Below are positions 1-64,000 of a DNA stretch of 64,000 bases, piece after piece. Below the pieces are notes generated by a model. It ran no database searches. It saw only the letters and a program-made list of their open reading frames with translations, and was not told the DNA's origin. Origin of the DNA: Pomacea canaliculata (lineage: Eukaryota; Mollusca; Gastropoda; Architaenioglossa; Ampullariidae); NCBI RefSeq assembly GCF_003073045.1, contig NC_037590.1, positions 34,542,327-34,606,326 on the forward strand, given 5' to 3'. The position numbers and the translations under genes were made by a program. Every line of letters begins with the position of its first letter. Positions within the stretch are counted from its first letter, which is position 1.

Positions 1-1298
1 ACCTACAGAAGAAGAGAATCAAATTCCTTTTTAATGATCATCTTGGGAAGAGATGGAGAACTGCTTTGGCATCTGTACCACAGCTCCCCATTTCACAGCC
101 AAGGACAAGAATAGCAACACAATCCTTATGCTTGAAGAAAAGTACCCACCAGGAAACACAGAGATTGGCTTAAATAGAGATGGGTCAACCATGGATGCAA
201 TTCAATCTCAAATGGAGATGCTGAGGGATACATCCATTACAAAGGCAGGTGGTAGCCATACCAATAGACTCTCACTGCAGCAACTAGAGACCCAAAGTCA
301 AAGCCCTGATTTGCACAGCAAACTATCAGCAGCAAAGCAAACTAAAACTTGCAGGTCATCTAAATGATGCCCCATCTGTGCTGCAGGCTGCCAACACTAA
401 CATGCTGCCTAAGCTGACACCAGCACTGAGAAACACCAATTGTCTGAAAATTGTTCTACAGTCGATACCATCACCCTGTGATACAATGAATAGGCTGATG
501 GAATGGCAAAATGTGGAACTGAGGACAGGCAGGGGTGAAAACATGTTGGCCCAACAAAGATGAAGACATTTAAAGCTCTGTACAGATGACCCTAGACACC
601 AGATGCCTACTGTCATCTATCCAGATCAGACCAGGTGCAGGGTACAGCAGGCTAATGCACTACTAGACTGGATGCTACACCCATACCTGATATACTCTGT
701 AGATGAACGCTAGATTCATCATCAAAGCTGCCTCTAAGAGCAAGATGAACAAGTGATTTAAAAATAAAAAGTCTGCATTTCCTATCATCTGGTAAAGGCA
801 TATTATACAAAAGCCTAGACAATGAAAGTTTCACAAATCAGAAAACACTGTCAGTAGTTTCACATTTCTATATGGTATGATATTAAAAACAATTTAAAAG
901 GTTACAAGTAAAACATTTTCAATAGTAAAGGACTTCTCCATCCACATTGTGCGTATTTAAGTCCAACAGGTCTACAAATAATTACAATCACAATGCATTA
1001 TGCATAATGCTAACCTTCAGGTACATGGTTACCCTTGTGCTTACTTCTGTAAGCTACTGAACATATTAACAGTGTCCATGCATGCCTGATACACTGATAT
1101 AAACATGCACAAATAATTCAAGCACAGATGTACACACAAATTAAGTCTGTATGTTATATATTGCGTAATGCATATTGCTTGATTGAAAATATTCACCTTG
1201 TGTCTTGCAATATCAACATTGTCTCTTTCTCATTCTCTCTTCCTCTCTCTCATGCAAATTCTATGCTCCCCCATCTCTTTCCATTCAAACAAATGTTT
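1..1298. other. Unassigned DNA downstream of MPND
   Basis: No gene is recognised here. Moderately open plus-strand frames at 53-367 and 378-563 lie in different frames and match no family I know. They could be decayed coding sequence of a neighbour or of a repeat. The stretch 860-1298 is AT-rich and would contain the MPND 3' untranslated region. An AATAAA motif on the minus strand overlaps the MPND stop codon, so the true polyadenylation signal is probably further downstream. Confidence 0.4.
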
Positions 1299-4200
1299 TT
1301 ATTTCCGTGTCAGCAGCTGATGCATGTAGGCAAAGAACGATCCATTTTCCATTTGATCTTTTGGAAGTTTTGACTTAAGAGATCGCTGTCGGAGAAAGAA
1401 AATAAAAGTATCTTATAAGAGAAATCAAAACTATTTTCTTAGTTCAGCATTTTTTATGTGCTTAAGCAAAGGTTCTAACATTTATTGCTTTGGAATAACT
1501 AAATGAGGACACTGTCCAAGACTGTAATGAAACGTCAACAGACTTCTTGAAATGCCATCACAGATTCTCAAAAAGGACTTCTTTCTATTCTTACCTTAAT
1601 TTTTTCCATAAATGTCAAACTATCAGTCCACAGCTCCCTCCATCTCACCCTGTCAGGTGCTGCCCTGTAGTAGTCAGCAAGCTGATTCTGCAATGATGAC
1701 TATAATTATAAGCATGTAAGGTCAATACTTTGTAAAGGTTATGCGAAAGTAATGTGCAAGCATCATGCATGAACAATAAAGCTACAGTGATGTTATGTGA
1801 AATGGTGCAACTGTCTTAAAAGAACAAACTTTGTGTATAGACATGATCTTTTTTTCAAACATCTGTAAAAATGGGCAAGTATGCATCCAAGTCATTAAAA
1901 GTGCTTGCATCCAAGGCCAAAGTGTGTGCTCAAGCTGGTTCTATCCCCATGCAGTGTACCCCAATTAACCTTGCTGTTAAATGGATACTTGACCTTTCAA
2001 AGAATTGAGGGAAAAAAAGAGGGAAATAAGATGAATTCCACCCTCATAAAAAAGTAAATGCAGTCTCTATCCCCCCACTTCTCAGTGATGAAATAGGCTA
2101 CGGAAATACTGTAAACCATCTAAAATATAAATATTTCTGCAAAAGTGCTTTTATGACACATTCTATGATCAATAATGGAGCATTTATATAGATAGAATAT
2201 AGAGAATGTTTATATTAAACACTTGATCATACAAATGCATAATTTTTGTGCACCTAGTTGTGTACCATGGTTGTCCAGAACCCGTATCATATGTACACAT
2301 ATGTACAAAATGTTTCTTACCATTTCGCTCAAAAGTTCTTCAGAAAGTGAGCTGCTTTGGTGAAGACTGCACTTCATGTGCATAGGCATCCCATAGCCAG
2401 TTGGCAGGTGCTATACAAGAAAACAGATATATGTATCTATGTAGCATACAACTTTATAGTTTCAAACCGCATTAAAAATCAATGAAAATTGACCACCATT
2501 CAAAAGGACAAAATATACTCATAAAAAAGTAATTCCTCAACAAGCCAACACAGATTTCATTTATGAAGAGAAGGCCATCAAAAAAAAACAAAAAAAAAAC
2601 AAAAACACACACAGAGGACAGTTTCATCTAAACAGCCTTATATTGTTAACCGTGGCCATATAAGTCTTTGATCATCCATTTAGAAAGCAACTGCAGCAAG
2701 AGATTTCATAGGTCATAATAAGCTGATGAAGACAGAATATACCTCTGGAGGTGGCAAAATCCAAAATGCCTCGAAGCTGGACTCTGATTTAGTTGCTCGT
2801 TTGTTGTATGGTGCTGAAAAAGAAAATCTTATGTTTATAGTGAATATTAATAACAGATGACTGTACACTCTTCTTAACTTGTTGTAAGCATGAAAATAAA
2901 ACCTCAACATTTCAAAGGATTTACATAAAATCCAGCATTTAGATTTCCAAAACTCAAGTAACATCATGCACAATATACCCATAAAAATGATTGAAAAAAG
3001 CAACAGCCAAACACGAACAACAAAAGAAATAAAACCTCTACAGCAAATGCAACATTAGATAGAGTGGATAAAAAACATATTTTCAAGTTTAATGTTCATT
3101 AGAAACTATTTAGTTTTCTATGAAACAGTAAGAACTTAAAATACAATACTGGTATCCATTCTCTGCAAATAAGAGAGCAAAAGGTAGACTCTGAGTTGTT
3201 GGAAAATGTTTTAAGGGTACGTATAAGTGTGTGTATATATATATATAGGGTTAGCAAAAAATTATGTTGACATTAATGGATTATTCTTCTTTATTTCAGT
3301 GTTAGCATAATTTTGACTAACTGTGAAAAAGCACAGCTATGTCTATAATGTTGTTCTGGACTTGTTTTATCTGGGCCATATCTTTTTAAAAAATTATATA
3401 TGCTGCATTATTCTCCAATAGCCACAACAAAAACTCTTACAGAAAATAAGCCCGAGACAAGGAAGATAGACACCACCAGGTCCCTTCATGCGAAGTTGGT
3501 AAGATGTTTGGCAGTCTATGTCCTTTAAAGTTGGATCTGCCTGAGAGTGTGGGTGACTATGGTACCATCCAACCAAACTGCATCCCTGTTTCACCATACC
3601 CTGTCGAATCTGAACAAAAAGAAAATAAAAATGAAACCGTTTGAGTAAATTCATGCTTAGGATGGGGCAGTCATGCTTAAATATCACATGATAAGCAAAT
3701 GGTCCATTTTTAGCAGATTTCAGACAAGATTCCAATGAAATTAAAAAACATAACTCAACTCCCCAGAAATACAGACAGTGATATATAAATATGCACACAA
3801 ATAAATACAAAAGTGTCTTAAAAAGTTGGTAACCTGCATTCTCTTCTAATGATATCTCTTGTATTGGCACAGAGAAGCATGTAACTACAGTGTTTGTGAA
3901 AATTAAAACAGTCAATAAATATACCCCAATAAGCATTTTATCAAGTTTCACCCCCTGTAATCTGATTCTGCACCACTAAGGAAGTAAAAAATAAAATAAA
4001 ATGCTACTAAGCCCCCTACTTTTATAATTTTGTGCATCTCCATACCATGTACAATGCTTACCTCCTCTTCAACAATTGGTGCCTTGTCAATGTCACCGAG
4101 ACGACATTTACAAGGAAAAGCCTGAGTGATCCTCACATCTGCACAGAAGGCAATCTTTCACTTTGGTTGACAGATGCTTTTTTGAAAAATATTTTCAACC

Positions 4201-5030
4201 TAACTTGCAGGTAGATAGTTAGACTAAGAAGGAATATTAAACATACAACTCAGAATATGACTGTCAAGAATTTGTCTGTTTTAAGTGTATAACTTTAGAT
4301 ATTTTTTAGGGGAGAGGCGAAGAAATGGAGGGGTGCTTTGTTTATAATACTTTTCTGCATGTAGTCAGATGTTTCTTGAAAGAAAAGAAGCAATCTGGCA
4401 TGTCATAATGATTTATAAGCACAAGAGATCCAGCACTGAGCATAACATTGCTAGAATTGACCCTAACCAATTAAATTTTATCTTCTCTAATATGTGATCT
4501 ATAACCTTTGAACATTAGGTCTCTACTATTTACACTTCATTTCTGATCCGTTGTTTACTTTACTTATAGGTATCAAACACTACAAAAACTTAAAAATCTT
4601 AGGCTTATTAGTTACTTACGATGCGTCTGTTGGGACCAGTGGCCACCCAAGTAACCAACGACTTCTGAAGTTGTCAGATGACTATGGAAATCCTACAATG
4701 TTAACAGAAAAAGCACAACCACAGAACAAATTAAAAAAAAAATAGTTGCCTTCTTTGAGGAACTGCAAACAGAAAGTTCTATTTCCCCTCATTTTGATTA
4801 AATATGATAAACTGAGAAGTTAGTTGTACAAAGTTCACTTGTGGATTTGTGATACTTACCATTAAGAGCATTGCATTTGTAGAAATGGAGACAGTGAATG
4901 GCTGTGTTCTACCAAGTGTGGCAAAATGTTCACACTTCACAAAAGTGTTTGGATTACTGAAGTAAAAGAAAAGATTATTCTGAAAAATCTTGATACTTCA
5001 CAGAAGTTTTATTTTTATGCTAAGCCATAC

Positions 5031-5073
<43 letters not shown>

Positions 5074-8000
5074 GAAATTCAAGGGAAAACACCAATGATA
5101 TTCAAGTTTTCAATTACGGAATCATACATAAGACATCAAATGGTAGACAGCTCTCATGCAACACTGCTTGCAGTTTTATTTGGAGAAATTATCATACTGA
5201 TCTTTCTTGAAGCCAGGGGTGGGGAACCTTTTTATTCTCTGTGCCATTTTGATATTTATTACACCATTCGTGGGCCATACAAAATTATAAACTTGAAAAT
5301 TATCTTGCTCTATTTGGTCATGTCTAGTTCAGCGTTGACATTTTTGCAAAGTGTACAATCCCAGTGGGTCACGACAATCCGCTTCCTAATGAGTTGCACA
5401 AAAAATGCTTTGCTCCTATGAAAAGTATAGCATGAAAACTGTTTGAGTCTGTAAATATATGTTTAAAATGAGAAAGTTCCCAGAGGAGACTGACATTCCT
5501 TGCTCATCCCTCAAAATTTATATTTTGATTATTATTCTCTTATTGATGTTGATGTTGCTAAGGAAAAAGTTTATAGATTTACTGAAATCTGTGGTTGTCT
5601 TAGTGGGCTGGATCAAATGATTCTGTGGGCCGGACATTCCCCACCCCTGCTTTAAATTATGAATGAGCACATGATTATACAGAGTATACATGCACACAAT
5701 TTTTTTAAAAATTTGCTTTCATCTTTATTTTGTTATTAGTCTTAGATTATGTCTGTTCTATTTATGTCTAGCAGAACATGTCCAATGAACTCTTTGTAAA
5801 ATGTTCCTTTTAACTCCCGAACCTCATAAAACAACTTCAATAACAAAGAAGTTGCCCAATACTTACTGGTCAATACTACGTGAACCCAGGGTAGAATAAG
5901 AGACTGACGCCTGACACTTGGATGTAAAGTTTTGCTGTGAAGAGGCACTGGAACAGGGACTGACACTTTTACTGTCCATGATCTTACTGTCATCTGCTGA
6001 ACCATTAGTTTTACCGACCGCATGAGGACCAGACATGGAGAGATTGAGAGCTGCAGTGATCCAAAGAAACATTATGCATATAGGAAAGAAATATATTATC
6101 CTGCTACAGTGGGCAGTGTTAAATATTTAAAAAACCAACAAAGTCCCTTTATTTTTTTTCAACCCTTGATAAGCAAAGAGACTTTTTTCTTCATACAACA
6201 ACATAAAAAAAAAATTAAACAGTAAAACAGAGTAAAACTACTCATTAGAACATTTAGTAACAATCGTGGCACAGCATTAAGTGAGCCAGGTGAATAATAA
6301 ATTAAAATTTGAAGTCTCAGGATGGCCTAAAAACATTTGAGATACTTTGAACAAAATACAAAAACATTTTCTAAAAGTACTACCCTAAACATAGCAACAA
6401 TACAACAGCAAAAAGTTTTATACTGAAATTATGTCTGCATGGCAAAAACAGAATTTTAAATATGTATAAAAACAATATCCCAAACTTAAAAAAGCATGTA
6501 ATTTACCTTCTTCCTGTACTTCCTGATTATAAACGCTTGTGTATGGTCTGAAAAATAAAAGAAAGGGTCTATAATCACAGGAAAGAAAGTATTTTAATGA
6601 GTTAAAATGGCTGAAAGAAAAATGTCTGCAACAGACAAACATTAAATACAAATTTAGATGCTGTTTACAGCTCCCATTTGTGGAAACATACAAATGACTA
6701 GATTTTGAAATGAGCAGCTTAAAAGTTTTATCTTTTTTACTTGATTACTAAAATTTTATAGGAGCAAAATAATCTTAATTCACTCACTGAGGTTTTGAGG
6801 CACTGATTGCAGATGAAACACTATTTGTAACTGGAGGTGGTGGACCAGCCAAAGCAAATGTTGTTTCTGAAACTGGAGATTTGGGAACCACAATATCTTG
6901 TGGTTCTCCAATTTGTTTACCATTTTCTTGGCCACAAGAAAGACCTGGACTCGAGCCATTTTGAACATCTGCTGCTGCCTGATAAGGAGACTGCATGTAT
7001 AGAAAACAATGTAACGTTTGTTACTGTTCATTCAGACACTCAATTCTTCTATTATTTTTCTTTTTTTAAAATATTTTCAATTTCATGATCTGTTTTGAAA
7101 AAAGTACATACTAAAGAATCATATTTAGACTTCCTACAGTCAAGGTTTTTTGAATTTTCTGTAAACTGGAAGTATGATAATTGCATTGTTTTCAAATACT
7201 GAATTCATAAATGTTAGTACAGCCATTTGTAAACAATTTCTGTGTTAGACATAAATAAATGTATGTGCCATAAGAAATCTACAACTACATGCTAAAAAGT
7301 CTGACATCAGTCTCATCAAACAAATGAAGATTAAAAAACAAATATGACAGACGATAATCACATTTCAATTAGCTGGAAACATGCACATTAATGAAATGTT
7401 ATCTCTGTCTAAACAAGCGTGAATCAACAAACACTTACATTGCTGCGATATGGACTATTTGTCCGATGTTTTCGGGACCACACAGTCTTCCACGTATCCA
7501 GTTTGCGGCCTTTATATTTCACCTTATGGAAACAAATCAAATAACTTAAAAAAGGATAGAAAAAAAAGTACAGCAAATATTCAGAAAGCAAGCACTTATT
7601 TCCAAAGCTTTCATAAGCTATCGTCAAATTTATATTTTAAAGGTTATAGGCAATGTGTCTCATAAGAAGACATCATTATCCCAAAATGCACAATAAAAAA
7701 ATTTCTTCAGTATTGTATTCAGCTCGAGTAAAGTATCATTCTATCTTATAAAGATTACATAGTTATTTTCTATGATATTGTATATTATTTCCTACATGTG
7801 AAAAATTAAGTGATGATGCAGTCAATACTGATGATCTAATAACTCCTTTTCCAGGATCATTTAATTATCAGAAAGATTATAATCCTAACATACACAGTTC
7901 ATTTAATTTGTTGTCGATGCTTATTCATAGCAGATGTATAATCTATTTTATTTGATGAATACTTTGGTTTGTATTTTATATTTTATTACATAAAATGTTA

Positions 8001-9640
8001 AAATTCAATAAGCAAAGCCTACTGAAGCCCAGCCACAGCCAGAACGTTTGATAGGATTCACAAGCCGTTTGCAGTGGGTTGCCCAAGCACTAGGGGTGCT
8101 GAACTCTTCCTCTGATCCTTGCCAACGAATCTTACCAGAAGGAAGCAAGTCTGCTTCAAAACGCTGACCCTGCAAAATGCAACCAAACTGAAATATCAAA
8201 ATAGAACTGAGTCATTCTGTCTCATCCCCAACTAGCACTACACTGTTTAATGTACAAAGCATATGTAAGATTTAAAAATAATGTTACTGACCAAGAAATA
8301 ATAGCTTGTTCATGTTTTTGGCCTAATACAGTGGCAACAAATATACCCCAAGATAAGAAGATCAAATGTGTTAATTATTAGTATTTAAGGAGGAATTTAG
8401 TGAAGCAATACTTAAAAGGGATAAACAAACTGAAGAGACTGATCTTTTCATTAGATACTGCAGACAAATGGGAAGGGTTTTGGATAATCATTTAGAACTG
8501 ACCCTGTAGTCAATAGACAATACGTTCTGTCCTGCATGGATCAGACCATCATTCATCAAGTCTGACAATGTGACTCCACGCCCTGTAAGAGCTTGCTTAG
8601 CCTTCTGTAAGGAATCACCATCCTCTTCTGAATCTACTTCCTCCTCTTCTTCATCCTTCATGGCATCTTCCTGAACAGCTTGTGAATCTTCTGATGCTGA
8701 ATGACATCAATTGAGTTGATCATAGTGAAATTTTCTGCGAGAACTCCAATTACACATAACTATATTTACAGAGCTACTGTATGGACTGGCACTGTTACAC
8801 TTAAGGTACGATCACATAGTTAGGAGAATAAAAGAGTTGGCAAATAGCAAGCGCTTTTGTTCATTAACCAAAAACAGCCTAACAAGGATTTAACATATGA
8901 ATCATGGCAGCTGAGGCTAATATATGACTTTTGTAACTAGCACAAATGTATACAGAAATCTTACAGGGTAAAGTGTTTACAGCAAGTCAATATGCAAAAA
9001 CAAATAATTCATGAATACACATGAATATTATCATCATACATACATATACGCACATACTCACACACAGAGTTATTCAAACTTATTCCTTGACCCACACACT
9101 CTCCCACAAAATGTTGATTTTAATTCCTTCTTAATGTTTAAAAATTAAAAAAAAACTTATTTGCTTCAAACTGTTCAACAGTTCACAACTACAAGCAGTG
9201 ATGGGATATAGTTACACCCATCCATCACAAAGAAAACAAATATAATGGCATTGAAGATGGCCTTCAAATAAAATGATGCACTTATAATTTTATGATTCAA
9301 TGTAGTCTTACATTCTTGCATCTAATTTAAATATAGGAGTGACGAAAGCAAAAATAGTACCTTTCGTTATATTTATTGTTAGTAATATTGCAGAATAAGG
9401 TGCTGTGAGAAAATGCAAAGAGATGTCTTAATTAAAATATATTTATGAATAATTCGAATCACATTTACTCTTGCAGTTAAATACAAACAGCTGATTATAT
9501 GTTTTGATTAGTCTGCTTCGTACATAACTTCTTTCGTTTCAAAATACTCATTTATGCACCTATACACAACTGGAATTTAGGCCTGAGACACGAAAAATGA
9601 TCATAACATAGCACAAAACCTGGATACCTAAGATGTCCAT
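1299..9640 (-). CDS. MPND: MPN domain-containing protein (RAMA + JAMM metalloprotease-like)
   Basis: Exons read on the minus strand: 9628-9640 (candidate first exon, weak), 8503-8696, 8023-8169, 7439-7522, 6788-6990, 6507-6547, 5867-6050, 4860-4908, 4620-4692, 4062-4138, 3441-3609, 2743-2813, 2321-2410, 1595-1687 and 1299-1385. All phases fit and the sum is 1575 nt, or 524 aa. An acidic stretch near residues 15-35 leads into a RAMA domain (about 42-125) containing TPSAWATHCKRLVNP and KRSGCGWAS. A low-complexity Ser/Pro-rich linker (about 147-289) follows, then the MPN domain from PFTVSISTNAMLLMDFHSHL. The catalytic Glu is in SEVVGYLGG (about 315) and the JAMM zinc motif is in WYHSHPHSQADPTLKDID (H372, H374, D385). 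The usual motif Ser is Thr382. The C-terminus matches vertebrate MPND (WILPPPE, YGMPM, LPKDQ). In vertebrates the RAMA domain is reported to read N6-methyladenine in DNA, and the JAMM domain is predicted to be an isopeptidase. The donors at 8022 (GTAGGC) and 8502 (GTCAGT) are non-consensus but keep the frame. The start exon is the least certain part. Confidence 0.93.
5031..5065 (+). repeat. Poly(A) tract in an MPND intron
   Basis: An almost pure run of A in the intron between the 4860-4908 and 5867-6050 exons, about 150 bp from the MITE at 5214. It may be the tail of an old retroposed copy, but no body is recognisable next to it. Confidence 0.8.
5214..5649. mobile_element. Non-autonomous hAT-like MITE (436 bp)
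   Basis: It begins CAGGGGTGGGGAACC and ends ATTCCCCACCCCTG, the classic hAT-type terminal inverted repeats. The flanking 8-mers (cttgaagc, ctttaaat) are only partly alike, which suggests an old insertion. It has no coding capacity and lies in an MPND intron. Confidence 0.75.
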
Positions 9641-10072
9641 TCGAGTAAAACTAAAAAAGGTTGTTTTCAAACGGGAAAACAGTGAAAAATATTAAATATC
9701 TGTGATGGTGATCAAACTTCTGACGCCTATTTAAGGATATGTGCTATGACAAGCACACGCATAAGATTCAACATACAGTTTGACATATGTAAACAAACCC
9801 ATCTGAAGTTGAAAAAGTCAATAAACTTCCACAACAGTTTTCTTTGTTTACATGTGCTTCCTGTGACCTGTGAACTTCTGGTCAGTGGCAATGAGAGAAA
9901 AATTGTTAGAAAACCGCAAACTAGGAAATAAATTGAAATATATCACTTGGATACTATTAAGTATTAAATGTTTAAAATAGAGTTATATTACATATTTTAT
10001 TTCTAATATATTATTATTTAAATATTATTATTTATTTTTACCATTCAGAGAAAAACATTCATTTAGTGCGAA
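8697..10072. promoter_or_regulatory. Intergenic/5' region shared by MPND and COPS8
   Basis: This interval separates the first firm MPND coding exon from the COPS8 start codon. If the candidate MPND first exon (9628-9640, reading MDIL) is right, only 432 bp (9641-10072) separate the two start codons and the genes share a bidirectional promoter. I see no clear TATA box for either gene, which fits housekeeping promoters. The rest (8697-9627) would be MPND intron 1; it is AT-rich with no other recognisable content. Confidence 0.5.
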
Positions 10073-13000
10073 ATGCAGAGCGCCGGAAGCAAAATGGCTG
10101 GTGACGCCGATATCGACTTTCTTGGCCTTACTCAGGAACTTGAAGTTCAAGAATTGGAGGTAGAGAGTAATTAACAAGGATCACTGCTTTGAACAAAAAG
10201 AACGAAAAATTAAAATTAATTTCCCCAGAAGTTACTGTATTACACGTGGTCTTATAAGTCTCTTAACAGTGCTTGCAAAGCCGACGCAGCCGAGAGCGAG
10301 AATTCGGAAAATAGTCTGCAATTTGTGCATAAATTTGGTGAGAGAGAGAGAGAAAGAGCTAACATTTTGAAGGTATTATCACAACATTATCGCTTTAGTT
10401 GAGGATAATGATGTTGCCCGTCGGGACTGGCGGCAGTTGCCGATGGCAAACATGGGTTTGCCAAACTGACAAAGAGCTTGCTGATCTATAGTTGAAACCA
10501 TCGAAAAAGCACAATTGCTGGGTGTTAGTGCAGAAAAGACTAAACTGATGACTAACAACACAAACGCAAACGTCACGATAAGCCAGAGGCAGCCCGCAGT
10601 TTCTATTATATGGGGTCATTTCATTATTTTCTCATTATAATAGTGCAGACAGAGGCAGTGCACACAAACGGTAACTGGAGTGACAAAATCTCTGCCATCC
10701 TTAAAAGAAGGTCATTGCTTTTCCTTGTCATATTCGTCCTTCTATATGCACATAAGACTTTGAAAGATTTCTTGTTAGGAAAGAGGCTATAGGAGAAACA
10801 TGTTATTTCTTACACAGACCGACTCACTAACAAGGAAGAATTAAGGTGTAATTTAAAGAGAATTACTCAGATAGTTCAGCCACATGAGTTTCCTGCAGTG
10901 AAAAGATGCAAACTTAAGTGGTACAGGTATATCTTGAAATTGTCAGGACTTGTGAAGATGATGCAGGGAACAGAATAAGGGAGACAGAAATTACATGACA
11001 AGATCAAAGGTTTTGAAATATGTACACTTTTTAAAATGCACAGTGAGATGGTTTTCAATGTACTTACAAAAAAAAAAAATTCTGTATGTGACAATTTGGA
11101 AACATTTTGACATTTGAAATTCTTAAATGAAATATTCAAGTCTAAATTATTTAAGGTTATGGTTGATTATGCATGTGACTACATTTGCTCTGTTACTTTT
11201 ATCTTTTAAACATGAAGTATTTTTTTTCTGGGCATTTTAGGCACCTGGTGGAGTAGCAACACCGCAGCTGTATGGACAGCTTCTTGCTCTTTACCTCCTT
11301 CAAAATGATCTGTGAGTGAATCTTCCCTCTAGTTTTTATTACTCTGAAGTCTTTGTATGCTTGATTTTTTAACATGCTGGTACTGGCTGTCTATTATGAT
11401 GAGCAAGTGTTGCTGTCTGCTTGTTAGCATAATAACTGCTAGTACTACACTGTAAATACTCTGTGTGGAGTGCATTAAAGTTACTATTGTAATGAAACTA
11501 TTGAATTTTGGCAAATGGTTAGTCAGTATGACATGCATCATTTAAATATACCATTTATTATGGTAGACAAGATGCTTTCTTAAAATGCACTATGTATTTT
11601 TAAAATATGATTTCTGATAAAAGTCACATTAGAGTATAAGCAGTTGGTCAAAATAATGTAACGTAATCGACTAATAAAGACAAAGAGATAAAAAAAGAAA
11701 AGGTTAACTTGCCCCAGACATGGTAGCCTCCTGTCATGACCATATCATCCCATGCAAGATCAACACTAAAATGATCTTTGCTGGAATTCGTAATATAGGC
11801 AATAATCTCCAAATCAGTCTTTAAAATGTAATTTTTTCAGCACCCGACTTTTGCAAAAGTCATAATAGAGCACAAACTGTCAGCCATAAGTCAATGGAAG
11901 TAATCATAATAAAAATGTTTTTATTACAAAATACATCGGTAAAAAAGGTTTGGGGGCACTCACTTGTCACCACTGCACAGTGAGGTTCAGGCCCTAGATC
12001 TCATCTAGGACACAGTATGTGACACCCTGTTTGCTGGGCCAGCTGTTGCAGGTTTATCTGGAGACTCCTTTCTTCTCACCCTCCCTTTTCTCTTGTAGTG
12101 TGAAATCAAATTTGTGGGTTGTATCAAAGTGCAGGTTGCAGTATGGAAGGTTTTATTGTGAGGAAGTTTTACTGTATTAGTGACTTAGGTACTGCTTTTC
12201 CATTAATTTTTCCAACTGAATAAGCAGCAAAATACAATCATGACTGCAAGAACTTCAATACCAGAGTCTGCGTAATCCAGAGAAAATTCATATATATATA
12301 TGTTCTGTTTGAAATTATATAGACCCATTTACCAAGTGAACAAATACTGTTAGTGAACAAATACTATTAAGATATTTCTATAAACAGATGTAATGCCAAA
12401 TTTCTATGGAAGAGAATACCACAGAACATCAAAACAGTGAGTTGAAGCTTATATAGAATTTTTGTATTCATTTGATCATTACGTAATGAAGCTGCTTTAT
12501 ATATAAATCCTTTATATTCCTATGTTGTTCACTTTTCTGTAGAAGGCAAGAAAGAGAAAGTTTTATGTGAAGCTGCTGACAGGAAGATTTAATTTGCTTT
12601 TTTGTATCAACTATTGAAGCAATGTATTATTCTTTGCATTTGACAGGAGATTTTGGTTTTATTTAGTTATGGACTTATTAATCTGATGCAGCATTATTTT
12701 TTAATAAAGGCTTCTTTAGCACATTGGCACTTTGGAGTGGTGATAATGATAATAGTATGAGAGCTTGTATCGTCAAGTATTGCACTTTATTATACATGCC
12801 ACATATATATATAATGCCTGACATGAAGTTAAATAAAAATGAAGACAGTGGGAAAATGGGTATTAAACTTAAAAGCTTCTGACAACTGAAGAAAACTTGT
12901 ATTAGGAATAAAGATAGTTCTGAAAGCACTTACTTTTTTCCAGCCAATATGCATGTCAGCAATTCACATTTACCAGTTTTGTCTGTACTGCCTTATCCAT

Positions 13001-15207
13001 CTTCTTGTCATTCATAAACCTTTACCTTAAATTCAGCAATGTTTACAGCCTTTATAGGTAGGTTCCAGTGATTGGATACGAAGCTTTTTGTTTACCTTGA
13101 TACATATACAAATTACAGGCCAACCCTGAGCTAAGTACTATCTGGGTTGTGGGTCAGCGAATGTGGCTACGTGACTTGCCTGGGGTGTATGAAGCTCTGA
13201 AAAAGGAATGGAGTGAGGCAGTTAAACCAATCATGATGGCACTCAGAGGTTTGATTTTTTAAAAATTTTAAATAGAAATGTATTTGTAAGTACCTTTATT
13301 CTATCTGACCGAGTCAACACAGGTTTATTCTAATAGTAGTCACAGATGCTGCCAGCCCAAGAATGAATAACTCTGACTCTGTAACTCAGGATGATGCCCT
13401 GGGTCTGCAGTTTACCTGATGCTTGACATAGCCCCTTCCATTTTGGAGGAAAAAAAAAAAGACTCGCTTAAGCAGTCTACAGCTAAGACTTCACCAACTG
13501 TGCCATATAGCTTCTATGTCAGACTCCACAGAGCAACATTTCCTTAGCATGCATGTGGAGGGGTAGAGGGGAATCAGCCTTTGCCATACTTGTTGCTGGC
13601 ACATGACTTGTCAGGCCATCTTGATTTGCCATTTTCATATGCAGCAGAACTTCTTTCATCTGGGCATGCATTTTTTGCACAGATCTTTATGTTGTAAAAC
13701 TTTCTAGAGAAACATTTCAGCTAATTAATTACATTGATGTAACAGATCCAGGAGGCATCTTAATTCTTAGGTGATTGGTCTTTGTGTGGCGATAGCTGAC
13801 CTCATTCCCTTGAGCAGATTTCAGGTGCACGCTCTTCAGTCTGAGGGGCCCTATTAGTCCATGACAACAATCTCTCTTTGTACAGATATGCTGACCACTG
13901 GCTTGGCAGCCCATCTTTTCCCTGACTTCCTTCTCACCTCCAGCCTGCAGTCACACGTTTATTCTGCTTATGTTTTATTTTTATTGGAAATACTGAGGCT
14001 TTGTATTTGGAACATCGACTTTTGGATTAGTCACTGTTTTTGCCTGTTTTGTACTAATGAGAGTTTTATTAAAAAATTTTCATGCATAACATAATGTAAA
14101 AGATAAAAGAGAATTATAACCATCAAACATCGTCAAAATGAACTGTCTAGGGTTAATTTTTACAATGAACATATTGGTCCCAGCTGCCGCCCCTTGAGTC
14201 AGTCACAGTACACTCCCTGGATGCAGTGTCTTAGTAGTTAAAGTAGATGTGAGTTGTGTCTTAAAGAGTATTATAATAGGATAAATCTAGAATTCAGTTT
14301 TCAGAAGTTAGTTTTATAGAAAGGGAAGTTATTGATGGCTGTGAAAGAATAGTAAACTTGATTTGTGGATGTTTTACAGCATTACTACATTATTATATCT
14401 GGCATTTCAGATAGTGTCCACAAGAAGGCCTTTAACCTTGTCCGATTAGGTTACTCATCCATCAGTGTTGAAGACTTTTCTTTGTTTGTGGGTCTGTCTA
14501 CTTCTGATGCTAAACAAGGTATTACTTGAACTTGATAACTTCCAAGAAAAGAAAAAAGAAAGATTGTCTCAAAAGTTGCCCTTAAATTTTATGTTTATAT
14601 ATTATAATTATGGATTTTATAAATCACAGATGACATCAGCTTAAAGCCAAATTTTTAAAAACCAAAATGTGAATAAGCTTCTGGAACATGGTAAATTGGT
14701 TCTTGCATGAATGTGGTGAATCATTTGCATGAATCATTTTTCTCTTGTCACATAGCAGAAGCAGTGGTTGGTTAGTAATTATATTTGACAGCTTTTTGCT
14801 TTTTATTTATTTTAGCTGCTCTTCAAGATGGTTGGATGCTTGATTCACAATCTCGTTTTCTAACACCAAAGAAATTAGGTGAGCACTGGGCAAAGGAGTG
14901 GTTTTTTTTTTTTTTTTTTTTTGAAGGTTGGGGGTTAATTTTCAATGAATTAATCATTTTTGTAGAAAGTTGAAGATTTTAAGATGCAAAATAAGTTTTT
15001 TAAACCCCAATTTAGTGATATACAGGATGTTTCAGAGTACTTTTTTGTGTTTTAAATACCCTATATTTCATATAACACGAATCTGTTAAGTTTTAATTGT
15101 AAAACATGTATCTTGTGCTTGTTACAGAGTCAGTCATCACTGCCTCACTACCAAGTGAGCAACATTTATCAATTCTAACTGATTACGTCAGTTTCCTGGA
15201 GAATTAA
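10073..15207 (+). CDS. COPS8: COP9 signalosome complex subunit 8
   Basis: Seven exons: 10073-10159, 11241-11311, 12388-12436, 13119-13248, 14411-14518, 14816-14878 and 15128-15207. Phases agree throughout and total 588 nt, or 195 aa (human CSN8 is 209 aa). Recognisable blocks are [19 protein letters not shown] and LYLLQND (exons 1-2), [14 protein letters not shown] (exon 3), [11 protein letters not shown] (exon 4), the PCI-domain part [17 protein letters not shown] (exon 5), [16 protein letters not shown] (exon 6) and the terminal [10 protein letters not shown]. The product is the smallest PCI subunit of the COP9 signalosome, which removes NEDD8 from cullins and acts in nucleus and cytoplasm. 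I chose the first in-frame ATG at 10073; a second, in SKMAGD at 10094, is possible. The N-terminus before ELEAPGG diverges, as is usual for this subunit. Confidence 0.97.
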
Positions 15208-16393
15208 GAAAAAAGCTGTCAGCATGATCCAAGTTTTCTGCAGTAAGATGTCTAGTTCAAGGAAGAAGGCACACAATAAGTAAAATGTCATTTTTTAAAA
15301 AGGAACATTTGATAAATGTGATAAACCTTGTGATTATCACACATCAAACCACTGCAGAAGAGGGTGAGAAATGCACACTAAGTAAACTGTTGATGGGAAA
15401 GTTTTTTGAGTAAAAGGTCCATTTGTGCATGTCAGTTCTATAGGAAGCTGAATTGAATTATGGTCATCATAGGAGTATGGAAGATTTGTAAACAGTCTGA
15501 CATCAGAGATGTAAATATGCACAAGAACAGGTTAGATCAAAGATACAGATTTCTTGACTGCCAAATATTGTCACTTGGAAGTAGTTGTAATCTCAATTAG
15601 ACCTAGTCCAACTTAATTTTATGATCTTTTTGAAAAGAACAAAGATTTTTAAAAAATCACTTCAGATGACTGTGAAGGCTGCTTTTCTGCTTTAAAAAAT
15701 TTCTAAATGTAACAACAGCATGTTAGGATACAAGTAGATTAACTTTAGTTTGCCAACTCATTGTCTCATTAAGCGGGTGAAGTATGGAAGAGAAGCTTAA
15801 TCTATTTGTACATGTATGTGTTAGAGGGAGTGTGTGTGAGAGAGAAAGAGGGAGAGTGTGCAACAGAGAAAGGGCTAGAGGGGAAGAAAGAGAGCGAGAG
15901 GCGTATGTGCAAGCTTTTTTGTTGCAATTTTGAAATAAAAGAGCTACTCTTGTGTGCAGGATTTATTATGTCTGTAGGATTGTGTGTGATTGATAACATT
16001 TGAGATACTGTGGGATGCATAAGGGTCGAACTTTTAGCTTGTGACGAGAAAGAATGGTTTGACCCAAGTGAGAAAGGTAAGCAGCACATAGTGCTGATGA
16101 CCCTAGTGGTCATTTTCACTAAATGCTTCCTTCTGGCCCAACAATTACCTTCGCCATATAAAATTAATTCTTTTGTGTCAGATGGTGAAAGTATGATATT
16201 TTAAGTTGGTTTGCAAGTTTAACCTGATTCTAAAAGACCAAACAAGAAAATCATATTTGCCTAAATATTAACACTAGACAGCCATTTGAAAAATATGCTT
16301 CATTCAAACAGGTTCAGACTGCATCACAACTGTGTGACTACTTACACCTGCAGATTTGTTTAAATATTTCCAGGATCTTTCCCAATAATGATT
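15208..16393. other. COPS8 3' flank, no gene seen
   Basis: AT-rich DNA with a GA/GT-rich low-complexity stretch around 15820-15905. An AATAAA near 15932 could serve COPS8, although it is about 720 bp past the stop. Short open frames here follow the simple repeats and match nothing known. Confidence 0.5.
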
Positions 16394-16530
16394 CATCTTT
16401 GCTTTGTTTCACTACCTCTCATCTCATCCTTATCACTCTTTCTCCTCCCATAATAATGATAATAAAGCTCATACACCCATTAAAATGGCAGGCTCAATGT
16501 GATTTACAAAAAGTAAAAAAGTACTAAAAA
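16394..16530 (+). repeat. Duplicated block, copy 1 (other copy 22783-22920)
   Basis: About 137 bp starting catctttgctttgtttcac and including a TAATAATGATAATAAAG stretch, nearly identical to 22783-22920. In both places it lies upstream of the second duplicated block (17996-18345 and 22982-23340). At copy 1 the two blocks are separated by about 1.46 kb of inserted DNA; at copy 2 by about 60 bp. Confidence 0.8.
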
Positions 16531-16655
16531 GAAGATTTTTGCATTAATTTTCCAAAATTTTAATTGTCCTGAAAGCAATGTCGTTGTCTTGTTGCTCTCG
16601 CAAAGGAGGAAGCAGACGACAAATTTCGAGCATGGCTCTGTAAGTTCATTTCATT

Positions 16656-17116
16656 GATATAGGTGATATAAACCTCACCTGGAAATTTCAGCTTTCAAAA
16701 CTCATCCGTTAATTAATTATTCGCTAGCTAAGTACGTGATTCGTACCTGCGATCAACGAGCGCCGCTATTACGTCACGTTGGTACACCGTTCAAAACATT
16801 GCCAGCCGTCAACACCAATTAGAGCGACATTTCGGGTTATTCGGACGTTGAAAGTCGGCATTTCTCGTGCAAAAGTAGCAGTTTTTCAGAACCACGAGAA
16901 ATGCAGGCTGTCAGCGTCCGAATAATCTGTCGCTCGTTCTCTCTCTCTCTGATTGGTGTTGACTGCAGGCAACGTTGTGAATGGTGTACCAACGTGACGT
17001 AGTACACTGTTACGGCGTTCGTTAATTGATCATAGGTGCGAATTGTAGCGCATAATTAATTGATGGATGGGTTTTGGAGGCTGAAATTTACAGGTTAGTT
17101 TTAGATCGCCCATATC
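16656..17116. mobile_element. Foldback (long inverted repeat) element, about 460 bp
   Basis: Two arms of about 210 bp are imperfect reverse complements around a short loop near 16889. Paired landmarks: gatataggtgat with gcgatctaaaac/gatatg at the ends, aaatttcagc with gctgaaattt, cgtcacgttggtacac with gtgtaccaacgtgacg, and ggcatttctcgtg with cacgagaaatgc at the centre. It has no coding capacity. It sits between the two duplicated blocks of copy 1 and has no counterpart in copy 2. Exact ends and target duplication are uncertain. Confidence 0.75.
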
Positions 17117-17241
17117 TACTGATCCCTCACTCGAGTTTGTCATCGACAGTCAATGCAAAATAATATAAATAATAATAAAATTCAAGTCAATAAAATTTCA
17201 GCAGCTTTATTCTGAATATTGATTATTTACCTCGTCTTTAT

Positions 17242-17471
17242 TAAGGTGACCAGACGTCCCGCTTTAGGCGGGACAGTCCCGCTTTTGACCTCGTGTCCCG
17301 CCTGCTCATCGGGCGGGACGCCCAATGTCCCGCTTTCTGGCAAGTCCATCAAATGTCCCTGTTGTCTTTAAAAATCGGAATATCGTACGCTGATTCGGCG
17401 TTCTTTTGACGGTGACGACACCATCATCGGCACATGTCCCGCTTTCGACCCCGAAAAGTCTGGTCACCTTA
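17242..17471. mobile_element. Short inverted-repeat DNA transposon (MITE, 230 bp)
   Basis: Perfect 14-bp terminal inverted repeats (TAAGGTGACCAGAC and GTCTGGTCACCTTA) are flanked by a 7-bp direct repeat, tctttat, at 17235-17241 and 17472-17478. The interior has several GTCCCGC/GCGGGAC palindromes. It is non-coding on inspection; the open minus-strand frame across it is an artefact of the GC-rich interior. I do not assign a superfamily. Confidence 0.8.
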
Positions 17472-17478
17472 TCTTTAT

Positions 17479-17995
17479 AGTACCGAGTTCTAAACAATTC
17501 ATGTCGTCCCGCGAATTGAACCACTTATCACTCATGTAAACCCGGGGGCATCGTGAACTCTAAACTTGACTCACTCAGTCGCTAGATATAATTTATACCC
17601 TCTCATCGCAAGGTGGTGGACGTTGAGTGCAGATAACCAAAGGATCCACAAAGAAACAAGAGGACAAAGTGCTTTCAAAGTAACCAATACCATCTTTAAG
17701 GTCAACTTGCATAATCAGAAGTTGTAGTAGTACTCACAATGCTGCAAGCAAGATTTATATATCCTACCAACAAGATCACGACAGGTAACCATTTATTTAC
17801 GTAAGGTCGTAGCGAGGTCAAACGTTGTCAAGGCCAAAGGGGATTGGGGAACAAGGCCAAGTATCTTGTCTTTGAAGATGCGCAGAGGTGAAGTTCCTTA
17901 CCATTATTTGTTAATCTGTTTTCATCTCGTCCCGTTAACGTTCGTTTATTGCTTGTCCAGTCTCTTCACTTCCAGCGAAACCTGATTGCAGTAAG
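17479..17995. other. Unassigned spacer
   Basis: No gene or repeat is recognised. It lies between the 230-bp MITE and the second duplicated block and has no counterpart in the 22.9-kb copy. Confidence 0.4.
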
Positions 17996-18345
17996 CATGA
18001 TAATTGTCGTCCACACCTTGTTTTATTGTGCAGACGATACAGAAAGTGGTCATAAACTTTGTCTTTATGCGCATGTGCAAACGATGCTGCGACGGTCATT
18101 CCCTCCCAGATATCGCAGCATGTGACAAAGGCAAGCGACGAAAGCACACCTGTGTTCTTCTCAGCAAAGGATGTTTGTTACTTGTCCCTCAAAATGATTC
18201 GCTCAATGTAAATTTTTATTGCTAGGAAACGTTGTCCTACATTAATGGAATTTCGAGATCCGCCTGCGGTTGCCCTGGCCGGACCTGACCAAGTGATGTC
18301 GAGGCCTGACACGTCACGCGCTCCAACGTTCCTCTTTGTTCAAGA
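17996..18345 (+). repeat. Duplicated block, copy 1 (other copy 22982-23340)
   Basis: Starts at taattgtcgtccacacc and ends near the tgacacgtcacgcgctcc segment. It is over 90% identical by eye to 22982-23340, apart from an extra stretch of about 20 bases (tgttgtgtactcgtatgtg) in copy 2. The shared open frame through both (18004 and 22985 onward) does not look like a known protein. A shorter inverted match of its ttgtccctcaaaatg part occurs near 27985-28010. Confidence 0.8.
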
Positions 18346-19304
18346 GAAATCCGTGTCTGTCCCGGAAGAACATACTAGGGTCGTTCTAAAAAAGTCTCAG
18401 CCTCACGCATAAGAAGAATCATAGTTGACCACTTTTGTTGTGCTAACTCATACTACTTCTTATAAAACTAGAAAAACTAGTACATATTTCTGTTTTAAAT
18501 TGTGTGCGTGTGAGTGTCGGCTCCTCGCGACTTCACAATGATGCTCAATAAAGTGAACGTTTGAAAGCAATAATTCCAAATTTCATTGCTCGACATTGCT
18601 CGTTCATTTTATAGAGCGCATTCTTACACACCTACACAGACAACACCTACACACAGCCTTACATAAATGTACATACACGTGCATACAGTAGTACACAAAA
18701 CGTAAACAGAATGCGAATAGGATTGTGTGGTTTCGATAAATTTTATGAAAATATCCACACGATTCAAACTGACTCATTCTAGAAGTTTGAACAAAAATTG
18801 AGAATACAAGGTATAAAAATATATAATAAAATCCTATATGTCCTATAAAAATATTCAAACCATTCACAAGGTTCTGATTCTGGTTGTTTCGACTACAAAA
18901 CAACTCACCTCGTCAGTCATCAATGGTAAGCGAAGAAATAGAAAGATATTTCGCTGAACAAGGCTCTACATTCAGTCATGGCATGTGCTTGCTTAAAGAC
19001 TTTCTTCATATAAGTATCAAGTATGATATGTTGGCTTCTTTGGCTTAACTGTTTTTCACAATTGTGACCACCACACATTTGATTTAGATGTCAATTGTTG
19101 AAAGCTGCTGTATAGAGTTGAGCTAAACATCTGGAACAAAACAGACATTTTAAAAACTAACATACAACAAAAAGTGTGCACATAAACAGTGAATGTGTGC
19201 TATTCCCATAACAAATAAGAAGCTGAAATGCCTATTATATTTGGCTAGATAATGCTACAGAAATAGTTAAATAGTTTACTGTTTTCTCACTCAGACTGAG
19301 AGGA

Positions 19305-21765
19305 TCACATACTGAAGATTGTGTAAGCAGTCAAGAGCACGGAGCCACACACAGTGAGGAGGTTGAGGGACACAGACCTTGAGGCGGCGTTTAAACCTTG
19401 TAGAAAAACAAATACAAGCAGCAACAGTAACTGTAACAAAATACTATACATTACAGGGCTTCTGCTAAGGCTAAATTCGTTGGGGTCCCAGGGACCCCTT
19501 CTTCAGATTTTTAAGGGGTCCCTGTTCTTCGCCCAAATTTGAAGGGGACCCCATTGACGAAAATTGAAGGGGTCCTCCGAACTTTTAATGCGTACTGTAC
19601 GCAATTTGTTGCGTAAGCAGAAGCCGTGTCATACATTATAACAGGAAATATTTTATATATTACTTAAAGAAATATTTGTATATTATTTAAAATATTTTAT
19701 ATTTAAAGGAAATATTTTATTTTACTAGGATATACATTAAGCTCTTTCTCACTCACTCATTCACGCACGTACGCACACACACAGCCAGTCATGAATGGCG
19801 TATAAACATAAATTCTGTACAGGTAGTATGTGACATAACATTGCTGTAAATTCTGTACAGGTAGTATGTTACTAACATTGTCATCATTGTCTCCAAACCC
19901 TACTCTATATACAAGTGCTGCGTTGCCGTGTCACACGTGAGTTCGACTTAGGATCAGCTGGAGGCTAAAGATTTGCATGTCACTACCTGGATCATTACCA
20001 ATGACAGCTTGCTGTGGATCGATGACTGCGAATGATTGATCACTTGCTGTAAAAGGCAGGCGATGCAGAGGCTTGCAATCTGGCCTTCACTTCATGCTCT
20101 GATGACTGTTAGCTAATAGATGTCAGTGCCGCTACAGTCACTAAGCAACGGAATTTATATCCTTTTATTTATAACCTAAAGAATGTATCTAGTTTCTGTA
20201 GGTGATACCCAGCAGACAGGAAATATCACATTAATCATCGGTTTGATTCTTGGGGGGGGGGGGGGTGTTTTATGATTTTAGCTTCCATGCCTTCCTTTCT
20301 CTAGGAAATAAAAGAGCATCACAGTACATGTTGTTGGGATAAAATGCTGTTTATATTAACACATATGACAATTATCTACTTACTACAAAAAACACCATTA
20401 TCCTTCATATTTTTTTCCAACATTGGGTAATATGACGACAACTCTACCTTGCAAGTCTCCTCAATACAGTTCACATAAGTCTGTAAAAGGCTGCAAGAAA
20501 AGGTATTTCTTCTTATATTCTGTGCATAATCGCATTTTAGTCTAAAGCTAAGGAAATATTTCAAGCTTGAAAAATGACAACACTAATTGAGATAAATTAT
20601 TGAACACTTTTAACTATTCTATATATGGCTAGCCGTTTTATATCTACCTTTTTAGTTTCTGAAATAATAAAACACTGGCAATTTAACACTTTTATGAAAT
20701 GGTAGCGTTTGAGTTTGCAATCAAGAAAAACTCAAAATGAATCAATTATATTAAGCACAATATATGTATAAACTCAAGTAAATGAATAGGAAAACAATGA
20801 GCTATGTTAAGAACATAGGGAAATATTTCTTTTATTCTTTATATTTGCAAAAAGAATAGTTTTGTAACACACGGGCAGATCTCATCTGTACTTTTTACTT
20901 CAGCCGATTCAAAAGAATTCATGCATGTTGTGGTGCAGTCGCAGTGTGCGAGGTTTATGAAGAAGGCTGCAAATAATTGTGAATAAGTTGTTGTAGAAAC
21001 TAATACACCAAAAATAAGAAATAGTTTAATCATTACGGCATGACATTTTAAACCAGATCAATGAGAAAGAAATAAGACGATGAGCTTGTACATACATGTT
21101 TGATCCTCTGAAAAAGTGACAAGGACTTCTCTTAAACAAAACAACAACTTTACCCTTTTGGTCTCTAGAAACATTCTAGAATACAACGAAATGACTTAAG
21201 GAACTGTTTCTTTTTGGGGATCGATCTTTACAGTGAATATATATGTGGACGTTATTACCAGAGTATCATTTGTGAAAAGTCTGAGATATAAATTTGTGTT
21301 TGAAAAAGATATTTCTCAACAACATGTAAAAAAAAAATCAAATGAATAATTTATATTTGACAGGTCTTTTGTGAATATATAAACTTATACTTCGTTCCAA
21401 CTTTTAAATAGAAAATTGATCAAGTATGAATACCTATTATAGTAAAAGTAAAGCGTTTTTATATTAAGTTATCCCCATGTAAGACGGACGCACACGCACA
21501 CACATTTACATGCACACGCGAACACACACACACATACACTTAGGCGCTTGCTTCCATAACCTTATGCAAATAACATGCACACATGCATTATGCTTCAACG
21601 TACCACATAAAACTATCACTCCAAATAAGAGATGAAACACTCACCAACGACAAGGCAAAGTAGCAAAGGGTCATTTATGGTTGAATAAATTACAAACATC
21701 TACTGATTGAAATTAACGGTTCAACACTCACCACTGGAAATACAGAGTGACAACACGTACTTCAT
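19305..21765 (-). CDS. Six-cysteine GPI-anchored-type secreted protein, paralog A
   Basis: Four exons: 21732-21765, 20873-20966, 20384-20490 and 19305-19396, phases 1/2/1, 327 nt, 108 aa. Residues 1-20 (MKYVLSLCISSAFFINLAHC) form the signal peptide, coded by exon 1 and the start of exon 2. The mature domain carries C22, C26, C42, C51, C56 and C78 (spacing 3, 15, 8, 4, 21). After C78 the sequence SLNAASRSVS leads into LNLLTVCGSVLLTAYTIFSM, a typical GPI-anchor signal with a likely omega site in NAAS. The exon 2 donor is the weak CCC|GTGTGT; paralogs D and E have GTATGT at the same place, which supports the assignment. The TATA position that reads TATATAA in B reads TACATGAA here (21879-21886), while a CCAAT box (attggc, 21920-21925) remains. 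Family unknown to me; expression not shown. Confidence 0.85.
19454..19630. mobile_element. hAT-like MITE in intron 3 of paralog A (177 bp)
   Basis: It begins CAGGGCTTCTGCTAAGG and ends with GCAGAAGCCGTGTC, imperfect inverted repeats of each other. It is flanked by a perfect 8-bp target duplication, atacatta (19446-19453 and 19631-19638). The matching intron of paralog B has the uninterrupted empty site (tatacattataacagg). The interior is a GGGGTCC/GGACCCC-rich palindrome. Confidence 0.92.
21645..21678 (-). pseudogene. Second copy of exon 1 of paralog A, start codon lost
   Basis: A 34-base segment ending in a good donor (G|GTGAGTG) lines up base for base with exon 1, but its first codon is ATA. 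It would read I-N-D-P-LLLCLVV-G. Equivalent copies lie upstream of exon 2 in B (26816-26849), C (about 34345-34377) and F (60744-60777). Only the F copy begins with ATG. Confidence 0.7.
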
Positions 21766-21878
21766 GATGAACAGATTAACAAACTTTGAGATATTTTAGA
21801 CCGTTGTCGCAATACAGTTTGTAACTGAACACACAAGGACAGACAGCATCACAATGACCCACTGAGGCTGTTTGTGTG

Positions 21879-21925
21879 TTCATGTACTCCACTCGCCATG
21901 GAGCACGGAACGTCTCAACGATTGG
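21879..21925 (-). promoter_or_regulatory. Promoter of paralog A with degenerate TATA box
   Basis: Aligned with paralog B, the TATA position reads TACATGAA (21879-21886) instead of TATATAAA. The CCAAT box (attggc at 21920-21925 on the plus strand) is kept, about 155 bp upstream of the ATG. Confidence 0.6.
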
Positions 21926-21960
21926 CTCCCGATTTTGTAACGTATGCGTGACGTATTAGC

Positions 21961-22782
21961 CACAATCTTATCGACTATCATCGCTGACGATTTATTAATA
22001 AATATCATTTGTTTAATCTCGTAACTAAAATTTTGTGTGAACACCCACACACTCAACACATCTTTACATCCATAGACACATTGTTTTGCCGTCTATGAGC
22101 TTAGCTAAAATGTTTTTCTGGTAAAAATGGGAAAATCAGGGAAGAGTGTCTCGTCATCGTTGTTATTAAGTGATATCCAGACATCTTAATGCTGCTTTAC
22201 CAGGCGGAGTATGGACAGCGTATCATAATTACAAAGACAAGGCCCTTATCCTTGAATTCCTCAATCTAGACGGGGTACCCCTCTTTGTAAGTACGGGTCC
22301 AATTTGAATCGCACTGAACAAACAAACAAACAAAAAAAAAAAGACCTTGTCTTTCCAGGAAACCAGCTTCTTTTTCTTTCGTTTCCGACACTGTCAGAGT
22401 TGAAGTACGGCAAGACTGCGTTAAAGCACACTGTGAAACCTGCTACCCACCAGCGAGTGACCCATACAAGCACTTGAAGAGATGTACTTGTTTAAAAGGT
22501 CAAAATTGTCAACATGGCGCACTTTGGTAACGATTGGCTGGATTATGTGTAATATGAAATAACTGAGAATGCATGGAGTATGCAATTGAGTGTGTCAAGG
22601 AGTATTTAATGGAGTATTTAAAAGAGTATACAATGGTTGTCATGACTGGAGGTATTATCTGAATTTTCTTGTTGTTCTCGTCGTCGTTATTGTTGTTGTT
22701 GTTGTTGTTGTTGTTCTTGTTCTTGTTCTTGTTGTTGTTCTTCTTGCCATCGTAATTTACTTTTCAGACTGCGAAAGAGTTT
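21961..22782. other. Upstream DNA of paralog A with a (GTT)n tract
   Basis: AT-rich DNA partly similar to the upstream DNA of B, C and F (ataaatat-catttgttta region). A GTT/GTC-rich microsatellite at 22675-22745 produces a meaningless poly-Val frame. No gene is seen. Confidence 0.6.
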
Positions 22783-23340
22783 TTCATCTTTGCTTTGTTT
22801 CACTACCTCTCATCTCATCCTTATCACTCTTTCCCCTCCCATAATAATGATAATAAAGCTTATCTACCCATTAAAATGGCAGGTTCAATGTGATTTACAA
22901 AAAGTAAAAAAATACTAAAATTATATTAATATTCATAATCAGCATACTAAACACAGTAATTTAAAACATCTTAACGCATGTTAATTGTCGTCCACACCTT
23001 GTTTTATTGTGCAGACGATACAGAAAGTGGTCATAAACTTTGTCTTTATGCACATGTGCAAACGATGCTGCGACGGTCATTCCCTCCCAGATATCGCAGC
23101 ATGTGACAAAGGCATGCGACGAAAGCACACCTGTGCTGTTGTGTACTCGTATGTGTTCTTCTCCGCAATGGACGTTTGTTACTTGTCCCTCAAAATGATT
23201 CGCTCAATGTAAATTTCTATTGCTATGAAACGTTGTCCTACATTAATGGAATTTCGAGATCCGCCTGCGGTTGCCGTGGCCGGACCTGACGAAGTGATGT
23301 CGAGGCCTGACACGTCACGCGCTCCGAACGTTCCTCATCC
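22783..23340 (+). repeat. Duplicated blocks, copy 2
   Basis: This is the second copy of the 16394-16530 and 17996-18345 blocks, joined here with only about 60 bp between them (22921-22981). It lacks the foldback element and the 230-bp MITE present at copy 1, so those insertions are probably specific to copy 1. Confidence 0.8.
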
Positions 23341-23548
23341 CTGCAGAAGATACTAAGGAGTGGCGCCATTAAACCCCGTTTCCTTGTGTTCCACAATAAT
23401 TATATTTCTGTACTTCAAAAATCACGCTGATAGGAATCTCTAAGCTTAGCAAGAAGGGATTGGTAGCAACTAGCTTTGTGATTTCCAGTTACAGAAACAG
23501 TAGGTTGTGGTCAGTACCAACTGCCCAACGCTCATTCAGACTGTCAGA

Positions 23549-23690
23549 AAGGTCGATCATTTTTGTAGACATCTACTGCAATACCAGATTATCACCCAAC
23601 ATTTGAGTCTAGGGCACAGACTCGTGTGGATAAACCTAGTTGGCAAGCCGATTGCCACTTTATGTTTGAATAGATTACACATTATTCCCT
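23549..23690 (+). repeat. Inverted repeat arm left of paralog B
   Basis: About 130 bp matching the reverse complement of 27785-27910 at roughly 80-85% by eye. Shared landmarks include taaacctagttggcaagccg and gagtctag-gcacag. The arms flank paralog B. Confidence 0.75.
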
Positions 23691-24689
23691 TAGAAAGTTA
23701 TAGTGTCTCTTTGAACTTATGCTACGTTTAGTAATAATGAGAACTTACAATACACAGCATCACGACCAAGACAGATCACAGTCTCTGCGCAGACCATTAA
23801 TGATAAATGTTTTTTCAAAAAATATTTTCAAATTTCAGACGTCTAAAGAATGATACTGTAGTATTAACGTCCACTTATAAATATGTACTGTAAAGATCAA
23901 TTCCCACAAAGAAACAGTTCTCTAAGTCATTTCTCTGCATGCACTGGAGTGTTTCTAGAGACCAAAGGACAGTGTAAATTTGTTATTTTGTTACATTGCT
24001 CTCACATTTTATAGAACGCATTCTCACACACCTACACAGACAACACCTACACACAACCTTACATAAATGTACATACACGTGCATACAATAGTACACAGAA
24101 CGTAAATAGAATGTGAATAGCATTGTGCGGTTTTGATAAATTTAATGCAAATATCCACACGATTCAAACAACTGACTCATTCTAGAAGTTTAAACAAAAA
24201 TTGAGAATACAAGGTAAGGATTGTCCTAAAAAATATTCGAACCATTCACAAGGTTCTGATTCTTGTTATTTTAACTACAAAACTCACCTCGTCAGTCATC
24301 AATGGTAAGCGATGAAATATTAAAAAAAAAATATTTCGCTGAACAAGGCTCTACATTTATTCGTGGCACATGCTTTCTTAAAGACTTTCTTCATATAAGT
24401 ATCAAGTATGATATGTTGGCTTATTAGGCTTAACTATTTTTCACAATTGTGACCGCGACACATTTATTTTATATGTCAATTATTAAAAACTGTTGTGTAG
24501 AGTTGAGCTAAACATCTGGAACAAAACAGACATTTTAAAAACTAACATACAACAAAAGTTGTGCACATAAACAGTGAATGTGTGCTATTCCCATAACAAA
24601 TAAGAAGCTGAAATGCCTGTTATATTAGGTTAGATATTGTTACAGAAATAATTAAACAGTTCACTGTTTTGTCACACAGACTGAGAGGA

Positions 24690-26936
24690 TCACATGCTGA
24701 AGATTCTGTAAGCAGTCAGCAGCACGGAGCCACACACTGTGAGGAGGCTGAGGGACACAGACCTTGAGGCGGCGTTTAAACCTTGTAGAACAACAAATAC
24801 AAGCAGCAACAGTAACTGTAACAAAATACTATACATTATAACAGGAAATTTATATATATTACTTAAAGAAATATTTGTATATTATTTAAAATATTTATAG
24901 CTAGAGGAAATATTTTATTTTACTAGGATATACTTTAAGCTCTTTCTCACTCACTCATTGACGCACCTACGCACACACACAGCCAGTCATGAATTGTGTA
25001 TAAACATAAATTCTGTACAGGTAGTATGTGACATAACATTGCTGTAAATTCTGTACAGGTAGTATGTTACTAACATTGTCATCATTGTCTCCAAACCCTA
25101 TTCTATGTACAAGCGCTACGTTGCCGTGTCACACGTGAGTTCGACTTAGGATCAGCTGGAGGCTAAAGATTTGCATGTCACTACCTGGATTGTTACCAAT
25201 GACAGTTTGCTGTGGATCGGTGACTGTGAATGATTGATCACTTGCTGTAAAAGGCAGTCGATACAGAGGCTTGCAATCTGGCCTTCACTTCATGCTCTGA
25301 TGACTGTTAGCTAATAGATGTCAGTGCCGCCACAGTCACTAAGCAACGGAATTTATATCCTTTTATTTATATCCTAAGGAATGTGTCTAGTTTCTGTAGG
25401 TGATACCCAGCAGACACTAAATATCACATTAATCATCGGTTTGATTCTGGGTGGGTTTTATGATTTTAGCTTCCATGCCTTCCTTTCTCTAGGAAATAAA
25501 AGAGTATCACAGAACATGTTATTGGGATAAAATGCTGTTTATATTAACACATGAAAATTATCTACTTACTACAAGAAACGCCATTATCCTTCATAAGTTT
25601 TTCCAGCAATGGGTAATATGACGACAGCTCTACCTTGCAAGTCTCCTCAAGACAATTCAGATAAGTCCGTATAAGACTGCAAGAAAAGTTATTTCTTCTA
25701 ATATTCTGTGCATAATCGCATTTTAGTCTAAAGGAAATATTTCAAGCTTAAAAAATGACAACACTAATTGAGATAAATTATTGAACACTTTTAACAATTC
25801 TATATATGGTTAGCCGTTTATATCTACCTTTTTACTTTCTGGAATAATAAAACACTGGCAATTTAAAACTTTTATGAAATGTAGCCTTTGAGTTTGCAAT
25901 CAAGGAAAACTCAAAATGAATCAATTATATTAAACATAATATATGTATAAACTCAAGTAAATAAATAGGAAAACAATGAGCTATATTAAGAACATTGAGA
26001 AATATTTCTTTTATCCTTTATATTTGCAATAAGAATAGTTTTGTAACACACGGGCAGATCTGATCTTGACTTCTGACTCCTCTGACAGCCGATTGAAGAG
26101 AATTCGTGCATGTTGTGGTGCAGTCGCAGTGTGCGAGGTTCATGAAAAAGGCTGCAAATAATTGTTAATAAACTGTTGTAGATTTACACAGAAACTAATA
26201 AGAAATAGTTTAATCATTACGGCATGACATTTTAAACCAAATCAATTGAAAGCAATAAGACGATGGGCTTGTATATACATATATGATTCTCCGAAACACG
26301 GACTTCTCTTAAACAAAACAACAACTTCCTTTTGGTCTCTAGAAACACTTTAAAATACAACGGAATGACTTAAGGAACTGTTTTAATTTGGGAATCGATC
26401 TTTACAGTGAATATATATGTGGACGTTATTACCAGAGTATCATTTGTGAAAAGTCTGAGATATGAATTTGGTTTGGAAAAAGATATTTCTCAACAACATG
26501 TAAAAAAATCAATTGAATAATGACATTTGTCAGGTCTTTAGTGAATATGTAAAACTAATACTTCGTTCCAACCTATAAAAAGAAAATTGATCGAGAATGA
26601 GTACCTATTATAGTAAAAGTAAAGCGCTTTTATATTACGTTATCGCCATGTAACACGGACGTACACACACGCGCATTTACATGCACACGCGAACATACGC
26701 ACACACACACATATGTGCTTGCTTCCATAACCTTATGCAAATAACATGCACACACGCGTTATGCTTCAATGTACCACATAAAACTATCGCTACAAACAAG
26801 AGATGAAACACTCACCAGCAACAAAGCAAAGTAGCAAAGGGTACTTTATGGTTGAATAAATTACAAACATCTATTGATTGAAATTAACGGTTCAACACTC
26901 ACCACTGAAAATACAGAGTGACAACACGTACTTCAT
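24690..26936 (-). CDS. Six-cysteine GPI-anchored-type secreted protein, paralog B
   Basis: Exons 26903-26936, 26052-26151, 25570-25676 and 24690-24781; 333 nt, 110 aa. The signal peptide is MKYVLSLCIFSAFFMNLAHC. The mature cysteine spacing is 3, 17, 8, 4, 21. The C-terminus LNAASRSVSLSLLTVCGSV/LLTAYRIFSM is a GPI-type signal. Compared with paralog A, the loop between the second and third cysteines is two residues longer and almost wholly different (TNSLQSAVRGVRSQDQI against MNSFESAEVKSTDEI), while introns and exon 4 are nearly the same. The promoter has TATATAA at 27051-27057 and a CCAAT box at 27093-27098. An ATG-less second exon 1 lies at 26816-26849. Function unknown. Confidence 0.86.
26816..26849 (-). 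pseudogene. Second copy of exon 1 of paralog B, start codon lost
   Basis: A 34-base exon-like segment with an intact GTGAG donor, reading IKYPLLLCFVA with ATA in place of ATG. Confidence 0.7.
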
Positions 26937-27050
26937 GATGAACAGATTAACAAACTTTGGAAGATCTTAGACCGTTGTAGCAATACAGTTTGTAACTGAA
27001 CACACAAGGACAGACAGCATCACAATGACCCACTGAGGCTGTTTGTGTGT

Positions 27051-27098
27051 TTATATACTCCACTCACAATGGAAGTACGGAACGTAGCAACGATTGGC
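27051..27098 (-). promoter_or_regulatory. TATA and CCAAT boxes of paralog B
   Basis: TATATAA (27051-27057) lies 115 bp upstream of the ATG, with CCAAT (attggc on the plus strand, 27093-27098) about 40 bp further. Order and spacing match paralogs E and F. Confidence 0.7.
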
Positions 27099-27180
27099 TC
27101 CCGTCTTTTGTAACGTGTGCGTGAAGTAACCAATCAGCCACAGTCTTTTCAACCCCCATCGCTGACGATTTATCTGGGTT

Positions 27181-29967
27181 GTAATAAATATTATTTGTTT
27201 ACGCTTTTAACTACAATTTTGCATGAATAGAGCGACTTTTCTAATGTTTACATCGACGCATGATAACGGACAAGCACGAAGACTAACACCTACACACAAA
27301 AACCAGACATTAACAGTATACAAAGGACGAAGCAATACTAAGTACTAAGCACTAAGTACTAAGAAGGAATAAAAACATGAATAGAAGACGTAAAGAGGAA
27401 TCGGGTAACGAACAGTAAGAGGAGCAGGCGGACTAGTCAACAGACGAAAGAAAAGCAAGAGAAAAGGTTAGAAGACTGACGAGCGTTAAGTGCTCGTGAA
27501 ACAGAGTGTGATTTTACTGCGCGTTTAAGGGATTGGATGGCGGTAAGAGCGGCTATAAAAAGGGTGAAAAGTTTCACTGTTTTCTGCGCATGAATAAAAA
27601 CTTCTGTCACCATATGTCGCTGCTCTAGTGACAAGTACAGCCAGCATGCTGTGGTTAGATGAAAGACGAAGTTGCTTTGCAACAATGTAGGGAAAAAGGG
27701 CATTCCTTTATTTCGTTACACAACACACTATGATAAAAAAAAAACAAAACTCAAGTTCATAAGGATATTACTTACTAAGACATGTCATCTATTCAAACTG
27801 AAAGTGTCCATCGGCTTGCCAACTAGGTTTACCCACACCAGCCTGTGCTCTAGACTCAAACACTAGGCGATTACCTGGAATTGCAGCAGATGTCGACATA
27901 AATTATCGATGCAGGCGGAACTAGAAATTCGATTAATCTAAGAAAACTTTTTGTAGGAATATAAATCTATATTTAGTGAATCATGTTAAGCAGGTACATT
28001 TTGAGGGACAAGAAACGAGAAAACATCAATTACGAGGAAGTCAGGACACTCGTCGGTTGCCTGTGTCTCTTGTCAAAGCAAGATTAGAGCACAAACTTGT
28101 AATACTGGACTGCTTGCAGACAATTTTTTTAAATAGCTAACTTCAAAAAACGAGGCTGGTGTATAAAAAGCTTCCGGTTTAGTCACATTCATTGCTTAGG
28201 CTCGCCGAGACTAAAAGCGAAGAACTCAGCAAGAGTCTAAGCATTGGTCTTGGCAGACAGACAGCAGTCCACCTATACACGTCCGTGGTTAGAGTGAATT
28301 GCATGAAACTTGGTTTGTGTTGGCACAAGCACTGAAGCACGAACAGAGTGAGTCCATTTAACGATTAAGGGAAGACTTTTTCTTCTCTTTATCATAAAAA
28401 GCAGTCCAGGGCTGGGTATCCCCTGGCCTAATATCTTGCTTACCCCTAACGGCACTCACCACCTCACAATGGCGCTTGATCGTCTTGTTTGCCGTTTATT
28501 CCTGGGACGAGACATGGTCTTGAATCGATCAAACCCGTTTGAAATGTATGACAATGTGGATTTGTTTGATCGTTTTCGTTTTCATCGAGCTAATATAATG
28601 TAAGAATATAAATAAATATAACAACGTTTAATAAATATCATATTCACTTTTGTGTTATAGTTATCCACAGATAAATACTTAGCCGCCCAGAATGATGAAA
28701 GCTGGAAAAGGTTTCTCTCTGTTCACTTTTAACAGTACGAATATCTTTGTATTGCACTCGTTTGCACTTCTCCCCCGTCTCCCTTTATTTTCCTGTCTGC
28801 CTTCTTGAACTTGCAAATGTCATGGTTTCAAGACCGCGTGGGCTGCAAGACAGCAACAATGGAATGGATTTTCAATTGGTTAACTACACGATTAACCAAT
28901 ACTGCCAAGGAGTTAAGAAGGTCTCTTAAGACGAAAATTAAGACCGCCTATACAACTAGACCCGCAGATGTAGCTTGCACCTATAGGGTGGTAGTTTAAA
29001 GGAAGCTGCACAGATGCTCTAGGGTTAAGTAATATACAGCAATGGCTACAGGGCCTGCATACTGATTCGCAACTTTATAGACATTAATGCATTTCGCGTT
29101 GCTTTCTCCACCCTGGCCGAGGCAATGGTTGACCTCGCTACGACCCCTGATGCGACTTGTACCTGTGTGTGTAAAGTTTCTGGCTGTTGGTGATCACAGA
29201 CGAGGTTAAAGCAGGCAGACTGCATGTATAATTTACGGGCATTGATTGTGTATTTTTTCGTGCTGTTGTTTTTAACTTCTGTTCGGTGCGAGGGGACCTG
29301 TGTGTTGTAGCATTCGCGCACGAGCAAACATGACCTTTGATCCACAAGCAATTAAATGACGTCGATCGTTCCTGGAAACTTTACTTCGTTTGCTTTCTTT
29401 TCCTCTCTTGTTAGGTTGAAAAGCATTAAAATAGCGTCTGTGCTCAGCGATAGGCTTCATAAAAAATTGGTTGAGGGAATTACAGCAAATATCGACGAAA
29501 GCTCGTTCATTTGCACTCCACTTTCTACCTTCTCATCTCACAAAGAAGGGTGAGAGAAATAAAATTCTCTGTCCAGCGCCATTTTTTCAGGTCAGGTGAC
29601 TAGGTTCTCTCGAAGGAAGCAAAGACAACATTATGAAGTAAAATCATCATATCCAAATGGTGTTAAATAAATAAATAACAATGCAGATAAAGCATAAATC
29701 GAATAATCACCAGATCAAAAATCAAAATCACCAGACTTCCGCAAGTCAAGTGGGCTTTGAAAAGAGTTTGAGCATTTACCGTATCCCGACAAAATTAAGG
29801 ACGAAAGAAAGAAAATAAAGGAGGATATAGGGTGAGGTGTGGGGAGGGGCGGTTGTAGGGAAGCGAAATGGTAAGCTCGAAAGAAAAAAAAATCCTTCAC
29901 TCCTCCCACATCTACTCTTCAGGCCAGAGGTTGTGTGTATGTGCGCGCGCGCGCGTGTGTGTAGGGT
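27181..29967. other. Upstream DNA of paralog B, no gene recognised
   Basis: The part 27240-27300 resembles 34930-34990 upstream of C. The right arm of an inverted repeat pair lies at 27785-27910, and a further inverted match to the 23.2-kb block near 27985-28010. The part 29567-29670 resembles 63735-63840 upstream of F. A (GC)n(GT)n tract sits at 29940-29961. Several short open frames match nothing known. Confidence 0.5.
27785..27910 (-). repeat. Inverted repeat arm right of paralog B
   Basis: Partner of 23549-23690 in opposite orientation. With it, paralog B and its promoter form a segment bounded by inverted repeats. Confidence 0.75.
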
Positions 29968-30100
29968 TCAACAGGACATGCAGTCAAGTATTTCAAAATC
30001 GTTTCCTTCGTCACCTCCCACACAATACTGACAAGCTCGCTCGGGGTGAAGAGGATAACAAACATCCTGGTACTGACGAAGTTCAATACAGGGACAAAAA
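29968..30100 (-). CDS. Candidate terminal exon of a cysteine-rich peptide (orphan)
   Basis: After a pyrimidine-rich acceptor (tgtcgtactag) a frame of 43 residues runs to TGA and contains seven cysteines. Its start FCPCIELRQYQDVCY includes C-P-C, and it ends in DCMSC. No first exon is identified. The cysteine density is much higher than chance and the frame is not built from a simple repeat, though a GC/GT microsatellite starts just past its end. It may be a real small secreted peptide exon, a relic, or chance. It is unlike the six-gene family in spacing. Confidence 0.3.
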
Positions 30101-31430
30101 CTAGTACGACAACCAGGACAAAACAAAGACAGATTTAGACTGATGAAAGAATACAACTTAAAATAATTGCGACAAACTTCCGCGAACTATCGCACGAGTG
30201 GCTGCTCCTCTTTTCGCTGTACGGACACGCAGATGACAACAGTGCACCCAACATGAAGCAAGACCACTACAGACCTTTCGCAAGAAGTAATGCACCTAAA
30301 ATGACAGAGTGAGGTTTATAAGATATTTTTGTCATGTTTGAGAGTTACATTCCTTCGAGTGTCAAGCAGAGGACAAAATACATGCTGACCATTCAACCGT
30401 GGGATGAGATGACTTAGGATGGGCATGAGCATAAGCCAGGAACTCGTCATTTTCGTTTTTCCTTTTCCTTCATGCGCTATTTTACAGTTCAAAGGTTCAT
30501 ATTTTCTTGATAGTGAAAGAATGTCCTCTGTGCATACACTAAAAATAGAATGTATCTATTGTGCAAATAAGGATTATTTTGAAGATAAATTTTCTTACTT
30601 GTTCCAATGTTTCTATTGTGTGTTAAATTCCATTCAAAAAGCGTTGCTTTCAAAACATTGTTGTTCTACATTGAAACCCCTCAATGCTTACTTAACCAGC
30701 TGATGAACGACAACAGTACATTATTCGTTCAGTTTATGTTTCTCTTCAAGAAATGTCTTTGCCATTGGTCCCAATCACTTGAAACAGCGAGTATTTTGTA
30801 GAAAAAAAAGCAAAACAACACCCCCTCAAGACTCAGCAAACAATTGCTGTTATTTTAAAGATTAAAGGTGGAGAACATTTTACAATATAACAATGAAATA
30901 AGTAAACTAGTTTTAATAAAGTATTTTATATTTATTTTATTAAGGATGCCTCTAAAATAACTGAAGTATTATACACAATGTACATAAACATACGACAAGA
31001 TATTATATATTCGCTTAGCAATGTTTGACGAAGGTTAGTAAGTGACCGAAAAAAAAAAGAGAGATATAAATATACTTGAATGAACAATTTTCCAGTAGAA
31101 AGCTTTTACGCAATGACACTCGTTGCTATGACATTCCATTCGCGCTCTGTCATTGTTTTTTTTCCATTTATTACTTTTTCTCAATTTTCATTGCCTGAAC
31201 AATTTTTACCTTCCGAAAATGAATCTTCCTTACAAAGAATTGGGTTACAAATCTGGAGCATACCCAGCAATGTAGAAGTTTATTATATAATCAAAAATTA
31301 AGCGGAACAAACAGGACAATAAAAATGTGAAACAAAATACTAATCAGTAACATGTTCGATGACAGACTTGATTTAATAACAAAAGTTTAAATGATAGAAG
31401 CTCAATGATTTCTCATGCAGCTAGAGAGGA
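30101..31430. other. Spacer downstream of paralog C
   Basis: AT-rich, with short open frames but nothing recognisable. No family exon motifs (exon 4 LLTAY-type or exon 2 ICP-type) were found here. Confidence 0.5.
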
Positions 31431-34400
31431 TCAGAGATTGAAGATCCCGTATGTTGTGAGCAGCATGGCGCCAAAGACAGCGAGGAGGCTGCCAGAATGA
31501 GTTCTGGAGGCAGCATTCAGATCTGGAACAAATAAAATAAAATTATATGACAAACAATTATCATCAAATGAAGGCTAAAAGAAAGTTACTAAAGGAGTAA
31601 ATTGGAAGAGTAGGGAACCATTGAACGGCAAATTTTGAATTTATGGACGGGGAGGACCTCAGGTAAGTCGGTTCGTGGGAATCATAACATTGGAGGAGGC
31701 TTGTACGCCTGAGTTTATCGTTGATCCACCTGAAAATTTCATCTAGTCCACGAGTACTTAGTCCGCTATACAAGAAACGGGAACAAAGCCATATAAACTC
31801 ACAAACAGATTTTATTTTTGACTTGAAATTTTTTGCTCCCTCATTTACGTTTCGCAGTCGTGTTTCTCTGCACTTATGCTATAATACTTTGTTGTACGTG
31901 TTGAAAAAAATCTAACCAATAACACGCATTATTTTAGTACAAATAAGCATAAATAAAGTTATTTATTCACTTACTGCATGAAACGCCATATTGCTTCAGC
32001 ATTTCCTGAGCCGCTGGATAAAACGGTGACAAATCTACCTGACAAGATGTCTGAAGACAGTCCAGGTATTTATGAAAAATACTGCAACAAGGTGTTAATT
32101 TAGAAATAAAATATGCAAAACAATTAAAAACACACTTAAATTGAAAAGGGTAAAATAATTTTCTCATTTAGTCAAGGGATTTTCTTGAAGATATTTAACT
32201 TGAAATATAAAAGCTTGAGGGACCGTGGATTGATCAAAGTTGCAAGAGTGCCCCTAGGAGAGACTACGTATTTGCATACATTCAAGTAATAAATAAGAAA
32301 ACTATGAACTGAGATACAATAAGAACATAGGGGAATGTGAATTTTTCATGCTTCATATTTGTAAAAGTAATAGTTTAATAACACACGGGCAGATTTGAGC
32401 TTCAGTTGTTAACCCTTGAGCAGCCGATGTATAAGCGTCCAGACAAGTCGAGACGCAGTTGCAGTGGGTAAGGTTTATAAAGAAAGCTGCAAATAAATGT
32501 TGATAAACTGTTTACAGATTTACACAAAACCAATAGAAAATATTTATCACCAGGGCATGACATTTTAAACTAAATAAAGAAAGGAAGCGGTTAAGCAGCA
32601 TCTTACTATGACAACAAAATTAAATATCACACGCAAGTTTCAACTCAATCGTAATGAATGGCAACCACTACCAGTAATGGACAGCAGGAAATGACGTCAG
32701 AGCTACCATTCACGAGCAACTGATGTTCATAATCGTGTTCACTATATCTGAAGAGAGCGAGATGGTACACAATGTCTTCATGTCTCTTGTGCAAAACATT
32801 GTGACGAGAATCGCGTAGCGCGTGGCTATGTAGAATATATCACTCCATTACTGACCTTTGTATTACATAACTGAATTATGCTGATGCCAAAGACACCTGG
32901 AGTTGTGACGGTGGGCTTGTATATAGATATGTCATCCTCCGAAATAGTGAATCGGACTTCTCTTAAATAAAACAACTTTACCCTTTCTTTTGGTCTCTAG
33001 AAACACTCTAGTGCATGCAAGGAAATAAATTAAGGAACTGTTTCCTTTTGGGAGTAGATCTTTACAGTTTATATATATATAGAGAGACGTTAATACCACA
33101 GCACTATTTTTTAGAAGTCTAAAATTTGAACATATTTTTTGAAAAATAATTTTCCCAAAACTTGTAAAGTGAATCAAGTGAAATATTTCACACTTGACAG
33201 ATCATTTGTGGTTGTATAAACTCGTAACTCATTCCAACCTTTAAGTAGATTAAAGATGAATACCTATCATAGTGTAGAGTAGACGAACTGACCCTCGCTA
33301 AAGGCCAACACCACGTCCCCCAGCGCCAACTCAGTCTGTTCCTCTTTGGTGTTCTAGGGAGGAAGTTCCCAAGGAAAATTTTCTTCTAAAATTCTAACTC
33401 TCGTTCGTCGAGTGCGTTATCTCATCTCTACTTCATGTTTTTTTTTTTTCTTTGCCCCATCCACTACGTACCCGCACTCAGCCGACCTTGGAATCCACAA
33501 AGGACCCTGCTTTACTTTCCCAGACAAAAGTGTCTTTTCTTCGGTGCGTCAGCACCACGGATCTTCGTGTGTGTTCTATCTGCTGCTGTCACCACGACAT
33601 GGACAACACAAATATCTCTCTCGCGCTAGTGATACAGTTCATCTATTTCACACACGTACGACATGCTAGCATTCGTTGGGACTGACACGCTCACACAGGT
33701 AAATATGTTCAAAGACAAAGATTTATTTACATAATTTACACATACCACTACTATATCTATTTTAACCTACCTACCTAGCCTACTAAAAAATAGCACCTGG
33801 GATGGGGACAAAGGGAGTTGAGTGACGCGAGCCTCTTTCCAGAGGGACCAAAACACCTTGCGGCAAATTGGTACTTCTCACTTGTTCAGAACCAAAGTTT
33901 TACTGGTTTTCTAAGCATGACCAGCCTCCTCTCGGTAAACAGGTGCACTGACTTTAGCCTGCTATTTATACTGGACAGTCTGGGTTCTACGTCACACGAT
34001 GTTGTCGTCCGTCTCGCGCTGCGCCGCTCGCGAGACCAAGTGATGGGGTGGAAGGGGATGCGGGGTGGAGGGAACAAGCTCTGTCAACGGTACACGCTGC
34101 CTTAAACAAGCGTTCCCGCTACAATAGTACTGATAAAGCATTTTTATACTAAGCTATACCCATGTACCACATATACACCCGCACGCGTGCACACACACAC
34201 ACATATGAACGCACACACACACACACACGAACGCAGGCACATGATTGAACAACCACATACAGATTATAATATTTGTGCACACATGCATATTATGCTTCAA
34301 TGTACTACAGAGATCTATTGCTCCTAACAAGAGATGAAACACTCATTGACAAGGCAAAATAGCAACGGGTACTTTATGCTTGAATATACTACAGAAATAT

Positions 34401-34464
34401 ATTGATTAAGGCAAAGGGTTAAACATTCACCTGTAAAAATGTAGACTGACAACACGTACTTCAT
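31431..34464 (-). CDS. Six-cysteine GPI-anchored-type secreted protein, paralog C
   Basis: Exons 34431-34464, 32387-32486, 31975-32081 and 31431-31522; 333 nt, 110 aa. The signal peptide is MKYVLSVYIFTAFFINLTHC. The mature domain begins NCVSTC, with spacing 3, 17, 8, 4, 21, and includes QICP and YLDCLQTSCQVDLSPFYP. The C-terminus SGSLLAVFGAMLLTTYGIF is a GPI-type signal preceded by LNAAS. Intron 1 is enlarged by a solo LTR at 33273-34123. The second exon 1 copy (about 34345-34377) has lost both its ATG and its donor. The TATA region is degenerate (GATAAGATAAAAG near 34591-34605), while a CCAAT box is at 34640-34644. Function unknown. Confidence 0.86.
33273..34123 (-). mobile_element. Solo LTR of an LTR retrotransposon (fossil)
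   Basis: An 851-bp insertion that starts TGTAG and ends CTACA, flanked by a 4-bp target duplication atag (33269-33272 and 34124-34127). In minus orientation it carries a TATAAATA box near 33962-33975. The equivalent intron 1 positions in paralogs A, B and F lack it, so it entered after the paralogs separated. No internal region is present. A Gypsy-like origin is possible but not shown. Confidence 0.75.
34175..34240. repeat. (CA)n-rich microsatellite in intron 1 of paralog C
   Basis: CA-rich tract interrupted by gaacgc and similar. Comparable CA tracts lie at the same intron position in A (about 21485-21540), B (about 26665-26715) and F (60598-60680). Confidence 0.8.
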
Positions 34465-35245
34465 GATGAACAGATTAAAAAACCACTTTGAAAGACTTTG
34501 GACCGTTGAAGCAACACCGCCTGTTACTGAACTTAGAAGAACTTTATCAAACTGTCGTGAACATAAGAACATGACATACTTGGCTATTCTGCTTTTATCT
34601 TATCGTCCTCTCACCATTGGGGTTGCGAAGGTCTCAAGGATTGGATCTCATTTACTTACCATATGAGTGGCCAATCAGCCCAAGTCTTCTCACTGATGAC
34701 TTATCAGGGATGGTGTGCATTGGGCGTTTTGGAGTTTTAAGAGACTCGTATCTAACAACCATTTTATTCTTATAAGTTTAGCCTCAAACCTGAGTCTAAC
34801 CAAGATAATCCGTACTTAAAGCAGAAAAGCGGCGAACCTCGCCTCACCCCTCTCTCACCGCCACTGCTCTTGGGGAATAAATATCATGTTTACAGTTGTT
34901 TACGTTGCGAACTCTGTACAATTTTCCATGATATACCGACTTTTCTACCGTTTACATGGACGCACCATAACGGACAAGCATATATACTAACACCCACATA
35001 CACACTTAGCCCATCTTTAGACCCACAAGTGTCTTTGCCATGTAGCGCGTTCATGAGAGACGAGAACAACTAATAAAAATAATTAGGAATCTTGTCAATT
35101 CAGAAAAATACAGATAACAGTATTTAGAGAAGCAACTGCTTTTTAGGACATGTGTCTTGCTCTCCACCTATCCAGCAGCAAGCAAAAATCAATTCTGATA
35201 GATAAAACTTTTCATTCTCATGTCTTCACCATGCGCAAAAATAGG
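34465..35245. other. Promoter and upstream DNA of paralog C
   Basis: The part 34735-34990 closely resembles 61130-61395 upstream of F (aacctcg-ctcac-cctctctcaccgccactg, then aaatatcatgtttacagttg). No gene is seen. Confidence 0.6.
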
Positions 35246-35455
35246 TCAAACTTGTGAGGTCACACTGATAAATAATACAACTAATAAGGCCACAGGTGTC
35301 CCATTGGCTGAGACCTTCGCAACGCACATCATTGCACAATCACGACATGTGTCCTTTTCTGTGCAGTCAGATTCTTTTGCATCGAGATGACATAAAGATG
35401 GCGATGTAGTGGTAGTAATATCTCGCCCACCAGAATCGGGTGTAAAGGTCAAGTC
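35246..35455 (-). CDS. Candidate terminal exon of a cysteine-rich GPI-anchored protein (orphan)
   Basis: A frame open for 69 codons after a possible acceptor (gtgtcag|GACTTG). It contains CHLDAKESDCTEKDTCRDC and then MMCVAKVSANGTP, and ends in VALLVVLFISVTSQV. Five closely spaced cysteines followed by a small-residue stretch and a C-terminal hydrophobic tail are what the last exon of a GPI-anchored protein would look like. It is not an exon of the six-gene family (no LLTAY motif). Upstream exons are not identified; cysteine-containing frames at 35580-35760 are in a different frame. It may be a relic. Confidence 0.35.
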   Translation of the reverse strand, partial: DLTFTPDSGGRDITTTTSPSLCHLDAKESDCTEKDTCRDCAMMCVAKVSANGTPVALLVVLFISVTSQV

Positions 35456-36599
35456 CTGACACGATATCGTATCATTTGACGTAGATCAAGCAGTTTGCAT
35501 TTTTTATAAGGGGTCTGGACCACGAGCTCGAGCTGTCATAAGTAAAGATAAATAAAAACGCTATGGAGTCATTTTTTTTTATTGAACCAAGATTTTTCAG
35601 TCTCAGTAACTTGTCGCTACATGCTTCAGTCTCTAGTTTGTGGCACAAACTCAAACAAAGAAGTGACAGTGGTCTTTGGGCTGACAAGATGTAGAATATG
35701 GATAACAAGAGCTTTTACTCGATCCCAAGCTCACAGATGTTTGCTTAGAGTTATCCGCGATGTCACTTGACGAAGCATGGCGCAACAGAGAGTGGGATCG
35801 TGTGAAGAAAAGAGTTATTTTTTTAAACAGTAAAGTGTGAGAATGTCATGTTTAAATGGTGCATGGAAAGGAACCTTTATTGCAACTTTCTACAGGACAA
35901 AGAAAATTAAGCTTTACGGAATACTAATGTTAAATTTTACAGTCATTCACGATGTGTGTTAATAGACGTGTGCTATGAGTACAACTCGGTAGTCATTATT
36001 ATATTTATTGTAATAACTACACTTACTATGATGTGAAATCACACATACATAAAATAAGTATTGCTTAATATTCTTTTAAAATGCAGGTTTAGCCCACAAT
36101 ATCAATCAATACATTGATATTCAAGGAATGAGAACAGTTTATTACAACAGGTGTAAAATATGGATGAATTTTACCAGAAAGAGATACAATCTGCTCATTT
36201 AATTTGTATACTAAGTTTTGTCTCCGTAAACTTTATTTTTGTTACAATGATATTAAAATACAGACAACTGTTGTCGTCAAACCCTCAAAAATCCTTATCT
36301 TTAGAAACATTACGAAATTACAGAATATAACCGTTAAAAATATGAAGTTGTTTCATATTACAATCTTCTAGAAACAAGTCAAAATTATAAAGATTACAAA
36401 GACGTAAAAGCATTATAATATTATTTATTATTTTTAAATTTACACAGCTAAGGAATATATAAACTATTTATTTTTATTAAATCGCTAGAGTTCCCCCTGC
36501 TTACCCTCCCCCAACACAAGTATACATGGTCAAGGACGGTGCACTCAATATGTAGGTGTACTTAAAATTGGAAACCACTCCTGTACTAAAGATAATATT
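35456..36599. other. AT-rich spacer
   Basis: Nothing recognised beyond short frames. Parts are over 75% A+T (for example 36200-36480). Confidence 0.5.
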
Positions 36600-37500
36600 A
36601 GCGATCAGTGTTTTTCGTCGTTTAAACAAGGATCGTTATTGACTTTCAAGGCCCACCATTGTCGATAATGGGTCATAACCCCGAAAGCTTTTTTCCCCAG
36701 GACATCAGTGAATGGCGTGTGTAGCGTGGAGCCTTCAACAGGTTGTAACACAATGAAAATCAGTGGAACCACTCAGTGCTGTGCGAGCGCAGAAAGGAGT
36801 GGGTGACAAAAGAAGGGCGGGTTATTTGTGTTCGGAAACCTCATTCCATGACAAAATGTTGGAAATTCCTTAAGATCAAAGCAAGTTAAGAAAAACATTG
36901 AACAGAAAAAGGATGAGTGGTTCTAAGCAGGAAACCACAGAATGTCATTTCTTTTCTGATACTTATATTAATGAGAGACTCGTGTCTCGGTAGTAACCCA
37001 CGACGAATTGTGTGAGGCAGTACAGTTGCGAGTACCTCTGTGTGTGTGTGTCAGTCATTACTACTGAAAAGGACAAAGATAAATAAAGGCTATGTACTAT
37101 TTATTCTGATAAAACTTACTGATTTCAAAATATGTTTGCATATTTCCGTTCTTTGCAAACTCTAGTCTATATCAGAAAGCTTTAAAATCTTGTTAGGCTT
37201 TGGAGTAGCACATTATGGGGGTAGCTGCTCAAAATTTACTCGATTCCTGAAAAATTCTGCCTAATCATTCAGAAGAGAGTTCGAAGTCCCTTCCCACTAA
37301 TATAGCCTTATGATCAGGGGAGTTAAGTATGAGAGTCCTAAGGACCAGCTCTCTCTTGCTGCCTTCCCTTGCTATACCTTCTACAGCAGGGGTGCGAGAC
37401 GCCCGGCTACAATTATACGGCCCGCAAACTCGTTTGATAGGGCCTGGCCAAGGCAACCGCTGGCAAGACTCGAAGTTCAGTGCATCTATGAACGTTTTCT
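36600..37500. repeat. Diverged duplication of 62030-63560
   Basis: Shared landmarks in the same order: gatcgttatt-tttcaagg (36632, and 62054/62147), tgaatggcgtgtgtag-g (36710, 62262), attgtgtgaggcagtac (37006, 63282), cattatgggggta/ca (37211, 63324) and aggggagttaagt (37315, 63496). This places it in an extended block of upstream DNA shared by paralogs C and F. Confidence 0.65.
37386..37460. mobile_element. Possible hAT-like terminus fragment
   Basis: CAGGGGTGCGAGACGCCCGGC followed by GGCCCGCAAACTCG resembles the end of a hAT-type element, but no matching right end was found. Confidence 0.3.
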
Positions 37501-38269
37501 CATAGTAACATAAATTTATACTATGTGAAACAAAGTAATAACTTAAATTTTGAGGGACAGACATGTCACGTCCATTACAAGATAGATACAGGTATGCTTC
37601 TCTTCGGCCGCCCCAACGTATACAGACGATTTTAGATAATTATGTATGCATGTGATCTTCACTCCAAGCAGGTGAGACGTAGCGTTTTCCGACCATATTG
37701 GTTTTTACAATGAACAAATAATCGTTGACATCGCTGTGTACCTCAGTGTACAGATCAAGCCTACAACATGATCCTTTTATGGATTTTGAAAGAATGAGCA
37801 AAGAAAAAAGCTTTGGCTGGTAAAAATTGGTTTGGTTTTATCAGTTTACGATCCTCTCTCCTTGACGTGTTTATTGTTGATGCAGCAGAAGTACCCGAGG
37901 ACATTGCTCCTACTTTTCTAAGGATCAAAGAACATGAGCGAAGACTTCAGAATGTAAAATTATTTATAAAATCAAACAGCAGTAAATTGATGTTCAAAAT
38001 ATTATTGAGAAATTATAAGGCATCATTTTATGAAACTGTAGATAACCAATTTTAAGGAAACAAATGTATACAGTTTTGAAAGAAATTTTGATCAGTATTA
38101 TTCTGGAATGAATTTCGTTGATGAATAATATTAAAAATATTACGGAGATCTCGAAGCAAACGATAAAAATACTAGTGAAATAGCAGATTCCACGCATGTC
38201 TTAAACACTAAAGTTAGGGATGGAAGAGGATCTGAATGTATTTGTCTGGCACATTAAGAATATCATCAG
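37501..38269. other. Unassigned spacer
   Basis: No gene or repeat recognised. An open plus-strand frame at 37813-38055 (80 codons) includes VDAAEVPEDIAPTF but matches nothing I know. Confidence 0.4.
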
Positions 38270-38324
38270 AGGGTCATCAATGTGTCAAACGCGTTCTTGG
38301 GAGTTTGCGAGAGCCTTATGTTGA

Positions 38325-38368
<44 letters not shown>

Positions 38369-38885
38369 AATAAAAATAAATAAAAAATAAAGCAAAGCTT
38401 GAGTAAGCTTTCTTTGTCATTTCATAGCTTTGACAGGTAAAGTGCGCGGTACTTGAAACAGAAATCTGGTTCATGTCAGATGTCAACGCCATTTACATCA
38501 AAATACGTTTCGTGCCTCTTGTAGGGTTGAATTTATAAGCTTCCTCCTTCCCAAGAAAAGTTCAGCTATTCCGAGGTCACTGACTAGACATGTTTGTGAC
38601 CTGCCAACACGCCAGATGATATTCAAAGTTTCAAACGCGTTCTTGGCTAAGTTCGTGAAATCCCTATGTTGCCCAAAAAAGATAAAGCAAAGATTGATAA
38701 AAGCTTTCTCTGTCATTTCATAGCTTTTGACTTACAATGTACGCGTTATTCAAAACAGACATTCAGTCAATGTCAAATGTCGAAGTCATTTACATTAATG
38801 AGTTTCGTGCGTCCTATAAGGTTGAGGCTATATAGGTTTCCTCTTTTGTAAGGAAAACTCGTTTATTCCGAGTTCACTGACAATA
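38270..38885 (+). repeat. Tandem duplication of about 300 bp with poly(A) tract
   Basis: Unit 1 (about 38270-38590) and unit 2 (about 38610-38885) share tcaaacgcgttcttgg, ctttgtcatttcatagctt, atttacat-aa-acgtttcgtgc and tattccgag-tcactgac. A poly(A)-rich run (38324-38366) is found only in unit 1. A third, dispersed copy lies at 52660-52900. Confidence 0.7.
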
Positions 38886-40140
38886 TATAATATGCATGCA
38901 TTTGTCAATACACACAGCGGCACACAGTTATTAGAAAATGATTTCGATTCAGCAAAATGTAGTCAAAGGTATCTAGGCAAACATATCTGTTGTGGAATTT
39001 CTGTTACCTATCGCACGCCTGGTTACTTCTTTAGATCTGTTAGGCTGTCCACACGAAGATACAATTTCACAGGCCAAGATGAATATTACCACACACGTGC
39101 CATACGCACATACAGTACTTATATAATCACACACAGGTTTTACGGGTCACGGCCGCTTAAGCAGCACAAAGCAAACATATCAGCACATGAACACCTGAGC
39201 TATGGTAAATTTACATTAATATCAAGATTTTTAAAATAAAAATACTAGCTTTCAGCTAACACCCAGGTTGAAGAAAATCAATCCAGGTCCTCACAAGCCT
39301 TGGATATATCGTAAATAGAATTAAGAATAACACACAGTAATTTGGTATCCAACGGAATCCACAGTCGCTTTACACCTCAGTTAAGTAAAAGATAAATATC
39401 TACACAGCAGTTAAGAGTTAGCGGATAGCCACACAGTTTCTCCAGGTAAGTAGACTGATTAAGATGATAGCACACAGCAGGAAATTTTCATTTAAGAAGG
39501 TAAAATTCACACAACAGTTTAGAATATGCGAACAACCACACAGTATCTACTCAAAGCAGGTTACTTTTCATAGCAGTTACATGAAGATAGGTACAAACCA
39601 CAAACTCATTTCTAATTCATGTCTGCCAACTCCCATCCATATTTATTTCTTTTCCCTCTCTACCTTCATCAATCCCCATTACATTTCAAATTCTGTTTAT
39701 ACGCTGTCAGCTGAAGTAGAAAACTATCCCCACTTTCCCACATTCTAATTACACCGCGGTATTGACCTTGCCGGACCTGCTAGGTGTGAAGTCTTTGAAA
39801 AAAACCAACAGGGTCAGCAGACTAAAGATTTCATTCTCTCGACCCTCTACCCTCAACAAAAATGAATAACTCATTGTACCACCAGCAGTCCCTCTACATA
39901 CCCGCCACAATGGAAAAACATTTAAACTGCATTTGCTATTATGTCGCGGCACACCCGTCCGTGACACCTCTCACCCCACCTCCCAAACAGCCAACAGGTT
40001 TGGAAAAGGCGAGTATGGTGATACATACTGTAACAAAGGGACCAGAGAGTCGAGGAGTTTCAAGATCTAGAAACCGTAGGCCAGCAACGGACGTGGTGTC
40101 AATGTCGTTGTTAGCGAGAAATCGAGAAACTGTGATGTCA
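38886..40140. other. Spacer with degenerate cacacag-rich repeats
   Basis: From 38910 to about 39560 the motif cacacag recurs irregularly (for example 39327, 39402, 39432, 39471, 39536), which keeps some frames open without protein character. No gene is recognised. Confidence 0.45.
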
Positions 40141-40345
40141 TTTGAATTAATTACTATGTACTACGAATTCCAGATCAGCTCCATTCGCCATACTCTGTCC
40201 ATCTCAACCACCAAAATTCTCTTCTGCTCATTTTTTCTGTCTAAACTAGACTACTGCAACTCTCTTCTTAGTGCCTGTCACATTATCAGTGAAACATTCA
40301 CTGAGCTACAAGACCAGCTAAATAACTTCTGTCTTGATTAATTTA
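40141..40345 (+). mobile_element. LINE fragment (CR1/L2-like reverse transcriptase, C-terminal part)
   Basis: The frame reads ISSIRHTLSISTTKILFCSF then SKLDYCNSLLSACHIISE and LQ, matching the conserved region IRHxLSxxATKTLVCSFVLSRLDYCNSLL of CR1/L2-type LINEs. It is truncated at both sides and ends in a stop soon after. Confidence 0.75.
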
Positions 40346-41479
40346 CTCTGGATTCATAAAAGTAAACTTAGAAAAAGTAATCTAGTAGTTTTTTTTCGTA
40401 AGGGTGGGATTTTAGGGGCAAAGGGAATCTGATCTTATTAAGGTATTGCAATGCCAGTTGTTAATGTATAGGAATATTTGGGATCTTAGTTTTCAACAAA
40501 GCTGTCTTTATGCTGCTTTTGAAGACTTAAGAGGCAGAGAAAAGGAAGTCTTTAAGTCTGCCATGCACAATTTACAATAATACGTGTATAATAATACTAA
40601 ACCTACAATAACACTTGTCTTAAAACGTTGTACAAATATTTAATACACCTGCAACTTTCTTACAGTATGATGCAGAGCTCTGAGGGCTACACAATATTTG
40701 TGGTTGCTTTAGTTGACCTGTTTTGAGTTTCAGCGATCTGATTTTTGCAGACTTTTTGGTTACAACTTCTGTTGTCCCATCGACTGTCAGCCTCATCTTT
40801 CTCCCCATAACGGTTTCTTAGCGCAATTCGAGGGTGAGAAGGTCACACAGTTGGTGAAGTCTGCTCTATCCTCTCAGCTTCAGTCTCGTTGATCCTAGTT
40901 ATCTACGGATGACTTTATCAGACACAGCCTTATTTACAAGTCCAAATTGATGTGTTTTTAGCACAACTTGATATTGACTTACTTTGTAGATCGTCACTAT
41001 AAATTCTTTGAACAGATGCTACATCTCTCCATATACCCAGTCTAGCAATTGCTGATTTGGTGCTCTTGTAAGGAAGCCCTAATAATCTGTGAGATTATTC
41101 TTTCCTGTGGAGGTTTATAGAGGTGTTTCAACAATTCATAACCGGATAGAGACTATATTTGAACACCTGTATATTTGTGACTCATTATGGATGGTGGCAA
41201 TTTGATCGTGTTGTAAATATTGTATCGCTGGATTTGTACTTCTTCCCTTCTGATGGCTTGTGAGTTCATTCGATATTACGGTTTTCAGAGAAACATTTGC
41301 CAGCTACTCTACAAGCAGCAAAATCAAAATGACTCGTGGCTATTGGTCCATTCTAAGACTGGCACTGTTGTGTGAAAAATAGCACTTGCAGTTTTATTAA
41401 CAGCTTTTCAACTTGATTGGGCAAGCTAGTGGCAACTACGGTTAACGTATTATTCATCATAACATTGGTAATTCTATAG
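40346..41479. other. Unassigned spacer
   Basis: Nothing recognised. It lies between a LINE coding fragment and a LINE 3' tail on the same strand and may include decayed LINE or unrelated DNA. Confidence 0.35.
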
Positions 41480-41625
41480 ACTTAACGTTTGTATTCTATG
41501 TGGTGTGCGTCTGTGTCTGTGTTCTTCTTATTATTCTGTGTGTTTATAGTTCTTGTCAAGTGCTTAGAACTAACCTTTCGTGGTGGAATAAAGTGCGATA
41601 TAAATTATTTTTTATTATTATTAGC
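41480..41625 (+). mobile_element. LINE 3' tail (CR1/L2-like)
   Basis: The sequence aagtgcttagaac, followed by aaagtgcgatataaatta and (ATT)n, is the typical 3' end of CR1/L2-type LINEs. Similar tails are at 57768-57998 and after 54135. Confidence 0.6.
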
Positions 41626-43053
41626 AGTTGCTTCAACTTTCGATGATGAGACTGCCTCATGGAGTGTAAAAGATAAAATAGGTGTATAGATATAACATAA
41701 TAGAAGGGAGTTGGTTTTGTTTGAATGAGCCAATATGCTGAAAATATAAATAAATTTACTAAGAAATTGAAAGCTAGGCTAACGGTGAACAGGTGTCAAG
41801 AATAGAATCTTAATAATAAATGTAATGGCAGATGTTTCTTTTTCTTGTACATATTATACTTTGCATAGCTAATCTGGTTTTGAACTTAAGTTTCATCTGC
41901 AAGATACTGTATTAAAATTTAGAACGAGTGTGTCAAATTTGGGTGTTCATGATTTTGTATCGCAAACAAAATACTTTGCAGGACTTAATGTGCTCCTTAT
42001 CGGTGGAAGCTGAAGATTTTTCACCTAGGTCCGGTTTCTGGTTTGTGCACAATGTACAACTTAGTACAATGCGGTAAAACTTCTTGCACAAGCAAATATG
42101 ATCCACCATTTTCTGTTGTCTACAGGATTTCTTTTCACAAATATATACTTTTATTTTGACTCCAAAGACTTGCTGAATGATGGAGTACTGTGTTAGTTTA
42201 GTTCTTAATCAGATCGCACGTCAAGTTTTTTTTCCTTTTCACGATTTATCTTCTTTTCTTACCTTTCATTTTGGTTGGCTTCTTCAATTTCACCCTATTA
42301 TTATTATTATTGTTATCGTTGTTGTTATGGTTGTTGTTGTTATGGTTGTTGTTATGGTTGTTGTTATGATTGTTGTTGTTATTGTTAAAAAATGGCTCGG
42401 TGTTGTGGCTACGCACAAGTAGGCCAATCCTTCAAGAAAACACAACACCAGAATAGAATTTTTGGTATAAACAAAGCTGATTATTTATTTTCTCAAACAG
42501 CTGGTGGAGTGATGTTGAAAATGTTCAGGAACACTCCATTAGTCCACAGGAATCGCAGAATCAGGTTTAGAGACCATTGGAGACTTGACTGACTCTCAAC
42601 CGAACTTGAAAAAATGAATTTGACAGAGTTTTCCCGAAATCTCTAACCCCGACTACTTATTTTCCTATCCATCGAACTTTCTAGACCCTGTTGTCTCTCA
42701 CGCACGCCGTGGTCACGTTCGTCGGTTCAGTCTAGTTACACGTCGCACGTGAAGATGTAAGGGTGGATATGTTTTTGTTTGCTCGTGCGACAGCTGTTTG
42801 TGCACGTGCGTGCCTGTGCATGTTCTAGTATGTTCATGTGTGCATCCTTCCTGCCTGATCTAGAACCCACACGCTTCAAATATCCAGTGCAATGAGTCAT
42901 ACAACAAAAGCCTAAAGAATAAAGGAATACAATGCATAAAAAAATTAAACGCATAAAATATCTTATTTACTGCTAACAAACTACTAGGGTGTTACATATG
43001 TGTTCTGTTCTCCACTGCAGTCGTATGTCGGTGACATCAGAAAGGACACAAGG
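41626..43053. other. Spacer downstream of paralog D with a microsatellite
   Basis: A (TTG/TTA)n microsatellite at 42295-42385 produces a poly-Val/Ile frame. The rest is unassigned. Confidence 0.5.
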
Positions 43054-44723
43054 TTACAGTCCGAAGGTTTGGTAAGCAGCGAGTAGCGGGCCCACGAGGG
43101 CGGTAAGTAAGCTGACAGACAGCGATGTGGAGCCTGACAGATCTGGAAATCAGTCAAACATTGTTATGCACTACTAAAACGTGGTCAGTGTTTATTTTTT
43201 CTGTTGCATATAAAATTTATTTTATATTAAATGTGAGCTTTTGCCGGATACTAGCGGTAAACCTATCGCTATTTATTTAAACACTCCGAACAAATTCTAA
43301 TCAGTGTCCCTGTCGAGTCCCTGAAACCCCTTTTCGAAGTCACTCATTAGGGATACTTCAGTTTTTCAGTGTTAGTTACATACACTCATCACCAGGCCCG
43401 TTCTTAGCCCCCGCGGGGCCCGAGGCAAAGGGCATGTGCGGGGCCCTCACGCCACGGCTGACTACACTTCCATATGCCTAGTTACCATATCAATCAAAAG
43501 CGCGGGGCCCTAGGCAGATGCCTCGTCCGCCTGCCCCTAAGCACGGCCCTGCTCATCACACTTCTAAAGTAGATGAACCAGCAAAAGAATTACAAGAACA
43601 ATGATTTTAAAAGTTCTTTTTTACCAGGATTTGAAGTTTTTAGTCTATAAGTTTGTTCATTTCTATTTTACATAATACCATCCAGTTGTGAACACCTATG
43701 CAGCTAGAACATGTTAGAAATCAAGGACTTACCGCATTCAGAGCCCAAATTGGCCTGTAATTCTTGGATCTTAACAGTTACATCCCAGCCGCAGGACTTC
43801 AGACAATACAGGTATGTCTGAGCGTTTCTGTAACATATGTTCGCTGACATGAACTATGAATGTGTAAGTTGAGTGTGTTAAATTAGCTTAAAGAAAGTAT
43901 TTCTAGAGAGTGGTATCTGTATCTATTGCGTTTCTAGACACTTATCAGTTGAAAGTGGGTTGCTGCTTGTTATCTGAAACTTTTATTAAGACAATTACAG
44001 TTTCTAAGAAATATTATCTCTCCTGCACATCTATTTAAAGAGAAAAATAAACGTGCAGGGAGACTAGAATATCATTCTGAAAGCGGACAAAGAACGAAAA
44101 ATGGAGTAAAATATTTGATTTCTTCAGCATGACCAGCTTTGACACTTCCCAACATACTTGCATATCTCAGTGGCGGTTTTTACGGTTTGTGCAACCCTGA
44201 GCCATTCATCCACACAGGGTTCTTCGCAACTAGCACTGTTCACCAAGCCTACGACAAAGGCTGAAATTAAAAGAGCATTAAATGATTAAAAAAAATTAAT
44301 TCCAAATGAAAACTCTTTTAAGATATGAACGTTTACTCTGCATGTCTACTGAACTTGTCAATAAGAAACGATTTGAATGAAGTATTTTGTTAGTAATTTC
44401 ATGTTTCTGTCTTGTTTTCTTATGACAACAGACTTTCATTTTTTCAATTACAACCTGTTGTTTGACAAAGATAGTTGGTCTTCTCAGTTTTAATTGTCAC
44501 TGCAAAATTTTTTTTAGTGAAAACAAAAGTAGCAAAATAACTTAAATACTTTCTTCTAACAGTAAGATTTTATTCAAGACAGCTTACTTAAACGCATTGC
44601 TCCTTAAGAGTAAAAAGTCTATAAATGAGACAAGAATGTCCATAAAATATAAACAGAACGACGAGAGAAGAGAATTGTAAGATACTTACCAGAAAAAAAG
44701 CAGAACCCCAATGCGTACTTCAT
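43054..44723 (-). CDS. Six-cysteine GPI-anchored-type secreted protein, paralog D (divergent)
   Basis: Exons 44690-44723, 44158-44260, 43733-43827 and 43054-43142; 321 nt, 106 aa. The signal peptide is MKYALGFCFFSAFVVGLVNS. The mature domain starts ASCEEPC and has spacing 3, 17, 8, 3, 18, four residues shorter in exon 3 than the others. The C-terminus is DLSGSTSLSVSLLTALVG then PLLAAYQTFGL, again a GPI-type signal. The exon 2 donor is the good GTATGT. D has the same exon phases but is the most diverged member and has no second exon 1. A MITE sits in intron 3 and a SINE-like element in the promoter. Function unknown. Confidence 0.85.
43393..43551. mobile_element. hAT-like MITE in intron 3 of paralog D (159 bp)
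   Basis: Ends CAGGCCCGTTCTTAG and CTAAGCACGGCCCTG are inverted repeats. A perfect 8-bp target duplication, ctcatcac, flanks it (43385-43392 and 43552-43559). It has a GC-rich palindromic interior and no coding capacity. Confidence 0.92.
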
Positions 44724-44824
44724 GATTTACTATTAAAACGTGTAGACAGACCAAACAATACTTTTGAAAGGGAGGCTAAGTTTCAGTCCTGATTGTTTAC
44801 ACTTGTCACTCTAGACCCTGTCTT

Positions 44825-45014
44825 TCTTGGTTGGTTGGTTGCTTGGCTTATTAGGAAAGTAGGAAAGAAAACCAGAGAACATGGGGAAACCTCGATTGCT
44901 AACCCTGTGAACAGGTATGATATATAGAAAGTATCCAGAGACGAGATCTGAACCAGGATCTTTACGTAGCAGCGGTAAAAAGCGAATGTCAACCACTACA
45001 CTACAGAGAGATCT
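44825..45014 (-). mobile_element. tRNA-derived SINE-like element in the promoter of paralog D
   Basis: On the minus strand the head resembles a tRNA: an A-box-like TGTAGTGTAGTGGTT, an anticodon-loop-like CTTTTTAC and a B-box-like GGTTCAGATCT. A body of about 110 bp and a (CCAA)n tail (44827-44840) follow. Acceptor and T stems do not pair well, so it is not a working tRNA. Removing it would bring the CCAAT box (45058-45062) to about 145 bp from the ATG, as in the other paralogs (155-176 bp). Confidence 0.5.
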
Positions 45015-45264
45015 CCATGTCCTGGTTTAACATCGAAGTCAGGTGAGAGTCAATCTGATTGGTTGCTATGCATGACGTACTTTCCGCCATTGGCTATATT
45101 TTGTAATGTCAGTCATTACCCTGTAGATGGCTAGGAATATGATGTTTCAGAAGTTCTTTTGAAAATAAGGGACCAGTAGTTTTATGCCAGAGCGAGATGT
45201 CTCGTCAGGATCAAGTATAATGCACTGCAAAAGTGTACACTAACTTGTAACATTCGGGGTACAA

Positions 45265-45435
45265 AGTCTGTCCCCGGGTAGATGTGCAGGGGGTCCACAC
45301 GCATGACCCTGAGTGGCGTCGACCTGTTTGCCTTGAAAAGCCGGTGGACGTGTTTGTTCCTGCTGTGACTTTGCCGCCTGACCTTACTTTACACTCCACA
45401 GACTTGTTCGAAACAGGAAGTTCTAGACCATGTCT
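45265..45435 (+). repeat. Dispersed repeat, copy 1 (other copy 54265-54425)
   Basis: Shares cgcac/acacgcat-a, gagtggcgt-gacctg-ttg-cttgaaaa, and the ending gaa-aggaagttctagacca with 54265-54425. Family not recognised. Confidence 0.6.
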
Positions 45436-48400
45436 TTGTTGGCCAAACCTAAAGATTTCCAATTTACACGCGAAGGACATCTTGTCGCGCATGAAAGTAT
45501 TTTAGTAACAACTTCAGGACTTTGCAGGTACAAACATGTCAGACATCTAATATCGTAGATCAAGGGAGGGAGTGAAGGTGTCCTAATGTTGTGGATAAAT
45601 TTTACTGAGAGACTGGACTGTTCAATGAAAGAAATGAATTAGGTTAAAGCCAAGGGAGTTTGTAATTTTCATTAACCCTCGCGAGGTTCAAAATTTGCTA
45701 TAAGTGTTTTTTTATGTCATTTGTGTATCACTTCCTGTCCCCCAGATTGTATTTATCATACTGCCCGGCGTGATGACACTGTGGGTTTGGTATATGTTTA
45801 CAGAGTACTCTCAACATAATGAGATAATGTTAGGAGGGTGTTGGTTTAAGTCATTCGTGCTTGAAATTTATATGTCAAGACCTGAACTTAAATAAAAACA
45901 GTCAGATTACGTAGATGTATGTAGTGAGTGCAGCTTAGGGACACCTGTTAATGATATTACTTACCTCAAAGAGAATTTATGTGTAATATCTCTATCAGTC
46001 ATAAAGGGGCTAGCTGTTAAAGACCAGGAATGTGGTACCCAATCTCCTCGAGTGCAGAAGTGAAGTGTTGGTGATGGTGATGGTGGTGTCAAGATGCATG
46101 TGAAGACGGGCATTCATGCGAAGGAGAAGAGACTTTGGTTTCTGCAGGATGTGTGAGATGCTGACGTACATGCAGTTTAGTAAAGTTTGTGGTGTATCAG
46201 TGACTCTTGTGGTGGCGGTAACAAGTGTGCGATTTGAATAGTGTAATTTTTTAAATACAACAACTATTTGGTTTAAGAGTCAAAGTCGAAATATTCTACA
46301 GCATCTGTCGTGGTCTGAAATGGTCTATCCATTATATTATCTCATTAAGATTTCTGTAGAAAAACTCTGAGAATATGAGCAACATTATTTCGTTTGACTT
46401 CAAGCTAGATTGACTCAATGTCGTATATTTCGAGGTGATGTAGGCACTTAGTATTGATGGACGAACTAATGTCCGTAACCAATCCGGTTTCAAGCCTGGG
46501 TGTCATCGTTCTAATGTGTAATAAGAAATTTAGATGATATCTCAGTGTAGCTCGAGTAGCTTCTAATACTCCAAACATGTGAAGGGGAGTTCCAGACTTG
46601 GATTGTTTCTAATTCAGAGAGTTTGTTTATACAACAGTTTCTATTCAGGTGTCCTATACGAAGCTCATCCTCAGTCGGCCATTTGTTTTGAAGAGTAATT
46701 ATTAGGCATGTTTAGATTGTACTTGAATATTCAAGAAAGTAAATGAAATTACAGGATAAAGAGAAAAAGATAAGGATAATCTATGAAATATAAACTACGA
46801 AATGAATGCAACCAACAAGTAGTAAACAAAAATGTGAAATATAACAAAATACAGTTTTAAGTAGTCGTAAGTATTGTGCTGTCTGATAATTACCTACAGG
46901 TGTGTACTTAATGATGGATGACATCGTGGCATTGCAGCACTGGTAAGGCCATTAAAGAATGAACGTTTAACGAGGTTATCAATCACAGCCTGTTGCCATA
47001 CGTTAGTATCCTTACAGACGTATATATGGATATTATTCGTGGTAGCATGTTATGCTTTGGACAGGTGTACCAACAGAAGCCCTGGTGCTGTTCAGAGGAC
47101 CATTGCGCTTTGAGACCCTTGGACTTGTGTTGTCCGGCGTAACGTTAGTACAGCACGAAGTGCCAGCCTGCAGAGTAGCGCCGAACATTTTAAACTGTTT
47201 TTTAGATAGGGTCAATGGTAGGGATAATTATTTCAGCATAACCATCTTCATTAATGTGCATAATACTATAGGAGACCTCGTAGTAACTGCCCATGTCAAG
47301 TGTGGCGGCTGCCACATGTCACTTAGGTAGCGAACATGATGCAGGACCTCTTATCATAAATGGAATACAAGAGGAGATGGAATTAAAGAGGATATGGATT
47401 AGGAAGTGTTCATCATGGTAGGGCAGGATTTTTATTAGTCATTGTGATCAAACGTATAGCTTGGTATGAGTGAAAATTGTGAAAGGTTTAAATTGCAGTG
47501 CAGTGCCTGTGAATCGCCACGTCACTAAATCCCAACCCCGCCCACAAACACTCAAAGGGTCGGGTTAATATCTGGAAGGGAAAATGAAAGCAACAACAAT
47601 ACTATGCAAAGAAGTGCTTCCTTTGCTTTTTCAATAAAGACAATATATACATATACACAAAGGGTTTATTTAGAAAAATGTTTTTGTTTATTTTTAAACG
47701 AGAACAATGATGACAAGAGAGGATCACTAAAGAAAGCGCCATGAATAAAACTAAAGATCATTCTTAACCGAACGATAAGTGCAGAAAAATAATTTACATG
47801 ACGGTTTATACAAACATCTTGGTTAAACTTTATCCCTACTTTCCCAAAGGTTAAAACCGGTCTTAATGAACTTAACACACTCCAGTTTGTTAGGCTAGCA
47901 TTTTGTCAGTATTTGTTTGGTTACTTTTTCCGCTCCATGCACTTGGAACAAATGGTGAGAACAGTATACCTCGTCTACTGTGTGATGATGGTGCAACCTT
48001 CTGTTTGAAACAAGGAATCATTCATTACGATGGTGGTAAGCTATTTAGATTCTATATTTATGTAAATAGTTTTAAGCGAAAACAACTATATAGACCGATA
48101 CTCAAAATCAGCTAAGTATCAGGATATTAAAACCACAATTCTAAGCCCTAAAATCCATATTATTAAACAGAAGTTAATGGTAAGTCAAGATATGGTCTTA
48201 ATTTAACAAATATAACTCATAAAAGTATAAATCAACAAACTGTAAACAGTAAGGTAGGGTAACAGAGCAAACACTATCAAACAGGACCAACAGTATGAGC
48301 AATAAAGAAAAATATAGTATCAAGAACTAAATTGTAGTTTGGAATATCTTAGTCTATCATGGTGCTAGTGTGTTCGCAAAGCTTAGTTTGTCCTTTATCG

Positions 48401-48621
48401 TTAGGGTCAAGTCTTCAACAAGTAACCAGTGACAAATCCCCAACTTGATGTATATCTCAATAAGTGTATTCAGTTAATACGTTAAAAAACGCGAACGAAG
48501 TGATACTTAATTTAATATCAACTGTTAATATTTTTAACATGCGGCCATGAAATAACATGATTTCATCTGACAGCTTAGCCATTAGAGAACAAGTTTATTT
48601 GTGTCCCTCACCTACAGAGGA
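45436..48621. other. Spacer between paralogs D and E
   Basis: No gene is recognised. Frames at 47033-47330 on both strands are open for 60-92 codons but match no family I know. AT-rich sequence dominates from 46700 to 48600. Confidence 0.45.
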
Positions 48622-51600
48622 TCAAAGGTTGAGGATTCTGTAAGCAGTGAGCAGCATGGCGCCAGAAACAGTGAGAAGACTGCCAGACAGGGTCCTGGAG
48701 GCGACATTCAGGTCTGGAAGCAGGTAAAACAAAGTAAATATGTTATTGTTTTCATGAATCTTTCTGAAATGAAGCTTTGTTGTTGTCGTTAACAGCAATT
48801 TATTTACACGATTGTTTTCTTGTATCACAGTTGGAGTAATAGTGAAGAGAGCTAAGGCATCTGATTTAGTACAAGTGGTACTAGGAAATTTAAGTTCGAA
48901 ATTTCTTTAAATGTTGAAGAGATATGTATCTGCACCAACAATTTTAAGACTGCGAAACAACGAGCAGCAACATTAATACGTTGGTGCGCGAGCATATACA
49001 CCGATAAATAAAAAAAGGTAAGCACACCTTTATATATATATACACTCACACACTACATCACACACTACACCACACACTACACAACACAAACACAACTGTT
49101 GAACATAGACAAGCAATATATCCCCGTTCTGTGAGGGACGAAAAGTAATCTCTAAACTATTTGCTGCTGAAGAAGAGGAACTTGAAGAAAGCAAAAAAAC
49201 TCAATTTTATAGACAATTTATTCTGAAAATAGCATAATATTTTTTCTTCTGATTTTGAACTTTACGATTAAAGCTTCTGCTGCATGTAGAATAGTAAAAT
49301 GACAATGTCGTCTACAGGAAATCTAGTTATGCTGATGATGATCCACAACACATAAAGATACTATTCCCTTACACACGTACACAGACATAACCGGCTTACC
49401 ACAAGTGTAGCCCAAACTTTTCAGCTTTTGCTGCAGCGCGTTTTTATATGGTGTAAAATCTGCATGACAAGATGTCTCGATACATGTTACGTATTGGTTC
49501 ACAAGTCTGCAACAACAAATATATTAGGAGGTACTTAATGTCTAAAGGTAGTGATACTCACTATGGACATCAATATACGGGTATGGAGTGGGTAAAGCAA
49601 AGCAAAACACTTTACTTTCAGAGGAAAATTTCTTTGAACCTGATGTACAAGTGCGTACACAATCTATTCCAACTACATCTTAAAATATCTGACGTTATGA
49701 ACTACATTTGATTTACATTACTTAATATTATTTTCTCTTTTCCAAATGTTTCTTTGTAGCCATCTAGGTAGGTAAAAGAGAAGAAATATTTTAGCAAGCA
49801 GACTCATGAAAAAGATGACATAGAATGTTCACTCTTGATACTAGTTGTTCACATGTAATTTAGTAACATACGTGCAGAGTCTGGCCTGTGTGAGGATGGC
49901 TTCATATTGGACTGCTGCGGTGAACGTGTTCTCGCAGTCTGTCACGCAGTCGCAGTTTACGAGGCTTATGAAGAAGGCTGGAATTTAATGTAGAAAATAT
50001 CATTAAATAATCAACATCACTGTCCGGGTTTTCAAAAATTCACTAATGAGATTACAAGACTTGAAATTATGCTCATGCTTTGGCTTCAGATTACTCACCC
50101 GATGAACACAGATGTATGTATACACATTTTCTCATTCACACAAATAACCTGGCTATAGCCTAAGCACATGAACTTTGTGAAACCATTAATATCGACTGCT
50201 AGTGATTGAAAATTACACTGATGCTATGGTCACGTGATATATAGGGGGATACACTTGGTGTAATATTCATGCAGTGTGATGCATGGTTATAACTAAAAGT
50301 CAATGTTTGTAACCAGTTAGGAGTTCAGAGTCTTAGTTAATGATGGATTTTTTTTGATTGGATAAATTAATTCTTTTTATCAGTAAGACCATTTACAGAG
50401 CGCTTATAATATTATTATGTGCAACGAAGTAAGTGATTATATGTGAATATAGTGGTTAAATAAAGAGTATGGTTGGCCCTTCCATTCCATAGGTCTGGGC
50501 GGCACGTAAACCCTTCTGCATTGTTGCTAACATTCTTCGACAAACTTTAAGTTAGAAAACCGTGGATAAACGTAAGCCCAACAAAAAAAAAAAAAAAAAC
50601 AAACCCAAAACCAAAAAAAAAAAAAAAAAAAAAACAACTGAGTTTACTGAAAATATTTCAAGCCAGTGGCTACTCCAATATGCGTTTTGTACTCGCTTGA
50701 TTCGGAACACCAACCGTTTACAAAAGATATGATTAAAGTAACACTTTTATTTGTCAGGTGCTTGTCCAAAGAAGAGATAAACAGACATATTCACATAAAC
50801 GGAATCACTGACGCCCATATTCGCATGAAAAAAAACACCTCTCACTTCTACAACAGACACACCAACACATACACAAGGTAAATTACAGACACACGTTATA
50901 CACGCTCATGGTCAGGACAGGGTCAAAGGGAACCCCGTCCTGAAACAATGCCTCTTCAGTTTTGACTTAAAGGTGGTAAGAGAATCACAGTGACAAATTC
51001 TGAGAGATAATATGTTTAGAGTTGATGGAGCTTTGTCTTATTCAGTGGGACTCGCAAAAGCTTGGTGTTAGAAGAGCGAAGAAGTCGTGCGGTCGTATAG
51101 CTGGGAGTGAGTTCGGAGAGGTACCAAGGACCGGTGCCAGAAACGGCAGAATAAGTCGGAGTGGAAAGTTATACAACTGGAAAGTAGGCTACACGATCAG
51201 AGACTGCGAGCCAGTGAAGAGAGCGAATGACGGGCGAGAGATGTTCACATGGAGATGGGCTGTTAGACTGTGACGTCATTGCAATACAAGGGTAGGTTGC
51301 AGAGTCAAGGCAACAGAAAATAACTGCGTTGTCATACCTAGCCATATCTTATTGGTGAAATATGCAAATTTCTTCTTTTCATAAAATACTATCTTTCCAC
51401 CATCGACATAACTGTGCAAACATCTCAATAAGGACAGCATAAGACATAACTAATACTCAGTTTACATAAAATACTCCTGAAAATTGAAACTAAAATATGG
51501 CCTTAAAACTCAATGTATGTCTGACTTTGTAGAAAGAAGGAAATCGACGTAAATAACAGAATGCTAGTCACAGATTACCAGATTATCAAACTACATTCTG

Positions 51601-51658
51601 CTGAAAGGAAAGATGGGCACTTACCAGTCCAAAGGCAGAATAGCAGTGTGTGCTTCAT
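48622..51658 (-). CDS. Six-cysteine GPI-anchored-type secreted protein, paralog E
   Basis: Exons 51625-51658, 49872-49977, 49400-49506 and 48622-48713; 339 nt, 112 aa. The signal peptide is MKHTLLFCLWTAFFISLVNC. The mature domain begins DCVTDC, with spacing 3, 19, 8, 4, 21, including YVTCIETSCHADFTPY. The C-terminus is DLNVASRTLSGSLLTVSG then AMLLTAYRILNL, a GPI-type signal. The exon 2 donor is GTATGT. Intron 1 is enlarged (49978-51624) and holds A-rich tracts and a LINE fragment. The promoter has TATATAAAG at 51769-51777 and CCAAT at 51815-51819. No second exon 1 is seen. Function unknown. Confidence 0.86.
49035..49090. repeat. Short tandem repeat (cacacactacat/c, about 12-bp unit)
   Basis: Several near-identical units of cacactacatca/cacactacacca in intron 3 of paralog E, just after a (TA)n tract at 49031. 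Confidence 0.8.
50583..50635. repeat. A-rich tract
   Basis: Two poly(A) runs separated by caaacccaaaacc, in intron 1 of paralog E. Confidence 0.8.
50925..51250 (-). mobile_element. LINE fragment (CR1/L2-like C-terminal region)
   Basis: On the minus strand the pieces VIRSLHWLAVSDRV, SAVSGTGPWYLSELTPSY, TTARLLRSSNTKLL and LKRHCFR match, in order, the end of a CR1/L2-type LINE polyprotein (SLHWLPV, YLSEL, ARxLRSS, LKTHLFR). The pieces are in different frames, so this is a decayed 5'-truncated copy. It lies in intron 1 of paralog E. Confidence 0.7.
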
Positions 51659-51768
51659 GGTCAGCAGATTAGCAACTGCTTTATTGCAACAAGTTTCAAA
51701 ATGGAACAAATACTGCTTTCTTCTGAATATCAAGGGATAATCCTGGATGATAATAGCAGTTAGATTGA

Positions 51769-51819
51769 CTTTATATACTCTACTTGCAAAATAAATTACT
51801 TCCCGGTCACAGTGATTGG
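51769..51819 (-). promoter_or_regulatory. TATA and CCAAT boxes of paralog E
   Basis: TATATAAAG (51769-51777) lies 111 bp upstream of the ATG, and a CCAAT box (attgg on the plus strand, 51815-51819) about 40 bp further, matching the layout in B and F. Confidence 0.7.
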
Positions 51820-51839
51820 TTGTTGTGACTAACAGTACA

Positions 51840-52555
51840 AGTGCTGCACAGTGAGCTTTGGGTGTGGACGCTGGTTCATGAATATGTCGTCACATACAAG
51901 AAAATCTGTAAAGTGAAACTAATCCTGTGTGGACACTTTCTTGGTCCCGGAGCAGAAGGCAGTTCTATGACAGCAGACGCGCGCGTGCAGCGACAGTCAA
52001 CAGATACCCTCGAGGTACCGGAACTGCGTCCCTTCTACACCTTAGCTTGTCCTCAGATCATTGCGCCTAGCATACTAATGGTTTTGTTGAGCGGGCTTTT
52101 CTGTGTGCTCCTTTGAAACTGTGGAATTTCCTTTGTTATAATCTTAAAATAAATACACATTATTTTGGTAGTATACGAAATGTCTGAAAAACCATTATGA
52201 GGTCACAAACTACAGAAAGGAAAGCAGTGCAAATTCATTTTACTTGTCATCATCCTTAATGTGTTGCAGATCCACTTGTTTAAGTATATTATTTTGGTTT
52301 GGTGGTTATGAATTATCAAAATACTACTATATTCATTTGTAGAAAATAAAAACGAATTTTATTTCTTCTCCTTTTTATTTTAATGACATCAGTTCCTCTG
52401 ACCACAATATTTGTGAAATTGACAACACCTCTAACTTCAAAAATTCTTTGAAGACCTACCCGTCCAAGAAGTGTTTTCACCAGCTCTGATTGGCAACTTA
52501 ATTTTTTTTAATCGTGCTGCTTTAGAATTTATATTGATGGCTTTAATTGTCTAAA
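51840..52555. other. Spacer, nothing recognised
   Basis: An open frame of 91 codons at 51841-52116 resembles no family I know; its end is hydrophobic (IIAPSILMVLLSGLFCVLL). The rest is AT-rich. Confidence 0.4.
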
Positions 52556-52900
52556 CTCCTCGCTCGCGCTGGTGTGCGTGCTTGCGTGTGCGCGTGCGTG
52601 TGCGCGTGCGCGTGTGCGTGTGCGTGTGCGTGTAGGTGTGTGTGGGGATGTGTGTGTTCTGCAACAGAAATTTGGTCAATGCCAGATATCAAAATCATTT
52701 ACATAGAAATAGGTTTCGTACATTCTACCAGCCTTACTTTCCATTCTGTTCTGTTTCGCAGGGAAAGCGCAGCTACTTTGAGTGGGGAGAGGGGTCGCTT
52801 ACTCTACACACTGGCGTAAAGTTTTCAATACACACACCTGCACACAACTATTCACAAAGATTGAACTCTAGTAAAAAGCATCTAGGAAAACTTTTTTTGT
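52556..52900 (+). repeat. (GT/GC)n microsatellite and third copy of the 38-kb repeat
   Basis: A GTGCGT-rich tract (52565-52650) is followed by aacagaaatttggtcaatgc and tcatttacat-gaaata-gtttcgt, matching 38455-38515. Sequence around 52830-52890 (cacacacctgcacacaac, then aagcatctaggaaaac) matches 38910-38980. Confidence 0.65.
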
Positions 52901-53299
52901 CCAACCAGATTTTTACCTCCTGCTGCGCTTTACTTCTGAAGGAGGGAATGACTAGTGAAACAATTTTTATTCCCTCCACCGCTCTTGAACTTCCACATAC
53001 ACCCAGTAGGTTTAGAAAAAATGGTGGTGGGTTCATTGTGTTTTGCACTGTGCCAGCAACTAAGGATATATAATGGCAATAGAAATTAGGTGATCATAAC
53101 GCGATATGTAGATCGCGTAAAATATATCGGTCACAAGGCCCCACAACTACCTACTGTATGGCTGTCACATGTCAGGATCTAGAGACGTTGAGTCAATAAA
53201 AGCTAACTGCCTTCACCGGTAACTAAACATCGGAATGAATGACATCCTATAATGCTACGGTTTGCGACTCTCTTGCACTCAACGATGATAAAACGGAAA

Positions 53300-54260
53300 C
53301 CCTCCTATGTTCGAGAAGAAGAAATCCAGTCAACAAATCACATCAAGGTGGGCAAAACAAACATCACTTGCGTCTTCCGTCAGGAATCTGGGATTTATTG
53401 TCACTGCAGACATGACTCTTGCTAAACAAGTCACAGCTGTCTGTCAGTGTGTCTGTTATGATAGACAAGTTACAGGTGTCTGTCAGTGTGTCTGTTATGA
53501 TAGACAAGTTACAGGTGTCTGTCAGTCTGTCTGTTATGAACTATACAAGATCAGCGCCATCCGTCACATTCTGTCTATGCATGCTTCCAACACTCTTGTC
53601 TGTTTGTTTGTTTAATCCGGACTTGATTACTGCAACTCCTTGCTTGCTGGCTGCCCTGAATACATTCTTCACAAACTCCAGAAAGTACAGAACTCTACTG
53701 CTCGTCTGGTGATAAGAGCTAGAAAATGGGACCACACCACCCCTCTCCTTCGTTTTCTACACTGGCTTCCCATCCGTTCTGGCATCCAGTACAAACTGTC
53801 TGTGCTGTGTTGTCATTTCTTTGCCGGCACCTGCCCTGATTATTTCTCTGAAATGCTCTTCCCTCACACCCAAGCTAGACAACTCCTTTCGTCATCTGAT
53901 TGTCTCCTTACTTTTCCTGCCACTAAAACAAGAATGTATGGCCACAGGATTTTTGTTATTGTGCAGTGAAACAATGAAACTCTCTCTCCTTTTCCATACC
54001 CGCCACCTACCCACAATTGAATCCTTTAAATGTGCACTGAAAACGCATCTCTTCCGTAAACATTACTCCTAACAAACATTCCAACAATGCCAGTCCTTTT
54101 TCACACCCTTCCTTTTGCAATATCATGTTACTCTCAGCTCTTGTTTTTGTTATTGGTTCCTCTTTGTGTTTTCTGTATTTGGTTTTATTCCTCGCCTAGT
54201 ACGGTTGTTTATTCTTATTTTTTATGTTATTTGTTTTCCTTGTGACATCCATGTTATAGA
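53300..54260 (+). mobile_element. LINE, 5'-truncated (CR1/L2-like reverse transcriptase C-terminus and 3' end)
   Basis: Coding pieces in order: SVRNLGFIVTADMTLAKQV, SAIRHILSMHASNTLVC, DYCNSLLAGCPEYILHKLQK, VQNSTARLVIRARK, LRFLHWLPIRSGIQYKLSVL, CPDYFSEMLFPHTQARQLLS and FKCALKTHLFRKHYS. They lie in at least three frames, so the copy is inactive. A unit of about 42 bp (caagttacaggtgtctgtcag...) occurs three times at 53427-53540, an expansion inside the LINE. The 3' region (54135-54250) matches the tail at 57768. Confidence 0.85.
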
Positions 54261-54264
54261 CTGA

Positions 54265-54425
54265 TTTCTCCGGGCAAAAATGCAAATGATCCGCACGCAT
54301 AACTTCGAGTGGCGTGTACCTGCTTGTCTTGAAAAACTGGTTGACCTTTCACCCTGTACTGGTTTTGGCTCGCGTCCAAAGATTACACTCCGCTGAGGTC
54401 ATCAGAACTGAAAGTTCTAGACCAG
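54265..54425 (+). repeat. Dispersed repeat, copy 2 (see 45265-45435)
   Basis: Second copy of the unnamed repeat, ending at the gttctagacca that also forms the left flank of the MITE at 54423. Confidence 0.6.
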
Positions 54426-54617
54426 GGTTCACCAACCTTTTTGATATTGAGAGCTACTTCAAGGGTATTGAGTAATACGACGAACTACTTGTTTGATAAA
54501 GACATGAGTAACATACACAATAGTATAGACAGATCAGGTATCAACACGCCTCGCTGGTGACACATATGGTCCACGTGGACAACCAGGTGCTCGCAAACAT
54601 CGTGTTGTCTACCCCTG
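54423..54617. mobile_element. hAT-like MITE (195 bp)
   Basis: Starts CAGGGTTCACCAACCTTTTTG and ends GTCTACCCCTG, typical hAT-type short ends. The flanks ttctagac and ctctagtt share tctag, an imperfect 8-bp target duplication. Confidence 0.65.
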
Positions 54618-55178
54618 CTCTAGTTAGTGCACACTGATGATCGTGGATTAGGGGTAAAACAGATGAAATGCGTCTGAACTATGTTTTTCACAAGAAAAAT
54701 AGTTAGATAGGTATAGCTGGTAGTCACTGCGTGTGGGAACATTCAACAACTAGTGACAATTACCGATATGTGGCCTTTAAATTGAGGAACACCGAACTTT
54801 ACCTGAAAAATGAGATCGATGAAATTTTTTCTGGTTTTTGAAAAACCACTTACAATAAAAATTTTAGGTTATTACAATTACAAATTTCTACTGGTAGATA
54901 TCTGTATTTGAGAAAGATTTACATGAAACCATGTATAGTTTTCTGTAATAACTCTGAAGAAGCAATTTTATCCTTTCTGGATATGTATCTTTATAAAGAT
55001 TTTTGAAATTAAGAGCCAGAGGTAACTAAACACAAACTTTACACCTTGACCCCGTTTTGTTTATCAAAGGAGTTGGTTATACCCGACGTTAAAGAAAGTG
55101 TGCATACAGGTAGAATGTTCGGCCGAATATAAGATATTGGTTTCCAAACTTTATGTCTGTCAGTCAGTCGTCCATTGA
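54618..55178. other. Unassigned spacer
   Basis: AT-rich, no gene or repeat recognised. Confidence 0.4.
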
Positions 55179-55860
55179 TCAGCATCTGTCATTTGGGGGA
55201 AGCACAGGATAGACGCGGATCCTTTCTAGTCTAATCATTGTCGATGTTGCAGTTGCGATCCTGATGCTGACATCTGGCGGGGAACTCTCGTTCTTTGAGA
55301 AGGTGGTGCTCAAGTATTTACAGCTGTTCATCACTTCGATCATGTAGATCTCTGCTTTGCAGCTGCCATTGACCATAACTTTGCTCTTTTTAGTGCTGGT
55401 CTCCATTCCACATGCATTTAAACTGTCTGTCAGTCTGTTGGTGAGGTCTTGCAGTTCTTTGTTAATCTGTATGGTCTGCAGAACGTAGATTGCAGATCGG
55501 CCTTCCACCAATGATGGTCGTGGAGAGATTCGAGCAGGAAGTTCTCCAAGAAGATATTAAACAGCACCGGGACGGGACATCCTTGACACAAGCCTACTGT
55601 AGTTCAAAGCTAAGCTCCTCTTTGGTTATTCAGAAGTACTCGTTGAGCTATTATAAAGCATTCTGTGAGTTGAACAAGACCTTCTTCGATTTAGCATGAC
55701 TTGGCTTGTGTCGCTGATAAGACTTATGGTTCTGTAGTTCTGGCACTGTTTGCGTTTTCCGTTTTTAGGGAATGGTATGACTATTTCTTTGAAGTTTTAA
55801 TCTTTCGTAGAGTAAAATATATCTTGCGTTGTGCTACCTGTCGTACTTATTTCAGTTCCG
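55179..55860 (-). mobile_element. LINE reverse transcriptase fragment, minus strand
   Basis: On the minus strand: IVIPFPKNGKRKQCQNYRTI then SLISDTSQVML, later VGLCQGCPVPVLFNIFLENF, and then LTDSLNACGMETSTKKSKVM, VNGSCKAEIYM and IRIATATSTMIRLERI. These match successive blocks of an apurinic-endonuclease-type LINE (NYRTISLISHPSKVML, RQGCLLSPxLFNIFLE, YGMEISxEKSKVM, FKYLG, RIATATxAMxRLxxIW). The part carrying the FADD catalytic motif is not visible and frames change, so it is decayed. This is a different LINE type from the 53.3-kb copy. Confidence 0.75.
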
Positions 55861-56404
55861 CAATTAAAACTGGCTAAGGTAAGGGTGTCATCCTCTGCAC
55901 CACGAGTGAGCAGGTGAGTGTTGCATGCGACCAGTTACCGCCCTCGGCGCAATCAGGACGTGGACTAGGTGCAGTTGTCAGATGTGTTGTTGGACCCCCA
56001 CGATTGGCCACAAAAGAGGGCGTTAGCAGGTTGATGGTGGAGAAGTGAAGGGTCGCCTCCCTTCCTCCCTTCCCAACCCCACTCTGCATTTTCCTTTTGG
56101 TTGTTTCTTTCATTCGTCCCTTATTTTGTTAGGCTAGGCCGCTAGGGTAAACTCTCTTTTCAAAGCCTAAAATCCTAACAGGTTTGAAGGTCAAAAAAGG
56201 TGCTTGATTAATTGGTTGACTGGACGAAGCTGGTTAATAGTGGGGAGATAGCGGGTCAGGCCAGTAGACGCTCTAAATATTTATTCTGGTTGCATCTAAT
56301 TTTGACGGTTGAACCACAGCCACGCGTACGTATTTTAAACCTGTACCTTTGTACCTTGCCTGTTAGTATATAAATTTAATGAACTTTAAAATTTCCCAAC
56401 ATAC

Positions 56405-56620
56405 TAGAACATCATCGAAAGGAACCAGAAAGCAACCATAGACCCAGACAAACTGCGAGTCCTACGGGAAGAGGTCGAATAATCCATTCGTAACACGAAG
56501 AGAGGAAAGTCTTCGGGGTGGACAACCTGCCAGCGAAGAAGTTCAAAGATGCAAGGAAAGAGATAATGAAGTTTCTTACCATGCTGCGTCGGAAGATGTG
56601 CGCACTCATTATCTTCATAG
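56405..56620 (+). mobile_element. LINE fragment, plus strand (pre-RT linker)
   Basis: The frame ATIDPDKLRVLREEVE, stop, SIRNTKRGKSSGVDNLPAKK and FLTMLRRKMCALI matches the linker before the RT domain (EVxxAIRxLKxGKSxGVDNIPAEL). It is in opposite orientation to the RT fragment at 55179-55860, to which it would normally be adjacent. Confidence 0.7.
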
Positions 56621-57767
56621 TAGGTAAAACTTATTTTGTGCTTTAAACACAGGAAAATCACATACAAGTGTTTCAAAATAGAGAACACTCTAAGACACCA
56701 CCACATTGGTCGATAAAAACTTTAGAAGAAAGAAGAAAAAAGACAAGTAAAAAATAAACCACACAAAAGAAAATACAAGAAGAATCAGGAATTTCGACCC
56801 ATTCAATGTAAGCAGATTCAATAGAATTAAGGCAAAAGAGAATTATTTCTGTGTCATTCGGTATCATAGAATGTCTCAGATAATTTAAAATCTTTCCTTG
56901 TCCCAATTTATGATCGGGCTGCTAAAGTGAAGTGATTCAAATGTCATTTTAAATGCTGCTTTAAAGTGTATTGGCTTTATGTTTTAATTTCAGTCATGTA
57001 TGTCACTACAGTCCGTCTCCACCAGCTTGAACAACCCCTTCATCCTAATCTCTGCTTTGCGAACAGGGCAGGTCTGCAAGATGTGTACAGGTGTGTATAG
57101 GTGTGTATAGGTGGTCTGTTCTAAGCATCCACACTTGGGTTGGGTCTGCAATGGCTGTCTTCTTCAGACAAATATTAAACCATAGTCCCCAGTACGAGGG
57201 TTTGCGGGGTCTGTTGCAGGATGGGGTCACAGTGTTTTTGGTATCAGCCACCTTTGTATTATTGTCATTGTCGTTGTCATTGTCGTTGTCATCGTCGTTG
57301 TCATTGTCATTGTCGTTGTTACCTTTGTGTTAGTCTGCTGAGTTCAATCGACGCACAGACTTTTCCAGGTACGTGAATGAATGAATTGTGATTTTGGATT
57401 ACATCATGTAAGTAATGCTGCACATAAAATAAACAAAAACTTGTGCACTACCAAGCCCCAAAACATACATCTGATCAAGTACAACATTTATTGTCATAAC
57501 TACACAGCTCTTGCACAACTAATTTATGTTAATAATACAACCTTACTCAAAACATCCCTAACCGCTAATTGTAACATTTGTATATAACCCTACTTCAACA
57601 AATGTTCAGTATGGCAAATGGTGAAAACGAATCGATGGCTGAACAGGTAGTAGATCAACTTGGGAAAATAAAAAAAAAAACTGTACAAAGAAGTTCCAAT
57701 TACGGATTTTTTGCTGACATAAAGAATTAGACAATAAAGTTCAGTTTTGGCCAAGAGAGGAAAATTG
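56621..57767. other. Spacer with (TTGTCA)n microsatellite
   Basis: A hexanucleotide-like tract of gttgtcattgtc units at 57254-57322 gives a meaningless Ser/Leu frame. The rest is unassigned. Confidence 0.6.
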
Positions 57768-57998
57768 GTTCAGCTCTTGTTTTTTGTTATTTGATTCCTC
57801 TTTATGTTTTCTGCATTTGATTTTATTCTTCGTTTAGTACGGTTGTTCATTCTTTTATAGATCATATGTTATTTGTTTGTTTTCCTGTCCCTCTTATGCT
57901 GTCCATGTTTTGTTCTTGTTCTTAAGCGCTAAGAGCATGCTCCTTAAAAGTGTGAGTATGTGCTTTACACATTTTGCATTTTTTTTATTATTATTAAA
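57768..57998 (+). mobile_element. LINE 3' tail (CR1/L2-like)
   Basis: Matches 54135-54250 (cagctcttgtttttgttatt, tttagtacggttgtt-attc) and continues to cgctaagagcatgctccttaa and a terminal (ATT)n run, the expected LINE end. Confidence 0.75.
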
Positions 57999-58164
57999 CA
58001 CAAAGAATGCTAAGCAAGAAAAATATAACCTAAAAAAGAAATACTTTATAAAATGTTTTTGTTGACAACTTGAGAAACACTCAAGGTGTAAGTGGCATGT
58101 ACAATGACAGAAAATAATAGTACAGCCGACAGCAAGTTCATTGCTGCATACAGGTAGACAGGAC

Positions 58165-58215
58165 TTGATGTCGAAGGTCCTGTCAGCAGTGAGCAGCATG
58201 GCACCAGGGAGACTC
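58165..58215 (-). pseudogene. Orphan exon 4 relic of the six-cysteine family
   Basis: On the minus strand, cctggtgccatgctgctcac followed by tgctgacaggaccttcgaca matches the GPI-signal exon of paralogs C and E (GAMLLTAYRI) with changes that remove TAY. No other exons of this copy are visible, so it is a remnant of a lost family member downstream of F. Confidence 0.65.
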
Positions 58216-58229
58216 CATTATCAAACACT

Positions 58230-58640
58230 GGTTATTTTACGTATAAACTCACATCAAATGTAAGCGAAGAGACAAAAAAAAAAATAATTGAGATATATAA
58301 GGCTGTATATTCAGTCATGGCATGTGCTTTCTTCGTTAAGCATAAAGTAAAATATGCTGGATTAAACATATTTCGCATTTGTGACTGTCACATTATTTTT
58401 CAGATGTCAATGGTTAAAAGCTGCTCATTAGATTTTGGGCTACCCTTCTAGAAGACAACAGCCATTTTTTAAACTAGCATACAAGGGAATTAAGCTAGAA
58501 CAAACAAGGTCAACAAAGTTGTGCATGTGGACTGTTCACATAAGAAATATGCTAGCTGAGAAAACTATGAGGAAAAAAATATGTGAGGCTAGATAATGTT
58601 ACAGAAATAATTAAACAGTTCACTGTTTTCTCACTCAGAC
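58230..58640 (-). repeat. Downstream DNA shared with paralogs A and B
   Basis: Landmarks tcagtcatggcatgtgcttt, agctgctca/gta, acaacagccatttt and agataatgttacagaaataa line up with 18950-19290 and 24350-24670, so unit F duplicated together with its 3' flank. Confidence 0.7.
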
Positions 58641-58648
58641 TGAGAGGA

Positions 58649-60593
58649 TCACATGATGAAGATTCTGTAAGCAGTCAGCAGCGCGGAGCCACACACTGTG
58701 AGGAGGCTGAGGGACACAGACCTTGAGGCGGCGTTTAAATCTTGTAGAAAAACAAATAATATAAACTTTCATGATAATTCACCAACGTCTTGATAAGCTT
58801 GTACAGAAGGAAAGTGAGCAACGACAAATAATACAGTTAATTAGAATAAGATAATTAAGTTTTATTTAGTGAGGTCTCGTTTGTAAAATCCATGAATCAA
58901 TATATGACAATAGTTGTACTAGTGGTTCATAAAAAACGTTAGGCTGTGAAGAAATACAAGAATCAACAGTAACAGTAACTAAATACTATATATTATTACA
59001 GGAAATATTTCATGTATTACTTAAAGAAATATTTGTATATTAAATTGTATATTATTTAAAGAAATATTTTATATATTTTAGTATACCAGGATACACTGTC
59101 TCACTCACACACCCAAATCTAGTCATGAATAGTGTATAAGCATAAATTCTGTGCAGGTAGGATGTGACATATATTGTTTTCTCATACGTTAATGAAGGAA
59201 ATATTTAGTACTTCCAGGTGATGTTTAGCAGACAGGTAAAGTCCCATTAATCGTGGGTTTAATTCTGGGGGTTTCTTAGATTTTAGCTCCCTTTCTCTAG
59301 AAAATAAGTATATCCAGTGTATCCGTGAATAGCATGTTGTTGCGAGGAAATGCTGTTTACATCAGTACACATAACCATTATCTACTTACCACAATAAACG
59401 CCAAGAGTCTTCATATCATTCTGCAACTGTGCGTAATATTGCGAGAGATCTACCTGGCACGTTTGCTCCAGACAGGTTAGAAAAGTCTTCATTATGCTGC
59501 AAGAAAATTATTTATTCTTTATATCTGTGACCTAATCGCATTTTAGTCAAAGTGTAAAAGAGCATTTTAAGTTTAAAAATGGCAGCACTAATTGGAAATG
59601 ATTAAGCACTTTAAGTAATTTCTGCCTGTTTTTGAAAAAATTAATAATGAAGTAGAGGCCGTTAGAATGTTTTAATGGGTGCGTTTTAGTGCCCCTCCCC
59701 CAGCAAAATTAAAAATGAATGATTCAGAAATTATGTATATGTATAAACTCAAATAAATAATAAAACAATGAACTGAGATGTGTTAACATAGTAAAATATT
59801 TCTTTTATGCTTCATATTTGTAATAGTAATAGTAATAGTAATAATAATAGTAATAGTAAAGTAACACACGGGCAGATCTGCGCTGTAACTTCAAATGTTT
59901 TGAGAGCGTTCGCATAATCCGCCCCGCACGTACTGGCGCAGTAGCAGTGTGCGTAGTTTATGAAGAAAGCTGCAAAAAATGTTGATTGACTGTTTACAGA
60001 GAAACCGATAGAGAATAATTTATCATCAGGACATGACATTTTAAACTAAATGAAAAAAGCAGTTGAGCAGCATCTCATGTCTCTTGCGAGGACAGTGTGA
60101 CGAGAATCGTGTAGTACATGGCAATGTAAAATACATCGTCCATTACCGACTTTTTTATTATATGACTGAGATATGTTTTGCCGTTATGATGGTGTGCTTG
60201 TATATACATATATGGACCTCAGAAACAGTGACATGGATTTCTCTTGGACGAAAGAACAACTTTACACTTTCCTTTACTCCTTAGAAATAATCTAGAGAAT
60301 GCAGCGAAATGACTTAAAGAACTGGTCCTTTGTGGGAATCGACCTTTACAGTGAGTTTATGTGGATTCTAATACCACAGTATCATTTTTAAAAATCTGAT
60401 ACATGAAAAATATTTTTTGAGGACAGAAAGTTCGAAACATCATGTATACAATCAAGTGAAATATTTCAAACTTGACAGATCATTGGTGGTTGTGTAAACT
60501 CATACCTAGTTCCAATTTTTAAATTCAAAATTGATCGAGCATGAATACAAGTTAAAATAAAGTTAAAGTATCTATAAAGCTAAACTCATAGAT

Positions 60594-60680
<87 letters not shown>

Positions 60681-60864
60681 CCTTCATTATTCTTTAATGT
60701 ACCTCAGAAATTTATCGTTCCAAACAAGAGATGAAACCCTCACCAATGACAAGGCAAAGTAACAAAAGGTTCTTCATACTTAAATATGCTACAGAAGTAT
60801 ATTGACTGAAACAAGGTGCTCAGCACTCACCAGTAAAAATGCAGAATGACAACACGTACTTCAT
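58649..60864 (-). CDS. Six-cysteine GPI-anchored-type secreted protein, paralog F
   Basis: Exons 60831-60864, 59870-59969, 59390-59496 and 58649-58740; 333 nt, 110 aa. The signal peptide is MKYVLSFCIFTAFFINYAHC. The mature domain begins YCASTC, with spacing 3, 17, 8, 4, 21, including FLTCLEQTCQVDLSQYY. The C-terminus DLNAASRSVSLSLLTVCG then SALLTAYRIFIM differs at only three bases in 92 from exon 4 of paralog B, while exons 2-3 differ widely. An alternative first exon (60744-60777) keeps ATG and donor. The promoter has TATATAAAG at 60994-61002 and CCAAT at 61032-61037. Function unknown; GPI anchoring is inferred from sequence only. Confidence 0.86.
59819..59859. repeat. (TAATAG)n microsatellite next to exon 2 of paralog F
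   Basis: A TAATAG/TAATAA tract in the start of intron 2. If the intron were retained, it would be read on the minus strand as a run of leucines. Confidence 0.85.
60598..60680. repeat. (AC)n microsatellite in intron 1 of paralog F
   Basis: An uninterrupted CA dinucleotide run of about 83 bases, in the same intron position as the CA-rich tracts of A, B and C. Confidence 0.95.
60744..60777 (-). CDS. Alternative signal-peptide exon of paralog F
   Basis: A 34-base exon copy with ATG (60775-60777) and donor GTGAGGG. It reads MKNLLLLCLVI and ends in phase 1, so it would splice to exon 2 at 59969 in frame to give MKNLLLLCLVIAFFINYAHC, an equally good signal peptide. The exon is 54 bp downstream of the usual exon 1. 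Degenerate ATA-starting copies exist in A, B and C. Its use could mean alternative promoters or mutually exclusive first exons. Confidence 0.5.
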
Positions 60865-60993
60865 GATGAACAGATTACCAAACCACTCTGAAAGACTTTG
60901 GACCGTTGTAGCAACACCGCGTGTTACTGAACGTAGAACACCTGCATCCAGTTGTCGTGAAGTTGAGAGCGTGACACACTGAACTCTTATGGA

Positions 60994-61037
60994 CTTTATA
61001 TAGTCTTCTCACAATAGCGTCCAAAAGGACGATTGGC
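60994..61037 (-). promoter_or_regulatory. TATA and CCAAT boxes of paralog F
   Basis: TATATAAAG (60994-61002) lies 130 bp upstream of the ATG, and a CCAAT box (attggc on the plus strand, 61032-61037) 30 bp further. Confidence 0.7.
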
Positions 61038-63904
61038 TCTCGGTTTTTCGTACCGTACCGTCCAATCAGCCCAAGTCTTTTTGGTTGCTAACAGTGAGAA
61101 CTTACAAGGGCTGATGTGCTTCTGACATCTTGGAGTTTTAAGTTGCATAACTCAAGTACAAGTTTATTGTCAAGTCTAGGTCAAAGAATCAGATCGTCGC
61201 TTGAGATCGAGTCATCTTAAGAGTATCTACTTTCGTAGCTAACCACCATTTTGTTCTTGAGCCTCAAACCTCAGTCTAACGTCAAGATAAGATCGTCCAT
61301 ATTTAAAACAGAAAAGCGATGAACCTCGGCTCACTCCTCTCTCACCGCCACTGTTCTTGTCGAAGAAATATCATGTTTACAGTTGTTTACGTTTACATGG
61401 ACAGGCACAGATAGTATAGTTAGTATGCGTGGTTTCCTCACGAAGGGATTGCAAAGTGGTCGACATCCTATTTTCTCTAGATTAATGATGATTAAATATT
61501 TATCAAGATACAGTGGATACAATGCAGCTAGGTTGCAAAGCTGACCTCGTTACTGGGATATTGGAATGGCGGTGGTGGTGGGTTGTGACAAAGGCTTAAT
61601 TACAACTTTTTCTGCAAACAACTTTCCTACTTAAGAAATTAAATGGTTTTCATTCACTATTAAATGTTTCCCAATAATTCTTTAAAACAAAGTGAAGCTA
61701 AGACATATGTAAAAAGCAAAGTTGAAAAATCAGGTTATTCATTGTATCCTCTCCACCAGAATTAATCCATAAGAAATACAAACATTTTAGTTTTGAAGAT
61801 TAAATACTAATAGCAAAAAAAAAAAAAGTTGGAAAGTCCTCAGACCATAGTTTTATTTCAAAACTCACTTTCGTACCTGTGCAAAGAAGATACACCGATG
61901 TTTACCGTGAAGATATCACGTACGCCACTCGCTCTCGTCTCCCACCCTGCTTGCCCCCTCCACCTGTCTATACAGGGTCAAGGCGACACATGGATACACC
62001 CTTGTGTCGTTTGAGCTTGTGATGATTGGCGGTGTTTTTTTCACGGTTTTCTAAGGATCGTTATTCCTTTTCAAGGACACCAAAGAAACGAAAACTTGTG
62101 ATTATTGGCGGTGGAGATATATCTGCTTTTTTACGGTTTACTAAGGGTCGTTATTCTTTTTCAAGGACAACAAAGAAATGAAAACTTTGTTTATGTACAA
62201 TTATTTTTTATTCTGGTCAACGGGTAATAAAGAAACTGAATTTTTTGCCAGTGTATCCGTGAATAGCGTGTGTAGTTCAGGCCTGATACTGGAAAGATCC
62301 ACTTAAACAATCAATGTTGTGTGAGGAATGAAAATCGAAAACAAAAGCCTTTTTTCCAGGATTTCATTGAATAGCATCGGTAGTTCAGCGCTGGTGACCG
62401 ACATCGCCCACACACTGGCAAGATCCTCTTGTTCTCGATGTCGGGTGAGCGCAAAGGGTGAGAGCGAGGGTGCATGAAAAGGGTATTTGAACTTAGAGGC
62501 CATGTCCGTGACAAAATATGTTGAGAGATCACATTGCACAGAGGATAGTGAGCGTTTCTAGGAGCTCATATTGAAGAGCGAAGCTTTAGACCAGTGTCCT
62601 AATAGTAACTAACGATGACAGTGTGCACAACAGTAACATTTGTGATTTATCTGTGTTAACAAATATAAAAGAAAATAAGATCAAAGAAATCCAGGACAAC
62701 CAGCTCTCTCTGCATTGGTGACAGTCGTTAACCGTTGCGCCATTGAACCGCCCTTGATAGTGAGAGAGACATATTTGCCAATATTACTTAATCTCAAGCC
62801 TTATTCTTGGACAACCATCACACTATTTTAGTGCAATGGTTGGTTGGTTTACTTAGAAGGAACATGCTTCTACTTTTGAGGTGATTTTAACCCAAGGAAT
62901 GTGTTCAGTTTCTTTTAGTTACGTTGAAGGGAAATAGAACGTTTTCGTTGATTTAAATTTCGGAATAGTTTTTGTATTAAAGTAAACAAATTAACAAAAT
63001 GTTTCTCTTTTTTCTCTTTAGTTTTCAGTTTTCTTTTTTTCGCTTCTGATGAATATAAATTATCAAAATAGGATAACATGTCTATAAGTGATAATGTAGT
63101 TTGTATTAATTTACATATCACACCTTTAGAAGTCTCAAGTTTGGTTACTAAACATCACATCTAAACTGATGAATCAAAATAAATAATACAAACACAAAGG
63201 CGTGTAAACAACTGAAAAGAATTTACTAGAATCTCTATTCTATACGTTTCTTAAATGTCTGCTAACGTTTCTAATTGGAATTGTGTGAGGCAGTACGGTT
63301 CGATTCCTCTGTGTAAAACAGTTACATTATGGGGGCATAGATCAAAGAATAATGTCTGGCACTGCAGCTCTAAACGTAGCGAGTAGAAGTTTCATGACCA
63401 GAGACGAACTAATGTGTGTGTGTGTGAGGACTTAATATTCTTAAATGGAACAAACGTTTCAAATTTTATTCTGAGAATACAGCTTTTTTTTTGGTAAGGG
63501 GAGTTAAGTGCTCTTATCTTCGGACCAGCTTTCCTTTGCTGACCTCCCTTTCCTTACTTTAAAATTTATGGTCGGTCTTTAAACAAATAGTTTTGCGAAT
63601 TATGAAACTTTGTAAAATCAGTAAGAGAAAAAGCAGGTAGAGCAGTGTCGAAGCAATAAAACGCTCTCACATTTCACCTCCAGCTCTGATCTTGTGAGTT
63701 CTAGTTCGAGATAGGTTAAGAGAGAAAAAAGAAAATCCGTTCTCTCTCCAGCTCGATTTCTTCAGACCAGGTGACTGGGTCTTCAAAAGATGTCTCGAAA
63801 AGAATATTTTAAGTGAAATCGTATATCTTATTGGTGTTATATAAGCAAGTAACAATCCGATAAGACACAATCCAAAACAAAACAAACATAAAAACAAAAA
63901 CCAC
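61038..63904. other. Upstream DNA of paralog F, no gene recognised
   Basis: The part 61130-61395 matches 34735-34990; 62030-63560 matches 36600-37500 in pieces; 63735-63840 matches 29567-29670. It is therefore a patchwork of duplicated upstream DNA. Short frames here match nothing known. Confidence 0.55.
62016..62184. repeat. Tandem duplication, two units of about 80-90 bp
   Basis: Units 62016-62094 and 62095-62184 share cttgtgat-attggcggtg, acggttt-ctaagg-tcgttatt and ttttcaaggaca-caaagaaa. Confidence 0.85.
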
Positions 63905-64000
63905 AGCAAACAAACAAACAAACAAACAAACAAACAAACAAACAAACAAACAAACAAACAAACAAACAAACAAACAAACAAACAAACAAACAAACAACAA
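63905..64000. repeat. (CAAA)n microsatellite, runs past the window end
   Basis: A pure CAAA tetranucleotide array of at least 90 bases, reaching the end of the window. Open frames across it are artefacts. Confidence 0.97.

Follow-up and report, generated by a model that had tools for sequence, protein, structure and literature searches.

A tandem array of six small, six-cysteine genes with GPI-like C-terminal tails in Pomacea canaliculata

Ly6/uPAR proteins such as lynx are small, disulfide-rich, single-domain proteins, many of them GPI anchored, and their LU domain adopts a beta three-finger fold. Ly6/uPAR genes occur in tandem clusters, and Pfam holds an LU model. Plant alpha-hairpinins (28 to 45 amino acids) carry four cysteines in a CX3C...CX3C motif on two antiparallel helices with 1-4 and 2-3 pairing, and the motif is described as well in short potassium channel blockers of scorpions and cone snails (PMC7191063). 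The saposin-like conotoxins, a class with ten conserved cysteines and introns that are all in phase 1, and con-ikot-ikot are likewise helical and disulfide rich, with related signals and variable mature regions (PMC10437998). In snails, GRC and PTC2 are clusters of diverging genes for single-pass membrane proteins, and such tandem sets of diverging surface proteins have been tied to parasite resistance; cysteine and GPI are never mentioned in the main text of that paper (PMC7494358).

Gene models and coding status

On the minus strand of the window, the stretch of 64,000 nucleotides analyzed here, positions 19305 to 60864 contain six intact four-exon genes, A to F. All six have an ATG and a stop codon, and their introns are GT-AG (18/18) in phases 1, 2, and 1. 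Exons 1 to 4 measure 34, 94, 107, and 92 nt in A; 34, 100, 107, and 92 nt in each of B, C, and F; 34, 106, 107, and 92 nt in D; and 34, 103, 95, and 89 nt in E. The products of A to F comprise 108, 110, 110, 112, 106, and 110 amino acids, respectively (range, 106 to 112). The initial annotation had claimed four-exon genes with these sizes and phases, forming a real family with a common architecture and a split signal peptide; its figures were reproduced when the gene models were rebuilt, and the models bear out the architecture.

21732..21765, minus strand, gene A exon 1 (signal peptide, first part)
20873..20966, minus strand, gene A exon 2 (signal peptide end, Cys1 to Cys3)
20384..20490, minus strand, gene A exon 3 (Cys4 to Cys6)
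19305..19396, minus strand, gene A exon 4 (GPI-like tail, stop)
26903..26936, minus strand, gene B exon 1
26052..26151, minus strand, gene B exon 2
25570..25676, minus strand, gene B exon 3
24690..24781, minus strand, gene B exon 4
34431..34464, minus strand, gene C exon 1
32387..32486, minus strand, gene C exon 2
31975..32081, minus strand, gene C exon 3
31431..31522, minus strand, gene C exon 4
51625..51658, minus strand, gene D exon 1 (least certain exon; placed by pattern, not homology)
49872..49977, minus strand, gene D exon 2
49400..49506, minus strand, gene D exon 3
48622..48713, minus strand, gene D exon 4
44690..44723, minus strand, gene E exon 1 (match to exon 1 region of F)
44158..44260, minus strand, gene E exon 2 (weak BLAST match plus exon HMM)
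43733..43827, minus strand, gene E exon 3 (Cys4-x3-Cys5, shorter; exon HMM)
43054..43142, minus strand, gene E exon 4 (weak BLAST match plus exon HMM)
60831..60864, minus strand, gene F exon 1
59870..59969, minus strand, gene F exon 2
59390..59496, minus strand, gene F exon 3
58649..58740, minus strand, gene F exon 4 (probable gene conversion tract with gene B)

Exon 1 of gene D was absent among the matches listed in a BLAST search with exon 1 of gene A. The 6.5 kb upstream of exon 2 of D hold five open stretches (22 to 79 nt) that run from an ATG to a strong in-phase donor; among the candidates, of 49, 34, 25, 28, and 37 nt, the one chosen is the only 34-nt stretch, its peptide is similar, by eye, to the other exon 1 peptides, and it has a TATATA at -119. 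In A, B, D, and F, an alternative donor of exon 3 lies 3 nt earlier and also keeps the frame; with it, the last cysteine is lost in D and F and kept in A and B. The longer exon 3 was adopted for every gene model.

Judged from their sequences, A to F are almost certainly real coding genes. Exon lengths modulo 3 are constant across the copies, and the whole-CDS omega of 0.53 differs from 1 under a codon model (2dlnL, 20.95). Exon HMMs, built from the same six copies that they score, give these copies 52 to 74 bits and everything else among 2901 six-frame segments of the window less than 10 bits; the scan with these profiles recovered exactly six copies and no relic copies in the window. Fortuitous reading frames or the remnant of a mobile element might be suspected in a window that is AT-rich and repeat-rich and in which some of the similarity, namely, that of A and B, is plain segmental duplication, but the number of copies, the preserved phases, the complete set of splice sites, and an omega below 1 make this explanation extremely improbable.

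Upstream of exon 1, TATATA is found at -121 (B), -119 (D), and -138 (F), GATAAAA at -135 in C, and TATATA only at -203 in E. By eye, a CCAAT lies upstream as well in all genes except E. Gene A lacks both a TATA element (260 nt scanned) and a canonical poly(A) signal (900 nt scanned).

Pfam returned no match, whether for five of the six genes at E values up to 1 or for all six at values up to 10. The single NCBIfam match, obtained with one of the six members (E, 0.24), and the best hits among PDB sequences (E, 0.39; 0.45 for gene E alone, with none in a further search) were taken as chance. A tblastn search of phage records with gene C only found no match, Rfam gave none at gathering scores, and no tRNA was detected. 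Among the literature matches listed, no earlier description fitted by title or abstract start. The array had been called undescribed, a term that we keep for Pfam, NCBIfam, PDB sequences, and the literature matches listed, where it has no credible relative. Apparently, the fold is unlisted, while the array is otherwise ordinary in kind.

Ectodomain fold and membrane anchoring

Across the 62 ectodomain columns of the six copies, invariance is limited to the six cysteines and a single glycine (1/56 of the non-cysteine columns). The cysteine spacing is C-x3-C-x15/17/19-C-x8-C-x3/4-C-x18/21-C in all six, and the domain is acidic, with a charge of -1 to -6. That exon 3 forms two helices is supported by an AlphaFold2 model of this exon of gene B alone (35 amino acids; helices 2 to 12 and 18 to 30; mean pLDDT, 89; pTM, 0.45), whereas exon 2 alone gave a poor, unusable model (pLDDT, 49). 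In three segments, whose limits we chose ourselves, the hydrophobic moment at 100 degrees exceeded that of shuffles (p = 0.003, 0.007, and 0.006), with no excess in those segments at 160 or 180 degrees. The exon 2 region looks amphipathic-helical, the evidence for this first helix being hydrophobic periodicity alone. Overall, we lean toward a three-helix fold of the ectodomain. The disulfide-stabilized helical hairpin proposed in the initial annotation agrees with the helical exon 3 and the invariant cysteines, but the sequence favors three helices over two. Once the signal peptide and the GPI signal are cleaved off, the product would be a bundle of three antiparallel helices, with 56 to 62 amino acids up to the last cysteine. 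On geometric grounds, Cys1-Cys5 and Cys2-Cys4 may staple helix 1 to helix 2 in an alpha-hairpinin-like manner, and Cys3-Cys6 may link the beginning of helix 2 with the membrane-proximal end of helix 3.

The N terminus is hydrophobic in all six products (15-residue hydropathy maximum, 1.87 to 2.39), as for a predicted signal peptide. At the other end, a hydrophobic segment runs to the very C terminus in 6/6, and the tail is under constraint (omega, 0.32; CI, 0.18 to 0.53; own branch lengths). These properties fit the GPI-like tail described earlier, and we consider a GPI anchor likely, as a prediction from sequence. The peaks of tail hydropathy (1.5 to 2.0 in 15-residue windows, 6/6) would also suit type I single-pass membrane mini-proteins without GPI, the segment then remaining in the membrane as a helix, followed by a minimal tail, and snail clusters of single-pass membrane proteins provide a precedent (PMC7494358). 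In B, D, and F, an Arg lies five residues from the C-terminal end, just past the hydrophobic stretch, which fits such a helix and counts against a GPI signal, where one would not expect it. However, at most about 5 residues would be kept on the inner side, serines occur within the hydrophobic stretch, and the small residues that directly follow the last cysteine (LNAAS, LNVAS, and LSGST) appear, by eye, to fit a GPI cleavage site; we regard single-pass proteins as unlikely. Less probable still are secreted peptides of the venom, mucus, or antimicrobial type, with the C-terminal segment as a cleaved propeptide. The Cys1-x3-Cys2...Cys4-x3/4-Cys5 arrangement does resemble the alpha-hairpinin motif, but the constraint on the tail at the extreme C terminus, the acidic ectodomain, where such antimicrobials are cationic, and the lack, by eye, of a dibasic site ahead of the tail all speak against them.

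Selection and exchange among the copies

With shared branch lengths, omega is 0.83 for the ectodomain (1.05 without the invariant cysteines) versus 0.28 for signal plus tail (2dlnL, 53.6). With branch lengths free per region, it is 0.60 (CI, 0.44 to 0.83) for the ectodomain, 0.40 for signal plus tail, and 0.63 (CI, 0.31 to 1.3) for the signal, a value that this separate fit does not place confidently below 1. Since the values converge once branch lengths are freed, the 2dlnL of 53.6 mostly reflects a rate difference. The ectodomain without cysteines, on its own branch lengths, has an omega of 0.77, not different from 1 (2dlnL, 1.84). Comparison of M2a with M1a gave no supported class above 1, either for the ectodomain (2dlnL, 0.0) or for the whole CDS (2dlnL, 2.6). 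Between A and B, divergence is higher in exons 2 and 3 (24/201) than in the introns (123/1833; Fisher p = 0.0096), also when only introns 2 and 3 are counted (p = 0.0006), but about 10% of exon-sized intron windows diverge equally. For A-F and B-F, the outcome depends on the alignment: one gives 30 to 32% divergence in exon 3 versus 16 to 25% in introns, and the other gives 32 to 35% in introns and no exon excess. The hint of relaxed or positive selection on the ectodomain was gone once branch lengths were freed, and the exon excess was not robust; we therefore do not claim diversifying selection.

Exon 4 of B and F differs at 3/92 positions, compared with 55/269 in the next 300 nt, and the NG86 dS over the 30 tail codons is 0. 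The near-identical tract starts about 20 nt ahead of exon 4 and ends about 47 nt past it (8/160 columns differ), a pattern suggesting that exon 4 of these two copies was probably homogenized by gene conversion. Unequal crossing-over would generate copies of the array genes, and gene conversion would keep some of these similar in the anchor exon.

Possible role and relation to known systems

Taken as a whole, the array may be a family of GPI-anchored mini-proteins at the cell surface, tandemly arranged and restricted to its lineage, a reading that we hold in even balance; the omega of the signal, the elements missing from gene A, and the absence of positive selection in any test weigh against it. 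The cysteines would hold the fold while other residues vary, such that each copy might show a ligand a different face. A role in cell surface recognition or adhesion is our tentative assignment; immunity or gamete roles, raised in the initial annotation, are speculation, as positive selection was seen in none of the tests. The copies could instead be redundant versions of an adhesion protein or receptor cofactor, with an ectodomain that diverged mostly by drift. The ectodomain omega, its value near neutrality once the invariant cysteines are left out, and the failure to support a site class above 1 agree with this, whereas the retention of six intact copies with no relic found in the window and the similarly placed TATA-like elements in 4/6 do not, and we rate drift among redundant copies as rather unlikely. 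More improbable is the most specific form of the recognition reading, a helical counterpart of Ly6/lynx: the lineage's own array of GPI-tethered, three-helix, three-disulfide modules for copy-specific recognition or channel modulation, with a variable binding face and an anchor exon homogenized by gene conversion. If the array holds up at the protein level, a GPI anchor would here carry a very small folded domain that has no Pfam or PDB sequence relative, to our knowledge ranking among the smallest of its kind, and the array would offer a compact, testable scaffold, a single three-disulfide frame that occurs in six natural versions.

In conclusion, the array shares features with several described systems and differs from each. 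The corresponding cysteine pairs of alpha-hairpinins are matched as CxxxC plus CxxxC in E only, the other five having CxxxC plus CxxxxC; with this x4 spacing and two further invariant cysteines, the array departs from the four-cysteine motif, as it does in its probable third helix, C-terminal hydrophobic tail, and acidic domain. With the saposin-like conotoxins and con-ikot-ikot it shares a predicted helical, disulfide-rich character and a variable mature region behind related signals. From the saposin-like conotoxins it differs in having six invariant cysteines, intron phases 1, 2, and 1, and a hydrophobic tail. With GRC and PTC2, compared by description only, it has in common clustered, diverging genes for surface proteins, which in those clusters are single-pass transmembrane proteins. 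Ly6/uPAR proteins resemble the array products in being small, disulfide rich, GPI anchored (as predicted here), and encoded in tandem, but the helical exon 3 model, the six cysteines, and the lack of a Pfam match in 6/6 set the array apart from the LU domain.

Gene models and flanking signals

The six-gene array described in the initial annotation was a correct and careful observation. Re-derivation of the models from the DNA, by tblastn with the exon peptides of gene A (best 14 matches per exon) and then by strand reading and splice choices tried within 4 nt, yielded an intact model for each of the six genes, all on the minus strand, with GT-AG borders at 18 of 18 introns and phases 1, 2, 1; the exon and protein lengths noted earlier are those of the re-derived models. 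The genes, labeled A to F, lie among other features of the window as follows.

3394-8706 (~3.4-8.7 kb), minus strand: MPND-like gene with RAMA and JAB segments
19305-60864, minus strand: genes A to F, in the order A, B, C, E, D, F
53616-54072 and 39826-40341, plus strand: open frames with SGLDYCNSLL / SKLDYCNSLL motifs, from motif reading

The gene A peptides matched exons 2 to 4 of A, B, C, D, and F and, among the matches listed, exon 1 of A, B, C, and F. Gene E was matched weakly (exon 4, E 0.01; exon 2, E 0.73), and its exon 1 is located within a DNA match to gene F; that of gene D was identified by pattern, as the sole 34-nt one among five open strong-donor candidates in 6.5 kb. HMMs of exons 2, 3, and 4, built from the copies themselves, each found the six copies among 2901 six-frame segments of the window, with nothing else above 10 bits. 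Genes D and E have GTATGT as the exon 2 donor; the other four have GTGTGT. Exon lengths modulo 3 are unchanged across copies, and whole-CDS omega (codon-model dN/dS) is 0.53, which differs from 1 (2dlnL 20.95).

Upstream, TATATA occurs at -121 in B, -119 in D, and -138 in F, and solely at -203 in E; gene C has GATAAAA at -135, and gene A has no TATA-like element within 260 nt. By eye, CCAAT precedes every gene except E. Within 900 nt 3' of the stop, every gene except A has AATAAA or ATTAAA. Upstream of gene A (21766-22025), GTACATGAAC stands where its duplicate B carries GTATATAAAC. Given this difference and the missing AATAAA/ATTAAA, gene A is possibly a weakening copy, its coding sequence still intact.

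As to the neighboring features, the gene that we take to be MPND-like by name carries a RAMA domain in two segments, 8488-8706 (E 8.6e-15) and 8005-8211 (E 7.2e-8; at 32.8 bits slightly below the curated 35.2), and a JAB segment within 3394-3975 (E 2.3e-5) with WYHSHP...DPTLKDID. At E up to 1, Pfam gives no match for the two plus-strand open frames, whose motifs are presumably those of non-LTR retrotransposon reverse transcriptases. A 39-nt unit is repeated ~2.9 times (96% matches) at 53426-53539, within the open frame 53292-53615.

Duplication, constraint, and probable exchange between copies

Judging from the DNA, A and B are evidently a recent tandem duplicate, sharing four blocks that are 88.9-95.7% identical over ~3.8 kb in total, with older similarity seen in F and C. 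The segments 16392-16529 and 17995-18334, 3' of A, repeat 22783-22920 and 22976-23336, 3' of B (95.7% and 91.4% identical), so that the duplication unit extends past the genes. In the whole-CDS tree, F joins the pair of A and B, and C, D, and E lie opposite (supports 99, 99, and 80 for D with E), while the tail-only tree has C and D as a pair (support 54). A block of ~180 nt recurs in the first introns of A, B, C, and F (21135-21318, 26331-26484, 32971-33152, and 60248-60420), and an inverted copy between A and B (23801-23992) is 76-83% like the others, nearest to that of C; we suggest an old mobile element or a moved regulatory block.

Our first impression, a free ectodomain (between signal peptide and C-terminal tail) flanked by constrained ends (2dlnL 53.6), was dropped once the regions got their own branch lengths. 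In these fits, ectodomain omega is 0.60 (CI 0.44-0.83) and tree length is 6.8 versus 3.3 for signal plus tail; thus, the ectodomain is also constrained, and its contrast with the ends is mainly one of rate. Fitted alone, the tail has an omega of 0.32 (CI 0.18-0.53). M2a, with its positive-selection site class, was not better than M1a.

Exon 4 of B and F differs at only 3 of 92 sites, with an NG86 dS of 0 over the tail codons, versus 55 of 269 sites downstream (Fisher p 2.7e-5). Strong constraint is the alternative explanation for this likeness, of which gene conversion would be the simplest cause. The alike tract takes in exon 4 with ~20 nt on its 5' side and ~47 nt on its 3' side (8 of 160 columns differ); its downstream edge is clear and its upstream edge uncertain, since the introns are unalignable there.

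Probable membrane anchor and proposed ectodomain fold

All six proteins end in a hydrophobic stretch, preceded by small polar residues directly after Cys6. This stretch is probably a GPI signal. Possibly, it is instead a transmembrane helix with no GPI, as the Arg five residues before the C terminus in B, D, and F would allow.

The ectodomain (56-62 residues; acidic, charge -1 to -6) is invariant, among 62 columns, only at Cys1-Cys6 and one Gly. Its spacing is C-x3-C-x15/17/19-C-x8-C-x4-C-x21-C, with x3 and x18 instead of x4 and x21 in gene E. In three segments, whose limits we chose from the cysteine pattern, the helical hydrophobic moment is higher than in shuffled sequences (p 0.003, 0.007, and 0.006), and in none of them is the strand-like moment higher. 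AlphaFold2 with gene B exon 3 and five paralogs gave helices at 2-12 and 18-30 (mean pLDDT 89 but pTM 0.45); the model of gene C exon 2 had a pLDDT of 49. From the cysteine pattern, the moments, and the exon 3 model, we infer a fold of three antiparallel helices. Helix 1 would begin with Cys1 and Cys2, helix 2 would begin with Cys3 and end with Cys4 and Cys5, and Cys6 would lie past helix 3; disulfides 1-5, 2-4, and 3-6 would connect neighboring helix ends.

Relatives and known systems

No Pfam match was obtained at E up to 10 for any of the six proteins, nor a credible match among NCBIfam or PDB sequences, and no earlier description that fits was among the papers listed from the open-licence literature. 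The family may well be present as uncharacterized proteins in some public genome. We regard the array as a real, compact gene family, probably membrane-tethered and with an apparently unlisted fold.

Structurally, the array proteins would come closest to the alpha-hairpinin motif (PMC7191063), to which their inferred fold would add one more helix and disulfide. The saposin-like conotoxin superfamily does not fit on two counts: PMC10437998 gives ten cysteines and all-phase-1 introns, versus six and phases 1, 2, 1 here. Ly6/lynx proteins have a similar layout, but their domain is three-fingered, whereas that of the array would be helical. Lineage-restricted tandem surface proteins, the kind to which the array would belong, are common in animals. 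Snail clusters of single-pass membrane proteins tied to schistosome resistance (PMC7494358) are an earlier case of surface-protein genes that diverge within a cluster.
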